From Siphonodentalium dalli (Eukaryota > Mollusca > Scaphopoda > Gadilida > Siphonodentaliidae): a stretch of DNA of 64,000 nt. Positions within the stretch are counted from its first letter, which is position 1; the number at the start of each line of letters is the position of its first letter. The translations under genes were made by a program, and so were the position numbers. A model generated the notes under the pieces. That model was given only the letters and a program-made list of their open reading frames with translations. It ran no database searches and was not told the DNA's origin. Below, one piece after another: positions 1 through 64,000 of the stretch. The stretch spans positions 25,050,991 to 25,114,990 of the forward strand of contig CP136061.1 of NCBI GenBank assembly GCA_032622095.1, given 5' to 3'.

Positions 1-985
1 TTTTGCGGGATAATATAATTTTTACACGGGGCATACGAGATTGTTATGACCCGTGTAAGATATGTCTTCTCTATATAGCGACGACAATTTTTGCGGGATA
101 ATATAATTTTTACACGGGGCATACGAGATTGTTATTACCCTTGTAAAATATGTCTTCTCTATATAGCGACGACAATTTTTGCGGGATAATATCAGTTTTA
201 CACGGGGCATACGAGATTGTTATGACCCGTGTAAAATCTGTCTTCTCTATATAGCGACGACAATTTTTGCGGGATAATATAATTTTTACACGGGGCATAC
301 GAGATTGTTATGACCCGTGTAAAATATGTCTTCTCTATATAGCGACGACATTTTTTTGCGGGATAATATAATTTGTACACGGGGCATACGAGATTGTTAT
401 GACCCGTGTAAAATATGTCTTCTCTATATAGCGACGACATTTTTTGCGGGATAATATAATTTTTACACGGGGCATACGAGATTGTTATGACCCGTGTAAA
501 ATATGTCTTCTCTATATAGCGACGACATTTTTTGCGGGATAATATAATTTTTACACGGGGCATACGAGATTGTTATTACCCTTGTAAAATATGTCTTCTC
601 TATATAGCGACGACAATTTTTGCGGGATAATATCAGTTTTACACGGGGCATACGAGATTGTTATGACCCGTGTAAAATCTGTCTTCTCTATATAGCGACG
701 ACAATTTTTGCGGGATAATATAATTTTTACACGGGGCATACGAGATTGTTATGACCCGTGTAAAATCTGTCTTCTCTATATAGCGACGACATTTTTTGCG
801 GGATAATATAATTTTTACACGGGGCATACGAGATTGTTATGACCCGTGTAAAATATGTCTTCTCTATATAGCGACGACAATTTTTGCGGGATAATATAAT
901 TTTTACACGGGGCATACGAGATTGTTATGACCCGTGTAAAATATGTCTTCTCTATATAGCGACGACAATTTTTGCGGGGTAATAC
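1..985. repeat. 88-bp satellite array, about 11 copies, continues off the window
   Basis: The unit begins TTTTGCGGGATAATATAA and recurs at about 1, 89, 177, 265, 354, 442, 530, 618, 706, 794 and 882, with a partial unit at 970. Units differ by a few bases. Each has an inverted pair (ACACGGGGCAT ... ATGACCCGTGT) that can fold as a hairpin. The unit is not a multiple of three, but its minus strand has no stop in some frames, giving a ladder of similar 62-residue open frames that are not genes. Confidence 0.95.
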
Positions 986-1114
986 GAAATAAGTGGTTCC
1001 TGTTTAGTTAACATATATCGAACAAGAACACCGGGATACGGCGTGGTATGGCCCTAGAAGAACAATGGTGCCTAAGAAGGCTTAAAATTCTACAGAGGGG
1101 ATAAACAATGTTAC

Positions 1115-1910
1115 ATTCTCCAGTAATAATGCTCTGTATACAATTTTCTAATATTAGTTATATTCTGTAGTAATAATGCTCTGTATACATTGTTCTAATA
1201 TTAGTTATATTCTGCAGTAATAATGCTCTGTATACAATGTTCTAATATTAGTTTTATTCTGCAGTAATAATGCTCTGTATACAATGTTCTAATATAAGTT
1301 AGATTCTGCAGTAATAATGCTCTGTATACAATGTTCTAATATTAGTTACATTCTGTAGTAATAATGCTCTGTATACAATATTCTAATATTAGCTATATTC
1401 TGCAGTAATAATGCTCTGTATACAATGTTCTTATTATATTAGTTATATTCTGCAGTAATAATGCTCTGTATACAATGTTCTTATTATATTAGTTATATTC
1501 TGCAGTAATAATGCTCTGTATACAATATTCTAATATTAGTTATATTCTGCAGTAATAATGCTCTGTATACAATGTTCTAATATTAGTTATATTCTGCAGT
1601 AATAATGCTCTGTATACAATGTTCTAATATTAGTTATATTCTGCAGTAATAATGCTCTGTATATAATGTAATATTTTCTCCGATGATATATTGGCCTAAT
1701 ATTAGTTATATTCTGCAGTAATAATGATCTGTATACAATGTACTATTAGTTACATTCTGCAGTAATAATGCTCTGTATATAATGTAATATTTTCTCCAAT
1801 GATATATTGGCCTAATATTAGTTATATTCTGCAGTAATAATGCTCTGCATACAATGTAATATTAGTTATATTCTCCAGTAATAACGATCTGTATACAATG
1901 TTCTTGAACA
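1115..1910. repeat. 47-bp minisatellite, about 16 copies
   Basis: The unit is CTGCAGTAATAATGCTCTG followed by TATACAATGTTCTAATATTAG and a short TTATATT link. Several units contain insertions, either a TTCTTATTATATT variant or a 20-bp TTTTCTCC(G/A)ATGATATATTGG segment that appears twice (near 1674 and 1790), so higher-order duplication has occurred. Nothing gene-like was seen between 985 and 1115 or from 1910 to 2460. Confidence 0.92.
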
Positions 1911-2459
1911 TTTGTATTCCTGTCGTTAATTGAATTGAATTGAACAATGAATATATTTTATTATAGTGACCTGTGTATAACTAGAATACATATGCGTGCA
2001 AATGTTATGTTACATGTTCAATACAACCGGCCGTTAAGGCCTATAAATCACTTTAAGTCAAATATTTACAATAAATTACATTGCGTGGTGTCGAAACTGT
2101 GGATTATCTCCTCTCGAATGCTTTATGTATAAATTTAGATGTCTGACGTAGAAAGTTAGTCATTAGATAACCAGCCATGAAACTAAGAGTATTTACACCA
2201 TTTATCCAGGAGAGGGGTGGTCTTCCCTTTTTTTCAAACACTATGCGGGGGTGGGTGGGTGGTTCAGCAGCCCGAATTACACATACAAATGAAAACATAA
2301 CACAATCATAAATGTAAACTCTTCACTGAACTCTTCAAATAAAAATAGACGATTCAAAAAACCATAATAAAATAAAACAAAGGTGTTAAAACAAACTTTG
2401 ACCGTTTTCAACGATATTCGGCATATGGGTCTACGATAACCTCTAGATGGGAGCTGTCA

Positions 2460-2920
2460 AATTTGAATGATTTTTTATGAAAAATATGGCTGCTGGCAGC
2501 CATCTTGTGTTTTACTCCTTGCATCACTAAATCCTTTAACATCCGGCAGAGCTTATCCCTCATCCAATCATCACCAGCCTGCATTTGGATCTTCGGTGTG
2601 GCGTCCCGATGGGTGCCTACCAATCTTTCCCGAATTTTGTAAAAAAAAAAAAAAAAAAAAAAAGGCTGCCAGCGGCCATCTTGGATTTTACTCTTTGTAT
2701 GACCAAATCCTTTAGCACACCTTTCAGGTCACATTTCTCATACAATCATCACCAAACTTCATATGGATCTTCGAAGTGACCTCTGGATGGGAGCCTCCAC
2801 TTTTCCCCAAAATTGGTTTAAAACAAACATGGCCACCAGCAGCCATCTTGGATTTCAAATGTCACTCCATCAGCATACCCTACAGCCCACATTTATTGGA
2901 GAATTGTTTTGAAACTTTTC
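2460..2920. repeat. Dispersed repeat of about 180 bp, two and a half diverged units
   Basis: Units share the phrase GGCTGCCAGCGGCCATCTTGG, then TTTTACTC, an AAATCC run, ATCATCACCA, and GGATCTTCG...GGATGGG. They start near 2487, 2664 and 2841. A poly-A tract (2640-2662) separates the first two. Related sequence occurs at 25040-25310 and 58060-58560 in this window, so this is an interspersed family and not a local array. Confidence 0.75.
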
Positions 2921-2944
2921 AGTCTTGTTGGTAAATAAAAAGTC

Positions 2945-3264
2945 CTATGCTTCTGTAATCATGATACGGAACGTTGATCGGATAAGATCAGGAAAACTGA
3001 GTAAAATAGTCATTTGAAGCAGTTTGGACAAAATGAAAATTAGGGGGTGGGTGGTACATAGAGGACGGAAAAAATTAATGCGTCCGGAAAGTTTTTCCTG
3101 ACCCCCCCCCCCCCGATTTATCCAGAAATTTATCTTTGCGAAGAAGACAACTCTGATGTCATCGTACGCTACACATGAAAATATGAAATGGAGTTCATCC
3201 TCAACAATGTTCCTATCGCAAAACACACATAACCGTTCATCCAAATCCTCTATCAAATAAATGT
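2945..3264 (-). pseudogene. LINE reverse transcriptase, C-terminal fragment
   Basis: The minus frame reads DERLCVFCDRNIVEDELHFI followed by FSCVAYDDIR. It has the C-x2-C...H-x4-C pattern found at the C-terminus of many animal non-LTR retrotransposon polymerases (the form being CxxC - E-D-E-x-H-F - C-x-x-Y). A Lys/Leu-rich tail with LSKLLQMTILLS follows and ends at a stop. A homopolymer of C/G at about 3103-3114 interrupts the tail. No catalytic RT region is present, so this is a 5'-truncated remnant lying against the lectin exon copies. A possible AATAAA on the minus strand is at 2897-2892. Confidence 0.6.
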
Positions 3265-3266
3265 CA

Positions 3267-3478
3267 CTAAATGTTAAATTCACAAATGAACCCAACAACC
3301 TCCATGGTATAAATGTTAAAATCACAAATGAACCCTCCTGCTGCAAAACAACCTGCATCGTCAAATGAGAGAGGACACCAATAGGGGCGGCTATCACCAT
3401 ACAGTCCTGATCCACATAGTCCACACCGCCATTATCTGGCTGACCAGAACCACCAGGCAACCGAACAACCTCCATGGT
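3267..3478 (-). pseudogene. Duplicated C-terminal lectin-domain fragment, frameshifted copy
   Basis: This is a second tandem copy of the same unit: QPDNGGVDYVDQDC and VIAAP are readable, then one C is missing from a C-run near 3384 compared with the sister copies. This frameshifts the following YWCPLSFDDAGC part. The tail is followed by a further very short copy of the last 30 or so bases (GFICEFNI and TAG at 3269-3267). The copies decay with distance from the real exon, as expected for local tandem duplication followed by drift. Confidence 0.65.
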
Positions 3479-3646
3479 CTAAATGTTAAATTCACAAATG
3501 AACCCTCCTGCTGCAAAACAACCTGCATCGTCAACTGAGAGAGGACACCAATAGGGGGTGGCTATCACCAAACAGTCCTGATTCACATAGTCCACACCGC
3601 CATTATCTGGCTGACCAGAACCGGCAGGCAACAGAACAACCTCCAT
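3479..3646 (-). pseudogene. Duplicated C-terminal lectin-domain fragment, copy with intact frame and QPD
   Basis: This unit of about 170 bp repeats the 3' end of the lectin exon immediately upstream on the minus strand. The frame from ATG at 3646 is open for 55 codons: a novel leader (MEVVLLPAGSG), then QPDNGGVDYVNQDC, PYWCPLSVDDAGC and AGGFICEFNI before TAG. It lacks the first third of the exon and any usable splice acceptor in phase 1, since the only AG candidate leads straight to a stop. It therefore cannot replace the last exon by simple alternative splicing. It carries the galactose-type QPD tripeptide, which the spliced exon has lost. Confidence 0.65.
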
Positions 3647-3649
3647 GGT

Positions 3650-3876
3650 CTAAATGTTAAATTCACAAATGAACCCTCCTGCAACCGAACACACTCCATC
3701 GTCGAATGAGAGAGGACACCAATAGGGGGCGGCTATCACCAAACAGTCCTCCCCAGATGGCTGATATGCACACCAGTCAACATACGGAAGATCGTCTCCG
3801 TCTGATGTCACCCACCTCCCTTCTGTGTCGACGTCTTGGTGGCCATTAATAAAGAAGTAGACATAAGGGTTTGCAG
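3650..3876 (-). CDS. Lectin gene exon 4: C-terminal half of C-type lectin domain, with stop
   Basis: The acceptor is CTTTCGTTTCAG|CTG and the stop TAG is at 3652-3650. The exon encodes 74 residues after a split codon. Visible landmarks are GRWVTSDGDD, then YVDW, a QPSGEDC segment at the long-loop position, PYWCPLSFDDGVC, and the terminal AGGFICEF strand with the last conserved cysteine. The usual calcium/sugar tripeptide (EPN or QPD) reads QPS, and the WND site reads FDD, so classical calcium-dependent sugar binding is doubtful; this is inferred from motif loss. An additional WC and YWC pair could form another disulfide. Downstream copies of this exon carry an intact QPDNGG (see 3267-3649). 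Confidence 0.85.
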
Positions 3877-3960
3877 CTGAAACGAAAGAGAAGTGATGCG
3901 TCCGTTTGAAAGTCTGAATATGTTAATAGAGCGATTTGATAAATTCTCCATATGTGTTTG

Positions 3961-4232
3961 GGGAAGGGTTAGGGCTAGGGTTAGGGTTAGGATTAGGGTC
4001 AGGGTTAGGGCTAGGGTTAGGGCTAGGGTCAGGGTTATGGTTAGTGTTATGGTTAGGGTCAGGGCTAGGGTAAGGGCTAGAGTCAGGGTTAGGGCTAGGG
4101 TTAGGGTCAGGGCTAGACTTAGGGTTGTGGTTAGGGTCAGGGCTAAGGTTAGGGCTAGGGTTAGGGTTAGGGTCAGGGCTATGGTTATGGTTAGGGCTAT
4201 GGTTAAGGTTAGAGTTAGGGTTAGTGTATTCT
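3961..4232. repeat. Interstitial TTAGGG-like (telomere-type) tract
   Basis: About 45 hexamers of TTAGGG mixed with CTAGGG, TCAGGG, TTATGG and similar variants, all with the G-rich strand on plus. TTAGGG is the ancestral animal telomere repeat and is used by molluscs. The degeneracy shows that this is an old internal tract in the last intron of the lectin gene and not a chromosome end. A 123-codon Arg/Val frame through it is an artefact. Confidence 0.9.
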
Positions 4233-4399
4233 TACACGAAGGGCCTACCAGCGGTTTAGGTTGAAAAAACTTCTAACTCCATCCATTAAGCACCAATAGA
4301 AGAAATATAGTATTAAATATGGTGTGGCGAGAGCACGTATCCAATTTTAGTTCAACTATATTTTGTTAATAGACTCTGCATAACGCCGAGTGTGAATAG

Positions 4400-4780
4400 T
4401 TGTCCCCCAGAGAAATGAGCGGTGTCCGTCCGTCAGTCCATATATGTGTCCATTCGACAGTCAGAAACGTTTGCTGTTGGGATGCTAACTTGAAAATATT
4501 CGGTCAAGTTCGAATTTGGGTTCGGTCGGACAATTTCTGACGGAGTTATGCCCATTTTTCGACTTAGAAGTTTTTGATTATTTTGTTGTCCGGATGATAA
4601 CTCAATCCGATATCTTTCAAATTTATTATATGGATAACTTACACGGAAATACAGGTCATGTTCTATGTTAACAACATAGACAGTTGGACGAAAAGTTTGA
4701 TTGAATGGTTGTTCCCAGAATCAAATTATTCATTTCTAAAGAAGCCACCTGTCAAATAAAGCCTCCTTATTCGGGCGACG
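4400..4780 (-). repeat. Dispersed repeat, minus-oriented copy of the 58.76-59.3 kb family
   Basis: Read on the minus strand, it shares phrases such as GAGTTATCATCCGGA, AGTCGAAAAA, GGGCATAACTC and AAATTCGAACTTGACC, in the same order, with 58760-59100. The outer edge has CCGTCCGTCAGTCC at 4428-4441, like the CGGACGGAC end of the other copy. It lies between the telomere-like tract and the foldback element. Function unknown. Confidence 0.6.
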
Positions 4781-4964
4781 TGTGGCCTAGTGGCTTTTGT
4801 TAACACACTAGTAGTGGTGTACTTTGATACTGACTATAATATGATCAATTCGGCGTCTCATTCTATTATGGCTATATAGTGGAGTAGATGACGTCAAATT
4901 GTCAAGGCAATTGTTCAATTTGTGACTAAGGCATGTAACTTTGCACTTATGTACCTAATTGATA

Positions 4965-7900
4965 TTAGATTTAAAATTGGATATCCCCGTCGAAGCTGAC
5001 TATCAAAATGGCAGCCGGAAGTGGAAAATTTGATTTTTTTTTACTTGTATCTTCTAGATCAGTTTCTACTGTATGGAACAGGTTCAGAATTGTTACTTTA
5101 GTTTGCGTTATTCATATTAACTGATCATTGGAGCAATAAGATCCCAGCCTCTTCCGATGCTTCAAAAATTCGATTTTACAGAACTCGGTATGAAATTTAA
5201 CCAAATATCACCACTGCATGGGATTATAGTCATATATCAACAATAAAGTAAGTGATGAATACCATTACTTATGAATATTTCAAATCAATGGAACCAAAAT
5301 TGTCACTTGGCCTGAAAATGGCGACCAAAACCTGGTAAATGGTAAATATTGGCCCAGCTTGCCATATGCCATCGCTTACAAGTTGTTGTCGATGAATCGC
5401 ATTGGCTAATCTGTCTTATATACATTAAATTCTAACATTTCAGATGCGCAGTGGTCAAGTGTTCTATTGTAACCACTTACATTACCAGACATATTGGATT
5501 TTTGTTATCACAAACTTGACATTAAAATCAGCCAAAAAAATATTTTCAGGTTGGGACCATTTATTCAAGTAAAATGGTGTGGGATAATCCAGTACTACCC
5601 CACATTATATACCGATCTATTATATATACCCAATTCAGCATCATCTATACAGATTTAAGCATATTATATGAACCTCAAATCCATGTATGTTTCTATACCA
5701 TTATGATTATATATAGCGGGTTGGTGATCGGAATATAATGAAAATATGAGCGCCCATACGGCAAACTATTAATCCAGCCTCGCTGCATCGAGCACAGCGG
5801 TCACATGATGATCAGAAATAATTAACATAAAATATGCGGAACATGTGTTCAACACATGTTAAACTCATTATCTGAGTTAAGGCACAAAGCTGTCTTTAGC
5901 AGTAATACAATCTTCATGGGATGATATAAATATCAATATATCACCATTCTGATCCTCAATTCTCTTTCCGATTCCGATTCGAGTTACATGCGGAGAGTCC
6001 ACCCGAGAGGCGTCATTAGACGGGTTGTGATTTATCAACCGTGGACATATCTCAATATTTCCGGTCACCAAACCGCACATCTCTTCATTTGATATGACAA
6101 TTAAATGTTTTCTCTAACAAGACTGTGCCGACTTCATAATCCCACAATGTAACTATATTATGTATCAAAGATGTTTATTGTTCAGATATATCTTAAAAGC
6201 GTCAAACCGATGTGTTTTTAGACAATATTACTCAAGATGGCTTCCAAAATGGCAAAAACAATTGGTAAAAGCAAGTTGATTTCTTTTACATATATCCCCG
6301 AGCATTATTCTTTGTTCCAAAAAGGTAGCAAATTGTGACTCACTTGGTTATTAACCATGTTACTTAATCCACTGACTACTACATGTTTCATTCTGGTTGT
6401 CCCAGTACCTTCTGAGGCATGACAAATTCATTTTAAGTGCTGTGGTATGGCATTTTGCCAAAAAACGTCTTGTGGGATTCTGGCCATATTTTTGAACGGA
6501 AATGGGCAGAACTGAGTGGGACCATGTGTGGCTACTCTCACTCATTATCTTCAAAATTAACTTAATATATGGTGTATGTCAAAATAGCAGCAATGGAGTG
6601 AATAAGTGGTCATAGGTGAGGTGAATACTTATACAGGGAGTTATTGTATGGCGAAGAATACGAAGGAGTGGCTATATGGTGATGGGCGTGTGTCCATGGT
6701 GAGATGCATATGTATGCAAGGAGTGACTTGTAATCATGTGTGAGGTGAATAGCCATCCATGTATTGGATGTATGGTAATTGAAGTGGTGTATGGGTATAA
6801 TGACAGTAGCTACATGGTCATATGTGTATTGTTTGTGTATAAATATATAGAGCAATGGTCGTGTGTGGGATATATATACATCTTGGGTGACTATTGTCAT
6901 GGATTGGTGTATATGTATACATATGTTGGGTGTATGATCATGTGTGGTGTATGAATAAATATGGAGTGGTTGTACGTTTATATGTGATGTATATAGGTGT
7001 ATATGGAATGACTGTACAGCCATGATTGTTGAAGTGTATATGCATAGCTGGAGTATAACTGGGTGGTCATTTATGGTGTGCTGGTAAATATGAAGTGCCC
7101 TTGTCATGGTTGTGTATGTGGTGTATATGCATGTCTGACGAGGGACAAGCTGTATGATCAATGATGGGGTGTGAGTATACATCGAGTGGCTGAATTGTCA
7201 TGGGCAAGGTGTATATGCAAATCTGAAGTGTATGAATGGTCGTGCGGGGTATTGATATGTCAATTTGTGACGTGTATATGTATACCTAGTTTGACTCTTT
7301 GGCCATGAGTGGGTGTATATGTATATCGTGAACAAAAAGCATACAGGGAGTGACTGTATGGCCAATGTTGAGGTGCTGCGCGTGGTATGGTTATATCTAT
7401 AAGTATGTATGGTCAACGATGAGGTGTCCAGTAGGTACACATGGAGTGATCGTATGGTCAATGGTGATGTGAATTGGTAAACAAGGCGTGACTGGATGAC
7501 CGCGAATGAGGTCTATGGTATACATTGAGCGGCTGGATTGTCTTGAGTGCGGATTGTATTCAAGCATGGTGTGTAAGTGTACATGTGTGCGGGTCATTGA
7601 TCACAAATAAAAGGGTTGCATGGCCATTGGTGCGGTGTATATGTATACCCGGAGTGATTATATGGTTATGGTTGCAGTGTATTTGTATATCTTGAGTGGA
7701 TATATGACCATGGGTGTGGCAAATAGATGTACAGGAAGTGATTGTATGGCCAATGGTATACACGAATTGACAGTAAGATCCCGTGTATGTGGTGAATATC
7801 TATACAGGAAGTGACTATATGGTCACATGTGATTGGGGTGAAGGGCAGGAGTATACATACATGGTGACTCATGGCTGTATAATCGTGTGAGGTGTACGGG

Positions 7901-9345
7901 TAAACCTTAGTGTGGTTGTATGGTCAAGGGTGAGGTGCATGGTCCTTTGTGTGATGTTTATGTACATATAAAATGAGTGTATGATAATGGGTGAGTTGTA
8001 CAGGTGGCCCTTTGGTGGCTATCGCTTTCCCCAATAACTCAATTATATGTTAATCGATTGGGAGGTAATGTCAGAGAGTTCTACATATCGGTGGCCTTTT
8101 ATATACACAATGGAGAAAACGTTTTCCTGACAGTAGTCAATCAATTTTGATGCCAATGGCGAATAATTTGAAATTATTGAGCAGCTTTTCGCTAATCTCC
8201 TTGTTTGACTTTCTAAAAGGCCTTCTGGTACACCTTCCATTGCATTACTCATTTTCCCCCGCCTTTCTAGTGTGCTAGGTGTGGGGATGTCTATCCCGAT
8301 AGACGTGTTATCTGGTCTGACACCCACTTACCTATAATGGCCACACATGTTATTTGCCTGAGTAGGCACATAATTATGCCCTCTCAGTTCAGTTTCAGAT
8401 TTCTGCTCATTTCCGTTAAAAAACATCGCCAGAATCCCATAAGAGGTTTTTGCCAAAAATGTAATTGTCGTACCGCGTAAGGTACTGGGACAACCAGAAT
8501 ATAACATTTAGTTGTCCGTTGATTAATTAACATGTTTAATAACCAAGTGAATCACAATGTGCTACCTTTACAGAAGAGCGGAGAATAAAATTCGGGATAT
8601 ATTTGAAAATATCAACTTTTCTACCAAATTTTGTTGATATTTTGGATATTTTGCAAACTATCTTGAGTATTCTTTTCTAAAAACACCTCAGTGTGATGTA
8701 TTTAAGACGGATCAAAACAACAAACACCAAAGATAGTTCCATTTCACTTGAAAAAATGATCCAGACCTGAAAAGTTACTTTTTGTCGATGTTGAGATAAA
8801 ATTCGAATAATTTTGGTAATGTAGTAGTAACACTTATCCAAGATGCATCGTATTCAATGTAGATATATACGATATATATAGACTATCCAATTGGGTTCAC
8901 CAACCAGAACGTTTAAGCGATTGCAATGCACGCTGTGACAATATTTACCATGTTCCATATTTTGGCCGCCATTTTGACAGCCCTTTTTAGCCAAAGTGAC
9001 AATTTTGGTTCCATTGAGTTGAAATATTCATGAGTAATGGTAAGCCTCACTTACTTGCATAGTTTTGTTCATTTCATGTTGAAATATGACTAGAAACCCA
9101 ATGGTGATTTTTTGCGAAATTTCATACCGCGTTCTGTAAGATCAAATTATTGAGGGATTGGAAGGGGCTGGTATAGAAAGGCACATTTCATTGCTCCAGT
9201 GATCATTTAACATGAACAATACAAAATAATTTCACATTTCCGAACCAGTTCCGTAAAGCAGAAACTGATCAAGAAGATATTAGTAAAAAAAACGTTAAAT
9301 TTTCCAGTTACGCTGCCATTTTGACGGCCATCTTGGACGGGGAGT
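4965..9345. mobile_element. Foldback element with long imperfect terminal arms and a GTATAC-rich minisatellite core
   Basis: The left arm (about 4965-6560) and right arm (about 8345-9345) are diverged inverted copies. For example, AAAATGGCAGC...GATCAGTTTCT...CTGGAGCAAT on the left matches the right arm read in reverse, and CTGGTTGTCCCAGTACC matches GGTACTGGGACAACCAG. The left arm has an extra insertion of about 585 bp (5578-6163) absent from the right. The core (about 6600-8030) is an irregular minisatellite. A segment of about 290 bp (8040-8330) next to the core is unmatched. There is no transposase, so it is non-autonomous. A second copy is at 46.3-48.5 kb and a partial one at 51.34-51.86 kb. 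Confidence 0.72.
6600..8030. repeat. Irregular 60-80-bp minisatellite, core of the foldback element
   Basis: Repeating phrases are GTGTATATGTATAC, GGAGTGACTGTATGGTCA and GGTGAGGTGTATA. Units vary from about 50 to 80 bp and are strongly diverged. The same repeat in reverse orientation (CACTCCTTGTATACCTATTC, GGCCATATAGCCACTC) forms the core of the copy at 46.3-47.8 kb. Open frames through it, such as 6610-7182 minus, are His/Thr/Ile-rich artefacts. Confidence 0.8.
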
Positions 9346-9673
9346 TCCAATTTCGCCCTAAATATGTGCCATTTTATCTCGCAGAGTCATACTTATTGTA
9401 TATTGCCTATTTTTAAATGGCATATTCCATGGTAAGATTAATTGCGACATTCAATAAATTATAAAATCACGAAACGCTCTTTAAATTCGGAATCCCCACA
9501 AAAGAAGGGTTAAAGTTAAATTTCAGCGTGACTCCACATCTAATATCAATTAGTATGTGATTATGTACATATGTGAAATTTCGTTCTTTAGTCACAAAGT
9601 GAAAAATTTTGTTACTAATCAGAAAAAACGTCGTGTAGTGTGGCACGGATTTCGTTTGGAAATGGAGCATATA

Positions 9674-12600
9674 CAGTACACTCATCGTGTGCTGTAAGGA
9701 AAACACTCAACACGGTGGGGATATTTTTGGGAGAGTGATTCACGGTGGCCCACTCAACACCGTGGGCCTTAGTGGAGAGGATTAGCGATGCGCTTTTGTC
9801 TAATCAACAAGGTGATGGCAGTGTATTCCCACCTCACTACAAAACACCGCGAATCACCGTGAAACACGGTGGATTGCCGACAATCACTGCGAAACCATTA
9901 TATTCGCAACCTTCAAAGCATTGCATTTTCCACCATTTACTTTTTATTTGTTTTCATTTAAAAAAAATTGAAAAGGACAACATAGTAATGTAAAATTTAA
10001 ATTAGCTGTAGGGAACGCTTTATTATACTGTGGTCCGTTTGTGTGGTTCGCGCACATTTTTATCTTTTAAACTTTTTGACATGTTGACTTGAGAGGAAAA
10101 AAAACTATAATGTTTTCAGTTTCAACTTCTTGCTCAATTTAAAGGCACTTGTTGGTTTGAATGTCCAAATTATGATCGATTTTGATACATCGCGGATCAT
10201 GGATCAGCATATGCCGATAAGTACGCTAAAAATGATATACACGAACGGCCTCTTTCTTGTTTGGGTCCCGAACGTTCTTCGGCATACAGATAATTCCCAG
10301 TATTCTAGTCATTACATAGTACAAATAAAGAGCGTTTATTTCACTTATCACCGAAAACTGAGGACAGCTCGTAAATATCTCTGACATTATCAAATATATG
10401 TTTTGTTCAGAGCAGGTGCAACTAAATATATCGCGTATTTATCAATATATCATTGTAATAATAGTATCATTTTCAAACTTTAGTAAAACTAACACCGTTA
10501 TATCACCCACCAGGTTGGTACCATTCCAATTTTGGTTTAATGATCTTTATTGCATCCAATTTTCCCGGGATACATGTGCATGTACATAGATTTTCGGTAT
10601 CAATTAAAGTAATTCGTGTGCGTAAATATGCAACTATATACTTGTTGTATAAGCTTTGTTTTAACTTTTTATCTGTATGTATGCACATTTATATATCGCA
10701 TGCCTGTGTCTAATGTGGAAGTTGTGTGGTTTCGGATTACTCGTTCACCATCATTACGTCATTATGTATACACAAAGAGAGCACACGAGAAAACTACAGG
10801 ATGCTCGGGTATTCCGCTAACTGAATTTGACCGTTGTTATGTAATATTGCGCATTGCGGATCGCAACTGTGTTTTTTTAATTCCTATCTGATTTTCATGA
10901 TATAATAAAAGCTATATATCTGAAGGATTTAAATTCCGAATCGCGACGGACTGATTTCGTGGTATCCAAATGATATGTTGCAGGGTAAATCCGATGTTAA
11001 ATTTGTTAACATGTTTTTAACCAATAACGATATATATACCTCAACTAACCATATTGTAGACACGATAGTATGGCAAATGCAATTGTTGAGTCATGATAAA
11101 GGGCATTTTATTATTTAAATATTGGATATGTAATCATCGCGTTCGAGTCAGCAGAGGCTTATACACGCATAAATTTGTTTTAAAATATGAATTAACTATA
11201 TTTTACTCTGGATAGATCTCAGTATTCCCCAACATCAAACGTACGTTGCCCATTAATTTGTGTCTTCGCAATAAAGCATTCAATCATTTCATATGAACTG
11301 CCACATAACGGTACGTAGTCGGAATTAGGAAAGATAATACGGTAACTTAATATATATCACAATCCCGGAGGTTTAATTTATTCGGGATAAATAAATATAG
11401 CATATACACATACAGTATTTTTAAATGTGTTTTCATTCGTACTGAAGAGAAAGTTTATTTTTACCATTTATATGAATAGACTAACAGTGAACGCTCTTTA
11501 TTGTTCCAACGTGACTAATAGCAATGGTACTTATATGTGTATGGTAAATATAAAGAGCATGTGTCATACGAACTAGAGGAAACACCTGAGTCTGATTGCA
11601 TGCGACAGTACTGGCGTACATTTTATGTGTGGCCGCTAACACCGGAACAATAGCCATGCGGTGTGTGTACTGTGCGCCTTACTTCATTCTGAATGGCAAA
11701 GTAACACTACATGTAAATGTAGCTCATATGGTTATGATTGAAACTCGCACCCTATGCGCGGCGCTGCAACGGGGACAATTAATTTTGACACCTCTTACAG
11801 ACTTGGCTGAACTGTCAAAGTTATGTAAGAGCTAACTGACTCCCATTATACTACCATTGTCTGAAATAACACGGACACAGTCGCACGCTATATATAAACA
11901 TAACTATGTATATGTGAATCCTAGTGGTCACCGACATTTTGTTTTATTATTTTAGCTAGTATATACACATGTATTTACACTATACACCCGTTTCATCCAC
12001 TACATGTTATTATACACCCATAGCATGATAATCATTCAAATTCAAAAGTGGGTTGTAGGGGAGTAGTTCCGCCCCTTCCAAATCATCCAGGGTTAAATCC
12101 AAAACCCCAATAAATAAAAAAAACATTTACGCTAGCTGAATCAGTCTTCCCTCGGAACGTTTATGCATGCATTGATGTAGGGGCCGGAACAAATGAGAGA
12201 GCTAGGGAATGTTATCCATATTTGCGTTTCGCGCACATTTCGATCTTTTAAACATTTTGCTAAACAAGATAGCATCATTAAAAATAAATTAAAACAAATT
12301 TAATTGTTTAATGGACTTGGATCATTATATTATACATATATATATATATATATGTGTGTGCATGTGTGTAAATAATACGAAATTTGCGCTTAAAATGTGA
12401 AATTAGTGATCATGGGGCGGAAGAAATCAATCAATACAATAACAAATTGTTTATTTATTTTACCTATACATGTACATGTAGATAGTTAATCATTCTGGAA
12501 TTTTTGAAAATATCAACCATAATATAAATATAATGTACAACAACATACAATGCATGGCCCACTGATTGTATGCTTTAGAATAAACTACAGTAAAGGGTTT

Positions 12601-12856
12601 CGGCTATGCATGACGTGATACAATATAGCTGTTGGCGTTTTGAGGCGATTCTCTGTGATTCGCGGTGATTCCCAGTGATTACCAGTGATCACCGACAAGT
12701 CACCCGGACGTTTGTTTATTCAACTTAATCCGATCCACTCGAGTTCACCGTGGATCACCGTGGAAAAATCACCGTGAATGCCGGTGATTCACGGTGGGCT
12801 TAGTGTGGTTCCCACCGTGTTGAGTGTTTTCCTTATACCACACTATGAGTGTACTG
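9674..12856. mobile_element. TA-flanked TIR transposon, 3183 bp, non-autonomous (Tc1/mariner-like ends)
   Basis: The ends are inverted repeats of about 48 bp: CAGTACACTCATCGTGTG, then TAAGGAAAACACTCAACAC on the left, and on the right CACCGTGTTGAGTGTTTTCC then TATGAGTGTACTG. The target dinucleotide TA sits directly outside both ends (9672-9673 and 12857-12858). Subterminal zones repeat short CACCGTGAATCACCGTG motifs on both sides. TA duplication plus ends beginning CAGT point to the Tc1/mariner superfamily (inference). No open frame in the element resembles a DDE transposase. Shorter relatives are at 44564-44789 and from 60032. Confidence 0.8.
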
Positions 12857-13017
12857 TACGTCTGTTGTTCAACGCAGTGTGAGAAATCTTTTTGAAAACT
12901 GTACAAGAAAATCACAAATCCTAGCATCTAGACTGGCCTCAACTGAAGCTTGGGTCAGCTGCCCACTCTGCCCCCTCTTCCGGCACCCCTGCTGGGGTGA
13001 TCACATACTTAATTGTA

Positions 13018-13945
13018 CATGCGCTAATGGCGCATATTTTGTCGCTTTCGGCGCACCGCGCTAATGGCGCACCGCGCCGAATGCACTAATGGCGCACAGC
13101 GCCGATTGCACTAATGGCGCATATTTTGTCGCTTTCGGCGCGGTGCGACGAAAGCGCCAAAAGCGCCGAAAGCGACAAAAAGTGCGCCGTAATGGCGCAT
13201 GTTTTGTCGCTTTCGGCGCGCGCCGAAACAACGCTAATGGCGCACATTTTGTCGCTTTCGACAAAAAGTGCGCCGAAAGCGCCATTAGCAAGTGGCCGTA
13301 ATAGGATTCCATATCTTAGTATTGGAATCCTATTAGGGCCACTTGCTAATGGCGCTTTCGGCGCTTTCGGCGCGATGCGCCGAAAGCGCCGAAAGCGACA
13401 AAAAGTGCGCCATTAGTAACGCGCCGAAAGCGCCGAAAGCGCCGAAAGCGACAAAATATGCGCCGCTACGGCGCACTATTTGTAGCTTTCGGCGCACTTT
13501 TTGTCGTTTTCGGCGCTTTCGGCGCGCGCGCCGAAAGCGACAAAATGTGAGATATTAGCGCATGTTTCGGCGCGCCGAAAGCGACAAAATGTGCGCCGTT
13601 ACGGCGCACATTTTGTCGCTTTCAACGCGTTACTAATGGCGCACTTTTTGTCGCTTTCGGCGCGCGCCGAAAGCGCCATTAGGCATACTATTAGGTCCAC
13701 TCCCTAATGGCGCGCGCCGGAAGCGACAAACAGTGCGCCATTAGGGTATGTTTCGGCGCGCGCCGAAAGCGACAAAAAGTGCGCCGATCGGCGCACATTT
13801 TGTCGCTTTCGGCGCTTTCGGCGCTTTCGGCGCTTTCGGCGCGTTCGGCGCTTTCGGCGCTTTCGGCGCATCGCGCCGAATGCGACAAAAAGTGCGCCGA
13901 AAGCGCCATTAGCAAGTGGCCCTAATAGGATTCCATAGTATAGTA
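13018..13945. repeat. GC-rich self-complementary satellite with a 41-bp hairpin
   Basis: The array is built from GCTAATGGCGCACATTTTG, TCGCTTTCGGCGC and their reverse complements in alternating orientation, with runs of a 9-bp GCTTTCGGC unit at 13803-13870. At 13271-13363 there is a near-perfect inverted repeat, 40 of 41 positions paired, around an 11-bp spacer. Its outer part is satellite and its inner part is GCAAGTGGCCSTAATAGG. The same inner sequence ends the array near 13905-13940. GC content is far above the surroundings. Ala/Ser/Arg-rich open frames on both strands are artefacts of the repeat. Confidence 0.88.
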
Positions 13946-14084
13946 CACATCTCAATCGGATTATGCACAGCGTCAATAATAAAATGGTTGAGTTCAGTAA
14001 AATACTCCTCTCTCGACAAAAACCAACAGTCTTGACTTTTGAATAATTTCAGTTTGATATTGGGAGTTTATATTGTACTAGAAG

Positions 14085-14790
14085 GTGACCCAACTTCGTC
14101 CGGGTTACCTTGAATTGTCTATTTTGAAGGCCAAGGTCAAGTGGGGTCACGATTTGACCCGTCCAAAACACAGTGCCCGAACAAAAGTACCCGACAAAAG
14201 TACCCGTCGAAATCCATCCGGTTTTACCCGATTTGACCTTGAATTGACCATTTTGAAGGTCAGGTGGGGTCAAACACCAACACCCCAAAAATGGTGGAAA
14301 TCGGTCCAGCGGAGCAGGGAAATCGGCCCAGCGGATACCGAGATACCTTATGCATCAAATTTCGTCCGTAAAAATCCGCCAGTTTAACCCGATTTGATTT
14401 CCACTCAAGCATATAGACGCGCCTCATACACACACGCTCATTAATTATCAAGTTTCAACGTAAAGATAAATTACCATCGGTGCCCGAGATATCGCCAAGA
14501 CGTCTGAAACAGTCGAATGCATCGGCCAGTTAAGCGTAAGAAGGTGACCCGACTTCGTCCGGGCTTTGACCTTGAATTGACCATTTTGAAGGTTAAGGTC
14601 AGGTGGGGTCAAACACCAACACCCCAAAAATGGTGGAAATCGGCCCAGCGGATACCGGGAAATCGGCCCAGCGGATACCGAGATACCCTATGCATCAAAT
14701 TTCGTCCGTAAAAATCCACCAGTTTAACCCGATTTGATTTCCACTCAAGTATATAAACGCGCCTCATATACACACGCTCATTAATTATCA
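14085..14790. repeat. Dispersed GACCCGACTTCGTCCGGG repeat, two units (also 17281-17986)
   Basis: Two units starting near 14083 and 14541 share CCTTGAATTGACCATTTTG, AAGGTCAGGTGGGGTCA, GGTGGAAATCGGYCCAGCGG and CATCAAATTTCGTCCG. The 53.09-54.11 kb region carries diverged relatives. The related tail at 15160-15260 has the phrase AAGTTTGGTCGAAATCGG, then CCAGCCGTGTTCGAG and a CA tract, a 3'-end form seen in many invertebrate retroposons. No coding part is attached. Confidence 0.65.
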
Positions 14791-15689
14791 AGTTTCAACG
14801 TAATAATAAGCGTTAACGTGATCTAACGTTATGACATCTAACGACGTCATAGAAGTTACGCTTTGTTTTTATCCTGATGGAAGATAGTACCACTTCCTCT
14901 TGATAATTGAGGCAGATAACTAAAACGGATACATACGCATTATATATCGTTGGAAAGAGGAAACACGAAAGATTCTCACAAGATTATTATGACTGGCATT
15001 TTATTATTCGCGCTGTTTCGAATCGATTTGTAAGCACCGAACTCAAATGAAAGTCCCGTAACACAGCGTAAAAAGAGATTTAACCTCGGCACGTGAAAAG
15101 TTGACCTCGGATCTGAAAATCAATAGGCCCATGTTCGTTCCCGGGTCGAATTACGTGTCCGTACCAAGTTTGGTCGAAATCGGTCCAGCCGTGTTCGAGT
15201 CCATCGCGAACACACACACACACAAACACACAGATCTTCCAAAATATATAATAGATAATAATTTGTACAAAAGGCACGGCTTTTTAGGTTTTAGGTTTAG
15301 GTTTTAAGGCTGACGTGGTGTCCGCATGGTGAGCTCGTAGTCTCTTTGCATTGTGAATCTCTGATTTCTCACATGCCCTGATGTATGATTGACCTAATTT
15401 TTACACGAAATTGCTAGCTTTTGGACCCACTCTTTGGATGAACCCTAGTGCGAGTCTGGGGTGAAATTAATCATAATCATACCACGATATAAGGTCTAAG
15501 TGAATCTTATTTGATGGGTATACGCAACTGTGAAGTTATTTTAATAAGATTAAAAAAGGCACAGACATATCATAGCTTATGCAAGTGGTTTAGCTGTGGT
15601 TCGTTAATTACGCAAGCGTATGGTCATATTAATTATATATACATGTTGTTGATAGCGCTACATGTATATAATTGTTCCTCGTCAGCAAG

Positions 15690-16700
15690 TTTTAAAAGAT
15701 GGTCTATCTCTTTGTAACATGTGTTATATAGTTACCGGGGTATAAAGATGGCCTATCTCTTTGTAAACATGTGTTATATAGTTACCCGGGTATAAAGATG
15801 GTCTATCTCCTTGTAGACATGTGTTATATAGTTACCTGGGAATAAAGATGGCCTATCTCTTTGTAAACATGTGTTATATAGTTACCGGAGTATAACGATG
15901 GCATATCTCTTTGTAAACATGTGTTATATAGTTACCGGGGTATAAAGATGGCCTATCTCTTTGTAAACATGTGTTATATAGTTACCGGGGTATACGGATG
16001 GCCTATCTCTTTGTAAACATGTTATATAGTTACCGGGGTATAAATATGGCCTATCTCTTTGTAAACATGTGTTATATAGTTACCGGGGTATAAAGATGGC
16101 ATATCTCTTTGTAAACATGTGTTATATAGTTACCGGGGTATAAAGATGGCCTATCTCTTTGTAAACATGTGTTATATAGTTATCAGGGTATAAAGATGGT
16201 ATATATCTTTGCAAACATGTGTTATATAGTTACCGGGGTATAAAGATGGTCTATCTCTTTGTAAACATGTGTTATGTAGTTACCGGGGTATAAAGCTGGC
16301 CTATCTCTTTGTAAACATGTGTTATATAGTTATCAGGGTATAAAGATGGCCTATCTCTTTGTAAACATGTGTTATATAGTTACCAGGGTATAAAGATGGT
16401 CTATCTCTTTGTAAACGTGTGTTATATAGTTACCGGGGTATAAAGATGGTCTATCTCTGTGTAAACATGTGTTATATAGTTACCAGGGTATAAAGATGGT
16501 CTATCTCTTTGTAAACATGTGTTATATAGTTACCGGGATATAAATCTTGCCTATTTCTTTGTAAACATGTGTTATATAGTTACCAGGGTATAAAGATGAC
16601 CTACCTCTTTGTAAACATGTGTTATATAGTTACCGGGGTATTAAGATGGCCTATCTCTTTGTAAACATGTGTTATATAGTTACCGGCCATACCGGGGTAT
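15690..16700. repeat. 50-bp minisatellite, about 20 copies (also 18886-19890)
   Basis: The unit is GTAAACATGTGTTATATAG then TTACCGGGGTATAAAGATGG and CCTATCTCTTT. Most units are exactly 50 bp with few substitutions; one is 48 bp through loss of GT. The array ends with a partial duplication at TACCGGCCATACCGGGG. It appears once in each copy of the 3196-bp duplication. Confidence 0.95.
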
Positions 16701-16797
16701 AAAATATTAGATATGAATCGATTAATATTCATTTTTATTTTTATTTAGGAGAAAGAGGAAAGACAAAAATTCACACACACAATTCATTCTCTCATTC

Positions 16798-19700
16798 CGG
16801 CGCACATTTTGTCGCTTTCGGCGCGTCACTAATGGCGCACTTTTTGTCGCTTTCGGCGCGCGCCGAAAGCGCCATTAGGCATACTATTAGGTCCATTCCC
16901 TAATGGCGCGCGCCGGAAGCGACAAAAAGTGCGCCATTAGGGTATGTTTCGGCGCGCGCCGAAAGCGACAAAAAGTGCGCCGATTGGCGCACATTTAGTC
17001 GCTTTCGGCGCTTTCGGCGCTTTCGGCGCTTTCGGCGCTTTCGGCGCTTTCGGCGCTTTCGGCGCATCGCGCCGAATGCGACAAAAAGTGCGCCGAAAGC
17101 GCCATTAGCAAGTGGCCCTAATAGGATTCCATAGTATAGTACACATCTCAATCGGATTATGCACAGCGTCAATAATATAATGGTTGAGTTCAGTAAAATA
17201 CTCCTCTCTCGACAAAACCCAACAGTCTTGACTTTTGAATAATTTCAGTTTGATATTGGGAGTTTATATTGTACTAGAAGGTGACCCAACTTCGTCCGGG
17301 TTACCTTGAATTGTCTATTTTGAAGGCCAAGGTCAAGTGGGGTCACGATTTGACCCGTCCAAAACACAGTGCCCGAACAAAAGTACCCGACAAAAGTACC
17401 CGTCGAAATCCATCCGGTTTTACCCGATTTGACCTTGAATTGACCATTTTGAAGGTCAGGTGGGGTCAAACACCAACACCCCAAAAATGGTGGAAATCGG
17501 TCCAGCGGAGCAGGGAAATCGGCCCAGCGGATACCGAGATACCCTATGCATCAAATTTCGTCCGTAAAAATCCGTCAGTTTAACCCGATTTGATTTCCAC
17601 TCAAGCATATAGACGCGCCTCATACACACACGCTCATTAATTATCAAGTTTCAACGTAAAGATAAATTACCATCGGTGCCCGAGATATCGCCAAGACGTC
17701 TGAAACAGTCAAATGCATCGGCCAGTTAAGCGTAAGAAGGTGACCCGACTTCGTCCGGGCTTTGACCTTGAATTGACCATTTTGAAGGTCAAGGTCAGGT
17801 GGGGTCAAACACCAACACCCCAAAAATGGTGGAAATCGGCCCAGCGGATACCGGGAAATCGGCCCAGCGGATACCGAGATACCCTATGCATCAAATTTCG
17901 TCCGTAAAAATCCACCAGTTTAACCCGATTTGATTTCCACTCAAGTATATAAACGCGCCTCATATACACACGCTCATTAATTATCAAGTTTCAACGTAAT
18001 AATAAGCGTTAACGTGATCTAACGTTATGACATCTAACGACGTCATACAAGTTACGCTTTGTTTTTATCCTGATGGAAGATAGTACCACTTCCTCTTGAT
18101 AATTGAGGCAGATAACTAAAACGGATACATACGCATTATATATCGTTGGAAAGAGGAAACACGAAAGATTCTCACAAGATTATTATGACTGGCATTTTAT
18201 TATTCGCGCTGTTTCGAATCGATTTGTAAGCACCGAACTCAAATGAAAGTCCCGTAACACAGCGTAAAAAGAGATTTAACCTCGGCACGTGAAAAGTTGA
18301 CCTCGGATCTGAAAATCAATAGGCCCATGTTCGTTCCCGGGTCGAATTACGTGTCCGTACCAAGTTTGGTCGAAATCGGTCCAGCCGTGTTCGAGTCCAT
18401 CGCGAACACACACACGCACAAACACACAGATCTTCCAAAATATATAATAGATAATAATTTGTACAAAAGGCACGGCTTTTTAGGTTTTAGGTTTAGGTTT
18501 TAAGGCTGACGTGGTGTCCGCGTGGTGAGCTCGTAGTCTCTTTGCATTGTGAATCTCTGATTTCTCACATGCCCTGATGTATGATTGACCTAATTTTTAC
18601 ACGAAATTGCTAGCTTTTGGACCCACTCTTTGGATGAACCCTAGTGCGAGTCTGGGGTGAAATTAATCATAATCATACCACGATATAAGGCCTAAGTGAA
18701 TCTTATTTGATGGGTATACGCAACTGTGAAGTTATTTTAATAAGATTAAAAAAGGCACAGACATATCATAGCTTATGCATGTGGTTTAGCTGTGGTTCGT
18801 TAATTACGCAAGCGTATGGTCATATTAATTATATATACATGTTGTTGATAGCGCTACATGTATATAATTGTTCCTCGTCAGCAAGTTTTAAAAGATGGTC
18901 TATCTCTTTGTAACATGTGTTATATAGTTACCGGGGTATAAAGATGGCCTATCTCTTTGTAAACATGTGTTATATAGTTACCCGGGTATAAAGATGGTCT
19001 ATCTCCTTGTAAACATGTGTTATATAGTTACCTGGGTATAAAGATGGCCTATCTCTTTGTAAACATGTGTTATATAGTTACCGGAGTATAACGATGGCAT
19101 ATCTCTTTGTAAACATGTGTTATATAGTTACCGGGGTATAAAGATGGCCTATCTCTTTGTAAACATGTGTTATATAGTTACCGGGGTATAAGGATGGCCT
19201 ATCTCTTTGTAAACATGTTATATAGTTACCGGGGTATAAATATGGCCTATCTCTTTGTAAACATGTGTTATATAGTTACCGGGGTATAAAGATGGCATAT
19301 CTCTTTGTAAACATGTGTTATATAGTTACCGGGGTATAAAGATGGCCTATATCTTTGTAAACATGTGTTATATAGTTATCAGGGTATAAAGATGGTATAT
19401 ATCTTTGCAAACATGTGTTATATAGTTACCGGGGTATAAAGATGGTCTATCTCTTTGTAAACATGTATTATGTAGTTACCGGGGTATAAAGCTGGCCTAT
19501 CTCTTTGTAAACATGTGTTATATAGTTATCAGGGTATAAAGATGGCCTATCTCTTTGTAAACATGTGTTATATAGTTACCAGGGTATAAAGATGGTCTAT
19601 CTCTTTGTAAACGTGTGTTATATAGTTACCGGGGTATAAAGATGGTCTATCTCTGTGTAAACATGTGTTATATAGTTACCAGGGTATAAAGATGGTCTAT

Positions 19701-19993
19701 CTCTTTGTAAACATGTGTTATATAGTTACCGGGATATAAATCTTGCCTATTTCTTTGTAAACATGTGTTATATAGTTACCAGGGTATAAAGATGACCTAC
19801 CTCTTTGTAAACATGTGTTATATAGTTACCGGGGTATTAAGATGGCCTATCTCTTTGTAAACATGTGTTATATAGTTACCGGCCATACCGGGGTATAACA
19901 TATTAGATATGAATCGATTAATATTCATTTTTATTTTTATTTAGGAGAAAGAGGAAAGACAAAAATTCACACACACAATTCATTCTCTCATTC
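16798..19993. repeat. 3196-bp tandem duplication, second copy
   Basis: Same content and order as 13602-16797; differences are few (for example TTAGTC for TTTGTC near 16995 and ACAAGTTACG for AGAAGTTACG near 18048). The copy number of the internal 50-bp minisatellite appears the same in both, which argues for a very young duplication or an assembly duplicate. It ends at CATTCCAAGGCAG (about 19993), beyond which sequence is unique. The third lectin exon follows within 510 bp. Confidence 0.93.
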
Positions 19994-20499
19994 CAAGGCA
20001 GACTCTTCCATGCCCGGACTACTTTCTTACATGTGACATATAATTCTAAAATATTTAAAGGCACACTGCGTGTTCGGATATTCCTTATATTTCGAATATT
20101 TTCTGGTCTAAAAACGTGTGGTTTTTAGCTAAAGAACAATAGTGGTTACTGTTTACAGCAACCAGAATTTTTATTGTGTAATTTTGTCACAAATAAACGT
20201 TAATTAGACTCATTATCGATTATAACTAATACTAACTATGTAATAAAACAATAAAAGCAATACATTCAGGAACACCATAATTATCTCTATCGTTATTTGG
20301 TATCGCCTGAATGTTCTGTTCTAAAAATAGAACAATAAACGGTCCCACTTAATCATCTCATTTTATAATAAACTTTTTGGAAGAAAATCAATAATAATTG
20401 ATAGATTTCGTTTCCGGACATGGGTCTTCAATTAATTTTTATTATGAACCCCAAGCCATGCTCTATTTATTAAATCTGAACTACTCCTTATACACGTAC

Positions 20500-20676
20500 C
20501 TGAGAAATCTCCTAATATGGTCTTCAGTAATTCGTGGGTTTGAGCTGAATCTACTATAGCCAATTTGCCACCCTCTTGTGCACACGCATTCGCAGCTTGA
20601 CTGAAGTCCAGAGGCCCCGCCTCGAATGTTATACACTTTCCGTTGAGTTCATACTGATTGCTTAAACACTGTTTAG
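20500..20676 (-). CDS. Lectin gene exon 3: N-terminal half of C-type lectin domain
   Basis: This 177-bp exon has acceptor TTCTGTTATTCCAG|CTA and donor CAG|GTACGT, phase 1 at both ends. The peptide begins KQCLSNQYELNGKC, continues through ITFEAGPLDFSQA, then NACAQEGGKLAIVDS and HELLKTILGD. This is the first half of a long-form C-type lectin domain: an extra N-terminal cysteine pair, the F-x-x-A-x-x-x-C helix, and the G-G-x-L-A turn. Its continuation is the exon at 3650-3876, 16.6 kb downstream; no better partner in the right phase lies between. It sits next to a palindromic repeat (20738-21225) and just after the 3196-bp tandem duplication. Confidence 0.85.
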
Positions 20677-20737
20677 CTGGAATAACAGAAACGATTCAAT
20701 GGTTGTGATAACTCTAAGGGTACGTTCATACACTGTC

Positions 20738-21226
20738 AAATTTTCACGGTATGGCTTGCATGCATTTCGTCGTAGAAAACGATATGATGCCAGAACATGA
20801 ACGGAAACATGCATGAATGTTAGATCATGCAGGATCAATAGCAAGCCATTCTACATAACGGTACGTTCATACGCTGGCAAGTTTGCACGTCATAGATAAC
20901 CTCATGGTGTCAGCATATGAACGGAAACATGCATATAAAATGAATCTGCTCCACAGCTAACTAAATGAGAAGAAAAATCTCTGTAGTTCCACCTGTAGCG
21001 GTGCTACCGGAATTTTCCTGTGAATAACATGCAATTATCTGGCAAGAATAAACCATTCAGGTATTTGAAGGCAAATGCTAGTTCAAGTAGATCTACAACA
21101 ATTTTACTTCTCAGGTCGTTCGCTTTGGTAAACTTAGGTAAAGCTGCATGTTATATGAAGTTTCCGTTTATATTATGACACCATGTGGTTTTCTATGACG
21201 AAATGCATGCAAAACATACCGTGTTT
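20738..21226. repeat. Foldback repeat of about 490 bp beside lectin exon 3
   Basis: CACGGTATGGCTTGCATGCATTTCG...ATGAACGGAAACATGCAT at about 20747-20815 recurs inverted at 21147-21225 (ATGAAGTTTCCG...CGAAATGCATGCAAAACATACCGTG). A direct partial copy begins near 20870 (GGTACGTTCATACGCTGG). It is probably a small foldback or MITE insertion in intron 2, ending about 60 bp from the exon acceptor. No clear target duplication was found. Confidence 0.6.
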
Positions 21227-21470
21227 TGGTCGAGTCCAAAAAATGGGTCGAATTTCAGTTTTCGCTCTGCTTGTTTGGGAAAGTTTCGGAATATGTGTCC
21301 CATATTCATAAACGGCCACCTGGGCAAAAACAAGTGGGTAAAATTTTAGTTTTCGCTCTGATCAGTCGAGAAAATTTCGGAAAATGTGGCAATGTGTCCC
21401 ATATTCATCATATATGAACGTTTTGAGCCGAAAAAATAGTTTGGGTCGAGTCCGAAAAAGTGGGTCGGTC
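21226..21470. repeat. Short diverged direct repeat, about 110 bp
   Basis: Two and a half units share GTCGARWMMAAAAAATGGG-like openings, TTTTCGCTCTG and TGTGTCCCATATTCAT (about 21230-21310, 21325-21415 and a partial unit at 21420-21480). A 144-codon plus-strand frame starting here has no recognisable domain and I do not accept it as a gene. Confidence 0.5.
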
Positions 21471-21985
21471 GGGAAAATATGGGGAACTGTGGCAAGTATA
21501 TGCATAAATGTTACTCATATACTCTATAGAGTTATTTGTTGTAAAATTCTATGCATTTTATTCCTGTTTGCATCTAACTGCCCATTTGCATGTGTGTATT
21601 TTGCATTAGGCCTAAATCCTATTTTAGCTGATCCTATCTGCGGTCATATTGGGTCGCGTGGTTATTGCAATTGTCAACACTGCGTGGTGTTTGTTTGGAA
21701 TTTGTTTCAGCCTAATTTAAACGCGGTATGTGCGTTTTCAGATGACGAGAGTTTAGATGGAACTGACTCGACGGAGAACGGAAATAACTTCTCTGCAACA
21801 GTCAGCCATTGTTCTTGACGGAGTGGTTCACGAAAGGGGTGCATGGAAGGTGAATTCACGGGCGGACAGTATCTACTTGATAGCGTCAATTGTGACAATG
21901 AAAACGTGCATTATTGTCAGCTAGATTGATTCTGAATTCAACCAATGGAATGATTGCATTGGATGTTACACTGGACTTCAGTTAA

Positions 21986-22378
21986 CCCTTTACCCAACAA
22001 ACCGGCCAAAACCGGCCAAATAAAGCTTCAACAGCCTAAAATATCTTGGGTCTGTCTCAATAAAACCATACAAATATGGATATCATTGGAACCGGCTCAT
22101 TGACCACATTGTGATGGTTATAGTTATGCCCTGTGCCAATGCATTCTCTTATATATGCGAGTCGACCATAGGTCGCCTCGCATATATAAGAGAATGCATT
22201 GGCCTAAAAACAAATCTGTTTTTAACACTTTTTACGATTTTTTCTTACATTATTTAACAATTTTATAATTTTTAATGTGTTAAGCCAATGCATTCTCTTA
22301 TATATGCGAGGCGACCTATGGTCGACTCGCATATATAAGAGAATGCATTGGCACAGGGCCCTTCTGTTTGGTAAAGGG
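21986..22378. mobile_element. TTAA-flanked 393-bp element with twin hairpins (piggyBac-type MITE)
   Basis: TTAA lies directly outside both ends (21982-21985, 22379-22382), and the ends are inverted: CCCTTTACCCAACAAAC on the left and GTTTGGTAAAGGG on the right. TTAA duplication plus CCC termini is the piggyBac signature. Inside is a perfect 76-bp inverted repeat (22128-22203 and 22284-22359) around an 80-bp AT-rich spacer. Each 76-bp arm is itself a hairpin with 26-bp stems (CCAATGCATTCTCTTA...). There is no coding capacity. Confidence 0.82.
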
Positions 22379-22474
22379 TTAAACAAACGGAAGAAGTGCA
22401 TCGAAGAGGACCACGTACAATAATATACAATTTTCAACCCAAACTGCCAGACATTGTTTAGTCCCATCGCTACG

Positions 22475-22515
22475 CCTTCTGACCTTCTGACCTTCTGACC
22501 TTCTGACCTTCTGAC
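22475..22515. repeat. 8-bp microsatellite (CCTTCTGA)5
   Basis: Five perfect CCTTCTGA units directly downstream of the TTAA element. Confidence 0.95.
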
Positions 22516-22609
22516 CATTGCCATCACAATATATACAATTATACATACTTAAATCTAACTTGTTTTATTTAAAAGTTTTATCAGTTAAAATTAGCCAGGA
22601 ATCATAACC

Positions 22610-22995
22610 CTCTGTTACACAGGATTCATACCATCTGCCAAAGGGTACTCGGGGATTCATACCCATCTGTTAACGGTACTCGGGGATTCGTACCCCTCTG
22701 TTAACGGGTACTGAGGATTCATAACCCTCTGTTAACGGGAACTCGGGATTCATACCCACCTGTTACGTGTATTCGGGATTCATACCCATCTGTTAACGGG
22801 AACTCGGGATTCAACCCATATATTACGGGTACTCGGGATTCATACCCATATGTTAACGGGTACTCGGGATTCATACCCATCTGTTAACGGGTACTCAGGA
22901 TTCATACCCATCTGTTAACGGGTACTCATGATGCATACCCCTCTGTTAACGGGTACTCGGGATTCATACACATCTGTTACGTGTACTCGGGATTG
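22610..22995. repeat. 31-bp minisatellite array A, about 12 copies
   Basis: The unit TTAACGGGTACTCGGGATTC + ATACCCATCTG contains GGGTA and TACCC as inverted pentamers, so each unit can fold. Units vary by substitutions and single-base loss. The same unit, in the same orientation, forms the larger array at 28.95-30.50 kb; repetitive sequence with inverted flanks lies between the two. Confidence 0.92.
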
Positions 22996-24800
22996 GACCA
23001 CTAGGACATATAGGATCAAGGTCAATTGCTAAGGTCAAGATCATTGGACAAATGTCATACTTTGGTCCATTTTGTATTAATTGTCTCATATATTGCTACC
23101 CCTAGTGCCCTAGTCATAAGAAAGAATCTCCATCATAACGCTAAAAAATTAGGATCCAATCACCACGTTCATTTTGATATATGACGCACTTGATATGGGA
23201 TGATCAATGTCAAAATGTCACAACATTTAATGTATACATAATCACATTTTAAGTACTAATTTTTATAATATTTGTGGCAATACATAGGTCAAGATACATT
23301 ACCGTCAAGATACCATCAGACCAAAATAAACACGATTTTGTTACTTTAGTAACTAAAGCTTGATACTTCACATATATGTACCTTAGTTATAGTGGAAACA
23401 TTTTGGATAGGGGTGCCCAAATGAGGGGTTATGTTTCTGAATATAATATGGTTTCCATGGCAACGGCATCAAATATTTGGAGAAATGTTGAAAAAGCCCA
23501 CTCTTGGCAACCCGATGAGCCTTGTGGATGAATAAACGAAGTGAACTGATAGTGCCATCAGTGGCCAATCAAACAAACTGTGCCACTAGGACATATAGGA
23601 TCAAGGTCAATTGAATATTAAAAACTCCATATATGGAAAGCTACTCCAGAACTTTGACATGTAGCTCTTAAACCGCGGAATGGGGGCTGGATGGATCCAA
23701 TATGGTAGCGAGTCAGTGATCTCGCTTTTATGCACACCAATTAGGGCACCTTCATCGCGTCCAATATGATACCACACACTTGATTTAAGATGGATACTGT
23801 CTACATTTGACAGCCATAATTTATATAATCACATTTTAAGTACTACATTTTTGGTTTAAGCAATATTTATTTCTTCTCAAAAATATAATTAAAGTGCTAC
23901 TTGTTTATGGCACATCGGCCTGCATAATTCATTTTTCCCCAATTTTGTCCAGAATTAATTTTAATAACTGGTCATATATGAGACTTTCATTCACTTCGCA
24001 ACAAAAAGGTGGACATGTATAGAATATAATCTAGATTCCATAGCAACTATTGGCAAAAATACAGTCCAAATTGTCATTTTAGTGAACTTTTTGCTGTATT
24101 ACTACAATCTCAATTTCATTTAGAAATATAGAATACTATCCACTGCGCTGTATAACTTAAGCATACTTTTCCATACAGAAATCTATGCTAAGTGGTGGAT
24201 AAAATTCTCCTCTTTCCATAGAACCCTTCCCAATGTTAACAAATTGGTCACTAATATTCACTTCATTCACATAAATCTGCTCGTTTAATGGTTAGAATCA
24301 AAGAAGAAGTTCGCGACAATGATTCATACTGCATTATTCTAAATATATTTCTGTAAGATTGCTCCGAAATGGTAATAGTATAAGGTCTCAAATTATTGAT
24401 TGATCAGCTAACAAGATCAATAGTAAACGAATATTATCACCAGCTGAATGAGACAAAGATTAATCATGAAAATATGATTAACAATATTCCATTACTTAAT
24501 AACCGTAGCTTAGATATAAAACTCTGAATTTTTTAGCCTTGCGAGTGATATTCATTACTTAAATTTGGAAAACGGAATTCACACGTAAGACACCATTGTT
24601 TCTAGTTGTTTGTGAAATATATACATATGTGATTGTAAAATATCTTGTCCCAAATGAACATTTTGTCAAATAATTCCACCCAACTATTTTATTACCTTTT
24701 TTTACAAGGTACCTCCAAAAATCCTAGATTGTAATAGCTTATGGTACAATATACAACATGACTGGGATGAATGATCTCCAATAAAAGTCTCCATGGTTCT
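22996..24800. repeat. Repeat-derived intronic sequence, arm of the 31-bp minisatellite element
   Basis: From 23000 to 23600 there are phrases such as ACTAGGACATATAGGATCAA (twice, at 23001 and 23586) and GGTTTCCATGGCAACGGCATC. The latter is found in reverse at 28200 and 28800. From 23600 to 24800 I see only AT-rich sequence without gene signals, ending in a CA/TA microsatellite at 24808-24832. Confidence 0.55.
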
Positions 24801-24832
24801 AATATCACACACACACACACACATATATATAT

Positions 24833-25600
24833 GGGAGTTTTACCATTTTTACAATAAAGCAACTGATAGAGATCATATTTGGGATTTTAAAATGTTTAAA
24901 TAGAAATACAAGTGGGTGTAAAAAATGGTTTTGTCTGTTTTGACACCACCAACTATCATGGCATATCTTCCTACTTATTGTTAACAATCCCCACCATCCC
25001 CTCCTTTTAGCTCAACTTGCAACAACAGGCCACTGCCCTCAACTGGTCATCAACATACTCTATGTGGGTCTTCGTGATTATCTCTGGATTACCCCGGAAA
25101 TTAGTTTTGAAATATGACAGCCATTTTGAATTTCACATTTGAATCCATCGGCACACTCTGCAGCCACAATTTATTAGAGCAATCTGCTTACAATTTACAG
25201 TCATGTTTAGGTTCATGTTTGGATGGACGTTATCGAATTTGAACGATTAATGATTAATGATTAATGCTGGCAGCCATCTTGGATTTTACTCTTTTCACAA
25301 CTAAATCCAGCCAGCCAGCCAGCCAGCCAGCAGTTTTCATCATATGATATTCCAATGTCAATGATTCTTCCAGTTTTAACAAAACAATGCACAGCAACTA
25401 TAATTGAAATTAAATCTGCTGGGCGTGACAGCCCTGTTGAATGTTCTGAATGGTGTATGGTAACTAATTTGTTTCAATCCAAATTATAAATATTGGTATA
25501 TTCATAGATATAAATGTTGCCACCAACTGTGGATCTGACAGTTAGGCCATTAAAACATAAATACCTGTGTTATTGGGTAGTTATATATGGGAAACTTGAT
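24833..25600. repeat. AT-rich intron sequence with a dispersed ATGGCTGCC-type repeat and (CAGC)n
   Basis: Between about 25040 and 25310 the phrases CAGCCATTTTGAATTTCACA, GGCAGCCATCTTGGATTTTA and CTTCGTGATTATCTCTGGAT relate this to the repeat at 2460-2920. A (CCAG)n tract of about six units is at 25309-25332. No exon signals were recognised. Confidence 0.55.
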
Positions 25601-26360
25601 GAGGGTGAAGGCTTTTTTATCAGTCCTCGTCCGTCCGTCGGTCAACATCTTCTCAAGAACCGCAAGTCAGAAATGAGTTATATATATTGTGGATGGTCCC
25701 CAGGTGACTAGGATTCTGACTTGTTCAAATCGTGTCACCGGGCCAAAAAAAGGGGCCAAGCTTGGGGCGTAACTTTTCCGTCCATAGTAATTATTAAAAC
25801 ATCTGCTCAAGAACCATCGGGGCTATTTAGCTAATATTTGGAATGGAAGGTCCTTGAGTGACAGGGATACAAATGTTTTTAAACTGGGTCACCGTGTCAC
25901 ATAAAGGCGGAGCCAGGGACATAACTGTTATATCCATAGTAATACTTAAGATGTCTTCTTATCAAGAACCATCATGCCTATTCAGCTTATATCTGGTACG
26001 AAGAGTCATTGGGTGACTGGGATTCAGATTGGTTCAAATGAGGTCACCGGGTCAACGTGGTGGAGCCAGGTTTATAACTCGTTCCCTCTATAGTATTATT
26101 AAAACACATTCTAAAGAATCACCAGGCCTATTCAGCTTATATTTGATAAGGAACATTGGGTGAATGATACAGATTTGTTCAATATGGGTAGAACCAGGGA
26201 CATAACTATTTTTTCCTCAATAGTTATTCTTAAAAATATTTCTCACGAGCCATCGGTCATATTAGCCAATATATAGTACGGGAGGTTCTTGGGTTAGATT
26301 TGTAAAAATGGGTCCGACCAGTCAAGAAATTGCGTTTTGGTGTGTAGGGTACATGGATAG
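25600..26360. repeat. Diverged tandem repeat, about 130-180 bp, five units
   Basis: Units share TCAAGAACCATCGGGCCTAT-like cores, TTAGCTAATAT, GGTCACCGGGTCA, GGGACATAACT and TCCATAGTAATTATTAAAAC. The first is preceded by CGTCCGTCCGTCGGTCAACA. These resemble long diverged tandem repeats often seen in mollusc introns (recollection, not checked). A poly-G run (26509-26523) and unassigned sequence follow. The 132-codon frame at 26627-27025 has no recognisable domain. Confidence 0.55.
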
Positions 26361-27559
26361 TTGGGAATCGAATATGTTTGAATGTGGTCGGCCATTAAAA
26401 AAGGAAGAGGGCATGCCAAGTTGAAGGCATCACTTACAATCTAAGGGGGTGCAAAGGAACTTGGGAATATGTTTGCTCAGTTGGGAGGGGACACCCTATG
26501 GACTATGTGGGGGGGGGGGGGGGGTCAGGCTTGCTGTTGAAAGTTTCAAGGTCAACGGAGACCCTCTAGCGACGTCCCTGTTTAGAACTACTTGTTCTTA
26601 AGTGATTAGGATATGTTCTAACTGTTGTGATCTTCAGAGTCCGAGTATTCTCAGTCTTTTCAGTCAGGCGAGCAACTCAACAGTTATTATTTGACTATCT
26701 TGTACGAAGTCCACAGCTGAGACTTCACATTACGCCAGTAGCCTTTTCGGCAAATCCTAAGAGTCGCAAAGCATCATATTCCCTCAATCCATGGTGCCAT
26801 AGTCTACTCTATATTCATAATATTAGAGACTGCCTGATAGCACAGCCGTTTTGCCTATATACCCACTATTTTAGTGGCAGATCCCATCATTTCATGGTTT
26901 GCTTGGGTATTTTGAGATATTTAAAAACATGCAAAAATTGTAATTGTTCAAGTTATTTGCCAGCCGGGTTTTGTAAATGGTCCATGCTGTCGGAGAAAAT
27001 TCAATATATTCCATATTTTAATTAAAAGCCTACAAATGAAAAAACTATAAGGGGGTTCTGTTGACAGATTATGTTGATCTGACCTTGATCAATCTCATCC
27101 CATCCGGATAATAACCTCCAACAATGTTCAGCTTGATGTCATTACACCAGTATGCCATGTTTCATGCTTTAGATACTATAGTCACGATTCATGTGATTCT
27201 TAAGTGACTCCGCTATTTGTAAGGATTAGGAAACACATTACTTAAGGGATCCAGCTGTATGTAAAAAATAGGAATATGAAATGATCCCAGTTAGATGTGA
27301 GAATAGGGTAAACGTGGCATGATAATTTCTTAATTTCTCTCTGTACTATTGACTGGTCGTGATTTAAAATATTTCCTAATTTAGCCCCAAAAATTATTTT
27401 CCCCCGTTAGTTACCTTGACATATGTGGACTATCCTGATTGGCTGAAAGCACTAATATGCAGATTTGCGATGGTTGAAAGGTATTGTGGGGCATATAATA
27501 TCAATTACATTATTTAGCCACAACAAAACAGCAGTTAATTGATCATTATGCCATTGTTC

Positions 27560-28940
27560 TGATATATGACCTTTGTCCTCTGACCTTGAAATACGACTCC
27601 CCCATCGGACACCATATCCCAAAGGTGCTTCTATAACTAAGGATCCTATATGTGAAGTTTCATGCTTTAGTATAAACATAAAAATAAAATCTTGTTTATT
27701 TGGGTCTGATGTTCCCTTAATTCGGAGTTGGATCATGACAAGGCTCATTTGGGTTTTCAACTTTTCTCCAAATATGTTATGCCATTGCCATGGAAATCAT
27801 ATGTTATCGTGACTTAAGTACTGCCATAAATACTATAAAACTTAGTACTTAAAATGTGACTAAATATAAAATATAAATGCTGTGACATGTTGACCCTGAA
27901 CGTCTTGTATCAAGTATATCATATCGAATTGAACGTGGTGATTGTGTTCAAATGTTTGTGTATTATGAAGAGGATTGCTTTTATGATTAACACATGTGCT
28001 ATGAGTAGCGATATATGAGATATTTATAAAACAAATATATAAACAATTACCTTTTTCCAATGACCTTGGCCTAAGCAATTGACATTGACCATATACGTAC
28101 TATGGCTTAGTCCGTTCGGTGGACAATTAATGGCAATATGAGTTCCCATCATTTCTTCAAACACAAGGCTCATCGGGTTACCAAAAGTGGGAATTTTCAA
28201 CTGTTCTCCAAAAATTTAATGCCGTTGCCATGGAAACCAGATTTTATCCTGATACATGATCCCTCGATCACAGAGGCACCCCTCCAAAACGTCTGCACTA
28301 TAACCAATGAACACATGCTTTAGTTGCTGAAGTCACAAAATCATATTTATTTTTGGGCTGATGGTCTTTTAAGGGTAATGTATCGTGACATGTACTGCCA
28401 CAAATACTATAAAAACTAGTACTTAAAATGTGATTATGTATAAACTAAATGCTGTCACCTGTTGACAGTTTCTGTAGTATACCAAATGCTACATATAACA
28501 AATTAAACACCGTGATTGCGCCCTACTTTGTTTGTACATTATACTGGGGATTGATGTTATGACTAAGGCACAAGGGGTAGCGGAATATGAGACAATTATA
28601 AAAAATAGACCAAAATATCACATTTTTTTCAATGACCTTGACCTTAGTAATTGACCTTGGGCCTATATGATATAGTGGCTCAGTCCGTTTGATAGAAACA
28701 TTATTGGCAGTATGAATTAACATCATTTCTTTAAACACAAGGCTCGTTGGTTCTCAACAGTGGCCTTTTTAAATTTGTCTCCAAATATTTGATGCCGTTG
28801 CCATGGAAACCTGATTTTATCCCGATACAGGATCCCCCCACCCGGGCACCCCTCCAAAAAGTTTTCCCTATGAATAAGCAACATTATCTTTAAAGTTTCA
28901 GGCTTTAGTCACTAAATTCACGATTAAACCCCTAAGAGAC
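27560..28940. repeat. Three direct copies of a segment inverted with respect to 23.4 kb
   Basis: The phrase ACAAGGCTCAT...CTGTTCTCCAAA...ATGCCATTGCCATGGAAA occurs near 27730, 28163 and 28740, in each case followed by a GATCC-containing stretch and followed or preceded by GACCTTGACC...AATTGACC. The same sequence runs in reverse at 23395-23560. The region joins directly to the second 31-bp array. Confidence 0.6.
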
Positions 28941-28944
28941 TCCA

Positions 28945-30505
28945 CTGTCATACCCATCTATTAACGGGTACTCGGGATTCATATCAATCTGTTAACGGGT
29001 ACTCGGGATTCATACCAATCTGTTAACGGGTACTCGGGATTCATACCAATCTGTTAACGGGTACTCGGGATTCATACCCATCTGTTAATGGGTACTCGGG
29101 ATTCATACTCATTACCTTAAAAGTACTCATGATACACACCCCTCTGTTAACGGGTATATATACTCGGGATTAATACCAATCTGTTAACGGGTCCTCGGGA
29201 TTCACACCCATCTGTTAACGCCTTAACGGGTACTCGGTATTCATACCATCTGTTAACGGGTACTATGGATGCATGCCCCTCTGTTAACGGTACTCAGGAT
29301 TCACACCCATCTGTTAAAGGGTACTCGGGATTCATACCCATCTGTTAACGGGTACTCGGGATTCATACCCCTCTGTTAACGGGTACTCGGGATTCATACC
29401 CCTCTGTTAACGGGTACTCGGGATTCATACCAATCTGTTAACGGGTCCTCGGGATTCATACCCATCTGTTAACTTGTTCTCGGGATTGACATCCATCTGT
29501 TAACGGGTACTCGGGATTCATACCCATCTGTTAACGGTACTCAGGATTCATACCCATCTGTTAACTGGTACTCGGGATTCATACGCATCTGTTAACGGGT
29601 ACTCAGATTCATACCCATCTGTTAACGGGTACTCGATATTCATACACATCTGTTAACGGGTACTCGGGATTCATATCCCTCTGTTAACGGGTACTCAGGA
29701 TTCATACCCATCTGTAAACAGGTACTCGGATTCACACCCATCTGTTAACGGGTACTCGGGATTCATACCCCTCTGTTAGCGGTACTCAGGATCCGGACCC
29801 ATCTGTTATCGAATACTCGGGATTCATACACATCTGTTAACGGGTATTCGGGATTCACACCCATTTGTTAACGGGTACTCGAGATTCATATGCATCTGTT
29901 AACGGGTACTCGGGATTCATATCAATCTGTTATGGGTACTCGGGATTAATACCCACCTGTTTTATGGTACTCAGGATTCATACCCATCTGTTAGCGGGTA
30001 CTCGGGATTCATACCCATCTGTTGACGGGTACTCGGGATTCATACCCCTCTGTTAACGGGTTCTCGGATTTATACCCCTCTGTTAGCGGGTACTCGAGAT
30101 TCACACCCCTCTGTTAACGGGTACCCGTGATTCATACACATCTGTTAATGGGTACCCGGGATTCATACCCCTCTGTTAACGGGTTCTCTGATTCATACCC
30201 CTATGTTAACGGGCACCCGGGATTCATACCCCTCTGATAACGGGTACCCGTGATTCATACCCCTGTGTTAACGGGTACTCGAGATTCATACCCATATATT
30301 ACCGGGTACTCGGGATTCACACCCATCTGTTAACGGGTACCCGTGATTCATACCCTCTGTTAACGGGTTCTCGGATTCATACCCCTCTGTTAACGGGTAC
30401 TCCGGATGCATACCCCTCTGTTAACTGGTACTCGGGATTCATACCCATCTGTTAACGGGTACTCGAATTCATACCCCTCTGTTAACGGGTACTCGTGATT
30501 CATAT
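28945..30505. repeat. 31-bp minisatellite array B, about 50 copies
   Basis: Same TTAACGGGTACTCGGGATTC + ATACCCMTCTG unit as array A. Two main variants alternate (CCCATCTG and CCCCTCTG), and several units have ACCCG for ACTCG. Because 31 is not a multiple of three, short open frames cycle through the array without coding meaning. Confidence 0.95.
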
Positions 30506-30509
30506 GCCC

Positions 30510-32590
30510 ATTTTCACCTTTCAGCAACAATGCTGTTACATCTCGCTTTTATATAGCATCACATTTTTCAATTTTGCCTTAGCCTTAATGACATATTCTG
30601 ATGTAATTAAGCAAACTCCATGCAGGGTTTACCTCCCTTGATGAATTGGTAACCGCGACATTCTACCCACATTTGGTGGACTTCCGCGATATTAAGATAT
30701 ATATTCTAAGCGAGCAGAACAACATATATATACTGCCCATATTAAGCACCCAAAATATCGCAGAGAATGCGTGTAAATTCGCACCATGAGTTTGGAAAGT
30801 CCCACTATAACAAAAGAACAATATTGCAAAACGGTGTGATTTGGATCCCCGATTATTTTATCAACACAAATGTCTAAACGCAAATGTAGGACATTGTCAC
30901 GACAACGCGCATGGCAAGTCAAACACAATAATTCTAATTTGCTGCAATTTTGACGAGTAGCTTGCGAAAATCGTTAACAAAACTACCGCTTTGATTCTCC
31001 AATCTGTCATTAAGTTTTTAGTGCTGGAATTGTTCTCAACCCAAATAGGAAATTAGACTTTGGGGCGATCGGTTTTCGCCATTTTGGTTGGAAAACCCAC
31101 GCTAAATATAGAAACCACAGACTAGTACCCAGCCGGTAACAGCGTCAGAACGGGAGTTCACTGTTAGAAAATACTATCGGTATAACTGTGTCGAATCTTC
31201 GAAACCGACGGTCCAAAACCGTTTCATCAGTTGTACGGTGAATCACCGTTGTTTTATATGCCCATGAAAATGGTCTAAGTTAAAAAACATTCGTGATTCA
31301 AAGTTGAATCCGTCAAATTTCAATTGTATATTTACTGGCGACCAAATTATAAACGCAATCGTCGCAATGACTCTCCCATTACAGCTCCCAGAATTCAAAC
31401 TAAAAATGTGTTTTCAATGGAAGGGGAATAACTCTTTATCATATCTTTAAAATAGAGAGTTATTCCCCTCCATTGAAAATAACACACTTTTCCACAACAA
31501 AACCAGATGGAATTTAAGCACAATAACACTTCGGTAACTCAACAAAAACAACATGTTCACAGTTTATTACCCCGGATAAGTTAATAATACAATGTTTCGG
31601 ACCTTCATCTTTCAATTGTTCTTCTATTGGGGCCTTTTTCTGTTTAATTGGAAATATTCAGAAACTAATGTGAGGAGGACCGCGAAATTTCTAGGGAATG
31701 TAGGCACCTAAGGGATACTGAAAATGAAGATATCGCGAGTTCGGCCCAATGCTTCATCACGGATTGAAATTAAAACATATATATTGTCTTCACTATTATT
31801 ATTATTAAAATACTCGACACTTTTACAATCACTATATTTCGCAAAGAATGAGCAGTAGCACACTAAAGGTTGGTACGTATGTTGGGGCAATTGAGTTGTA
31901 TGCCTTAGTCGCATAATGAATATTTTCCGTGCTTTCCTCGCGAAGTTATCTCCCTTTATCTGAAAAAATGCCATTTTACTATCTCGGAAATTATGAGGAG
32001 CAGAGCATCCAAATTTGGACCATATGCACACCTCGATATGCCATAGTGGCCACGGGCATCAAAACTTGTTAGCGCGCTTTCCCTGCAGAGTTACCGCCCA
32101 TAGATAGGCACACCTCATACACCAGGATGTATAATGTGTGTTTTTATGGCATATTCTGAATGGGAAGAGTGATTCGGACCCAAATGTACCGCTTAAAAGT
32201 TTTTTCTCCCCGACCTTTCCGCTATACGGGGAATGGAACAATTGCACCTATTTCCCCCGCCAAATCCAAACGGGCTAATGAAAGAGCAAGATAATGCCGT
32301 AGCAGGTACGTCAGCATGCTGTACGTACGCCTCCAACGTTTGACCGCTATACTCTAAAAGCAACCTGCCCAACGGATAGTGCGAGTCGGGGTGGGTTGAG
32401 ACTTTTGGAAAATTCCACCGAAAATCGTAAAAGGGGAAACTTCACACTTTGAGATACAATTTTGACTAGTACATCTGATGGGTATTGTTCACGCCCATCT
32501 AGAGTGCGATTTTCAAATTTTCAGAGGGAACGGTTTACACGCGACAACGCTATATAACATAAATACGTATACTTAAGTAATCTATCACTA
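30510..32590. repeat. Intron 2 sequence with one long hairpin and a dispersed GAGTTATCTCCCTTT repeat
   Basis: A hairpin at about 31411-31484 pairs TTTTCAATGGAAGGGGAATA with TATTCCCCTCCATTGAAAA around the loop, with one extra base in one arm. The phrases GAAGTTATCTCCCTTTATC (31943) and CAGAGTTACCGCCC (32087) belong to a motif family I associate with mollusc dispersed repeats. No further exon with acceptor, donor and matching phase was found. Confidence 0.5.
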
Positions 32591-32592
32591 AC

Positions 32593-32689
32593 CTGCTGTC
32601 TCTGTCTCGCAGTGGTCGCCGCTGAACCCCAGTGGACAGGAACAGTATGTGCCATTCTGCAGTACACCCCCGTTTAAGCAGGAGAACAT
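32593..32689 (-). CDS. Lectin gene exon 2: EGF-like module
   Basis: This 97-bp exon has acceptor TTAATTGCAG|ATG and donor CAG|GTTAGT. It encodes 32 residues plus one base (phase 0 in, phase 1 out). The peptide shows an EGF C-terminal signature: CLNGG near the start, then CSCPLGFSGDHCE, that is C-x-C-P-x-G-F-x-G-x-x-C-E. Only four cysteines fall in the exon (C4, C16, C18, C27), so this is a short or incomplete EGF fold unless cysteines from exon 1 contribute. A single EGF module between an N-terminal PAN region and a C-type lectin domain is a known animal domain arrangement. The exon stands alone in about 16 kb of repetitive intron sequence. Confidence 0.82.
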
Positions 32690-32859
32690 CTGCAATTAAT
32701 GAAACTAACATAATGCAAACAAGATGGCCACTAATACAAAATATGTTAGGATGAAGTATGTAGCGACCCTGAGATCACCACAAAACACGAATAAGATACA
32801 GAAAATACACACGAGGGCTTGCACGGCATACACTTGGTAAGTATATATGCATGCACTAC

Positions 32860-33290
32860 ACACGAATGACATTTATACATGTACACTTAGTACATATTGA
32901 AGTTATACAACGTGTGACATACATTCGTGTGCACTTTGTACCTAATCAATGTCTACACACGAGTGACATACATACATGCAAACTTATTACATAATCGAGC
33001 TCTATAACGTGTGTCATGCATATATGTACACTTAGTACATTGTCAATGTATATACACTTGTGACAGGCATAAATATGCACGTTGTACATAATCAAGGTCT
33101 ACAATGTGTGGTGTGGCAAACATACATGTACGACTTAATACATGTAATATCGTCAATGTATACAAACGTGCGATATGCATGCTTTCAATGTCTACACACG
33201 CGTGACACGCGTGGTTGTACAATACTACACGTACTAGAACAAACTCGGGGTCTACACGCGAGCGATATGCATACATGTACAAGCCCTGCA
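32860..33290. repeat. Diverged minisatellite, about 65 bp
   Basis: The recurring phrases are TGTACACTTAGTACAT, AATCAATGTCTACACACG and AGTGACATACATACATG. Six or seven units are visible. The phrase TGTACACTTAGTACC reappears at 37032, on the far side of the 33.3-37.0 kb block, so that block appears to have been inserted within or next to this array. Confidence 0.7.
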
Positions 33291-33302
33291 AACCTTACAT
33301 TT

Positions 33303-33380
33303 TAGGTCGAACCGAACTTTGAAACCGAATCATCGTCTCGGTTTCGAATCGAACCGAACCTCGAACCTCGAATCCAAACA
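33303..33380. repeat. GAACCGAA-rich palindromic block, partner at 36945-37025
   Basis: GTCGAACCGAACTTTGAAAC and GAACCGAATCATC...GGTTTCGAA-CGAACCGA occur here and again at 36975-37020 in the same orientation. They frame the 33749-36288 element and may be the ends of an older element into which it inserted. Confidence 0.5.
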
Positions 33381-33748
33381 CCGACATTGTTGTCGTAGAC
33401 TCAGGATAGAGTGGACAGTCAGAAATGTCAGTAGACATTATTATAGTAAAATCAACGGTTATTTAATTATTGCCCATCTATACTATAAGATAACTACACA
33501 ACAAAGAATTATTTTATATTGGAGATTGGTAGTCTGTTTATTCGTCCGCGACTTTGGTTTCAAATCTACGTATTTTGTATTCTGATATTTTCTGTTTTTG
33601 CAAGCGAATACGATTGTTTATCGGTAAAGTAGCATACATGTACGTAGGGTCCCAAATCAGCACTGTACAGGGGGAATTTTATCTTGTAAATAAATTAAGT
33701 ACCCGTACGGCATATTATTATTGTAATGTCGACACTCGGTAACTAATA

Positions 33749-36288
33749 GCGAGTTTGCGATACCCGTTGGACGGGAACGGGTACGGGTAGATCGGTTAAC
33801 ATCGTCACGCTAACTTGGGTACTTTCGATGTAGCGCATAAAGCGATAACGATTTGGAACGGGTAGATGTGTCACATTGACCGGTAACCTTTCACTACGAT
33901 TTTCTCACCCAAAGGTTCATTAATTCAATGGAATTCCAGTTAGCTATACGTTAATCTATTTATTAAAGATTCCATGGGCAAATATCATAGATAAAGTTGT
34001 CATTTAAACCCAAGTTTTATGTTCAAATTATCGAGGCAGCTTCTAGCACTTAGATAAATACGGAACGCCGATATTTTCACTAACAACTGTGTTCAGTGCA
34101 TTAATGACAGGTTGTGTTAATTGAGTGAGTTGATGGTGCTATAGACGCAGTCTCGACCCAATTGCTGGGACGTGGCTATATATGGTATCCGCATTAGGAA
34201 GGGTGCCCACCTAACTACACCCCTTGAAGTTGAACCATATCAAATTACATGTTTGCGCGTAATTCCATTTGCACATCCCCTGGGCTTTGGTTCCCCCCCC
34301 CCCAACTGGTTCCTCACAACTGCTTGGATAGTAGCATATCCTAAATGAATCAGTAGTCTTTTTTTCACTAGCCGGGTGGGCATATATATAATCCACTGGG
34401 CTGTCATGGAGTACAAAAAATGTGTGAACCTGAAAAATCCTAATATCTTAATATCTAGTGGTCTAACGCCATGCAAATTCACTCCCAATTTTTGTTTCTT
34501 AAATTAATTACCAGTTTCTGACTGACCGCTGACCACTGACCACCCGATCGACTATGGTTCGGCATGGTGTGAGAAATGTTTTAAATTGGAATTTGCTAAA
34601 TCCTAGCATCCAGACTGGCATCAAACTGTCCAAGTGTTGGATTTGTTGAGAGCTGCTGACACCACCCCCCATAAAGGTTGGAAAAATTCCAAAAGTTTCT
34701 GATAGTCATTTCAGTCCAAACTGTTTACCAAAATAAAGGAAATTATACAAATGTTGGTCTAAAAACAACAAATTATCCATTAATAAATTGTTGAAAAATC
34801 AAAGTACGAGAACAAATTCAACCCTTGAAATTTACAAAAAAATTTGTGTCAGGTATATGAAATTTCCAATCTTCAACATTTGACCAAAGTTGGGGTGAGA
34901 CATCCCTGTCGTCACGTCCCTGTCTCTACACATTGTACAAGGGTATCAATATATAGTGGATTTATCCATGTATATATTGCAAATTTGAATACAACCGTTT
35001 AGTTACTTTATCATATGTATGTGGGGACTGGTTTCTCATTTTAATATATATTTACCATCTGAAAGGACATGGCGCATTTGAACCACAGTGCTGGCGTATA
35101 TCGTTTTGGGGATAATACAGGTCGCTAAAGACACGAAATACCTATACAAACGCTACGAAATCTAAGCATAATCAGAGCGAGTTTCAGCTGTTTTCTGTTT
35201 TTCGCATAGAAGTGAAGCAAACGCTCTTTATTCAATCCATATAATAAACAGACTACATTTTAACATATTTTATTGTTACACAAAATAAAGATTACAAACC
35301 AATGTTACTTAAAGGTACTCAACCCGATCAGACGGTTCCCATATCATCAAGTTACAACAACAACAACATTTCTTCAAAATACGCTTGAATCCATTAATTA
35401 AAAAAAAACCGCGTTATTTATCAACATGTTGTTCAACGAAATATGGCCGTATTGTCACGAAATTTGTCCGTGTTACCACTTGAGTTTAGAGTTATCCATC
35501 TTCGTCAATTTTTTCCAAGGCCGTCGGTTTGATGACCCTTTTCTGCCACAAATAATTACACATTTCAAGAAATAACAAACTTCAAAAATCACATATCTGA
35601 TCACTCTGAGCTTTGATGGGTGGGTTCATCGACTCGAATCTAATATTTTTACCCCCACCCGCAAAGCTAAAAAAAATGTAACTTGGGAGTGTTAATTCGG
35701 ATTATGCATCTTTAATATGACTTAATATTCCCCAACTAAAATGAGGGACAAATTCGGTCTCATGTCTGACTAAAGGTACGAGTCGTATATTGTTAGACCC
35801 TGGGTCTAAAACAATACATTTTACACCGAATAGTGGTTGGAAAAATTAACTATATAACGTAATTGTATATTTGTGCTATCATAATCTATTTTCTAAGTCT
35901 AAAAATTTCGACCGAATTATAGTCAACTCTCGACCGGTCTATGACTTGTAGAATCCAATTGTTTTAAATGTTACCAAGATAAGTGAAAGACAAGCACCAC
36001 TACCTTCCTTGATGGAATCAACTGATTATCCTGGTACCCATCTAATCTAAATACAAACTTCCAGCAATCCATAACACTAAGTATATACAACCTCGGCCAA
36101 TAAAGGCAATAGCAATATATCTATATCATAATATTTAGCTTTTCTGTTGCGTTTGGCTCACCATACATTACCAGTCGATGTGATGAATTCTACCCGTAAA
36201 ACAGTTTGCGATTACAAAACGTGTACCGGTACGGGTAGCTACCCGTACGCGTACCCGTACCGGTACCGGTTTGAAATCGCAAACTCGC
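33749..36288. mobile_element. TIR element, 2540 bp, flanked by TAATA
   Basis: The ends are inverted: GCGAGTTTGCGATAC at 33749 and ATCGCAAACTCGC ending at 36288, with TAATA immediately outside both (33744-33748, 36289-36293). Subterminal zones carry clustered ACGGGTACGGGTA motifs; on the right these form a strong palindrome, ACGGGTAGCTACCCGT, with flanking repeats (about 36225-36270). The interior has no transposase-like frame. The true target duplication could be TA or the full TAATA; the superfamily is unassigned. Confidence 0.7.
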
Positions 36289-37159
36289 TAATAACAGACT
36301 CGTCAATCTGTAACTGCGACAACACAATCATGACAAAGATCAAAGCGTGCTGACGTCGTGTTGTAGCAATTAAGTGTCACAACACAAAGCACATCAGGTT
36401 ACCGTAATCATGTCAATCATTTATGCTGATAAACAATGGCCACACCTTCTCCTCACTGTGATTGGTTGACTCCAATTGTTGACACAGAAGGCTGCCCGGA
36501 AATACCTATTTACTTTCCGCCAGTTTATTGAATTCAAAAAAGTTTGTTCGATCTGTATTCATCAATAATCATAACTTTATTATCTCTTTTGTTAGGTATA
36601 ACTATGTCTATTAGTAAAGTTATAAGGAGAATAAAACAAACTTTGACGAGGTAGAACTTTGACTGAGATATAAATGTTACAGTTTTGCTAATTAATTATC
36701 ACGAATTTGACATGTCCGACCGGACCGTTTAGCGGGAGCGGAATAAAGTTATGCCAAAAGACCCGTTCAATGAAATATCACCCAGTTACCCCGCCCGAGT
36801 AATGATCAAATTAATTATGTCTAATGTAAACATAAAATCATAGTATCACACAGTTGTATGTAAACCAATTAATATGCGGTATATAATCAACAAACAATTC
36901 CCAGTACACAAAATTTGCCATTTTGCGGGACTAAAGAAAAGGTTCGATATAAACGAATCCCGTCTAAGGTTTCGAACCGGACCGAATCATCACGGCGGTT
37001 TCGAAACGAACCGACCCTCGACATGGGACTAATGTACACTTAGTACCTTCGGCGTTTATGTAAGTAACAAACGATTTTGCTCAACATATTACAGAAACCA
37101 ATAATACATGTATAGTAGCCTACATGCGAACCATCGGCGTGCTATAACACTGTCCTCAC

Positions 37160-37463
37160 CTTCTGCATGAAGTCACTGTCTGGGTCTGGATCTGTTTGGT
37201 GATCCGGATTTTCATACCAGTGTGATGATAGCCGACAATCGCCAGTCGCTCTACTGAACGATGCAGACATACATACATCCAGTGCCGAGCATCGCCGGCC
37301 ACATTTCAGGGAGCTGTGAGATTGGACAGATTGAAGGTACCCGTCATCTGATGAGCTGATTGCTCTTTTTTGAGTTTCACGGAAAACAGTTGATTTTCCA
37401 TTCACCGCCCCCGCCATATACGTTAGAGCCACGAAGACTTCCACAAATAGAGTCATTTTCAAC
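37160..37463 (-). CDS. Lectin gene exon 1: signal peptide and PAN/Apple-like module
   Basis: The start codon is at 37456-37454, seven bases after an acceptor (TTTATTGCAG|GTTGAAA), so a 5' untranslated exon should lie further upstream. The exon encodes 99 residues. Residues 1-20 are a hydrophobic signal peptide (MTLFVEVFVALTYMAGAVNG). Residues about 40-80 carry the pattern SLKCGRRCSALDVC followed by SFSRATGDCRLSS. This matches the PAN/Apple C-x3-C-x5-C spacing, with a fourth Cys in the C-R/E-L-S strand, although the module is short. An Asp/Pro-rich linker (DPDPDSD) follows. The exon ends AAG|GTGAGG in phase 0, which agrees with the EGF exon. The same open frame extends upstream through the acceptor to another Met at 37501; I reject that start because the signal peptide begins at the Met after the splice site. 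Confidence 0.82.
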
Positions 37464-37714
37464 CTGCAATAAATAACCCAATAATTAAGTGGTGCATGCA
37501 AGTAATACGTTATATGATGCGTATATTATTACAGGTAATTTTGCAATGTTTAAGGGAAAATGTTTATAAAGGTAACAAACAACGAATCCTGTCAATTGTG
37601 TAGGAATTAGAATCAGACAAACTAGAATCAGACTAGAATCAGACAAACTAGAATCAGACAAAAACAACCCTGGTAGCCGATTGGTGCATCATGCTGGCAA
37701 TATATATATATATA

Positions 37715-39105
37715 GCTAACAACACTAACGACCTTAGGGAGACTGTTGAAATAATCCGACTTTAGGGAGACATCTCGATATATCATTTTATATGCAACGC
37801 ATAGCTTCTGTGTGTGGTGAGAGCATTTGGTATTAATCGAAAAACCATATATGATGTCATTTGTTATGACTATTATAATATTTAAAAATATATAACAAGT
37901 GTCCCCCTAATACCGTCTCCCTAATGTTTGCTCATTTTACATACAACATGAACCATATTAGGGGGACATATGCAATAAATACCACTACATGCGGTATTAG
38001 GGGGACACATATTAAAAATCAAAGTTATGGAGATACATAATATGAAGCCACATTCTTGAAATAGTTTTATAACATGACTAGATATAATATAAGATGCTAG
38101 CATACGCGAGAAATTTAACCCTCAATACACGAATGCGGGGACCTGGTTTAATCTTTGTAAAACGCTATATCAGTACATGGCATTGGTTATAATAATTAAA
38201 GGCACGGCCGAAGTTCGTTGCAGAAATATCATATGTGTTCAAATCGCAACCAACAGAAGAAATATTTAAAAATATATAGTTTGTTCATATGCAAACATAT
38301 TCAGCGCGTAAATAGTATATTGTCCTCAATGTGTACTCTGGTGGCGTAAACAGCAGCCTGATCGTGTTACAGAAGTTTTGCTTTTGTTTACACAACACAA
38401 CGCAAGTATAGTGGTTGACCACACACAAATTATATAAACGCTCTTTATTATTTCCATATAAGGAACAAATAACGCTCTTTATGTTTACCATATCCGGATC
38501 TAAACAAAAGCAAGGAAACGTAACGGTTTTTCCTTTGTTTACATAATATGGAATATTAAAATATGTACAGTTTTGTTCATATGCAAACATAATCATCGCG
38601 TAAATAGTATATTGTCCCCAAGGTGCACGATGATTGCTAACACCGCCCGTATCTTTAATATAGCAATAACAAATGCTCTCACCTTACCCAGAAGCCACGC
38701 GCTGCATAGAAAATTATATATTGAGATATCTCATTAAGGTCGGATTATTTCAAGAGTCTCTTAATTATTTCCAAATAAGGAAAGTAGTAACAAATAACGA
38801 TCTTTATGTTTACCGTATCCGGATCTAAACAAAACCCAGGAAACATGACGTTTTTTGCTTTTGTTTACATAACACACTTAACGGAGGTGAATATTTTCAC
38901 AGCATGCACACCGCCAACACCGCCAGTATCTTTAATATAGCAATAAAACATGTTTTTTTTATTAATACCAAATGCTCCCACCACACCCAGAAGCTATGCT
39001 TTGCATAGAAAATGATATATCGAGATGTCTCCCTAAGGTCGGATTATTTCAAGAGTCTCCATAAGGTCGGTAATGTTGTTAGCTATATGTATATATATAT
39101 ATATC
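37715..39105. mobile_element. TIR element with internal 17-bp perfect hairpin; founder of the 38-41 kb array
   Basis: The left end AGCTAACAACACTAACGACC...TTAGGGAGACATCTCGATAT (37714-37785) and the following GGTGAGAGCATTTGGTATTA are matched in reverse at 38965-39095 (AATACCAAATGCTCCCACC ... GTCTCCCTAAGGTCGG ... GTTGTTAGCT). Inside, GTGTCCCCCTAATACCG (37899-37915) pairs perfectly with 37992-38008. The interior has the recurring AACGCTCTTTAT motif and CATATCCGGATCTAAACAAA. There is no coding capacity. Confidence 0.65.
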
Positions 39106-41290
39106 AGTACACGGCGTTGGTTATAATAATTAAAGACACGGGCGGCGTTCGTTGCAGAAATATTCATGTGTTAAAATCGCCACCATCAGAAGGAATATTA
39201 AAAAATATATAGTTTTGTTCATATGCAAACATAATCAGCGGGTAAATAGTATATTGTCATCAATGTGTACGATGGTTGTGTAAACAACAGCCTGTTCGTG
39301 TTACAGAAGTTTTGCTTCTGTTTATATAACACAACGCAATCATATTAATTAATCACACAAACATTATATAAACGCTCTTCATTATTTCCATATAAGAAAA
39401 ACAGTAACAAACAACGCTCTTTATGCTTACCATATCCGGATCTAAACAAATATTGTAACAGCATACCAACCGCCAAACACCGCCCGTATCTTTAATATGA
39501 GCAATAAAAGATGTTTTTTTTTATTAATACCAAATGCTCTCACCATACCCAGAAGCTGCACGTTTTATGGAAAATGATATATTGAGATGTCTCCCTAAGG
39601 TCGGATTATTTCAAGAGTCTCCCTAAGGTCGGTAATGTTAGCTATATGCATTTATATATCAGTACACGGCATTGGTTATAATAATTAAAGACACGGGCGG
39701 CGTTCGTTGCAGAAATATTCATGTGCTCAAATCGCCACCATCAGAAGGAATATTAAAATATATATAGTTTTGTTCATATGCAAACATAATCAGCGTGTAA
39801 ATAGTATATTGTCCTCAATGTGTACGATGGTTGTGTGAACAACAGCCTGCTCGTGTTACAGAAGTTTTGCTTCTGTTTACATAACACAACGCAGTCATAT
39901 TGGTTAATCTCACAAACATTACATGAACGCTCTTCATTATTTCCATATAAGAAAAACAGTAACAAAGAACGCTCTTTATGCTTATCATATCCGGATCTAT
40001 ACAAAAGCCAGGAAACGTAACGGTTTTTTCCTTTTGTTTGCACAACAAAGTGAAAACAATTGACAATAACATACTGTTTATGCCATATTTCTGTATGATA
40101 TAACAACAAATTCTGCCTATATGTTACTATTTCTGTTTATGGCGGTTTTTGAAGGAGATGAATATTTTAACAGCATACCCACCGCCAACACCGCCCGTAT
40201 CTTTAATATGAGTAATAAAAGATGTTTTTGTATTATTAATACCAATGCTCTCACCATACCCAGAAGCTGAGATGTCTCCCTAAGGTCGGATTATTTCAAG
40301 ATTCTCCCCAAGGTCGTAATGTCGTTAACTATATGTATATCAGTACACGGCATTGGTTATAATAATTAAAGACACGGGCGGCGTTCGTTGCAGAAATATT
40401 CATGTGTTCAAATCGCCACCATTAGAAGGAATATTAAAATATATATAGTTTTGTTCATATGCAAACATAATCAGCGCGTAAATAGTATATTGTTTTCAAG
40501 GTGTACGATGGTTGTGTAAACAACAGCCTGCTCGTGTTCTAGAAGTTTTGCTTCTGTTTACATAACACAACGCAATATATATATCTTTTATTCCTCCATT
40601 TCTGAAGAGTCAATATATAATAAAGCAAAATACGTAGAATATAAATAAGGAATTACACAAATATTTCATGCACAAACAATTATGTACAAACACAGAGACA
40701 CAAGACATTAATATAATTGGACACACACATATATAGTGGCCTGAAAACCGTAAACATGCGCATATACACGTACAAGATTACACGATGGAAAATATCAACG
40801 CAGTGATGGTTAGAGAAGGAATGAAAGATGGGGAACATTATAATGAACTAATGTCTATTATCCCCGAACATCCAAAGGTACCAGATTTGAGCGGCTTTTA
40901 TGTTTACCATATCCGGATCTATACAAAAGCCAGGAAACGTAACGGTTTTTTCCTTTTGTTTGCACAACAAAGTGAAAACAATTGACAATAACATACTGTT
41001 TATGCCATATTTCTGTATGATATAACAACACATTCTGCCTATAATTTACTATTTCTGTTTATGGCGGTTGTTGAAGAAGATGAATATTTTAACAGCATAC
41101 CCACCGCCAACACCGCCCGTATCTTTAATATGAGTAATAAAATATATTTTTTTACTAATACCAATGCTCTCACCATACCCAGAAGCTGCGCGTTGCATGG
41201 AAAATGATATATTGAGATGTCTCCCTAAGGTCGGATTATTCCAAGAGTCTCCCGAATGTCGTTTCATGTTGTTAGGTATTTGTATATCAT
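38140..41290. repeat. Tandem array of 0.55-0.94-kb units
   Basis: Each unit starts CAGTACACGGCATTGGTTAT, followed by GGCACGGGCGGCGTTCGTTG, GTTTTGTTCATATGCAAACA, GTTACAGAAGTTTTGCTTCTG, AACGCTCTTTATTATTTCC, CATATCCGGATCTAAACAAA, CCACCGCCAACACCGCCCG and TGTCTCCCTAAGGTCGG. Starts are near 38178, 39113, 39666 and 40349. Units differ in length through internal deletions, and the unit from 40349 has about 350 bp of foreign sequence (40575-40900). The array resumes at 50379 beyond the composite element. Confidence 0.8.
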
Positions 41291-41999
41291 TAGTCCATGA
41301 GCCAGGCTCCCCAAAAATGGAAAATGGTACCAATTTGGTGGGCAAATTCTACCAAAAGTTTTCTCAAAGTTCACAATCTGATGTTTATGTCAGTGCTGGG
41401 GCACACTGGGGCAGTATAGCTTAGCGTTGAAAATGTGTGTTTCCATGGCAACGGATGGTGTTTTTGGCCAGTATAAAAAATATGCATATAACGGTCTATA
41501 CCAAGAAAGTTTAATGCAGTAACTCTATCTTGGCATTGATACTGGGTGCTACCCTTGGTGGGCTTTCATTTTACACTGGAGATTTCACCTCTAGAGGTCA
41601 AGGTCATATACAAAGGTCAAGGTCATTGATCAAAATATTAGCTTTTTTTCATATCGGGTCATACATTTTCTACCCACTGAGTTTATACATCAGTTTTTAA
41701 TACGTTATATTTACTCGGAATTAATCTAGAGCATACATGCTACTCGGGGAACTGTGTTATTGTTGCAACTGACAAGCCAGTCATGAGATATAGGCCTCTA
41801 AACTTTGTGCCATTTTCCAAAATGGGTCAAAATCAGTTATTTCCCCAAGATATCGTGCTTTTGTGTATATTTTAGAGTTATTTACTTATCTGGGGTCCTT
41901 TAAGGGCTGAATTGTGAATTTGTTGACTAAAGCATGAAACTTATACAAATATATGTTGCTTAGTTATAACTTCGCTACATATATTTCATACATAATTAC

Positions 42000-43770
42000 G
42001 ATTATGACCGTGGCAGCTACAGAATCAATAATCAATAGTACATCGAAGTCACTATATGATTTCATACCTTTTACAACCATCCAATAATGATCATGAAACA
42101 AACGTTTTCTCTCAATTATATTTGGCCCACACGTAAATATCACGACAACCCTAATTGCATTCTGTTATCTTTGCAATTTATCATTTTCAAAATGGATAAG
42201 GTATGTTGGTTCAGTATATGCACTATCATAAACATTGAGTATTCTTTTCAAGCAGATTTGATGTCCAGTTTGGGAATCGTCCCTGCTTCGCTGAGGTTAT
42301 ATTATATCAGTCAATAAAGTCTTTTATTCCTCATTCATGTAGCGTCATGTCATTATGGGACTCTCGACTAGAAACACATTTAACCATTCCCACATGGCGC
42401 TTGGCATATATACGCATCTTGTCGACTGAGACAACTTCCCACTTTGGTCATTAATATTTAATATAGTTAATTAAGCAAATAAAACATGAAAGTAAAATCA
42501 GAACTTGACGGCAAGCACCGGGCAAGGACAACGATTGTCAAATATTCTGACAAATCACACTTAGACTAAACTATTTGATTTTACTATGTGATTGGCGATG
42601 TTTTTGACAAATCGCTGAAACAGTTTTGTTTACATAACATTTGTTTCAACACACGAATTGTTTTTATTGGTGAGCTATCAATTATTAATATTAGAATACA
42701 GTGTGTCTATTCTCCACGTTCTTCTTGGTGGTGATGTTTTACAGACTTTTATATTTTTTTCACATTACCCACCGTGGGTGTCTTGGTTTCCTTCAATTGT
42801 TTATCTATGTTCCAATTGAAACCACTCGCATTTGTTCAGGCTACAGCAGGCGGCACATATATAGGAATGACGTTTCCTGTTATCAATTTGGTTATAAAAA
42901 ACATTACATGTATGGCGACTTCATCATCTACGCCCCACTCGGTCACCATATCTTTTAGAGTATTCCACGTCATGGCTTTCATAATTGATCTTACTAATAC
43001 AAAGCGATCAGTTGGTTTAAACATATTTTATTAGCAAAAGCTAGAGGGGTAAAGACACAAGTTTAAAAACAACTTAAGCGATCAGTTAGCAATGCTTCGT
43101 TGTGAGATGGGAACTTACAATCATTATTTAAACGTCAAGGACATGTTTGAACGACCAATTGCCGACTGCAATTTACGTGGTGTGATCTTCGTGAGTTCGT
43201 GTGAAATGATTGTTTTGAAGCGTTTGTTTGTATATGTAAATAAATGATTGGTCAATCGATTGGCGAATTTAGTTATTTCAATATATTTTAGAGTATTCCA
43301 CGTCATCTTAATTCAAGTTATGCAGATTAATTCTACGTATGAAATGTATCATCGATTACTTGGCTTTCGTAGCTGATCTTACCAAAAAGAAAGCGATCAG
43401 TTGGTTTAAACATATGACAACTTGACAATGACAAAAATAAATAATTATAAGTAGACATTTAGCTACAGAACATAAGTTACGTTTTATTACTCATAGCTTA
43501 TTGTATTTAAAGTGTCACATAAACTATAACGGTACGATGTTTGTAGTACGAACGAAAAATCGAAATAATTGTGCTTCCGGTGTATGACCCACATGGATTT
43601 GTTCGTGTAAACTTCTCTTGTTTAGATTGTTTTAGTGAATAATTGGACCTAACTTGCTTCTTAATAACCTGGAATATTGTTAGCACTGTCTGGATTATGT
43701 TTGTATATGAAAGGGACAAGACAACCGGTTGCTAATCATTGATATTTTCCTCTGTAATTAAAATCGCAGC
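42000..43770. repeat. Interior of the composite element: unassigned, with one direct repeat
   Basis: From 42000 to 42650 nothing is recognised. A segment CTTACTAATACAAAGCGATC + AGTTGGTTTAAACATAT (42985-43030) recurs near 43378-43415 together with AGAGTATTCCACGTCAT (42957 and 43291), indicating a direct duplication of about 335-390 bp. A small hairpin TTCAGTGATTTG...CAAATCACTGAA is at 43776-43807. Confidence 0.45.
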
Positions 43771-43823
43771 AATTTTCAGTGATTTGAGACAAACCAAATC
43801 ACTGAAATCAGTCAGTGCAGTGG

Positions 43824-44216
43824 CACTGTGGGGGAACTACTCTTGGCAATTTGGTTCTCTACCGAGCTTTATTTACATTCTCTACCGAGCAAAGTATGCG
43901 GACGGCATAAACTAATTTACCTAAGGCAGAGAATCGAGTTATTCGCAGAGAACCGAGCGCTCGGTAGAGAATCGGAGTCCTCAGCAGAGAATCGGAATCG
44001 GAAAATAAAAAGTCAATTTATGTGTATTTCAGGATTAGTTTTTAACTTTTTTACACACATTGGTGACCAGTGACTATAATGTCACGGTAGCTCTATGAAA
44101 TCCACGAAACACTGTTATAATGCTGTTGATTTTTACGTTTTATGCCGCGATTGCTCGATAGAGAATCGGAATCGTCGCTAAAAATGCCCACGAAACTCGG
44201 TAGTTCCCCCACAGTG
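43824..44216. mobile_element. 393-bp MITE with CACTGTGGGGGAACTAC ends
   Basis: CACTGTGGGGGAACTAC at 43824 is perfectly inverted at the right end (GTAGTTCCCCCACAGTG to 44216). AGTGG occurs directly outside each end (43819-43823, 44217-44221), a likely 5-bp target duplication. Inside are AGAGAATCGGAATCG and GAGCGCTCGGTAGAG motifs. An 81-codon frame covers part of it without recognisable features. Confidence 0.72.
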
Positions 44217-44563
44217 AGTGGGATTACAGTTGACATGCACGACAATGTTGTGAATTTCTAAAGACAGATACTACATACATGCACATGTAGACCATTCCAA
44301 TGTCCAGATGCATAGAACATGTGTGGCTATCATTCTGAACGATTCGGACATTTCCGCTTTGCTAGGAAATAACCTCTTCCATAATTGGAAACCATATTCG
44401 CGAAATTCTACATTATATGGCTCTGGTGATCAGGCAATGACATTGACTCGATGACGCATAGCTGCGAATGGCGAATAATGTATTCACCATGGCTGTACCA
44501 AACTGGATCATATATTAAATACATTAAACTCTTTGTGTGAGGTTTTTTGTTCATATACCGATA

Positions 44564-44789
44564 CAGCACCTCGGAAGTGTACGATAAGCAAAACACTCAA
44601 CACCGTGGCGAATTTTTTGGGAGAGTGATTCCGGTGACCAATTCAACACCAAAATCTTGTGGCGAGGATTAGTGAGCACTATAACAGTATTTTGTAAACA
44701 ACATGGTGCCAGTTTTAATTAACCAAAGTTCATTAGTGTGGTCTCCCCATTGTTGAGTATTTTGCTTATCGCACGCTATTTACATACTT
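44564..44789. mobile_element. 226-bp TA-flanked MITE of the CACTCAACACCG family
   Basis: The left end CAGCACCTCGGAAGTG, then GATAAGCAAAACACTCAACA, matches the 9674 element. The right end GAGTATTTTGCTTATCGCAC is its inverted counterpart. TA lies outside each end. The outermost bases of the right end are diverged, so that boundary is approximate. The interior GGGAGAGTGATTC and GGCGAGGATTAGTGAGC are shared with the 9674 and 60032 copies. Confidence 0.68.
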
Positions 44790-44869
44790 TACAACAGGTT
44801 CTCGAAAATAATTTTGCTTTGTTCACATAATGCAGCGTAGGAACTACAACAATTACATACTATTTACGC

Positions 44870-45830
44870 GATATGTATTATGGTATAAATAAAGGTCTGA
44901 GCGAACCACAGATTAACTATAATAGCATGATCTGGCTTAAATAGACCGATCGGTCTTCCTGGCACAGTGCTCACTGTTGTAAGAGAGGGAACTCTAAATT
45001 TCTTGACAATTTGAACCTGTTTGTTTGAATATCTGTATACATGTATGTTTATTTTGAATATTCTCAGTAAATAATTATATGGTGTCTTGCAAAAGAAATC
45101 AGAATTAATTTTGTTTACGTATTGGTTGAGAGATAACAATAAAACAGTTCAGAGTGACTCCCCTTATCACAGATGCATGCTGGCTGTGAAAGACCGATCG
45201 GTTTATATTAGTCTATTATAGATCGGTAAGTGGTTCACCCATACCTGTTTAAGATATCTGATTGACAATGGTTATACGGTTCAATCCCATTAGTGCCCAC
45301 ATATAACAATATAATTCAATCATTGCGATTAATTGCAAACCTTTGTGACAAATCGCCAAGTACGGTAGTTGGCGATTTATCAGAAACATGTTTTCGATTT
45401 GTCGCAAAGTTGTTTTAACTATGAATGTTCTCAGTAAATAATTATATGGTGTCTTGATAAAAAAAAACATAATTAATTTTGTTTTGTTTTTGAAGTATTA
45501 GTTCATCGATAATAATAGAACCGTTTAGAGTGACTCCCCTTATCCCAGATACATGCTGGCTGTGAAAGGACGATTGGTCTATTTTAACCTGATCGGGCTA
45601 TTGTGATAAATCTCAAATATCTTTGCGATAAATCGCAAAGTATAATCACCAAGTAGTTACATGTACATGTAATTGAGAGTTATCATAAAGATGTTTGAGA
45701 TTTATCGCAAACGTTTGGGAGTTATCGAAAAGGTGTTTGTGATTTTTCGCAAAGTTGTTTTGTGATTTATCGCAAAGTTGTTTTAATTTTGAATATTCTC
45801 AGTAAATAATATCCAAAACGTGCGGCCTTA
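44870..45830. repeat. Direct repeat of about 390 bp with TTTATCGCAAAG clusters
   Basis: AGAGTGACTCCCCTTATC, GATGCATGCTGGCTGTGAAA and a GATCGGT cluster occur near 45150 and again near 45527. TTCTCAGTAAATAATTATA-TGGTGTCTTG occurs near 45060 and 45430. From 45350 to 45790 the palindrome-like motif TTTGCGATAAATCGCAAAG and its variant GTGATTTATCGCAAAGTTG recur at least five times. Confidence 0.55.
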
Positions 45831-46300
45831 ATTGTCGAAAATATTCATATTTGTTCCAAACACCGTAAACAGAAAAACATTAAAACGCATACAGTTCCGT
45901 TCATATATACCATGACCATCGCGTAAACAGCATGTCATCATAAAGACCTACTATATTTTACATAAGCAAGAGCCTGATTGTGTTACAGAAGACAGCACAA
46001 TGCTACTGGCTAATCACACACAAATGGCATAAACGCTCTTTATTAGTTCCATATCAGGTATTCACCAACACAGAACGCTCTTTATGTTTACCATCATAAT
46101 ATAAACAAACACCAGAAAAGTAACTTTTTATGCTTCTGTTTACATAACAATGGTCAAACAAATGACCATAACATACTGTTTATGCGATATTTCTTATTTG
46201 TATACGGAAAAAGTCTATCTACATTTTGATGTTCTTTCCGTTTGTGGCGGTTTTTGACGGGTGGAGATATTTTCACAGGATACCCAACGCCAAGGCCAAC
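45830..46300. repeat. Diverged copy of the 38-41 kb array unit
   Basis: CAGTTCCGTTCATATATACC, GTTACAGAAG, CATAAACGCTCTTTATTAG, AGAACGCTCTTTATGTTTAC, CTGTTTACATAAC and GTGTCTTTAAGTATT follow the same order as in the array units at 38-41 kb but with more substitutions. It lies just before the minisatellite of the second foldback element. Confidence 0.6.
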
Positions 46301-48500
46301 CGTGTCTTTAAGTATTGGCCACATTTATGACCACACAGTCACCCCTTGTATACCTATTGACTTCACCATTGGCCAAAGGTCACTCCGTATACCTAGTCGC
46401 CACACCCTTGGCCATATAGCCACTCAAGATAGACATATACACCACACTCATAACCAAGTTGGGGTCACTCCCAAGTATATATATACATACCCCACTAATG
46501 ACCATACAGCCCTTCTATATATACAAATATCCCGCACACTCGGCCATTCATATACTCCAGGCTTGACTATACACCTCACCCATGACAATCATAAACAACA
46601 TTTATGACCACACAGTCACCCCTTGTATACCTATTCACTTCACCATTGGCCAAAGGTCACTCCCTGTATACCTAGTTGCCACACTCTTGGCCATATAGCC
46701 ACTCAAAATATCCATATACACCACACTCATAACCAAGTTGGAGTCACTCCCAGTATATATACTTTCTGAAAAAAACAAGATGGCGGATAAGAACCTAATA
46801 TTGATTTCATATTAGGTCACCGACCTAATATGGGTTCATATACTGTCACTATATATCGACGCTGATTGGCTAATTGCAAGAGCTGACATAATAAATATAT
46901 ATATCAAGATATACACATACACCACACCCATAACCATAGAGTCACTGCAAGTATATATATGTACACCCCACCAATGGCCGTACAGCCCTTCTATATACCA
47001 ATACCACACACACTCGGTCATTCATACACTACATGCTTAAATATACACCTCACACATGACAATCAGACACAAAATTTACTACCATACAGTCACTCCTTGT
47101 ATCCCTATTCACTCCCTGTATACATAGTCTCCACATACATGGCCATATAGCCACTCAAGATATACATACCGTGTATACACCACACCCATAACCATAGATT
47201 CACTCCAAGTATACACCCCGACAATGGTCATACAGACCTTCTATATATACCAATACCCCACACTCTCGGCCATTCATACACTCCGTGCTTTAATATATAC
47301 ACATAACCATGACAATCATACACCAAATGTATCTCTATACAGTCACTCCGTGTATACCTGTTCACTCCACAATTTGGTCATATGGCCACTCCATGTATTC
47401 ATGTACCGATTAAGGTCCTATTTGCCACACCCATGACGATACAGCCCTTCAATATATACGTATTCCCTTACGCACGGTCAGTCATGCACTCCAGACTGGC
47501 ATATACACCTCACCCATGCCAATACAGCCCACAATGTACACCTGTGCATCCAAGACATGACCATTCAATCACCCTATATACACATAGACAACACAGATAA
47601 CAGTGTAGCTACTCTTGTTTTACACATACACCACATCAATGACCATATATCCACTCCATGTATATGTATACATATCCACCTCGCACATGACCACTCCTTA
47701 TATTCCATGCATCTCACTGTGAACCCTACACCCATTACCATATAGCCACTCCTTGTATAACTATTCACCTAACATCACAGCAGTCACTCCCTGGCTACCA
47801 TTTCGACATACACCATGTATTAAGTCAATCGTTGTTTATGCTAATGTGCGACAGTAGCCAAATAATATGGTCCCGCTCAGTTCCGTTTCTGCGCATTTCC
47901 ATTCAAAATATGAGACGTGTTTGGCAAAATTCCACACTGCATCTTTTAAAATGAATGTATCATATCTCCGAAGGTACTGGGACAACCAGAATAGCACATT
48001 AATTTTAGTTGTGAGTTGATTAAGTAATATGGTTAAAAACCAACAGAGTCACAATTTGCTACACTTTCGGAACAGCAGAGAATAATGTTCGGATATATGT
48101 GGAAAATCAACTTTTTTTTTAACCAAATCTGGTTTCCATTTTGTAAGCCATCTTGAGTTATTTTGTCTACAAAACACATCAATGTGACACATTTATGACA
48201 GAAAAAAAACCATAAGCACCTTTGATACCAACTATAGGTACACTTTACTTGAACAAAAATGGTCCAGACCTGAAAAGTGAATTTTTGCCGATTTTGATGC
48301 CAAATCTGTGATAGATAAATCCAATAATTCTATTATGTCAGTGGTTAAAATAGTAGCAACTAATCAAGGAAATGTTATTATTCAATGTATATAAGACAGC
48401 ATAGTCAATTTTATTCATCAGCCACAACTTGCGTTATGATCATCGATGCTATTGAAATATGGGTTGGTCTTTTAAAAACGATCGCAATGACACCTTCCAA
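46300..48500. mobile_element. Second copy of the foldback element, one arm only
   Basis: The minisatellite core (46320-47770) is the reverse complement of the 6600-8030 repeat. Units include CACTCCTTGTATACCTATTC and GGCCATATAGCCACTC, with a 276-bp higher-order duplication (46329 and 46605). The arm (about 47850-48450) matches the 8370-8960 arm: GGTACTGGGACAACCAGAAT, AGAATAATGTTCGGATATAT, GTAAGCCATCTTGAGT, ATGGTCCAGACCTGAAAAGT. The other arm is absent. Confidence 0.7.
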
Positions 48501-48599
48501 CCGTAGAAACTATCCATCCCTATATAACAACATACACTATGTGATGTGTTAGCATGTGTAAAAATGTACACAAACCTCAAATATGCAATCCACAAAACG

Positions 48600-50050
48600 A
48601 AAGTTGAATGAAATACTGTAATACATCCTTATATGAGCATTTAATACTTTTGGGTAGTTGCCTAGCAACCGTTGCTAAGCAGGGCCATATCTTGATGGGG
48701 TCTATATCTGAAAATGAAACGATTATGTCTAAGGAACATATGTTGGAAGTTTCATGTTTTTACCATAATTTCTGCAATTCTTACAGTTCCGTGCACTGAG
48801 GTCTGGACTGCACACAGAAGCATGATATTTGGAAAATGGTCACCAAGTTTAAAGGCCTATACCTCATGACTGACATGTCAGTTTCAACAATAACGCAGTT
48901 CTCCATGTAGCATATACGCTACAGCTTATTTAGGAGCAAAGATAACGTACTCAGAACAAATATATAAAATATGTGGGTAGTAAATGTATGACCCGATATG
49001 AAAAATATTTCTGAGGGATATTAGCTATAATAATCAGCCTCCAGTTGACCTCTTTTATGATTTTTGATTTGGCGGCCTGACTTTCAGCTGAAAACCCTGT
49101 GCCAATGCATTTTCTTATATATGCGAGTCTTCCATGGGGATCATCGCATATATAAGAGAATGCATTGGTCTAACAATAATTACCCTGACCTTGTAAACCA
49201 GTGCATTTCTTATATATGCGAGGCTTCCTATGGGAGACCCACATACATAAGAGAATGCATGGCATTGGATCTTTAATGCTACACAAACGCATATTCCGCC
49301 ATGAACCTCAGAGTTGAGCTGATGATATTTATGTTACAAAAGAGTCGCACATCGGAACACTTACATAGCATACACTATGTGATGTGTTAGCATATGTAAA
49401 ATGTATTTCAGACTAATCTACCATCAAATCTTCCCAAAATGCCATCGAGAAGAGTGCCAAATATACATTTTAATGTCTGTGTAGTTGCATAGCAACGGTT
49501 TTTATGGACATTATGATAGGAAACAAGGTCACAAGTCTTTGTAATTCATCCTATGTCACACATAGACCTCAACTATGCAATTCACAACAACTAAAGTTGA
49601 ATGAAATACTGTAATACATCCTTATATGAGCATTTAATACTTTTGGGTAGTTGCCTAGCAACCGTTGCTAAGCAGGGCCATATCTTGATAGGGTCTATAT
49701 CTGAAAATGAAATGATTATGTCTAAGGAACTTGACATATGTTGGAAGTTTCAGGCTTTTACCATAATTTCTGCAATTCTTACATTTCCATGCACTGAGGT
49801 CTGGACTGCACACAGAAGCATGATATATACGGAAATAACTGATTTTGACTCATTTTGGAAAATGGTCACCAAGTTTAAAGGCCTATATCTCATGACTGAC
49901 ATGTCAGTTTTTCAACAATAACGCAGTTCTCCATGTAGCATATACGCTACAGCTTATTTGGGATCAAAGATAACGTATTTAGAACAAATATATAAAATCT
50001 GGGGGTAGAAAATATATGACCCGATATGAAAAAAGCTAATATTTCGGTGA
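48600..50050. repeat. 990-bp direct duplication within the right arm of the composite element
   Basis: TGAAATACTGTAATACATCC and GTTGCCTAGCAACCGTTGC occur at 48608-48680 and 49601-49675, and the following 350-450 bp (to the GCATATACGCTACAGC phrase) is nearly the same in both. The first copy lacks a short segment, ACGGAAATAACTGATTTTG. GTTGCCTAGCAACCGTTGCT contains the palindrome GTTGCCTAGCAAC. Twin hairpins lie between the copies. Confidence 0.75.
49102..49264. repeat. Two hairpin modules related to those in the TTAA element
   Basis: CCAATGCATTTTCTTATATA...GCATATATAAGAGAATGCA at 49102-49168, and a more diverged CAGTGCATTTCTTATATATG...CACATACATAAGAGAATGC at 49195-49262, each fold back on themselves. 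The phrase CCCTGTGCC just before the first is also shared with 22129-22137. Here there is no TTAA and no CCCTTTACC terminus. Confidence 0.7.
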
Positions 50051-50375
50051 ATGACCTTGACCTTTGTTTATGACCATGACCTCTAGCGATGAAATCCCCG
50101 TGCCAAAAGAAAGTCCATCAAGGGTTTCACCCCATATCAATCCAAAGATAGAGTTACTGGTTTAAACTTTCTAGTTGTAGACCATTATAGGCATATTTTT
50201 TATACTGGCCAAAAACACCCTCTGTTGCCATGGAAACACAACTTTTGCACACTAAGCTACACTGCCACAGTGCGCCCCAGTACTCAGATAAACTTCAGAT
50301 TATAAGCTTTGAGAAATATGTTGATAGAATTTGCCCACCAAAATGGTACCGTTCTCGGTCCTGGCTCATGGACTA

Positions 50376-51085
50376 CATTACATGGTATTGGTTATAATAA
50401 TTAAAGGCACGGGCGGCGTTCGTTGCAGAACTATTCATATGTGTTCAAATCGCCACCAACAGATGGAATATTAAAATATATATAGCTGTGTCGAGATGTC
50501 TCCCTAAGGTCGGATTATTTCAAGAGTCTCCCTAATGTCGTTAATTTTGTTAGCTATATGTATATGTATATCAGTACATGGCATTGGTTATAATAATTAA
50601 AGGCACGGGCGGTGTTCGTTGCAGAAATATTAATATGTGGTCAAATCGACACCAACAGATGGAATATTAAAATATGTACAGTTTTGTTCATATGCAAACG
50701 TAATCAGCGGGTAAATAGTATATTTTCCTCAATGTGTACTATGATTGCGCAAACAACAGCATGCTCGTGTTACGGAAGTTTTGCTTCTGTTTACATAACA
50801 CAACGCAATTATAGTGGTTAATCACACAAACATTATATAAACGCTCTTTATTATTTCCATATAAGGAAAGTAGTAACAAATAACGCTCTTAATGTTTACC
50901 ATATCCGGATCTAAATAAAACCCAGGAAACGCAACGTTTTTTGCTTTTGTTTACGTAACACATTTGACGGAGGTGAATATTTAAGTAGCATGCCCACCGC
51001 CGACACTGGCCGTATCTTTTATATAGCAATAAAAGATTTGTTTTCGATTAATACAAAACGCTCTCACCATACCCAGAAGGAATGC
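50376..51085. repeat. Continuation of the 38-41 kb array, one short and one long unit
   Basis: Unit starts are near 50388 and 50580. The first is only about 190 bp (internal deletion between ATATATAG and TCGAGATGTCTCCC); the second runs through all landmark phrases to CTCACCATACCCAGAAGG. Sequence order is the same as in the units left of the composite element. Confidence 0.75.
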
Positions 51086-51088
51086 CGC

Positions 51089-51216
51089 CTGATACGGACC
51101 CTGGCTCTTACGGACCCTGGCTCATACGGACCCTGGCTTTTACGGACCACCGGCTGATACGGACCTTGGCTTATACGGACCCTCGGCTTATACGGACCCT
51201 GGCTCATACGGACCTC
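51089..51216. repeat. 16-17-bp minisatellite, eight copies
   Basis: The unit CTCATACGGACCCTGG varies as CTGATACGG, CTTATACGG and CTTTTACGG; some units have one extra base (CCTCGG, CACCGG). The array is followed by AT-rich sequence to 51337. Confidence 0.93.
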
Positions 51217-51337
51217 AATTAAAATATACATTTTTATTTTTTATGTTTATTTAAATAAAATAAAAATACTGACAACATACATACTAGTACTGAGATAAAA
51301 AAATATCTGATAACAAAAATGGAACAACGTTACATAA

Positions 51338-52036
51338 GACCACTCCTTATATTCCATGCATCTCACTGTGAACCCTACACCCATTACCATATAGCCACTC
51401 CTTGTATAACTATTCACCTAACATCACAGCAGTCACTCCCTGGCTACCATTTCGACATACACCATGTATTAAGTCAATCGTTGTTTATGCTAATGTGCGA
51501 CAGTAGCCAAATAATATGGTCCCGCTCAGTTCCGTTTCTGCGCATTTCCATTCAAAATATGAGACGTTTTTGGCAAAATTCCACACTGCATCTTTTAAAA
51601 TGAATGTATCATATCTCCGAAGGTACTGGGACAACCAGAATAGCACATTAATTTTAGTTGTGAGTTGATTAAGTAATATGGTTAAAAACCAACAGAGTCA
51701 CAATTTGATACACTTTCGGAACAGCAGAGAATAATGTTCGGATATATGTGGAAAATCAACTTTTTTTTTAACCAAATCTGGTTTCCATTTTGTAAGCCAT
51801 CTTGAGTTATTTTGTCTACAAAACACATCAGTGTGACACATTTATGACAGAAAAAAAAACCATCTGGATCTAAATAAAACCCAGGAAACGCAACGTTTTT
51901 TGCTTTGTTTACGTAACACATTTGACGGAGGTGAATATTTTAGTAGCATGCCCACCGCCGACACTGGCCGTATCTTTTATATAGCAATAAAAGATTTTTT
52001 TTCGATTAATACAAAACGCTCTCACCATACCCAGAC
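51338..52036. repeat. Chimeric young duplication of two separate loci
   Basis: 51338-51863 is about 99% identical to 47688-48211 (end of the GTATAC minisatellite plus part of the arm; I counted three or four differences). At CAGAAAAAAAAACCAT|CTGG it switches to a near-identical copy of about 50907-51076 (GGATCTAAATAAAACCCAGG to CTCACCATACCCAGA). The two sources lie 3 kb apart and in the same orientation. Confidence 0.85.
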
Positions 52037-52206
52037 CCACAGAAGCTCTGCTAGAGTTTTGATAGCGCCACACAGCGGACTTCCACATACACTTCTTCTT
52101 CTTCTGTACGCCCGTGTTCGAGCAACCTCATAACATGAGTATTATTGAGCTCCAATTTTAGTGAGTCTATATACAATGGAGATATCTAGAAATACTAGAT
52201 GACATT

Positions 52207-52476
52207 TCATTGCTGTGTATGTGACTGGAAACTGTGTTGTAGTTTCAGAGTACTCTTCTGTTCTTTCATAAATAGCAGCCTTTTATACCTCTCGATATAT
52301 AGAGTGTAGCATAATCTGGAAGTATGGAACTGCAGCTTTGTGATGTCTTTGGGGTTATGAAGATCTTTAGATAAATTGGACACATCTAGTATGACATCCA
52401 TCTTGGAGTCTACAGACAAGTCGGTGTAATTGACATCAAGAAGCTCCCTCAATTCATCCTCAATCTGTGGTATCAT
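52207..52476 (-). CDS. Unrecognised 89-residue open frame
   Basis: The sequence is unlike the repeat-derived frames here: charged and leucine-rich with helical character (IEDELRELLDV, SKMDVILDVSNLSKDL, LYIERYKRLLFMKEQKS). It has no signal peptide and no motif I recognise. It begins 13 bases after the stop of the possible cysteine-rich exon on the same strand, in another frame, with a weak AG (TTAAGTCAG) just upstream. It may be an exon, a captured gene fragment or chance. Confidence 0.25.
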   Translation of the reverse strand: MIPQIEDELRELLDVNYTDLSVDSKMDVILDVSNLSKDLHNPKDITKLQFHTSRLCYTLYIERYKRLLFMKEQKSTLKLQHSFQSHTQQ

Positions 52477-52488
52477 TCGGTTTCTGAC

Positions 52489-52625
52489 TTAATTCAGAGC
52501 TGGACAGATGTGGCAACCATTTTGCACGGAGAAGTCACCATGTTTACAAAATTTGTCCGCAGTCTGGTTTCCTATTTTCGGTGTACGTGACTTTGCAACA
52601 CAGTTTCCGGGCACACACAACTTAA
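52489..52625 (-). CDS. Possible terminal exon of a cysteine-rich secreted protein
   Basis: The minus frame is open for 44 codons from a candidate acceptor (CTTATAATTAG|TTAAG) to TAA at 52491-52489. The peptide starts KLCVPGNCVAK, continues KIGNQTADKFCKHGDF, then NGCHICPALN. The CKHGDFSVQNGCHIC part has the C-x-x-G...N-G-C-x-x-C spacing of antistasin-like or other small cysteine-rich modules, but the match is partial. No preceding exon in phase 2 was found up to the window end. It could be a chance frame; no transcript evidence. Confidence 0.3.
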
Positions 52626-53053
52626 CTAATTATAAGTATAAAATGTCAGGTAATATATACAGATAAAGTTCAATAGTTTAAAAGCACCATAAACCCAGTT
52701 AAGACCATAAAACAAAGTTAAAATTCTTCACAAAATTAAAAAACCGCCATTTTCAACAAGGGCGACAATCACTTCCGAAAACTAACGAACTTCACATCGG
52801 CTCTCTTCGGGTTGATAAATATGCAACACGAGGAGGAGTTACGCACTTGATTGACATGATGGCCAAAATCGATATACATTTGCTTCTCAACCGACTTGTG
52901 AAAAAGGGGGGGGGGGGTCTGGTGACCTATCAAAGGTAAAATATAAACGTATGCGTGGTGTAAAATTGCGTGTTATTTCTAGTAACCCATTATTTTTTTT
53001 CCCCCACAAGAAAGGTTTTAAATTGAAAAATGCCTCATAATTGACATAATTTC

Positions 53054-53055
<2 letters not shown>

Positions 53056-53093
<38 letters not shown>
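53056..53093. repeat. (AT)n microsatellite
   Basis: About 18 AT units ending at TTAGCAGGGTGACCC, immediately before a dispersed repeat that often begins after such tracts. Confidence 0.95.
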
Positions 53094-53094
<1 letters not shown>

Positions 53095-53097
<3 letters not shown>

Positions 53098-54115
53098 CAG
53101 GGTGACCCGACTTCGTCCGGGCTGTTTCCCCTCTGCTTTCATCCGGCTTGAAAACCTCCTTGGATCTAACATTGTAAACCGTCAAAAAGCAATTTGACCT
53201 TGAATTGACCATTTTGAAGGTCAAGGTCAGGTCGGGGTCACGATTTGACCCGTCCAAAACATTCCACGGACAAAAGTTCCCCTAAGTATCAAATTTAATC
53301 GAAATCCTGTCGAAAGGCGCGATTTGACCTTGAATTGGCTATTTTGAAGGTCAATGTTATGCCGGGGTTACGACTTGACCCGTTGAAAACACTCCCGGGA
53401 AAAAAGTACTTCTAGGTATCAAATTTCGTCGAAATCCCGTCGAAGGGCGCGATTTGACCTTGAATTGACCATTTTGAAGGTCAAGGTCAGTCGGGGTCAC
53501 GATTTGTTTCCTCCAAAACACTCCCTGGACAAAAGTACCCCTAGGTAAAAATTTAGTCGAAATCCGTCCGGCAGTTTTCCCGGCCATTGCTAACAAACAG
53601 ACAGACATAAATCCCAAAATATATAGTAGACTAGCTGGTGGGCCCGACTTCGTTCGGGCTGTTTCCCCTCTGCTTTTCCCGACAAAAGGCGCGATTTGAC
53701 CTTAAATTAACCATTGACCGGACAAATGTACCCCTAGGTATCAAATTTTGTCGAAATCCGTCCGTTTTACCCGATTTAACCTTAAATTGACCATTCTGAA
53801 GGTCATGGTCAGGTCGGGGTCACGATTTTAACCATCGAAAACACTCCCCGGACAAAAGTACCCCTAGGTATCAAATTTCGTCGAAATCCGTCCGTTTTAC
53901 CCGATTTGACCTTGAATTGACTATTTTGAAAGTCAAGGTCATGTCGGGGTTACGATTTGACTCGTCCAAAACACCCCCGGACAAAAGTACCCCTAGGCAT
54001 AAATTTTCGTCGAAATCCGTCAGGCAGTTTTCCCGGCCATTGCTAACAGACAAACAAACAGACAAACAGACAGACAGACAGAAGTTATATAGCAAATTAT
54101 ATAGTAGATATATAT
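53095..54115. repeat. GACCCGACTTCGTCCGGGCT retroposon-like repeat, two copies
   Basis: Copies start at about 53101 and 53642 (GGGCTGTTTCCCCTCTGCTT). Each contains internal units of about 130-150 bp (TTTGACCTTGAATTGACCAT, AAGGTCAAGGTCAGGTCGGG, CAAAAGTACCCCTAGGTATC, AAATTTCGTCGAAATCC) and ends GCCATTGCTAACARACARACAGACAGACA followed by ATATA. The (CAGA)n plus AT end suggests retrotransposition with a short tandem tail (inference). It is related to the units at 14085 and 17281. There is no coding part. Confidence 0.65.
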
Positions 54116-54730
54116 ATATAGTCCTTTCCTCCTTACAAAAAGAGACGAACACAAGACGAAGACAATCACATGAAATAATAATGCAATGTATACAGATTAT
54201 TCTATTCAAACTTGACAACATTTCGAATCGAGCGAAAACAAATATTAATTTGATGAAAAAAAAATGTAAAAACAAACAAACAAAAAATAAAACAAAAACA
54301 AACAAGTCACAAAGACAAAAAAAGTAGTTAAACAAGAAACACCCACTGTTCTGAGTGGTATTGATAAGCTATTGGAGGATCTACCACTTCGCATGCAAAA
54401 TAGCAAAATAACATTGAATGTCTCAGTGACATCAACAGCTTGAAGATGGGAATGACCTACCATATATGGTAGATATTCAACCAGGCTTTGCTTAAGTTTG
54501 TTAATTGATGACTGATGTACATATACAGTACACACAAATAGTAATAACAATTAACGTTATGATTTTGAAACTAACCATGATAGAATATTGACAGTAAGGT
54601 GGTATTAACTACTACAAGTACTATTAGTAATAATAGTACTCTTCTATCATAATATATGTGTACATGATGTATGGGAAATATTAAAGGACAAAATAATAGT
54701 TACAATACACAATTATAACAAATTGGTTTA
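54115..54730. other. AT-rich sequence, no gene seen
   Basis: There is an A/C-rich tract (ACAAACAAACAAAAAATAAA, 54268-54320), and otherwise nothing recognisable. Frames on both strands here are Lys/Phe low-complexity artefacts. Confidence 0.4.
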
Positions 54731-54734
54731 ATTA

Positions 54735-55240
54735 AGTATAAGAAGAGCTAATTGCGCTTAAGCACAATAAGGAATATTCTATTTATATTCGATAGGAATC
54801 TCTATTGTGCTTAAGCGCAATAAGGAAATATTTAATTGCGCTTAAGCGCAATAATGGAATTTTCAAATTGCGCTTTTAAAGCCCAATAAGGAATCTCTTA
54901 ATAATGAATATATTATATATATTGCATGAACTCCCTATAATTCAGGTGGTGTAGTCCATCTCCATGGTACAATGGGTGGAACAAATATAGGATTATTCTA
55001 CTATTTGCAGAAGGGTGATCTAATGAGAGAGATATTTTAATTGCGCTTGAGTGCAATAGGGATGTAATTGCGTTTAAGTGTAATAAGGAATATCTTATTG
55101 TGCTTAAGCGCAATAAGGTATCTCTAATTGCGCTTAAGCACAATAACTTAAGCAATATTCTTATTGCACTTAAGCTCCATGAGAAATATTCTCATTGGGC
55201 TTGAGATCAATTAGAGATTCCTTAAGTTATTGCGGTTAAT
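54735..55240. repeat. Palindromic minisatellite, ATTGCGCTTAAGCGCAAT
   Basis: About ten 18-bp palindromes centred on CTTAAG, spaced by AAGGAATATY-type links of about 10-25 bp. Units decay to TTGTGC, TTGCAC and GCTTGAGTGC variants. An unrelated 140-bp segment (54900-55035) interrupts the array. Confidence 0.85.
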
Positions 55241-55544
55241 CGAAATTGCCTATTAAATGTCAATTTGGTTTTCCATAGAGATCAATGACGTCTATGCGCA
55301 AGGGGAGGCACGCCAATCTTCTCTGTTTAGATTCCAATTATTAGCTTATTAAGTATCCACATATGCTTACGATACAGTCGCGCGCGAAGCGCGTTCCCGT
55401 AGGTCGGGTTTTGGATCGCAGTGAATTAAAATGTCATTGAAACAATCGGCATCCCCCAATAAACACCCATATATTCAAAATACATGTTTTTGGACGCCAT
55501 CGTGGAAATGAATTTTTTTGTTTAATTTTCACAAATATTTATTA

Positions 55545-55810
55545 GTTATGTGGATGGAGTTATCATTAAACCTCACATCCTTATATTGGTTATGTGGATG
55601 GAGTTACATGTATCATTAAACCTCAGATCCTTATAATGGTTATGTAGATGGAGTTATCATTAAACGTCGTACCCTTATATTGGTTATGTAGATGGAGTTA
55701 TCATTAAACCTCACATCTTTATGGTTATGTGGATGGAGTTATCAATAAACATCACATCCTCATATTGGTTAGGTTATGTAGATGGAGTTATCATTAAACC
55801 TGACATCAGT
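55545..55810. repeat. 44-54-bp minisatellite, six copies
   Basis: The unit is TTATGTGGATGGAGTTATCA + TTAAACCTCACATCCTTATATTGG; units differ by insertions (TACATG, AGGTTATG). Confidence 0.9.
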
Positions 55811-55959
55811 GTGTTGGGGATTTTTGACCTTGACTTGGGACCTTTGGTTTTTAACGCAGTTCACCTCACAAATGTGAGTACACCTTATACACAAATTTCC
55901 TATGTAGCCAGAGTTTTTCTCGGATAAGATGAGTTTGAAGCCTGTTTACATTGCGAAAT

Positions 55960-56820
55960 GTTGTCAGTTTTGTATCGTCTGCAGCGGAACTCGGCATGGT
56001 GAAGCAAAAGTTACAAGGCATTGTAAAAATAAATTGGGGAGGGTGGGTGATACAGGGAAATATGGATTGATACCGATGTAAATTTGTAGAGCGATAATGA
56101 CCAATGTTGACATATTATGCATGTCAACTATACTTTTGCGACAAGGCTATAACATAGAGGAGGGGGTCAGAATCTTAGTTATCTCTATATAGTGCCAGAA
56201 TAGTCATTCTTGGACTTCTATAGTGGTACAATGCAAATTAGAATCAAATGATAAAAATATGTATGTAACACAACTATACCGATGAAAAGGAAAATAATAA
56301 TTTGGGCCAGGATTAGATGTTGGGTGGGTAATATGGAGAAAAAGGGGTTCATACCGATGAACTGACATAAATTAGTAGAAGCGATAGCGATCATTGTTGC
56401 CATGTAATGCATCGCGACTGTACTGTAGTGGCAATGATATAAAATATAGATGGCACCATAATTATATAGAAAGGAATAGCAATTGATATACATATACGGT
56501 ATAGTAATACCATAGACATAAGTATCACATAATAAAATATATACGTAACGTGACAATACTGTTGAAAAAAATAAATAAATTGGACCGGGATTAGAGGTTG
56601 GGTTGGTTATATGTGGATAATTTAATATGGGGTTCATACTGATGAAACGATATAAATTAGTAGAGTGATAAAGACCAATTTTGACACTTAGTCAGGCTAT
56701 GTGGGGGAAATAAGGGTTGATACGATAGACTGAAATAAATTTTCCGAGTGATAATGACCAATGTTGACGTATAAAGTAATGCAACTGTACTGTCACACAA
56801 TTATCAGGTAGAACCAGTCA
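55960..56820. repeat. Diverged direct repeat, about 300 bp, three to four units
   Basis: Shared phrases are GGGTTGATACCGATGAACTG, AAATTAGTAGAGYGATAATG, ACCAATGTTGACATA, AATGCAACTGTACT and AATTTGGGCCAGGATTAGA; units begin near 56035, 56330, 56628 and 56705. The long minus frame 56218-56637 is a hydrophobic artefact of AT-rich repeats. Confidence 0.6.
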
Positions 56821-56875
56821 AATATGCACCCTGGTGCCCAATATGGAGCAGCTCAGAAAACACTTGCATGGCCCT

Positions 56876-57235
56876 AAAATTTATTTAACATGGGATTTCC
56901 CATTCAAATCGATTTATGTCGATAAAACTTTTATTTTTCAAAATTTTAAGCTGAGACTTGGTGAGTCTGCGTGGAATACTTATATATTCTTAAAATGACA
57001 GGGTCCAACACATAATTATGTTTTAGATAGAAGAAATGAAATTTTTTTCGATGATAAATTTAACATGGAATTTCCCATTCAGATCGATTTATGTCGATAA
57101 AACTCTTATTTTTCAAACTTTTAAGGTTAGACTTGGTGTGTCTGCGTGGAATAATTATATATTCATAAAATAATAGAGTACAACACGTACTTATGTTTCA
57201 GATGGAAGAAATTATTTTTTTTCGATGAAAAAAAT
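56876..57235. repeat. 178-bp direct repeat, two units
   Basis: ATTTAACATGGGATTTCCCA (56881) recurs as ATTTAACATGGAATTTCCCA (57058), each followed by TTCARATCGATTTATGTCGA, ACTTGGTGWGTCTGCGTGGA and AGAAGAAAT...TTTTTTTCGATGA. Each opening contains the palindrome TGGGATTTCCCA or TGGAATTTCCCA. Confidence 0.85.
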
Positions 57236-57239
57236 TCCA

Positions 57240-58060
57240 GCGTGGGCTGGGCGTTGAAAATGTAAACAAACATTTTGTCAAGTGTTGTTTTGGTCAAAAC
57301 ATCGATTTTTGGACGGGGTGAACTGATCCGAATAATAGCTAAGATGTATTTAGATGAATTATCGGAAGAATTTGACCGATTAGGGTGCATTTTAAGAGAA
57401 TCGAGTGGATAAATCTTCAACTTTTGCACCAATCACGCGAATTCGGCCATCAATGTAGACAAGCGCTGATTAATATTCATGACAACAATTGCAGGCATCA
57501 AACTCACCTTTTTGGAAGGTAAATCCAATAATTATATATCAAAACAATCCTTCCTAAACACCTTCCAAGATATCCCACAAAGTTTTAATAGGTTAGGACG
57601 CAGAAACAGTCGAAATGAATGAATTAAAATCTCCATTGTCTTTGCTTCAATTATCATTGCGGTGACTGCGCGTACGATTTGATGCGTCTTGTTTCCGATG
57701 ACGTCATTTTCGTTGCTCCCCAACCCTTTTTGAGTTCAACGGCATTTCAATTGGTTGAAATTGAAATTTCTGAAGTATCAGCTCCACCTGAATCTAGTTA
57801 CCCAATTGGTAGAAATACCTTAACAACACCTCTTAGTTTTACCAATTAGAACTCTAATTTTATTGACGATATGAGATCAACAGCATACTATGAAACTGTT
57901 TATGGCGGTGTTAATCAAGCGTGTGGTCTGATAATGGTTATAATTTTATTTTGCAATCAAATGTCAGTGCAGCTCAGCAGAAACGCATGGGGACTAGTTC
58001 AGTTCAGCAGAAACGCATGAGTCCCACGATTATAGTACACCCACTGGACGCGGCTTCGCA
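57240..58060. other. Unassigned sequence with one perfect TGACGTCA
   Basis: A consensus CRE-like octamer is at 57699-57706 (GATGACGTCATTTTC). AAACGCATG...GTTCAGCAGAAACGCATGRG occurs as a short direct repeat (57977-58020). Small open frames are present but none is recognised. No exon is supported. Confidence 0.3.
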
Positions 58061-58570
58061 ATGCACAGAGTAAAACCCAAGATGGCTGCCACGGCCTAGT
58101 TGTATGGCCGAATTACCACAAAATGGCTAGTCTCATCTACATGTCAATATTAACATCCATGACAAATATCATGATGATCAGACAAACAGTACAACCTGTA
58201 GCCCGTGCTAATGGATTTAATTTGTTAACCAAAGATGGTCGCTGTTTTTTTGCCGAATGACCCCAAAAAGACTCGTTCCCATCTACATGTCAATGTCAAC
58301 AGCTATGACATATGTCATAATGATCCGACGAAAGGTATGACCTGTATCTCGTGCCAAAGGATTTAGTCATACAAAGAGTAAAATCCAAGATGGCTGCCAG
58401 CGGCCATGTTTTGTGAGCGAAATAACTCGTCCCCATCTACATGCCAATCTCATTCAACAGATATGACAAATTTCATAATGATCCAACCAAAGGTACGACA
58501 TGTATCCCATGCGAAATGATTTAGCATTGCAAAGAGTATAAAAAGTCGGCCGACCACATTGTTCCCCGAC
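58060..58570. repeat. Dispersed AAGATGGCTGCCAGCGGCCA repeat, three diverged units
   Basis: Units start near 58077, 58230 and 58386 and share CATCTACATGTCAATRTYAACA, ATGACAAATATCATGATGATCC and CCAAAGGTATGACCTGTAT. They relate to the repeats at 2460 and 25040, in reverse orientation. Confidence 0.65.
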
Positions 58571-58739
58571 AACGTGGCAAGTTGATGCGGCTTTTTAAAA
58601 GAAATTAAACAAAATGTTGAAATCTTCTAATTCGAAAGGGTTAATAATTCCGTAAAAAAATAATTTTTCCGTCATCTATATATACATGTTGCACATCTCC
58701 AATATGTGGGTAACAATATGGTTTAAATATTGTTGATTA

Positions 58740-59320
58740 CACCATGAAGAATGCCCTCATACAGAAAATTATAAAAAATTGCCCATAACTCTGGGCAAAA
58801 TCATTGGATCAGACTCAAATTCGAACTTGACCTGTATTTTGATATGAACGACCAACAAAAAGAACTGAATATCCAATTAAACAATCCAAACTTGAGTTAT
58901 CATTCGGAAACCAAAGAAAAAAGAAGAAAATATAATTTTATAAGTCGAAAAAAGTCCATAATTCTAGGAAAAGTTAGCGGATCAAACTCATATTCGAACT
59001 CAACCTGTATCTTGATATGACTGATCCACACGAAAACGGAATTTGCAATTAAAGGATTCAAACTTGAGATATCATCCGGAAACCGAAAAGGTGAGAAATT
59101 TTCTCAGTATAAAAAAGTTGAAAAAAGGGAAATAACCCCATAAAAGAAAATCGGATCAAACCCAGAGTTGTAGAGCACCTGTGTTGTTGGTTGATACACC
59201 TACATACCAAGTTTCAATCAAATCGGATGATCGTTACTGGAGTTATAACTCCGGACGGACACACGGACGGACGCACAGACGGACGCACGGGACCCACGGA
59301 CGGACTGGGCTGATTACAAT
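58740..59320. repeat. Dispersed repeat ending in a CGGACGGACGCAC tract
   Basis: Two units share CCATAACTCTGGGCAAAATC / CCATAATTCTAGGAAAAGTT, AAATTCGAACTTGACCTGTA and CTTGAGTTATCATTCGGAAA. The end reads AAATCGGATGATCGTTACTG, then GGAGTTATAACTCCGGACGG and a 12-bp (CGGACGCACGGA)-type tract at 59252-59310. Reverse relatives are at 4400-4780. Confidence 0.6.
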
Positions 59321-59799
59321 AGTCCCCCAAAAATATTTTTTTCGGGGAACAAAAATGTCTAATGTTAGCTTTACTAATGAATAAAGCATCCATGGAAGCC
59401 ACTAACAATGGGTTTGATTAAACTTGGTAAACATTTTTTCAAATATCGTCCAAGATAATCAGATGAGACTATACATGCATGCGACACGCTCGCAAAATTA
59501 AAACGCAGTCAACCACTATATTGACCAGCTGGATAAAATGTTTGCAGGAAGGTGTGCCGTTTTTTTGTATCTGGCCATTCTGCGGACCCATGCACCCCCC
59601 CCCCAAAAAGACCTACACAGCAGTTTAACTTATAAAAGATGGAAAACATGATCAAGTATAAATACTTTTCTATCAATCTGAATGACTGTTCTGGTCTGTG
59701 GTGGTATTAAATTTAATCTCTTTGCAGTGGTCTTAGTGAAAGTTTTGAAACTAACCTTTGTATTCATGTCCATCATTTAAAGATACGGATGGCTTTCGC

Positions 59800-59990
59800 T
59801 ATGGATATTGCTGTTAAAATGGTCACACCAATTAAAACCGCCATAAACATAACAAATATTAAAACATTGACTGCTGTTAAAATGGTCACACCCATTAAAA
59901 CCGCCATAAACAGAAAGAACATTAAAACATTGACAGATTGTGTTCTTATACCAATCATAAGCATCGCATAAATAGCATGTTATTGTCAAG
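59800..59990. repeat. Duplicated 66-bp segment of the array-unit family
   Basis: TGTTAAAATGGTCACACCMA + TTAAAACCGCCATAAACA occurs at 59812 and 59874, each followed by AACATTGAC. The phrase AAAACCGCCATAAACAGAAA is the reverse of TTTCTGTTTATGGCGGTTTT, found at 40129 and 41051 in the 38-41 kb array. Confidence 0.55.
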
Positions 59991-60031
59991 ATCGAACGCT
60001 GTATTAGAAACACAAGCCATATATTATGTTA

Positions 60032-60215
60032 CGGTACACGCAAATGGTGTGCGATGAGCAAAACACTCAACACCGCGGAGAGCCCATTACAGAAATTTGT
60101 TAAAATCTCTACCATCTATTTTACAATATATTGGTATAGCGCTCACTAATCTTCGCCACTCAAGATTTCGGTATTAAATGGGTCACCGTGAATCACTCTC
60201 TCAAAACAAATCGCC
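60032..60215. mobile_element. Partial CACTCAACACCG-family element
   Basis: TA|CGGTACACGC...GTGTGCGATGAGCAAAACAC + TCAACACCG at 60032-60075 matches the left end of the 9674 and 44564 elements. From 60150 to 60210 a subterminal segment (GCTCACTAATCTTCGCC...GGTCACCGTGAATCACTCTC) runs in the opposite orientation. I could not find the right end. The open frame 60178-60621 starts in this segment. Confidence 0.55.
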
Positions 60216-61532
60216 ACTGCTGTCTGTTTTCTTCTCAATAACCCACGCGGATCTCAATCATGAACGTATAATATTTCATAACGGTGATGCATATGTCACA
60301 ATGACACCCGACACTTGGTCTCCGAAGGTTACATTTTTTTATGTTTTGAGGGTTTTATTTATACTTAACTGGGATTCTTATAGTCCCGTATGTCTTAGTC
60401 CAGTGAGTTCTTCCTTGATTCCGCACACCCAAGCACAGTGTCATAAAGAAACCATCATGATGGATTCATATCTGGACCTTCTTTGTCCAGTTGATCAGCA
60501 GATTCCGAAATATTCTGTGCGTTCCATTACAACTCTGTTGTCGAGATCTGCGTGCAACAAATTTGAATATCGTCCCCACGTGACCACGTCTATTCTATAC
60601 TTAAATTTTAAAGTGAATTAGAAAAATATAACGTAACAACACAAACCAAGATCTGTTTTTAAAATGTTATAAGTCTCAGAGATTAATCACACGAGAAAGG
60701 CTGTCGAACTAAACCAGCGTTACATGGTAACTTATAACGAAGGTAAATGTGGCTTCAGCGTTTATAAATTATATATAGGACTGCTTTGGGAAACAGCGAC
60801 ACACTATACATCTTTATTAGCAGGGGAATACTACTATATATTTGATGTCAACAAATTGCCTTAAATGACAATTTCATCCCTTGATTATGCAACGTACCGT
60901 TCCGCTTTTGTCTCGTTTTGTCTCGTTTTGTCCCGTTGAGACCGCACCAGCGCGCTGGTGGATGTGTACAAGCTAAATCAATATTCACGTCATAGGGGAA
61001 CACAGCGCACTGGTGGTTATATATAAATCAATATTCACGTCATAAAGAACAGCGAGCCCACATAATTATTTATAGTTATGCATATTCGAGATAAATTTCA
61101 AAGTGAACCTGAAAACTGCACAATTAGCATCTAGACTGGCACCAAGCTCTCCAAGTGTTGGAAATTTCCGACCTGACACATCCCTAATGTTGGAAAATGA
61201 CCATTTCAGTCCAATATGTGATTTTTCTGTAATGCAATAATGATAAAATCTCCGTGGCAGAAGTATATTTCTCAGACCACAAGCTGGTGTGGGCTGCATG
61301 GAATGATAAATGAACGTCATGACAACAAACCCTATTAACATGTACCTTGTTATATGTCCATTTGACTTAGAAAAATCAGCGTCCGCCCATAATAACATTG
61401 TCAATACTACAATTTAGTCACTGCCATTGTTTGTTTGTGTACAGTTCATAAAAGCACACCGGACTTATTTTTGCCACGCCCAGCTTAGCTCTTATTTTGT
61501 ATCACAGCGCGGTCACTTATCAAACATGGGAC

Positions 61533-62071
61533 TAGATCATGCCATGAATCTCTACTCTGCAAGTACAAAACCTTGGAACTTTTTGAAGTTTTGACAGGTA
61601 CAAAGTCGAACAAATATCTCTGGGAATATATTTCTTAGTTATATTCTGTTCCTTCCTTAATAATCTACTTCGCTGTAGGTGAAGGTCCCAACTCGATATT
61701 GCATGATTTTCCGGGAGTTTTGTGAGCCGATATCGCAATAAACATTGAATTAATCACACAAGAGAAATTCCACAATTGTAGGCGACGCGAATATAAAATC
61801 GCTCACAAAGTCACCCAAATCGCTCACAAAGTCACCCAAATCGCTCACAAAGTCACCCTAATCGCTCACAAAGTCAATCAAATCGTGAAATTTCGAGTTG
61901 GGACCTTCACTTACAGGGAATTACATTATTAAGAAACAAATAATAACTAAGAAATATATCCCCCGCCTTATATTTTCTACTTTATAAGGTTTATAAAGTT
62001 CCTAGGTTTTGTACTGGTGGAATATGATCTCTACGGGCGTTTGCCAGATTAGAGATCCGTGGCATGATCTA
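61533..62071. mobile_element. 539-bp foldback element with a 21-bp tandem core
   Basis: The ends TAGATCATGCCA and TGGCATGATCTA are perfect inverted repeats. Inverted similarity continues inward with gaps: AAGTACAAAACC / GGTTTTGTACTGG, GAATATATTTCTTAGTTAT / ATAACTAAGAAATATATCCC, and GAAGGTCCCAACTCG / CGAGTTGGGACCTTC. The core (about 61792-61880) is AAATCGCTCACAAAGTCACCC repeated four times. If TA is the target site the element proper begins GATCATGCCA. Non-coding. Confidence 0.72.
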
Positions 62072-62381
62072 AAACCAAATATTATTAAACTGAATTAATT
62101 TATAATATATGATGAATCTGGTGTGAGCCTGAATCAGTTGACGTTCAGGTGGTAGGCTCTGCAGGTAACGTGTCACTTTTTTCTCTCAAAGTATGATTGC
62201 TTATCTTTGAGCTTCGTGTCAAACTTTGCAAATTCAAAGATCAACCTGTTTTTCTTTTTCTGAGAGTCGAAGCTTTGAACAGATTTTGGGCATTTCTGAT
62301 TTGGAACAATGGGATCAACTTCGTTAGCTGGTTCGGACCAAACCCATTGCTAATTTGTGAACTTTGACAATTCGAACATTT

Positions 62382-62905
62382 TTAAAGATGTGTACACTCC
62401 TTATGATCATGACCATAAAAAGAACAGCATGCACAAATGGTTTCTTTACTTTTACAATGGTCCTGACCATGACCATAGCCATGGCATTTAAAACATCGTA
62501 GTGGATTTGGAATGTAGGTACTTATATCTACCTTCACGTACCCAACCGTCAATGTCTGTTGATGTTCACACCGATTGAATGTCAGAAGATAACTATTCAG
62601 AGGAACTCGTATACCATCGAGTATTTGTAAATCGGCGGACTTCTGTAACTCCCTGTGGTGCCAACTCCGCCAATATTTCTGATTCCAAAGAATCATCTAT
62701 ATCGCGGGTCCACAACACAGCTCTGGTACTGTTCAATGTCTTGTGAGGAGTAACTAACACTGGCGTTTGTGCAATATAATTGTCCAGTAATGCTTTGTAG
62801 CGTCTTATCAATGACGAATATAATGTCTTTTAACATGTGGGTCAAAGCCAAGAACCAAGTACTGAGGGAATACCACAGCAGCTTTGGAACTTGGCGACTC
62901 ATCAT
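62382..62905 (-). pseudogene. LINE ORF1 (gag-like) remnant with two CCHC zinc knuckles, frameshifted
   Basis: The downstream frame (62696-62382) has GIRVPLNSYLLTFN, GYVKVDISTYIPNPLRC, then CFKCHGYGHGQDHC and CACCSFYGHDHKEC, both exact C-x2-C-x4-H-x4-C knuckles. This order (LLTF, YIPNPLRCFKC, two knuckles) is typical of ORF1 of Jockey/I-type animal LINEs. The preceding part lies in another frame (62811-62593: ILAELAPQGVTEVRRFTNTR), and earlier sequence is in yet another (to 62905), so at least two frameshifts have occurred. It is a dead copy and the polymerase is not in the window. Confidence 0.7.
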
Positions 62906-62934
62906 TCTTGTGATCGATACGTTGTTTTTTTGTT

Positions 62935-63276
62935 TTGAAAGGCAAACAGTCGAAAACTAGCCCAGCAGCCGTCGCGGACTACCCTTCAAATTATGGTCGG
63001 GCCAAAGACTGGTACATAGCTGAAGTGGTGACCCGTTTAGCCACTGCATATAACAGCTTACCGGTACCTCTCCACAGTGAGACAGGCGTGAACAATACAG
63101 GATTCAATACCCAACTATCAGCAGGACAAACACGAAAGAACAGAAACATAATACGTGAAAAAACAGAAAACAACATCAGACGAGCAATACAACATATAAC
63201 ACAAATTGAATCTGAAACACTGTGGAGAGGCGTGACTAGTGTCAGAGGATTACTATGGGTCCATTATATATATTAA
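62935..63276 (+). CDS. Unrecognised 113-residue open frame
   Basis: The frame is Asn/Thr/Arg-rich with balanced composition (AKDWYIAEVVTRLATAYNSL, TRKNRNIIREKTENNIRRAI, HITQIESETLWRGV) and no repeat origin that I can see. No domain recognised, no signal peptide, no clear promoter or splice sites. It starts next to and on the opposite strand from the LINE ORF1 remnant, so it may be other transposon debris or chance. Confidence 0.22.
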   Translation: MKGKQSKTSPAAVADYPSNYGRAKDWYIAEVVTRLATAYNSLPVPLHSETGVNNTGFNTQLSAGQTRKNRNIIREKTENNIRRAIQHITQIESETLWRGVTSVRGLLWVHYIY

Positions 63277-63279
63277 TGT

Positions 63280-64000
63280 CCTCGAGCCTTTGACATTAAA
63301 TTTATAGTTTGCTTTGGCAGTATGGGCTCTGTCAATGAATTCTCAATCTTGGTGGGCAGGGTCAATGGAAAGTTCATATTACCTGTATAAGTCTTCATAG
63401 TATTTATTCATCTTTCACAAGAATAACAATCTCGATTATCATCATCATCACCATCAACACATAATATCAAACATCATACACAGACTGGCATAGTCTGATA
63501 ATACATCAGTAAACACACAGAGTGTTATAATACGCCAAAATAGATATTGGCCCTGCAACCAAATGCAAATATATTACCATGTGCATACATGATAATCACG
63601 CATATGTGCATACACAAATATATGTTAAAGGAACTTGAGGAGTTCCTGAAAATACAAGAGATGCCAGATATCCAATCTATCTAATTGAGATATATACAAA
63701 CTGGCATCTCAGGTTATCGGGAGATAACCTCACAAAAGTAATCACATTAAAATATAATTAAAATAGGAAATATATTCCTAACTATTGGGCTGTATATACT
63801 TTATGTCAAAATGGACAGACTCTATGCTGAACTACTTGAAGACAAAAGTATTAATAAAAACATGATTATAACGATAAAATATAGAAACTGTGAACATACC
63901 AGTTCAATGGGACATAGGCCACTATGTCAGCATAATCTGCGTTCAACCATAATCTTCAACCACAACCATAACTTGACGACATTTAGACGACAAAATAAAC
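63280..64000. other. AT-rich sequence, no gene seen
   Basis: There is a (CAT)n-like tract at 63438-63462 and two small hairpins at 63657-63729 (GATGCCAG...CTGGCATC and GGTTATCGGGAGATAACC). Otherwise nothing is recognised up to the window end. Confidence 0.4.

Follow-up and report, generated by a model that had tools for sequence, protein, structure and literature searches.

A PAN-EGF-C-type lectin gene most likely spread over 34 kb by intron growth in the scaphopod Siphonodentalium dalli

Described C-type lectin proteins and the gene in the window

Selectins hold lectin and EGF modules in one protein, with the lectin placed before the EGF module. Venerid clams have an expansion of P-selectin-like genes (PMC9484242, available text), and gastropod CREPs combine immunoglobulin-type and C-type lectin domains (PMC9334734, available text). 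In rotifers, secreted EGF and C-type lectin proteins have a single EGF-like domain immediately ahead of the lectin domain, and the main text of that study describes the combination of a single EGF domain with a C-type lectin CRD as previously undescribed in Lophotrochozoa (PMC8878817). Judged by title, no paper on a family joining PAN, EGF and C-type lectin domains was found in the literature searched.

We analysed a 64,000-nucleotide stretch of Siphonodentalium dalli DNA (the window), the minus strand of which most likely carries a genuine animal gene, of a rather ordinary kind, that encodes a secreted C-type lectin. It resembles the invertebrate secreted C-type lectins (Lectin_C, PF00059) in its complete lectin domain, here divided over two exons, but adds PAN and EGF modules in front and has an altered sugar/Ca2+ motif (QPS, FDD). 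With the rotifer proteins it shares a single EGF-like domain just ahead of the lectin domain and predicted secretion, whereas the word PAN does not occur in the main text of PMC8878817. Gastropod CREPs, as presented in the available text of PMC9334734, are likewise modular recognition proteins with a C-type lectin domain; the window gene instead has a PAN-EGF head, and its product gave no Pfam match to an immunoglobulin domain. The clam P-selectin-like genes have also expanded and, on the selectin plan, would likewise join lectin to EGF, but the module order is reversed in the window gene and PAN is added. Within the same genome, the genes at C9:61.35 Mb and C5:185.62 Mb also have a leader, a cysteine-rich segment that is PAN-like by eye and a lectin domain, although each lies in one open frame that is intronless in the part shown. 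The gene itself has no feature outside known kinds.

Gene model, predicted protein and family

The first-pass annotation had described a complete four-exon gene with clean GT-AG sites. We reproduced its four minus-strand coding exons, the AG and GT borders at all three introns, the intron phases (0, 1, 1) and the joined open reading frame of 265 residues. Exon 1 (37456-37160; splice model and PAN_1 match) runs from the ATG through a hydrophobic leader and a PAN/Apple-like module to a phase 0 end at GT. Exon 2 (32689-32593; 97 nt, phases 0 and 1) encodes a four-cysteine EGF-like module, matched by the exon alone and found in paralogues behind PAN exons. The N half of the lectin domain lies in exon 3 (20676-20500), with copies at C1:24.788 Mb (90%) and C4:27.466 Mb (79%), and the second half and the stop in exon 4 (3876-3650), with copies at C1:24.786 Mb (81%) and C4:27.470 Mb (79%). 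The estimate that exons fill about 2% of the span also held (798 of 33,814 bases, 2.4%), making this a checked case, in a 2.2-Gb genome, of a gene most of which would escape a search by ORF length. The 16.4 kb between the PAN and lectin exons was scanned for open, phase-fitting AG..GT segments of 61-157 nt with at least four cysteines; among nine candidates, only the EGF exon had a near-consensus donor (8/9 positions, next best 5).

The coding model stands, but "complete" probably goes too far, since the model seems to lack a 5' untranslated exon. An AG acceptor immediately precedes position 37463, and the seven untranslated bases between this AG and the ATG (37457-37463, minus strand) follow what is probably the end of a 5' UTR intron. 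Since an AG lies 7 or 8 bases ahead of the ATG in 19/19 PAN paralogues, all those fetched with flanks, a further untranslated exon upstream of the ATG exon is likely.

A domain search on the joined product placed Lectin_C and PAN_1 over their Pfam cut-offs, but not EGF. Lectin_C scored 40.8 bits (cut-off 22.6, E 3.9e-10) over profile positions 4-107 of 107. PAN_1 (PF00024) scored 26.3 bits for exon 1 alone and 22.7 in the joined protein (cut-off 21.4, joined E 9e-5). EGF (PF00008) passed only for exon 2 alone (21.6 against 21.5 bits) and fell below the cut-off in the joined protein (16.1). An EGF domain has six cysteines; the module in translated exon 2 holds four. By eye, exon 1 begins with a hydrophobic leader taken as the signal peptide, and no membrane segment follows it. 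PDB sequence matches were to C-type lectin domains, the best being a type II antifreeze protein (4e-8), and a single-sequence fold prediction for exon 1 alone (pLDDT 49.8) was too poor to judge the fold. Pfam searches on ten other open frames of the window gave none over cut-off (best DUF7200, 16 bits versus 27). A search with hemocyanin (PF14830), the one marker tried for a mollusc origin, matched neither this genome nor any control genome.

The canonical sugar/Ca2+ motif of C-type lectins is EPN or QPD, plus WND, and many family members lack it. Exon 4 translates to QPS where QPD/EPN is canonical and to FDD where WND is canonical, so that the canonical motif is absent. This bears on the type of ligand, not on fold membership; because QPS and FDD replace the classical motif, the sequence points to a likely non-canonical ligand. 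The protein would run from leader through PAN, EGF and lectin domain to the stop, and would be secreted and soluble. From what is known of such domains, the lectin domain would bind a ligand carried by microbes, by food particles or by matrix, and the PAN-EGF part would serve partner binding or multimerisation.

Apart from the window, only one locus was read through all four exons, a paralogue at C8:180.61 Mb, and it gives the gene model its best support. It has the same exons, order, strand and phases within about 7 kb: four coding exons on one strand with phases 0/1/1, PAN then EGF then the lectin halves. The C half of its lectin is a strong match (3e-16); the N half is weak (0.0016) and is carried by its place, splice sites and phase. 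The order also holds at C8:143.24 Mb for PAN, EGF and a lectin N half that matches weakly (0.0015). We collected 108 PAN exons, the window's own included, from 150 matches of one search, and used 78/129 EGF matches for linkage. An EGF exon lay within 15 kb downstream on the same strand of 62/108 PAN exons, and upstream or on the opposite strand of 0/108. Within 40 kb there were 80 downstream on the same strand versus 8 upstream on the same strand, 0 downstream opposite and 1 upstream opposite. A second-half lectin exon of the C8:180.61 type was found within 60 kb downstream on the same strand of 24/108 PAN exons, these 24 cases sharing 17 lectin exons, and on the opposite strand of 1/108; it was upstream on the same strand in 10/108, as tandem arrays would give. 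Behind the two closest PAN-EGF pairs, both on C3, 10 kb each was searched and held no lectin exon. At three further loci, 8 kb starting at or behind the EGF exon contained a weak lectin N half in one case and none in the other two. The GT donor was lost in 2/19 paralogous PAN exons. The gene also suggests an extensive family in which the PAN-EGF head is constrained and the lectin tails differ greatly, a pattern that an invertebrate recognition repertoire might show. Together, the joined-exon Pfam matches and the paralogue of the same four-exon anatomy make a single PAN-EGF-C-type lectin gene in repeat-filled introns, as first proposed, the best reading.

Origin of the lectin half

The lectin half has its two closest copies at C1:24.79 Mb and C4:27.47 Mb; both are recent and have short introns. 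No PAN match was found near either copy, and no PAN exon in the 41 kb read before the C1 copy. That 41 kb holds two weak EGF-like matches (E 0.045, 45% identity) on the same strand, 38-40 kb away; their cysteine pattern differs from that of exon 2, and they were assigned to a putative other gene. None of 23 window-type exon-4 relatives (those ranking above the PAN-linked C8:180.61 lectin, which is left out by construction) and none of 29 window-type exon-3 relatives lay within 60 kb of a listed PAN exon. A crude scan for leader exons gave one candidate before each headless copy. With no PAN match near its closest copies, the lectin half might in principle be part of another gene, and the window would then hold two units adjacent by chance: a PAN-EGF gene or remnant (37.5-32.6 kb) and a headless lectin copy of the C1:24.79/C4:27.47 kind (20.7-3.6 kb). 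We consider this unlikely, since order, strand and phase match the plan of C8:180.61 Mb, that leader scan, run over the 12 kb ahead of window exon 3, turned up no leader-like exon with a phase-1 donor, and all four frames are open with every splice site intact.

If head and tail do form a single gene, that gene may be a head-tail chimera, since the tail has its best relatives among lectins without PAN linkage. The tail has a dS of 0.05-0.18 per exon to its nearest copies, which lack a PAN head, and the PAN exon a dS of 0.28-0.36 to its three nearest relatives, on C3. Among the matches listed, no window-type tail occurred on that part of C3, and no tail above 49% identity occurred genome-wide beyond the two headless copies. 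In intron 2 the shared segment stops at a stretch found again at C1:24.817 Mb. In an exon-4 domain tree of 18 rows (one duplicate, L045, removed beforehand), a weak branch (71/88; none of the branches starred) separated the window tail from the C8:180.61 tail. An AU test bearing on lectin-tail exchange did not reject grouping the two tails (p 0.116). We tentatively raise, as a possible but doubtful reading, a combinatorial lectin repertoire in which one PAN-EGF head, conserved at dozens of loci, is joined by recombination in repeat-rich phase-1 introns to lectin tails from different clades, the window gene being a recent chimera. The available text of a prawn study reports a chimeric RNA from two C-type lectin genes (PMC12541431), a hint that head-tail joining might be looked for in RNA too.

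Intron growth, repeats and selection

The coding pieces are most likely scattered across 34 kb because mobile and satellite DNA swelled the introns, which would be ordinary spliceosomal introns. The earlier suggestion that the introns tolerate expansion was borne out for intron 3, which the comparison covered: it measures 16.6 kb here versus about 2.1 and 4.3 kb in the two recent lectin-half copies, whose short introns make the growth measurable. About 11.3 kb of it (5315-16642) faces some 15 bases in the C1:24.787 Mb copy. A direct tandem duplication of 3,200 bp (13599-19994, as 13599-16798 and 16795-19994; 99.2% identical) contains a 50-bp satellite and part of a dispersed repeat, and the intron also holds a young dispersed repeat. 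About 90 bases upstream of exon 4 lies a degenerate telomere-like (CCCTAA)n array (3965-4224, minus strand), part of an insertion missing from the C4 copy.

The PAN exon is under purifying selection (dN/dS 0.21-0.36 against 19 paralogues). Among the three copies of the lectin half (window, C1 and C4), dN/dS was 0.6-1.4 on few changes, which is compatible with relaxed constraint. Values near 1, the large insertions and a tandemly repeated 3' end are what a decaying pseudogene of the same anatomy, open but unexpressed and swollen by unconstrained insertions, might show. This reading, although compatible with the gene model, is quite improbable given 265 codons without a stop or frameshift, the intact splice sites, exon 4 length differences of whole codons among the three copies and the low dN/dS of the PAN exon. 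Short exons across 34 kb invite chance models, but an assembly of short ORFs between AG and GT has practically no likelihood, being ruled out by the Pfam matches, the many PAN/EGF paralogues in fixed order and the same-anatomy paralogue. The locus is very probably a protein-coding gene belonging to a large family in this genome. Its product would be a soluble, secreted C-type lectin in which a PAN/Apple-like head and an EGF-like spacer with four cysteines precede the lectin domain, and intron 3 of the gene would have been enlarged by satellites, by a recent tandem duplication and by dispersed repeats.

The repeated 3' end is a 171-bp tandem repeat of 2.7 units derived from the 3' end of exon 4 (3294-3750, minus strand). 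Its first unit is the functional exon end, and the other units lie behind the stop, the last being frameshifted. Window positions 3479-3580 and 3650 onwards both match one stretch of the C1 copy.

Exon structure and domains of the window gene

The source genome comprises 2.23 Gb in nine contigs, and the window corresponds to C1:25050991-25114990. Four minus-strand exons encode a PAN-like module (exon 1, 37456-37160, 297 nt), an EGF-like module (exon 2, 32689-32593, 97 nt) and the N and C halves of a lectin domain (exon 3, 20676-20500, 177 nt; exon 4, 3876-3650, 227 nt including the stop). All introns start with GT and end with AG, the phases are 0, 1, 1 and the joined frame runs for 265 codons before the stop, reproducing the exons, borders, phases and product length of the first-pass annotation. 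Exon 2 was also recovered independently by a scan of the 16.4 kb PAN-to-lectin interval, which sought open segments between AG and GT, 61-157 nt long, with fitting phases and at least four cysteines. Nine candidates were obtained; only the donor of exon 2 came close to consensus, matching it at 8 of 9 positions (runner-up 5). The window gene is most likely a real gene with correct anatomy, belonging to a large family.

The joined exons were searched against Pfam and matched Lectin_C (3.9e-10, 40.8 bits; cut-off 22.6), as the annotation had anticipated. PAN_1 exceeded its cut-off of 21.4 both in the joined product (9e-5, 22.7 bits) and with exon 1 alone (26.3 bits), whereas EGF passed with exon 2 alone (21.6 bits; cut-off 21.5) but fell below in the joined protein (16.1). 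The EGF module contains four cysteines; the usual module has six. A PDB sequence search with the product placed C-type lectin domains at the top, including type II antifreeze protein (4e-8) and C-type mannose receptor 2 (1.2e-6). Since the lectin motifs, QPS and FDD, depart from the usual QPD/EPN and WND, the domain should not be taken to have a Ca2+-dependent site for mannose or galactose. The product is predicted to be secreted, from a leader recognised by eye, and would have an extracellular recognition role, with PAN-EGF as the putative binding or multimerising part.

Literature searches gave no paper treating a PAN-EGF-C-type lectin family by title. A passage of a rotifer study describes the arrangement of one EGF ahead of a C-type lectin domain as previously undescribed in Lophotrochozoa (PMC8878817), and a passage on Aplysia reports 146 proteins with C-type lectin domains, plus two possible CREPs (PMC9334734).

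PAN-EGF-lectin paralogues in the genome

A genome search with the PAN exon returned at least 150 matches, 42 of which were dropped before counting (35 from one C2 tandem array and 7 others). The 108 PAN exons kept among the matches listed range in identity from 100% (the window itself) to about 25-30%. These were paired with 78 of 129 EGF matches. An EGF exon lay within 15 kb downstream on the same strand for 62 of the 108, and upstream or on the opposite strand for none. Within 40 kb, the counts were 80 downstream and 8 upstream on the same strand, and 0 downstream and 1 upstream on the opposite strand; 65 distinct EGF exons accounted for the downstream same-strand class. Among paralogues fetched with flanks, an AG preceded the ATG by 7 or 8 bases in 19/19 and the GT donor was kept in 17/19.

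In the paralogue at C8:180.61 Mb, the PAN exon (73% identical), EGF exon, lectin N half and C half come one after another on a single strand and span about 7.2 kb. Borders are GT-AG and phases 0, 1, 1; its lectin profile scores are strong for the C half (3e-16) and weak for the N half (0.0016). At C8:143.24 Mb, the order is PAN, EGF and then a lectin N half with a weak score (0.0015). The C8:180.61 exon 4, used as a genome query, gave at least 150 matches, and all those listed were used. For 24 of the 108 listed PAN exons, a lectin exon of this kind followed within 60 kb on the same strand. Within that distance 10 had one upstream on their own strand, and opposite-strand cases numbered 1 downstream and 0 upstream. 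Conversely, 17 of the 150 listed lectin exons had a PAN exon within 60 kb upstream on the same strand. Paralogue order, strand and phase therefore indicate that the PAN-EGF-lectin architecture characterises the family and is not something that the first-pass annotation constructed.

Single-frame C-type lectin loci coexist with these multi-exon relatives: in six of eight loci (L001-L008), one open frame takes in a leader and a Cys-rich PAN-like segment, both recognised by eye, together with a C-type lectin domain; L004 and L006 are shorter than the others. Separately, the C2 array (C2:100380273-100386917) holds, among the matches listed, 35 tandem PAN exon fragments, mostly of codons 49-98, with many stop codons and 11 of 34 start-to-start spacings at 136-138 bp. 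It seems to be a satellite built from a PAN exon.

Head and tail of the window gene

The part of the story worth following is whether head (PAN-EGF) and tail (both lectin halves) come from different genes. Among the matches listed, close relatives of the tail elsewhere occur only at C1:24.79 Mb (90/81% for exon 3/exon 4) and C4:27.47 Mb (79/79%), and the next best reach at most 49% for exon 3 and 47% for exon 4; the window's own exon 4 tandem fragments also match. No listed PAN match lies near either copy. The 41 kb read upstream of the C1 copy contained no PAN, and two weak EGF-like matches (E 0.045) at 38-40 kb had a cysteine pattern unlike exon 2; for the C4 copy, the reading covered 1.5 kb upstream and the remainder comes from genome-wide match lists. 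No listed PAN exon fell within 60 kb of the 29 best exon-3 relatives or of the 23 top exon-4 relatives, the latter being those ranked above the PAN-linked C8:180.61 lectin, which is thus outside the set by construction. Some lower-ranked exon-4 relatives are near PAN exons, e.g. at C1:36.17 Mb, and an AU test forcing the window and C8:180.61 tails together did not reject that grouping (p 0.116). A head-tail exchange behind the window gene is a fair idea on these sequence comparisons. About 0.5 kb upstream of exon 3, the shared lectin segment stops at a stretch recurring at C1:24.817 Mb, a possible recombination substrate.

Against 19 paralogues, some near-identical to one another, PAN exon 1 gave dS 0.28-0.71 and dN/dS 0.21-0.36, and is, judged from these ratios, under purifying selection. 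The lectin exons compared with the C1 and C4 copies gave dS 0.05-0.18 and dN/dS 0.6-1.4, with 2-8 synonymous changes per comparison; relaxed constraint, diversifying selection and noise could each account for this. All three keep open lectin frames, and exon 4 length differences are whole codons.

Intron 3 growth and other repeats

Window 1857-21132 is matched by C1:24784308-24788750 in main pieces of 85-88% with insertions in between, and C4:27465381-27470592 aligns piecewise at 75-94%. Intron 3 measures 16.6 kb in the window, against about 2.06 kb (C1 copy) and about 4.3 kb (C4 copy); window 5315-16642 (about 11.3 kb) stands opposite some 15 bases in C1. These alignments thus indicate growth mostly by insertion; for some pieces, loss in the copies may be the explanation instead. 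A direct tandem duplication at 13599-19994 (3,200 bp, 99.2% identity) includes a 50-bp satellite as well as part of a dispersed repeat, whose member at 14807-15257 belongs to a family with 3,359 candidates in the genome. Of the 40 that were scored, two are the window's own, 35 others are at 95-98% and three, which are longer, at 87-89%. Upstream of exon 4, an insertion with a degenerate telomere-like array (about 3934-4249, CGCT at both edges) is common to the window and C1 copy, and the C4:27.470 Mb copy has a clean empty site. What intron 3 carries is for the most part recent and nothing unusual in a large genome.

Tandem 171-bp units derived from the end of exon 4 occupy 3294-3750. The translated unit reads QPSGE; because units behind the stop read GQPDNGG, nearer the C4 copy's GQPDNG, an older exon 4 version may survive there. 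A minus-strand open frame at 62385-62696, in which a CCHC zinc-knuckle-like motif was recognised by eye, has no Pfam match at 0.1 and is perhaps a retroelement remnant. Frames at 6610-7512 and 46230-47745 give similar His/Thr/Tyr-rich words, apparently from one simple-sequence-like repeat family at both sites.
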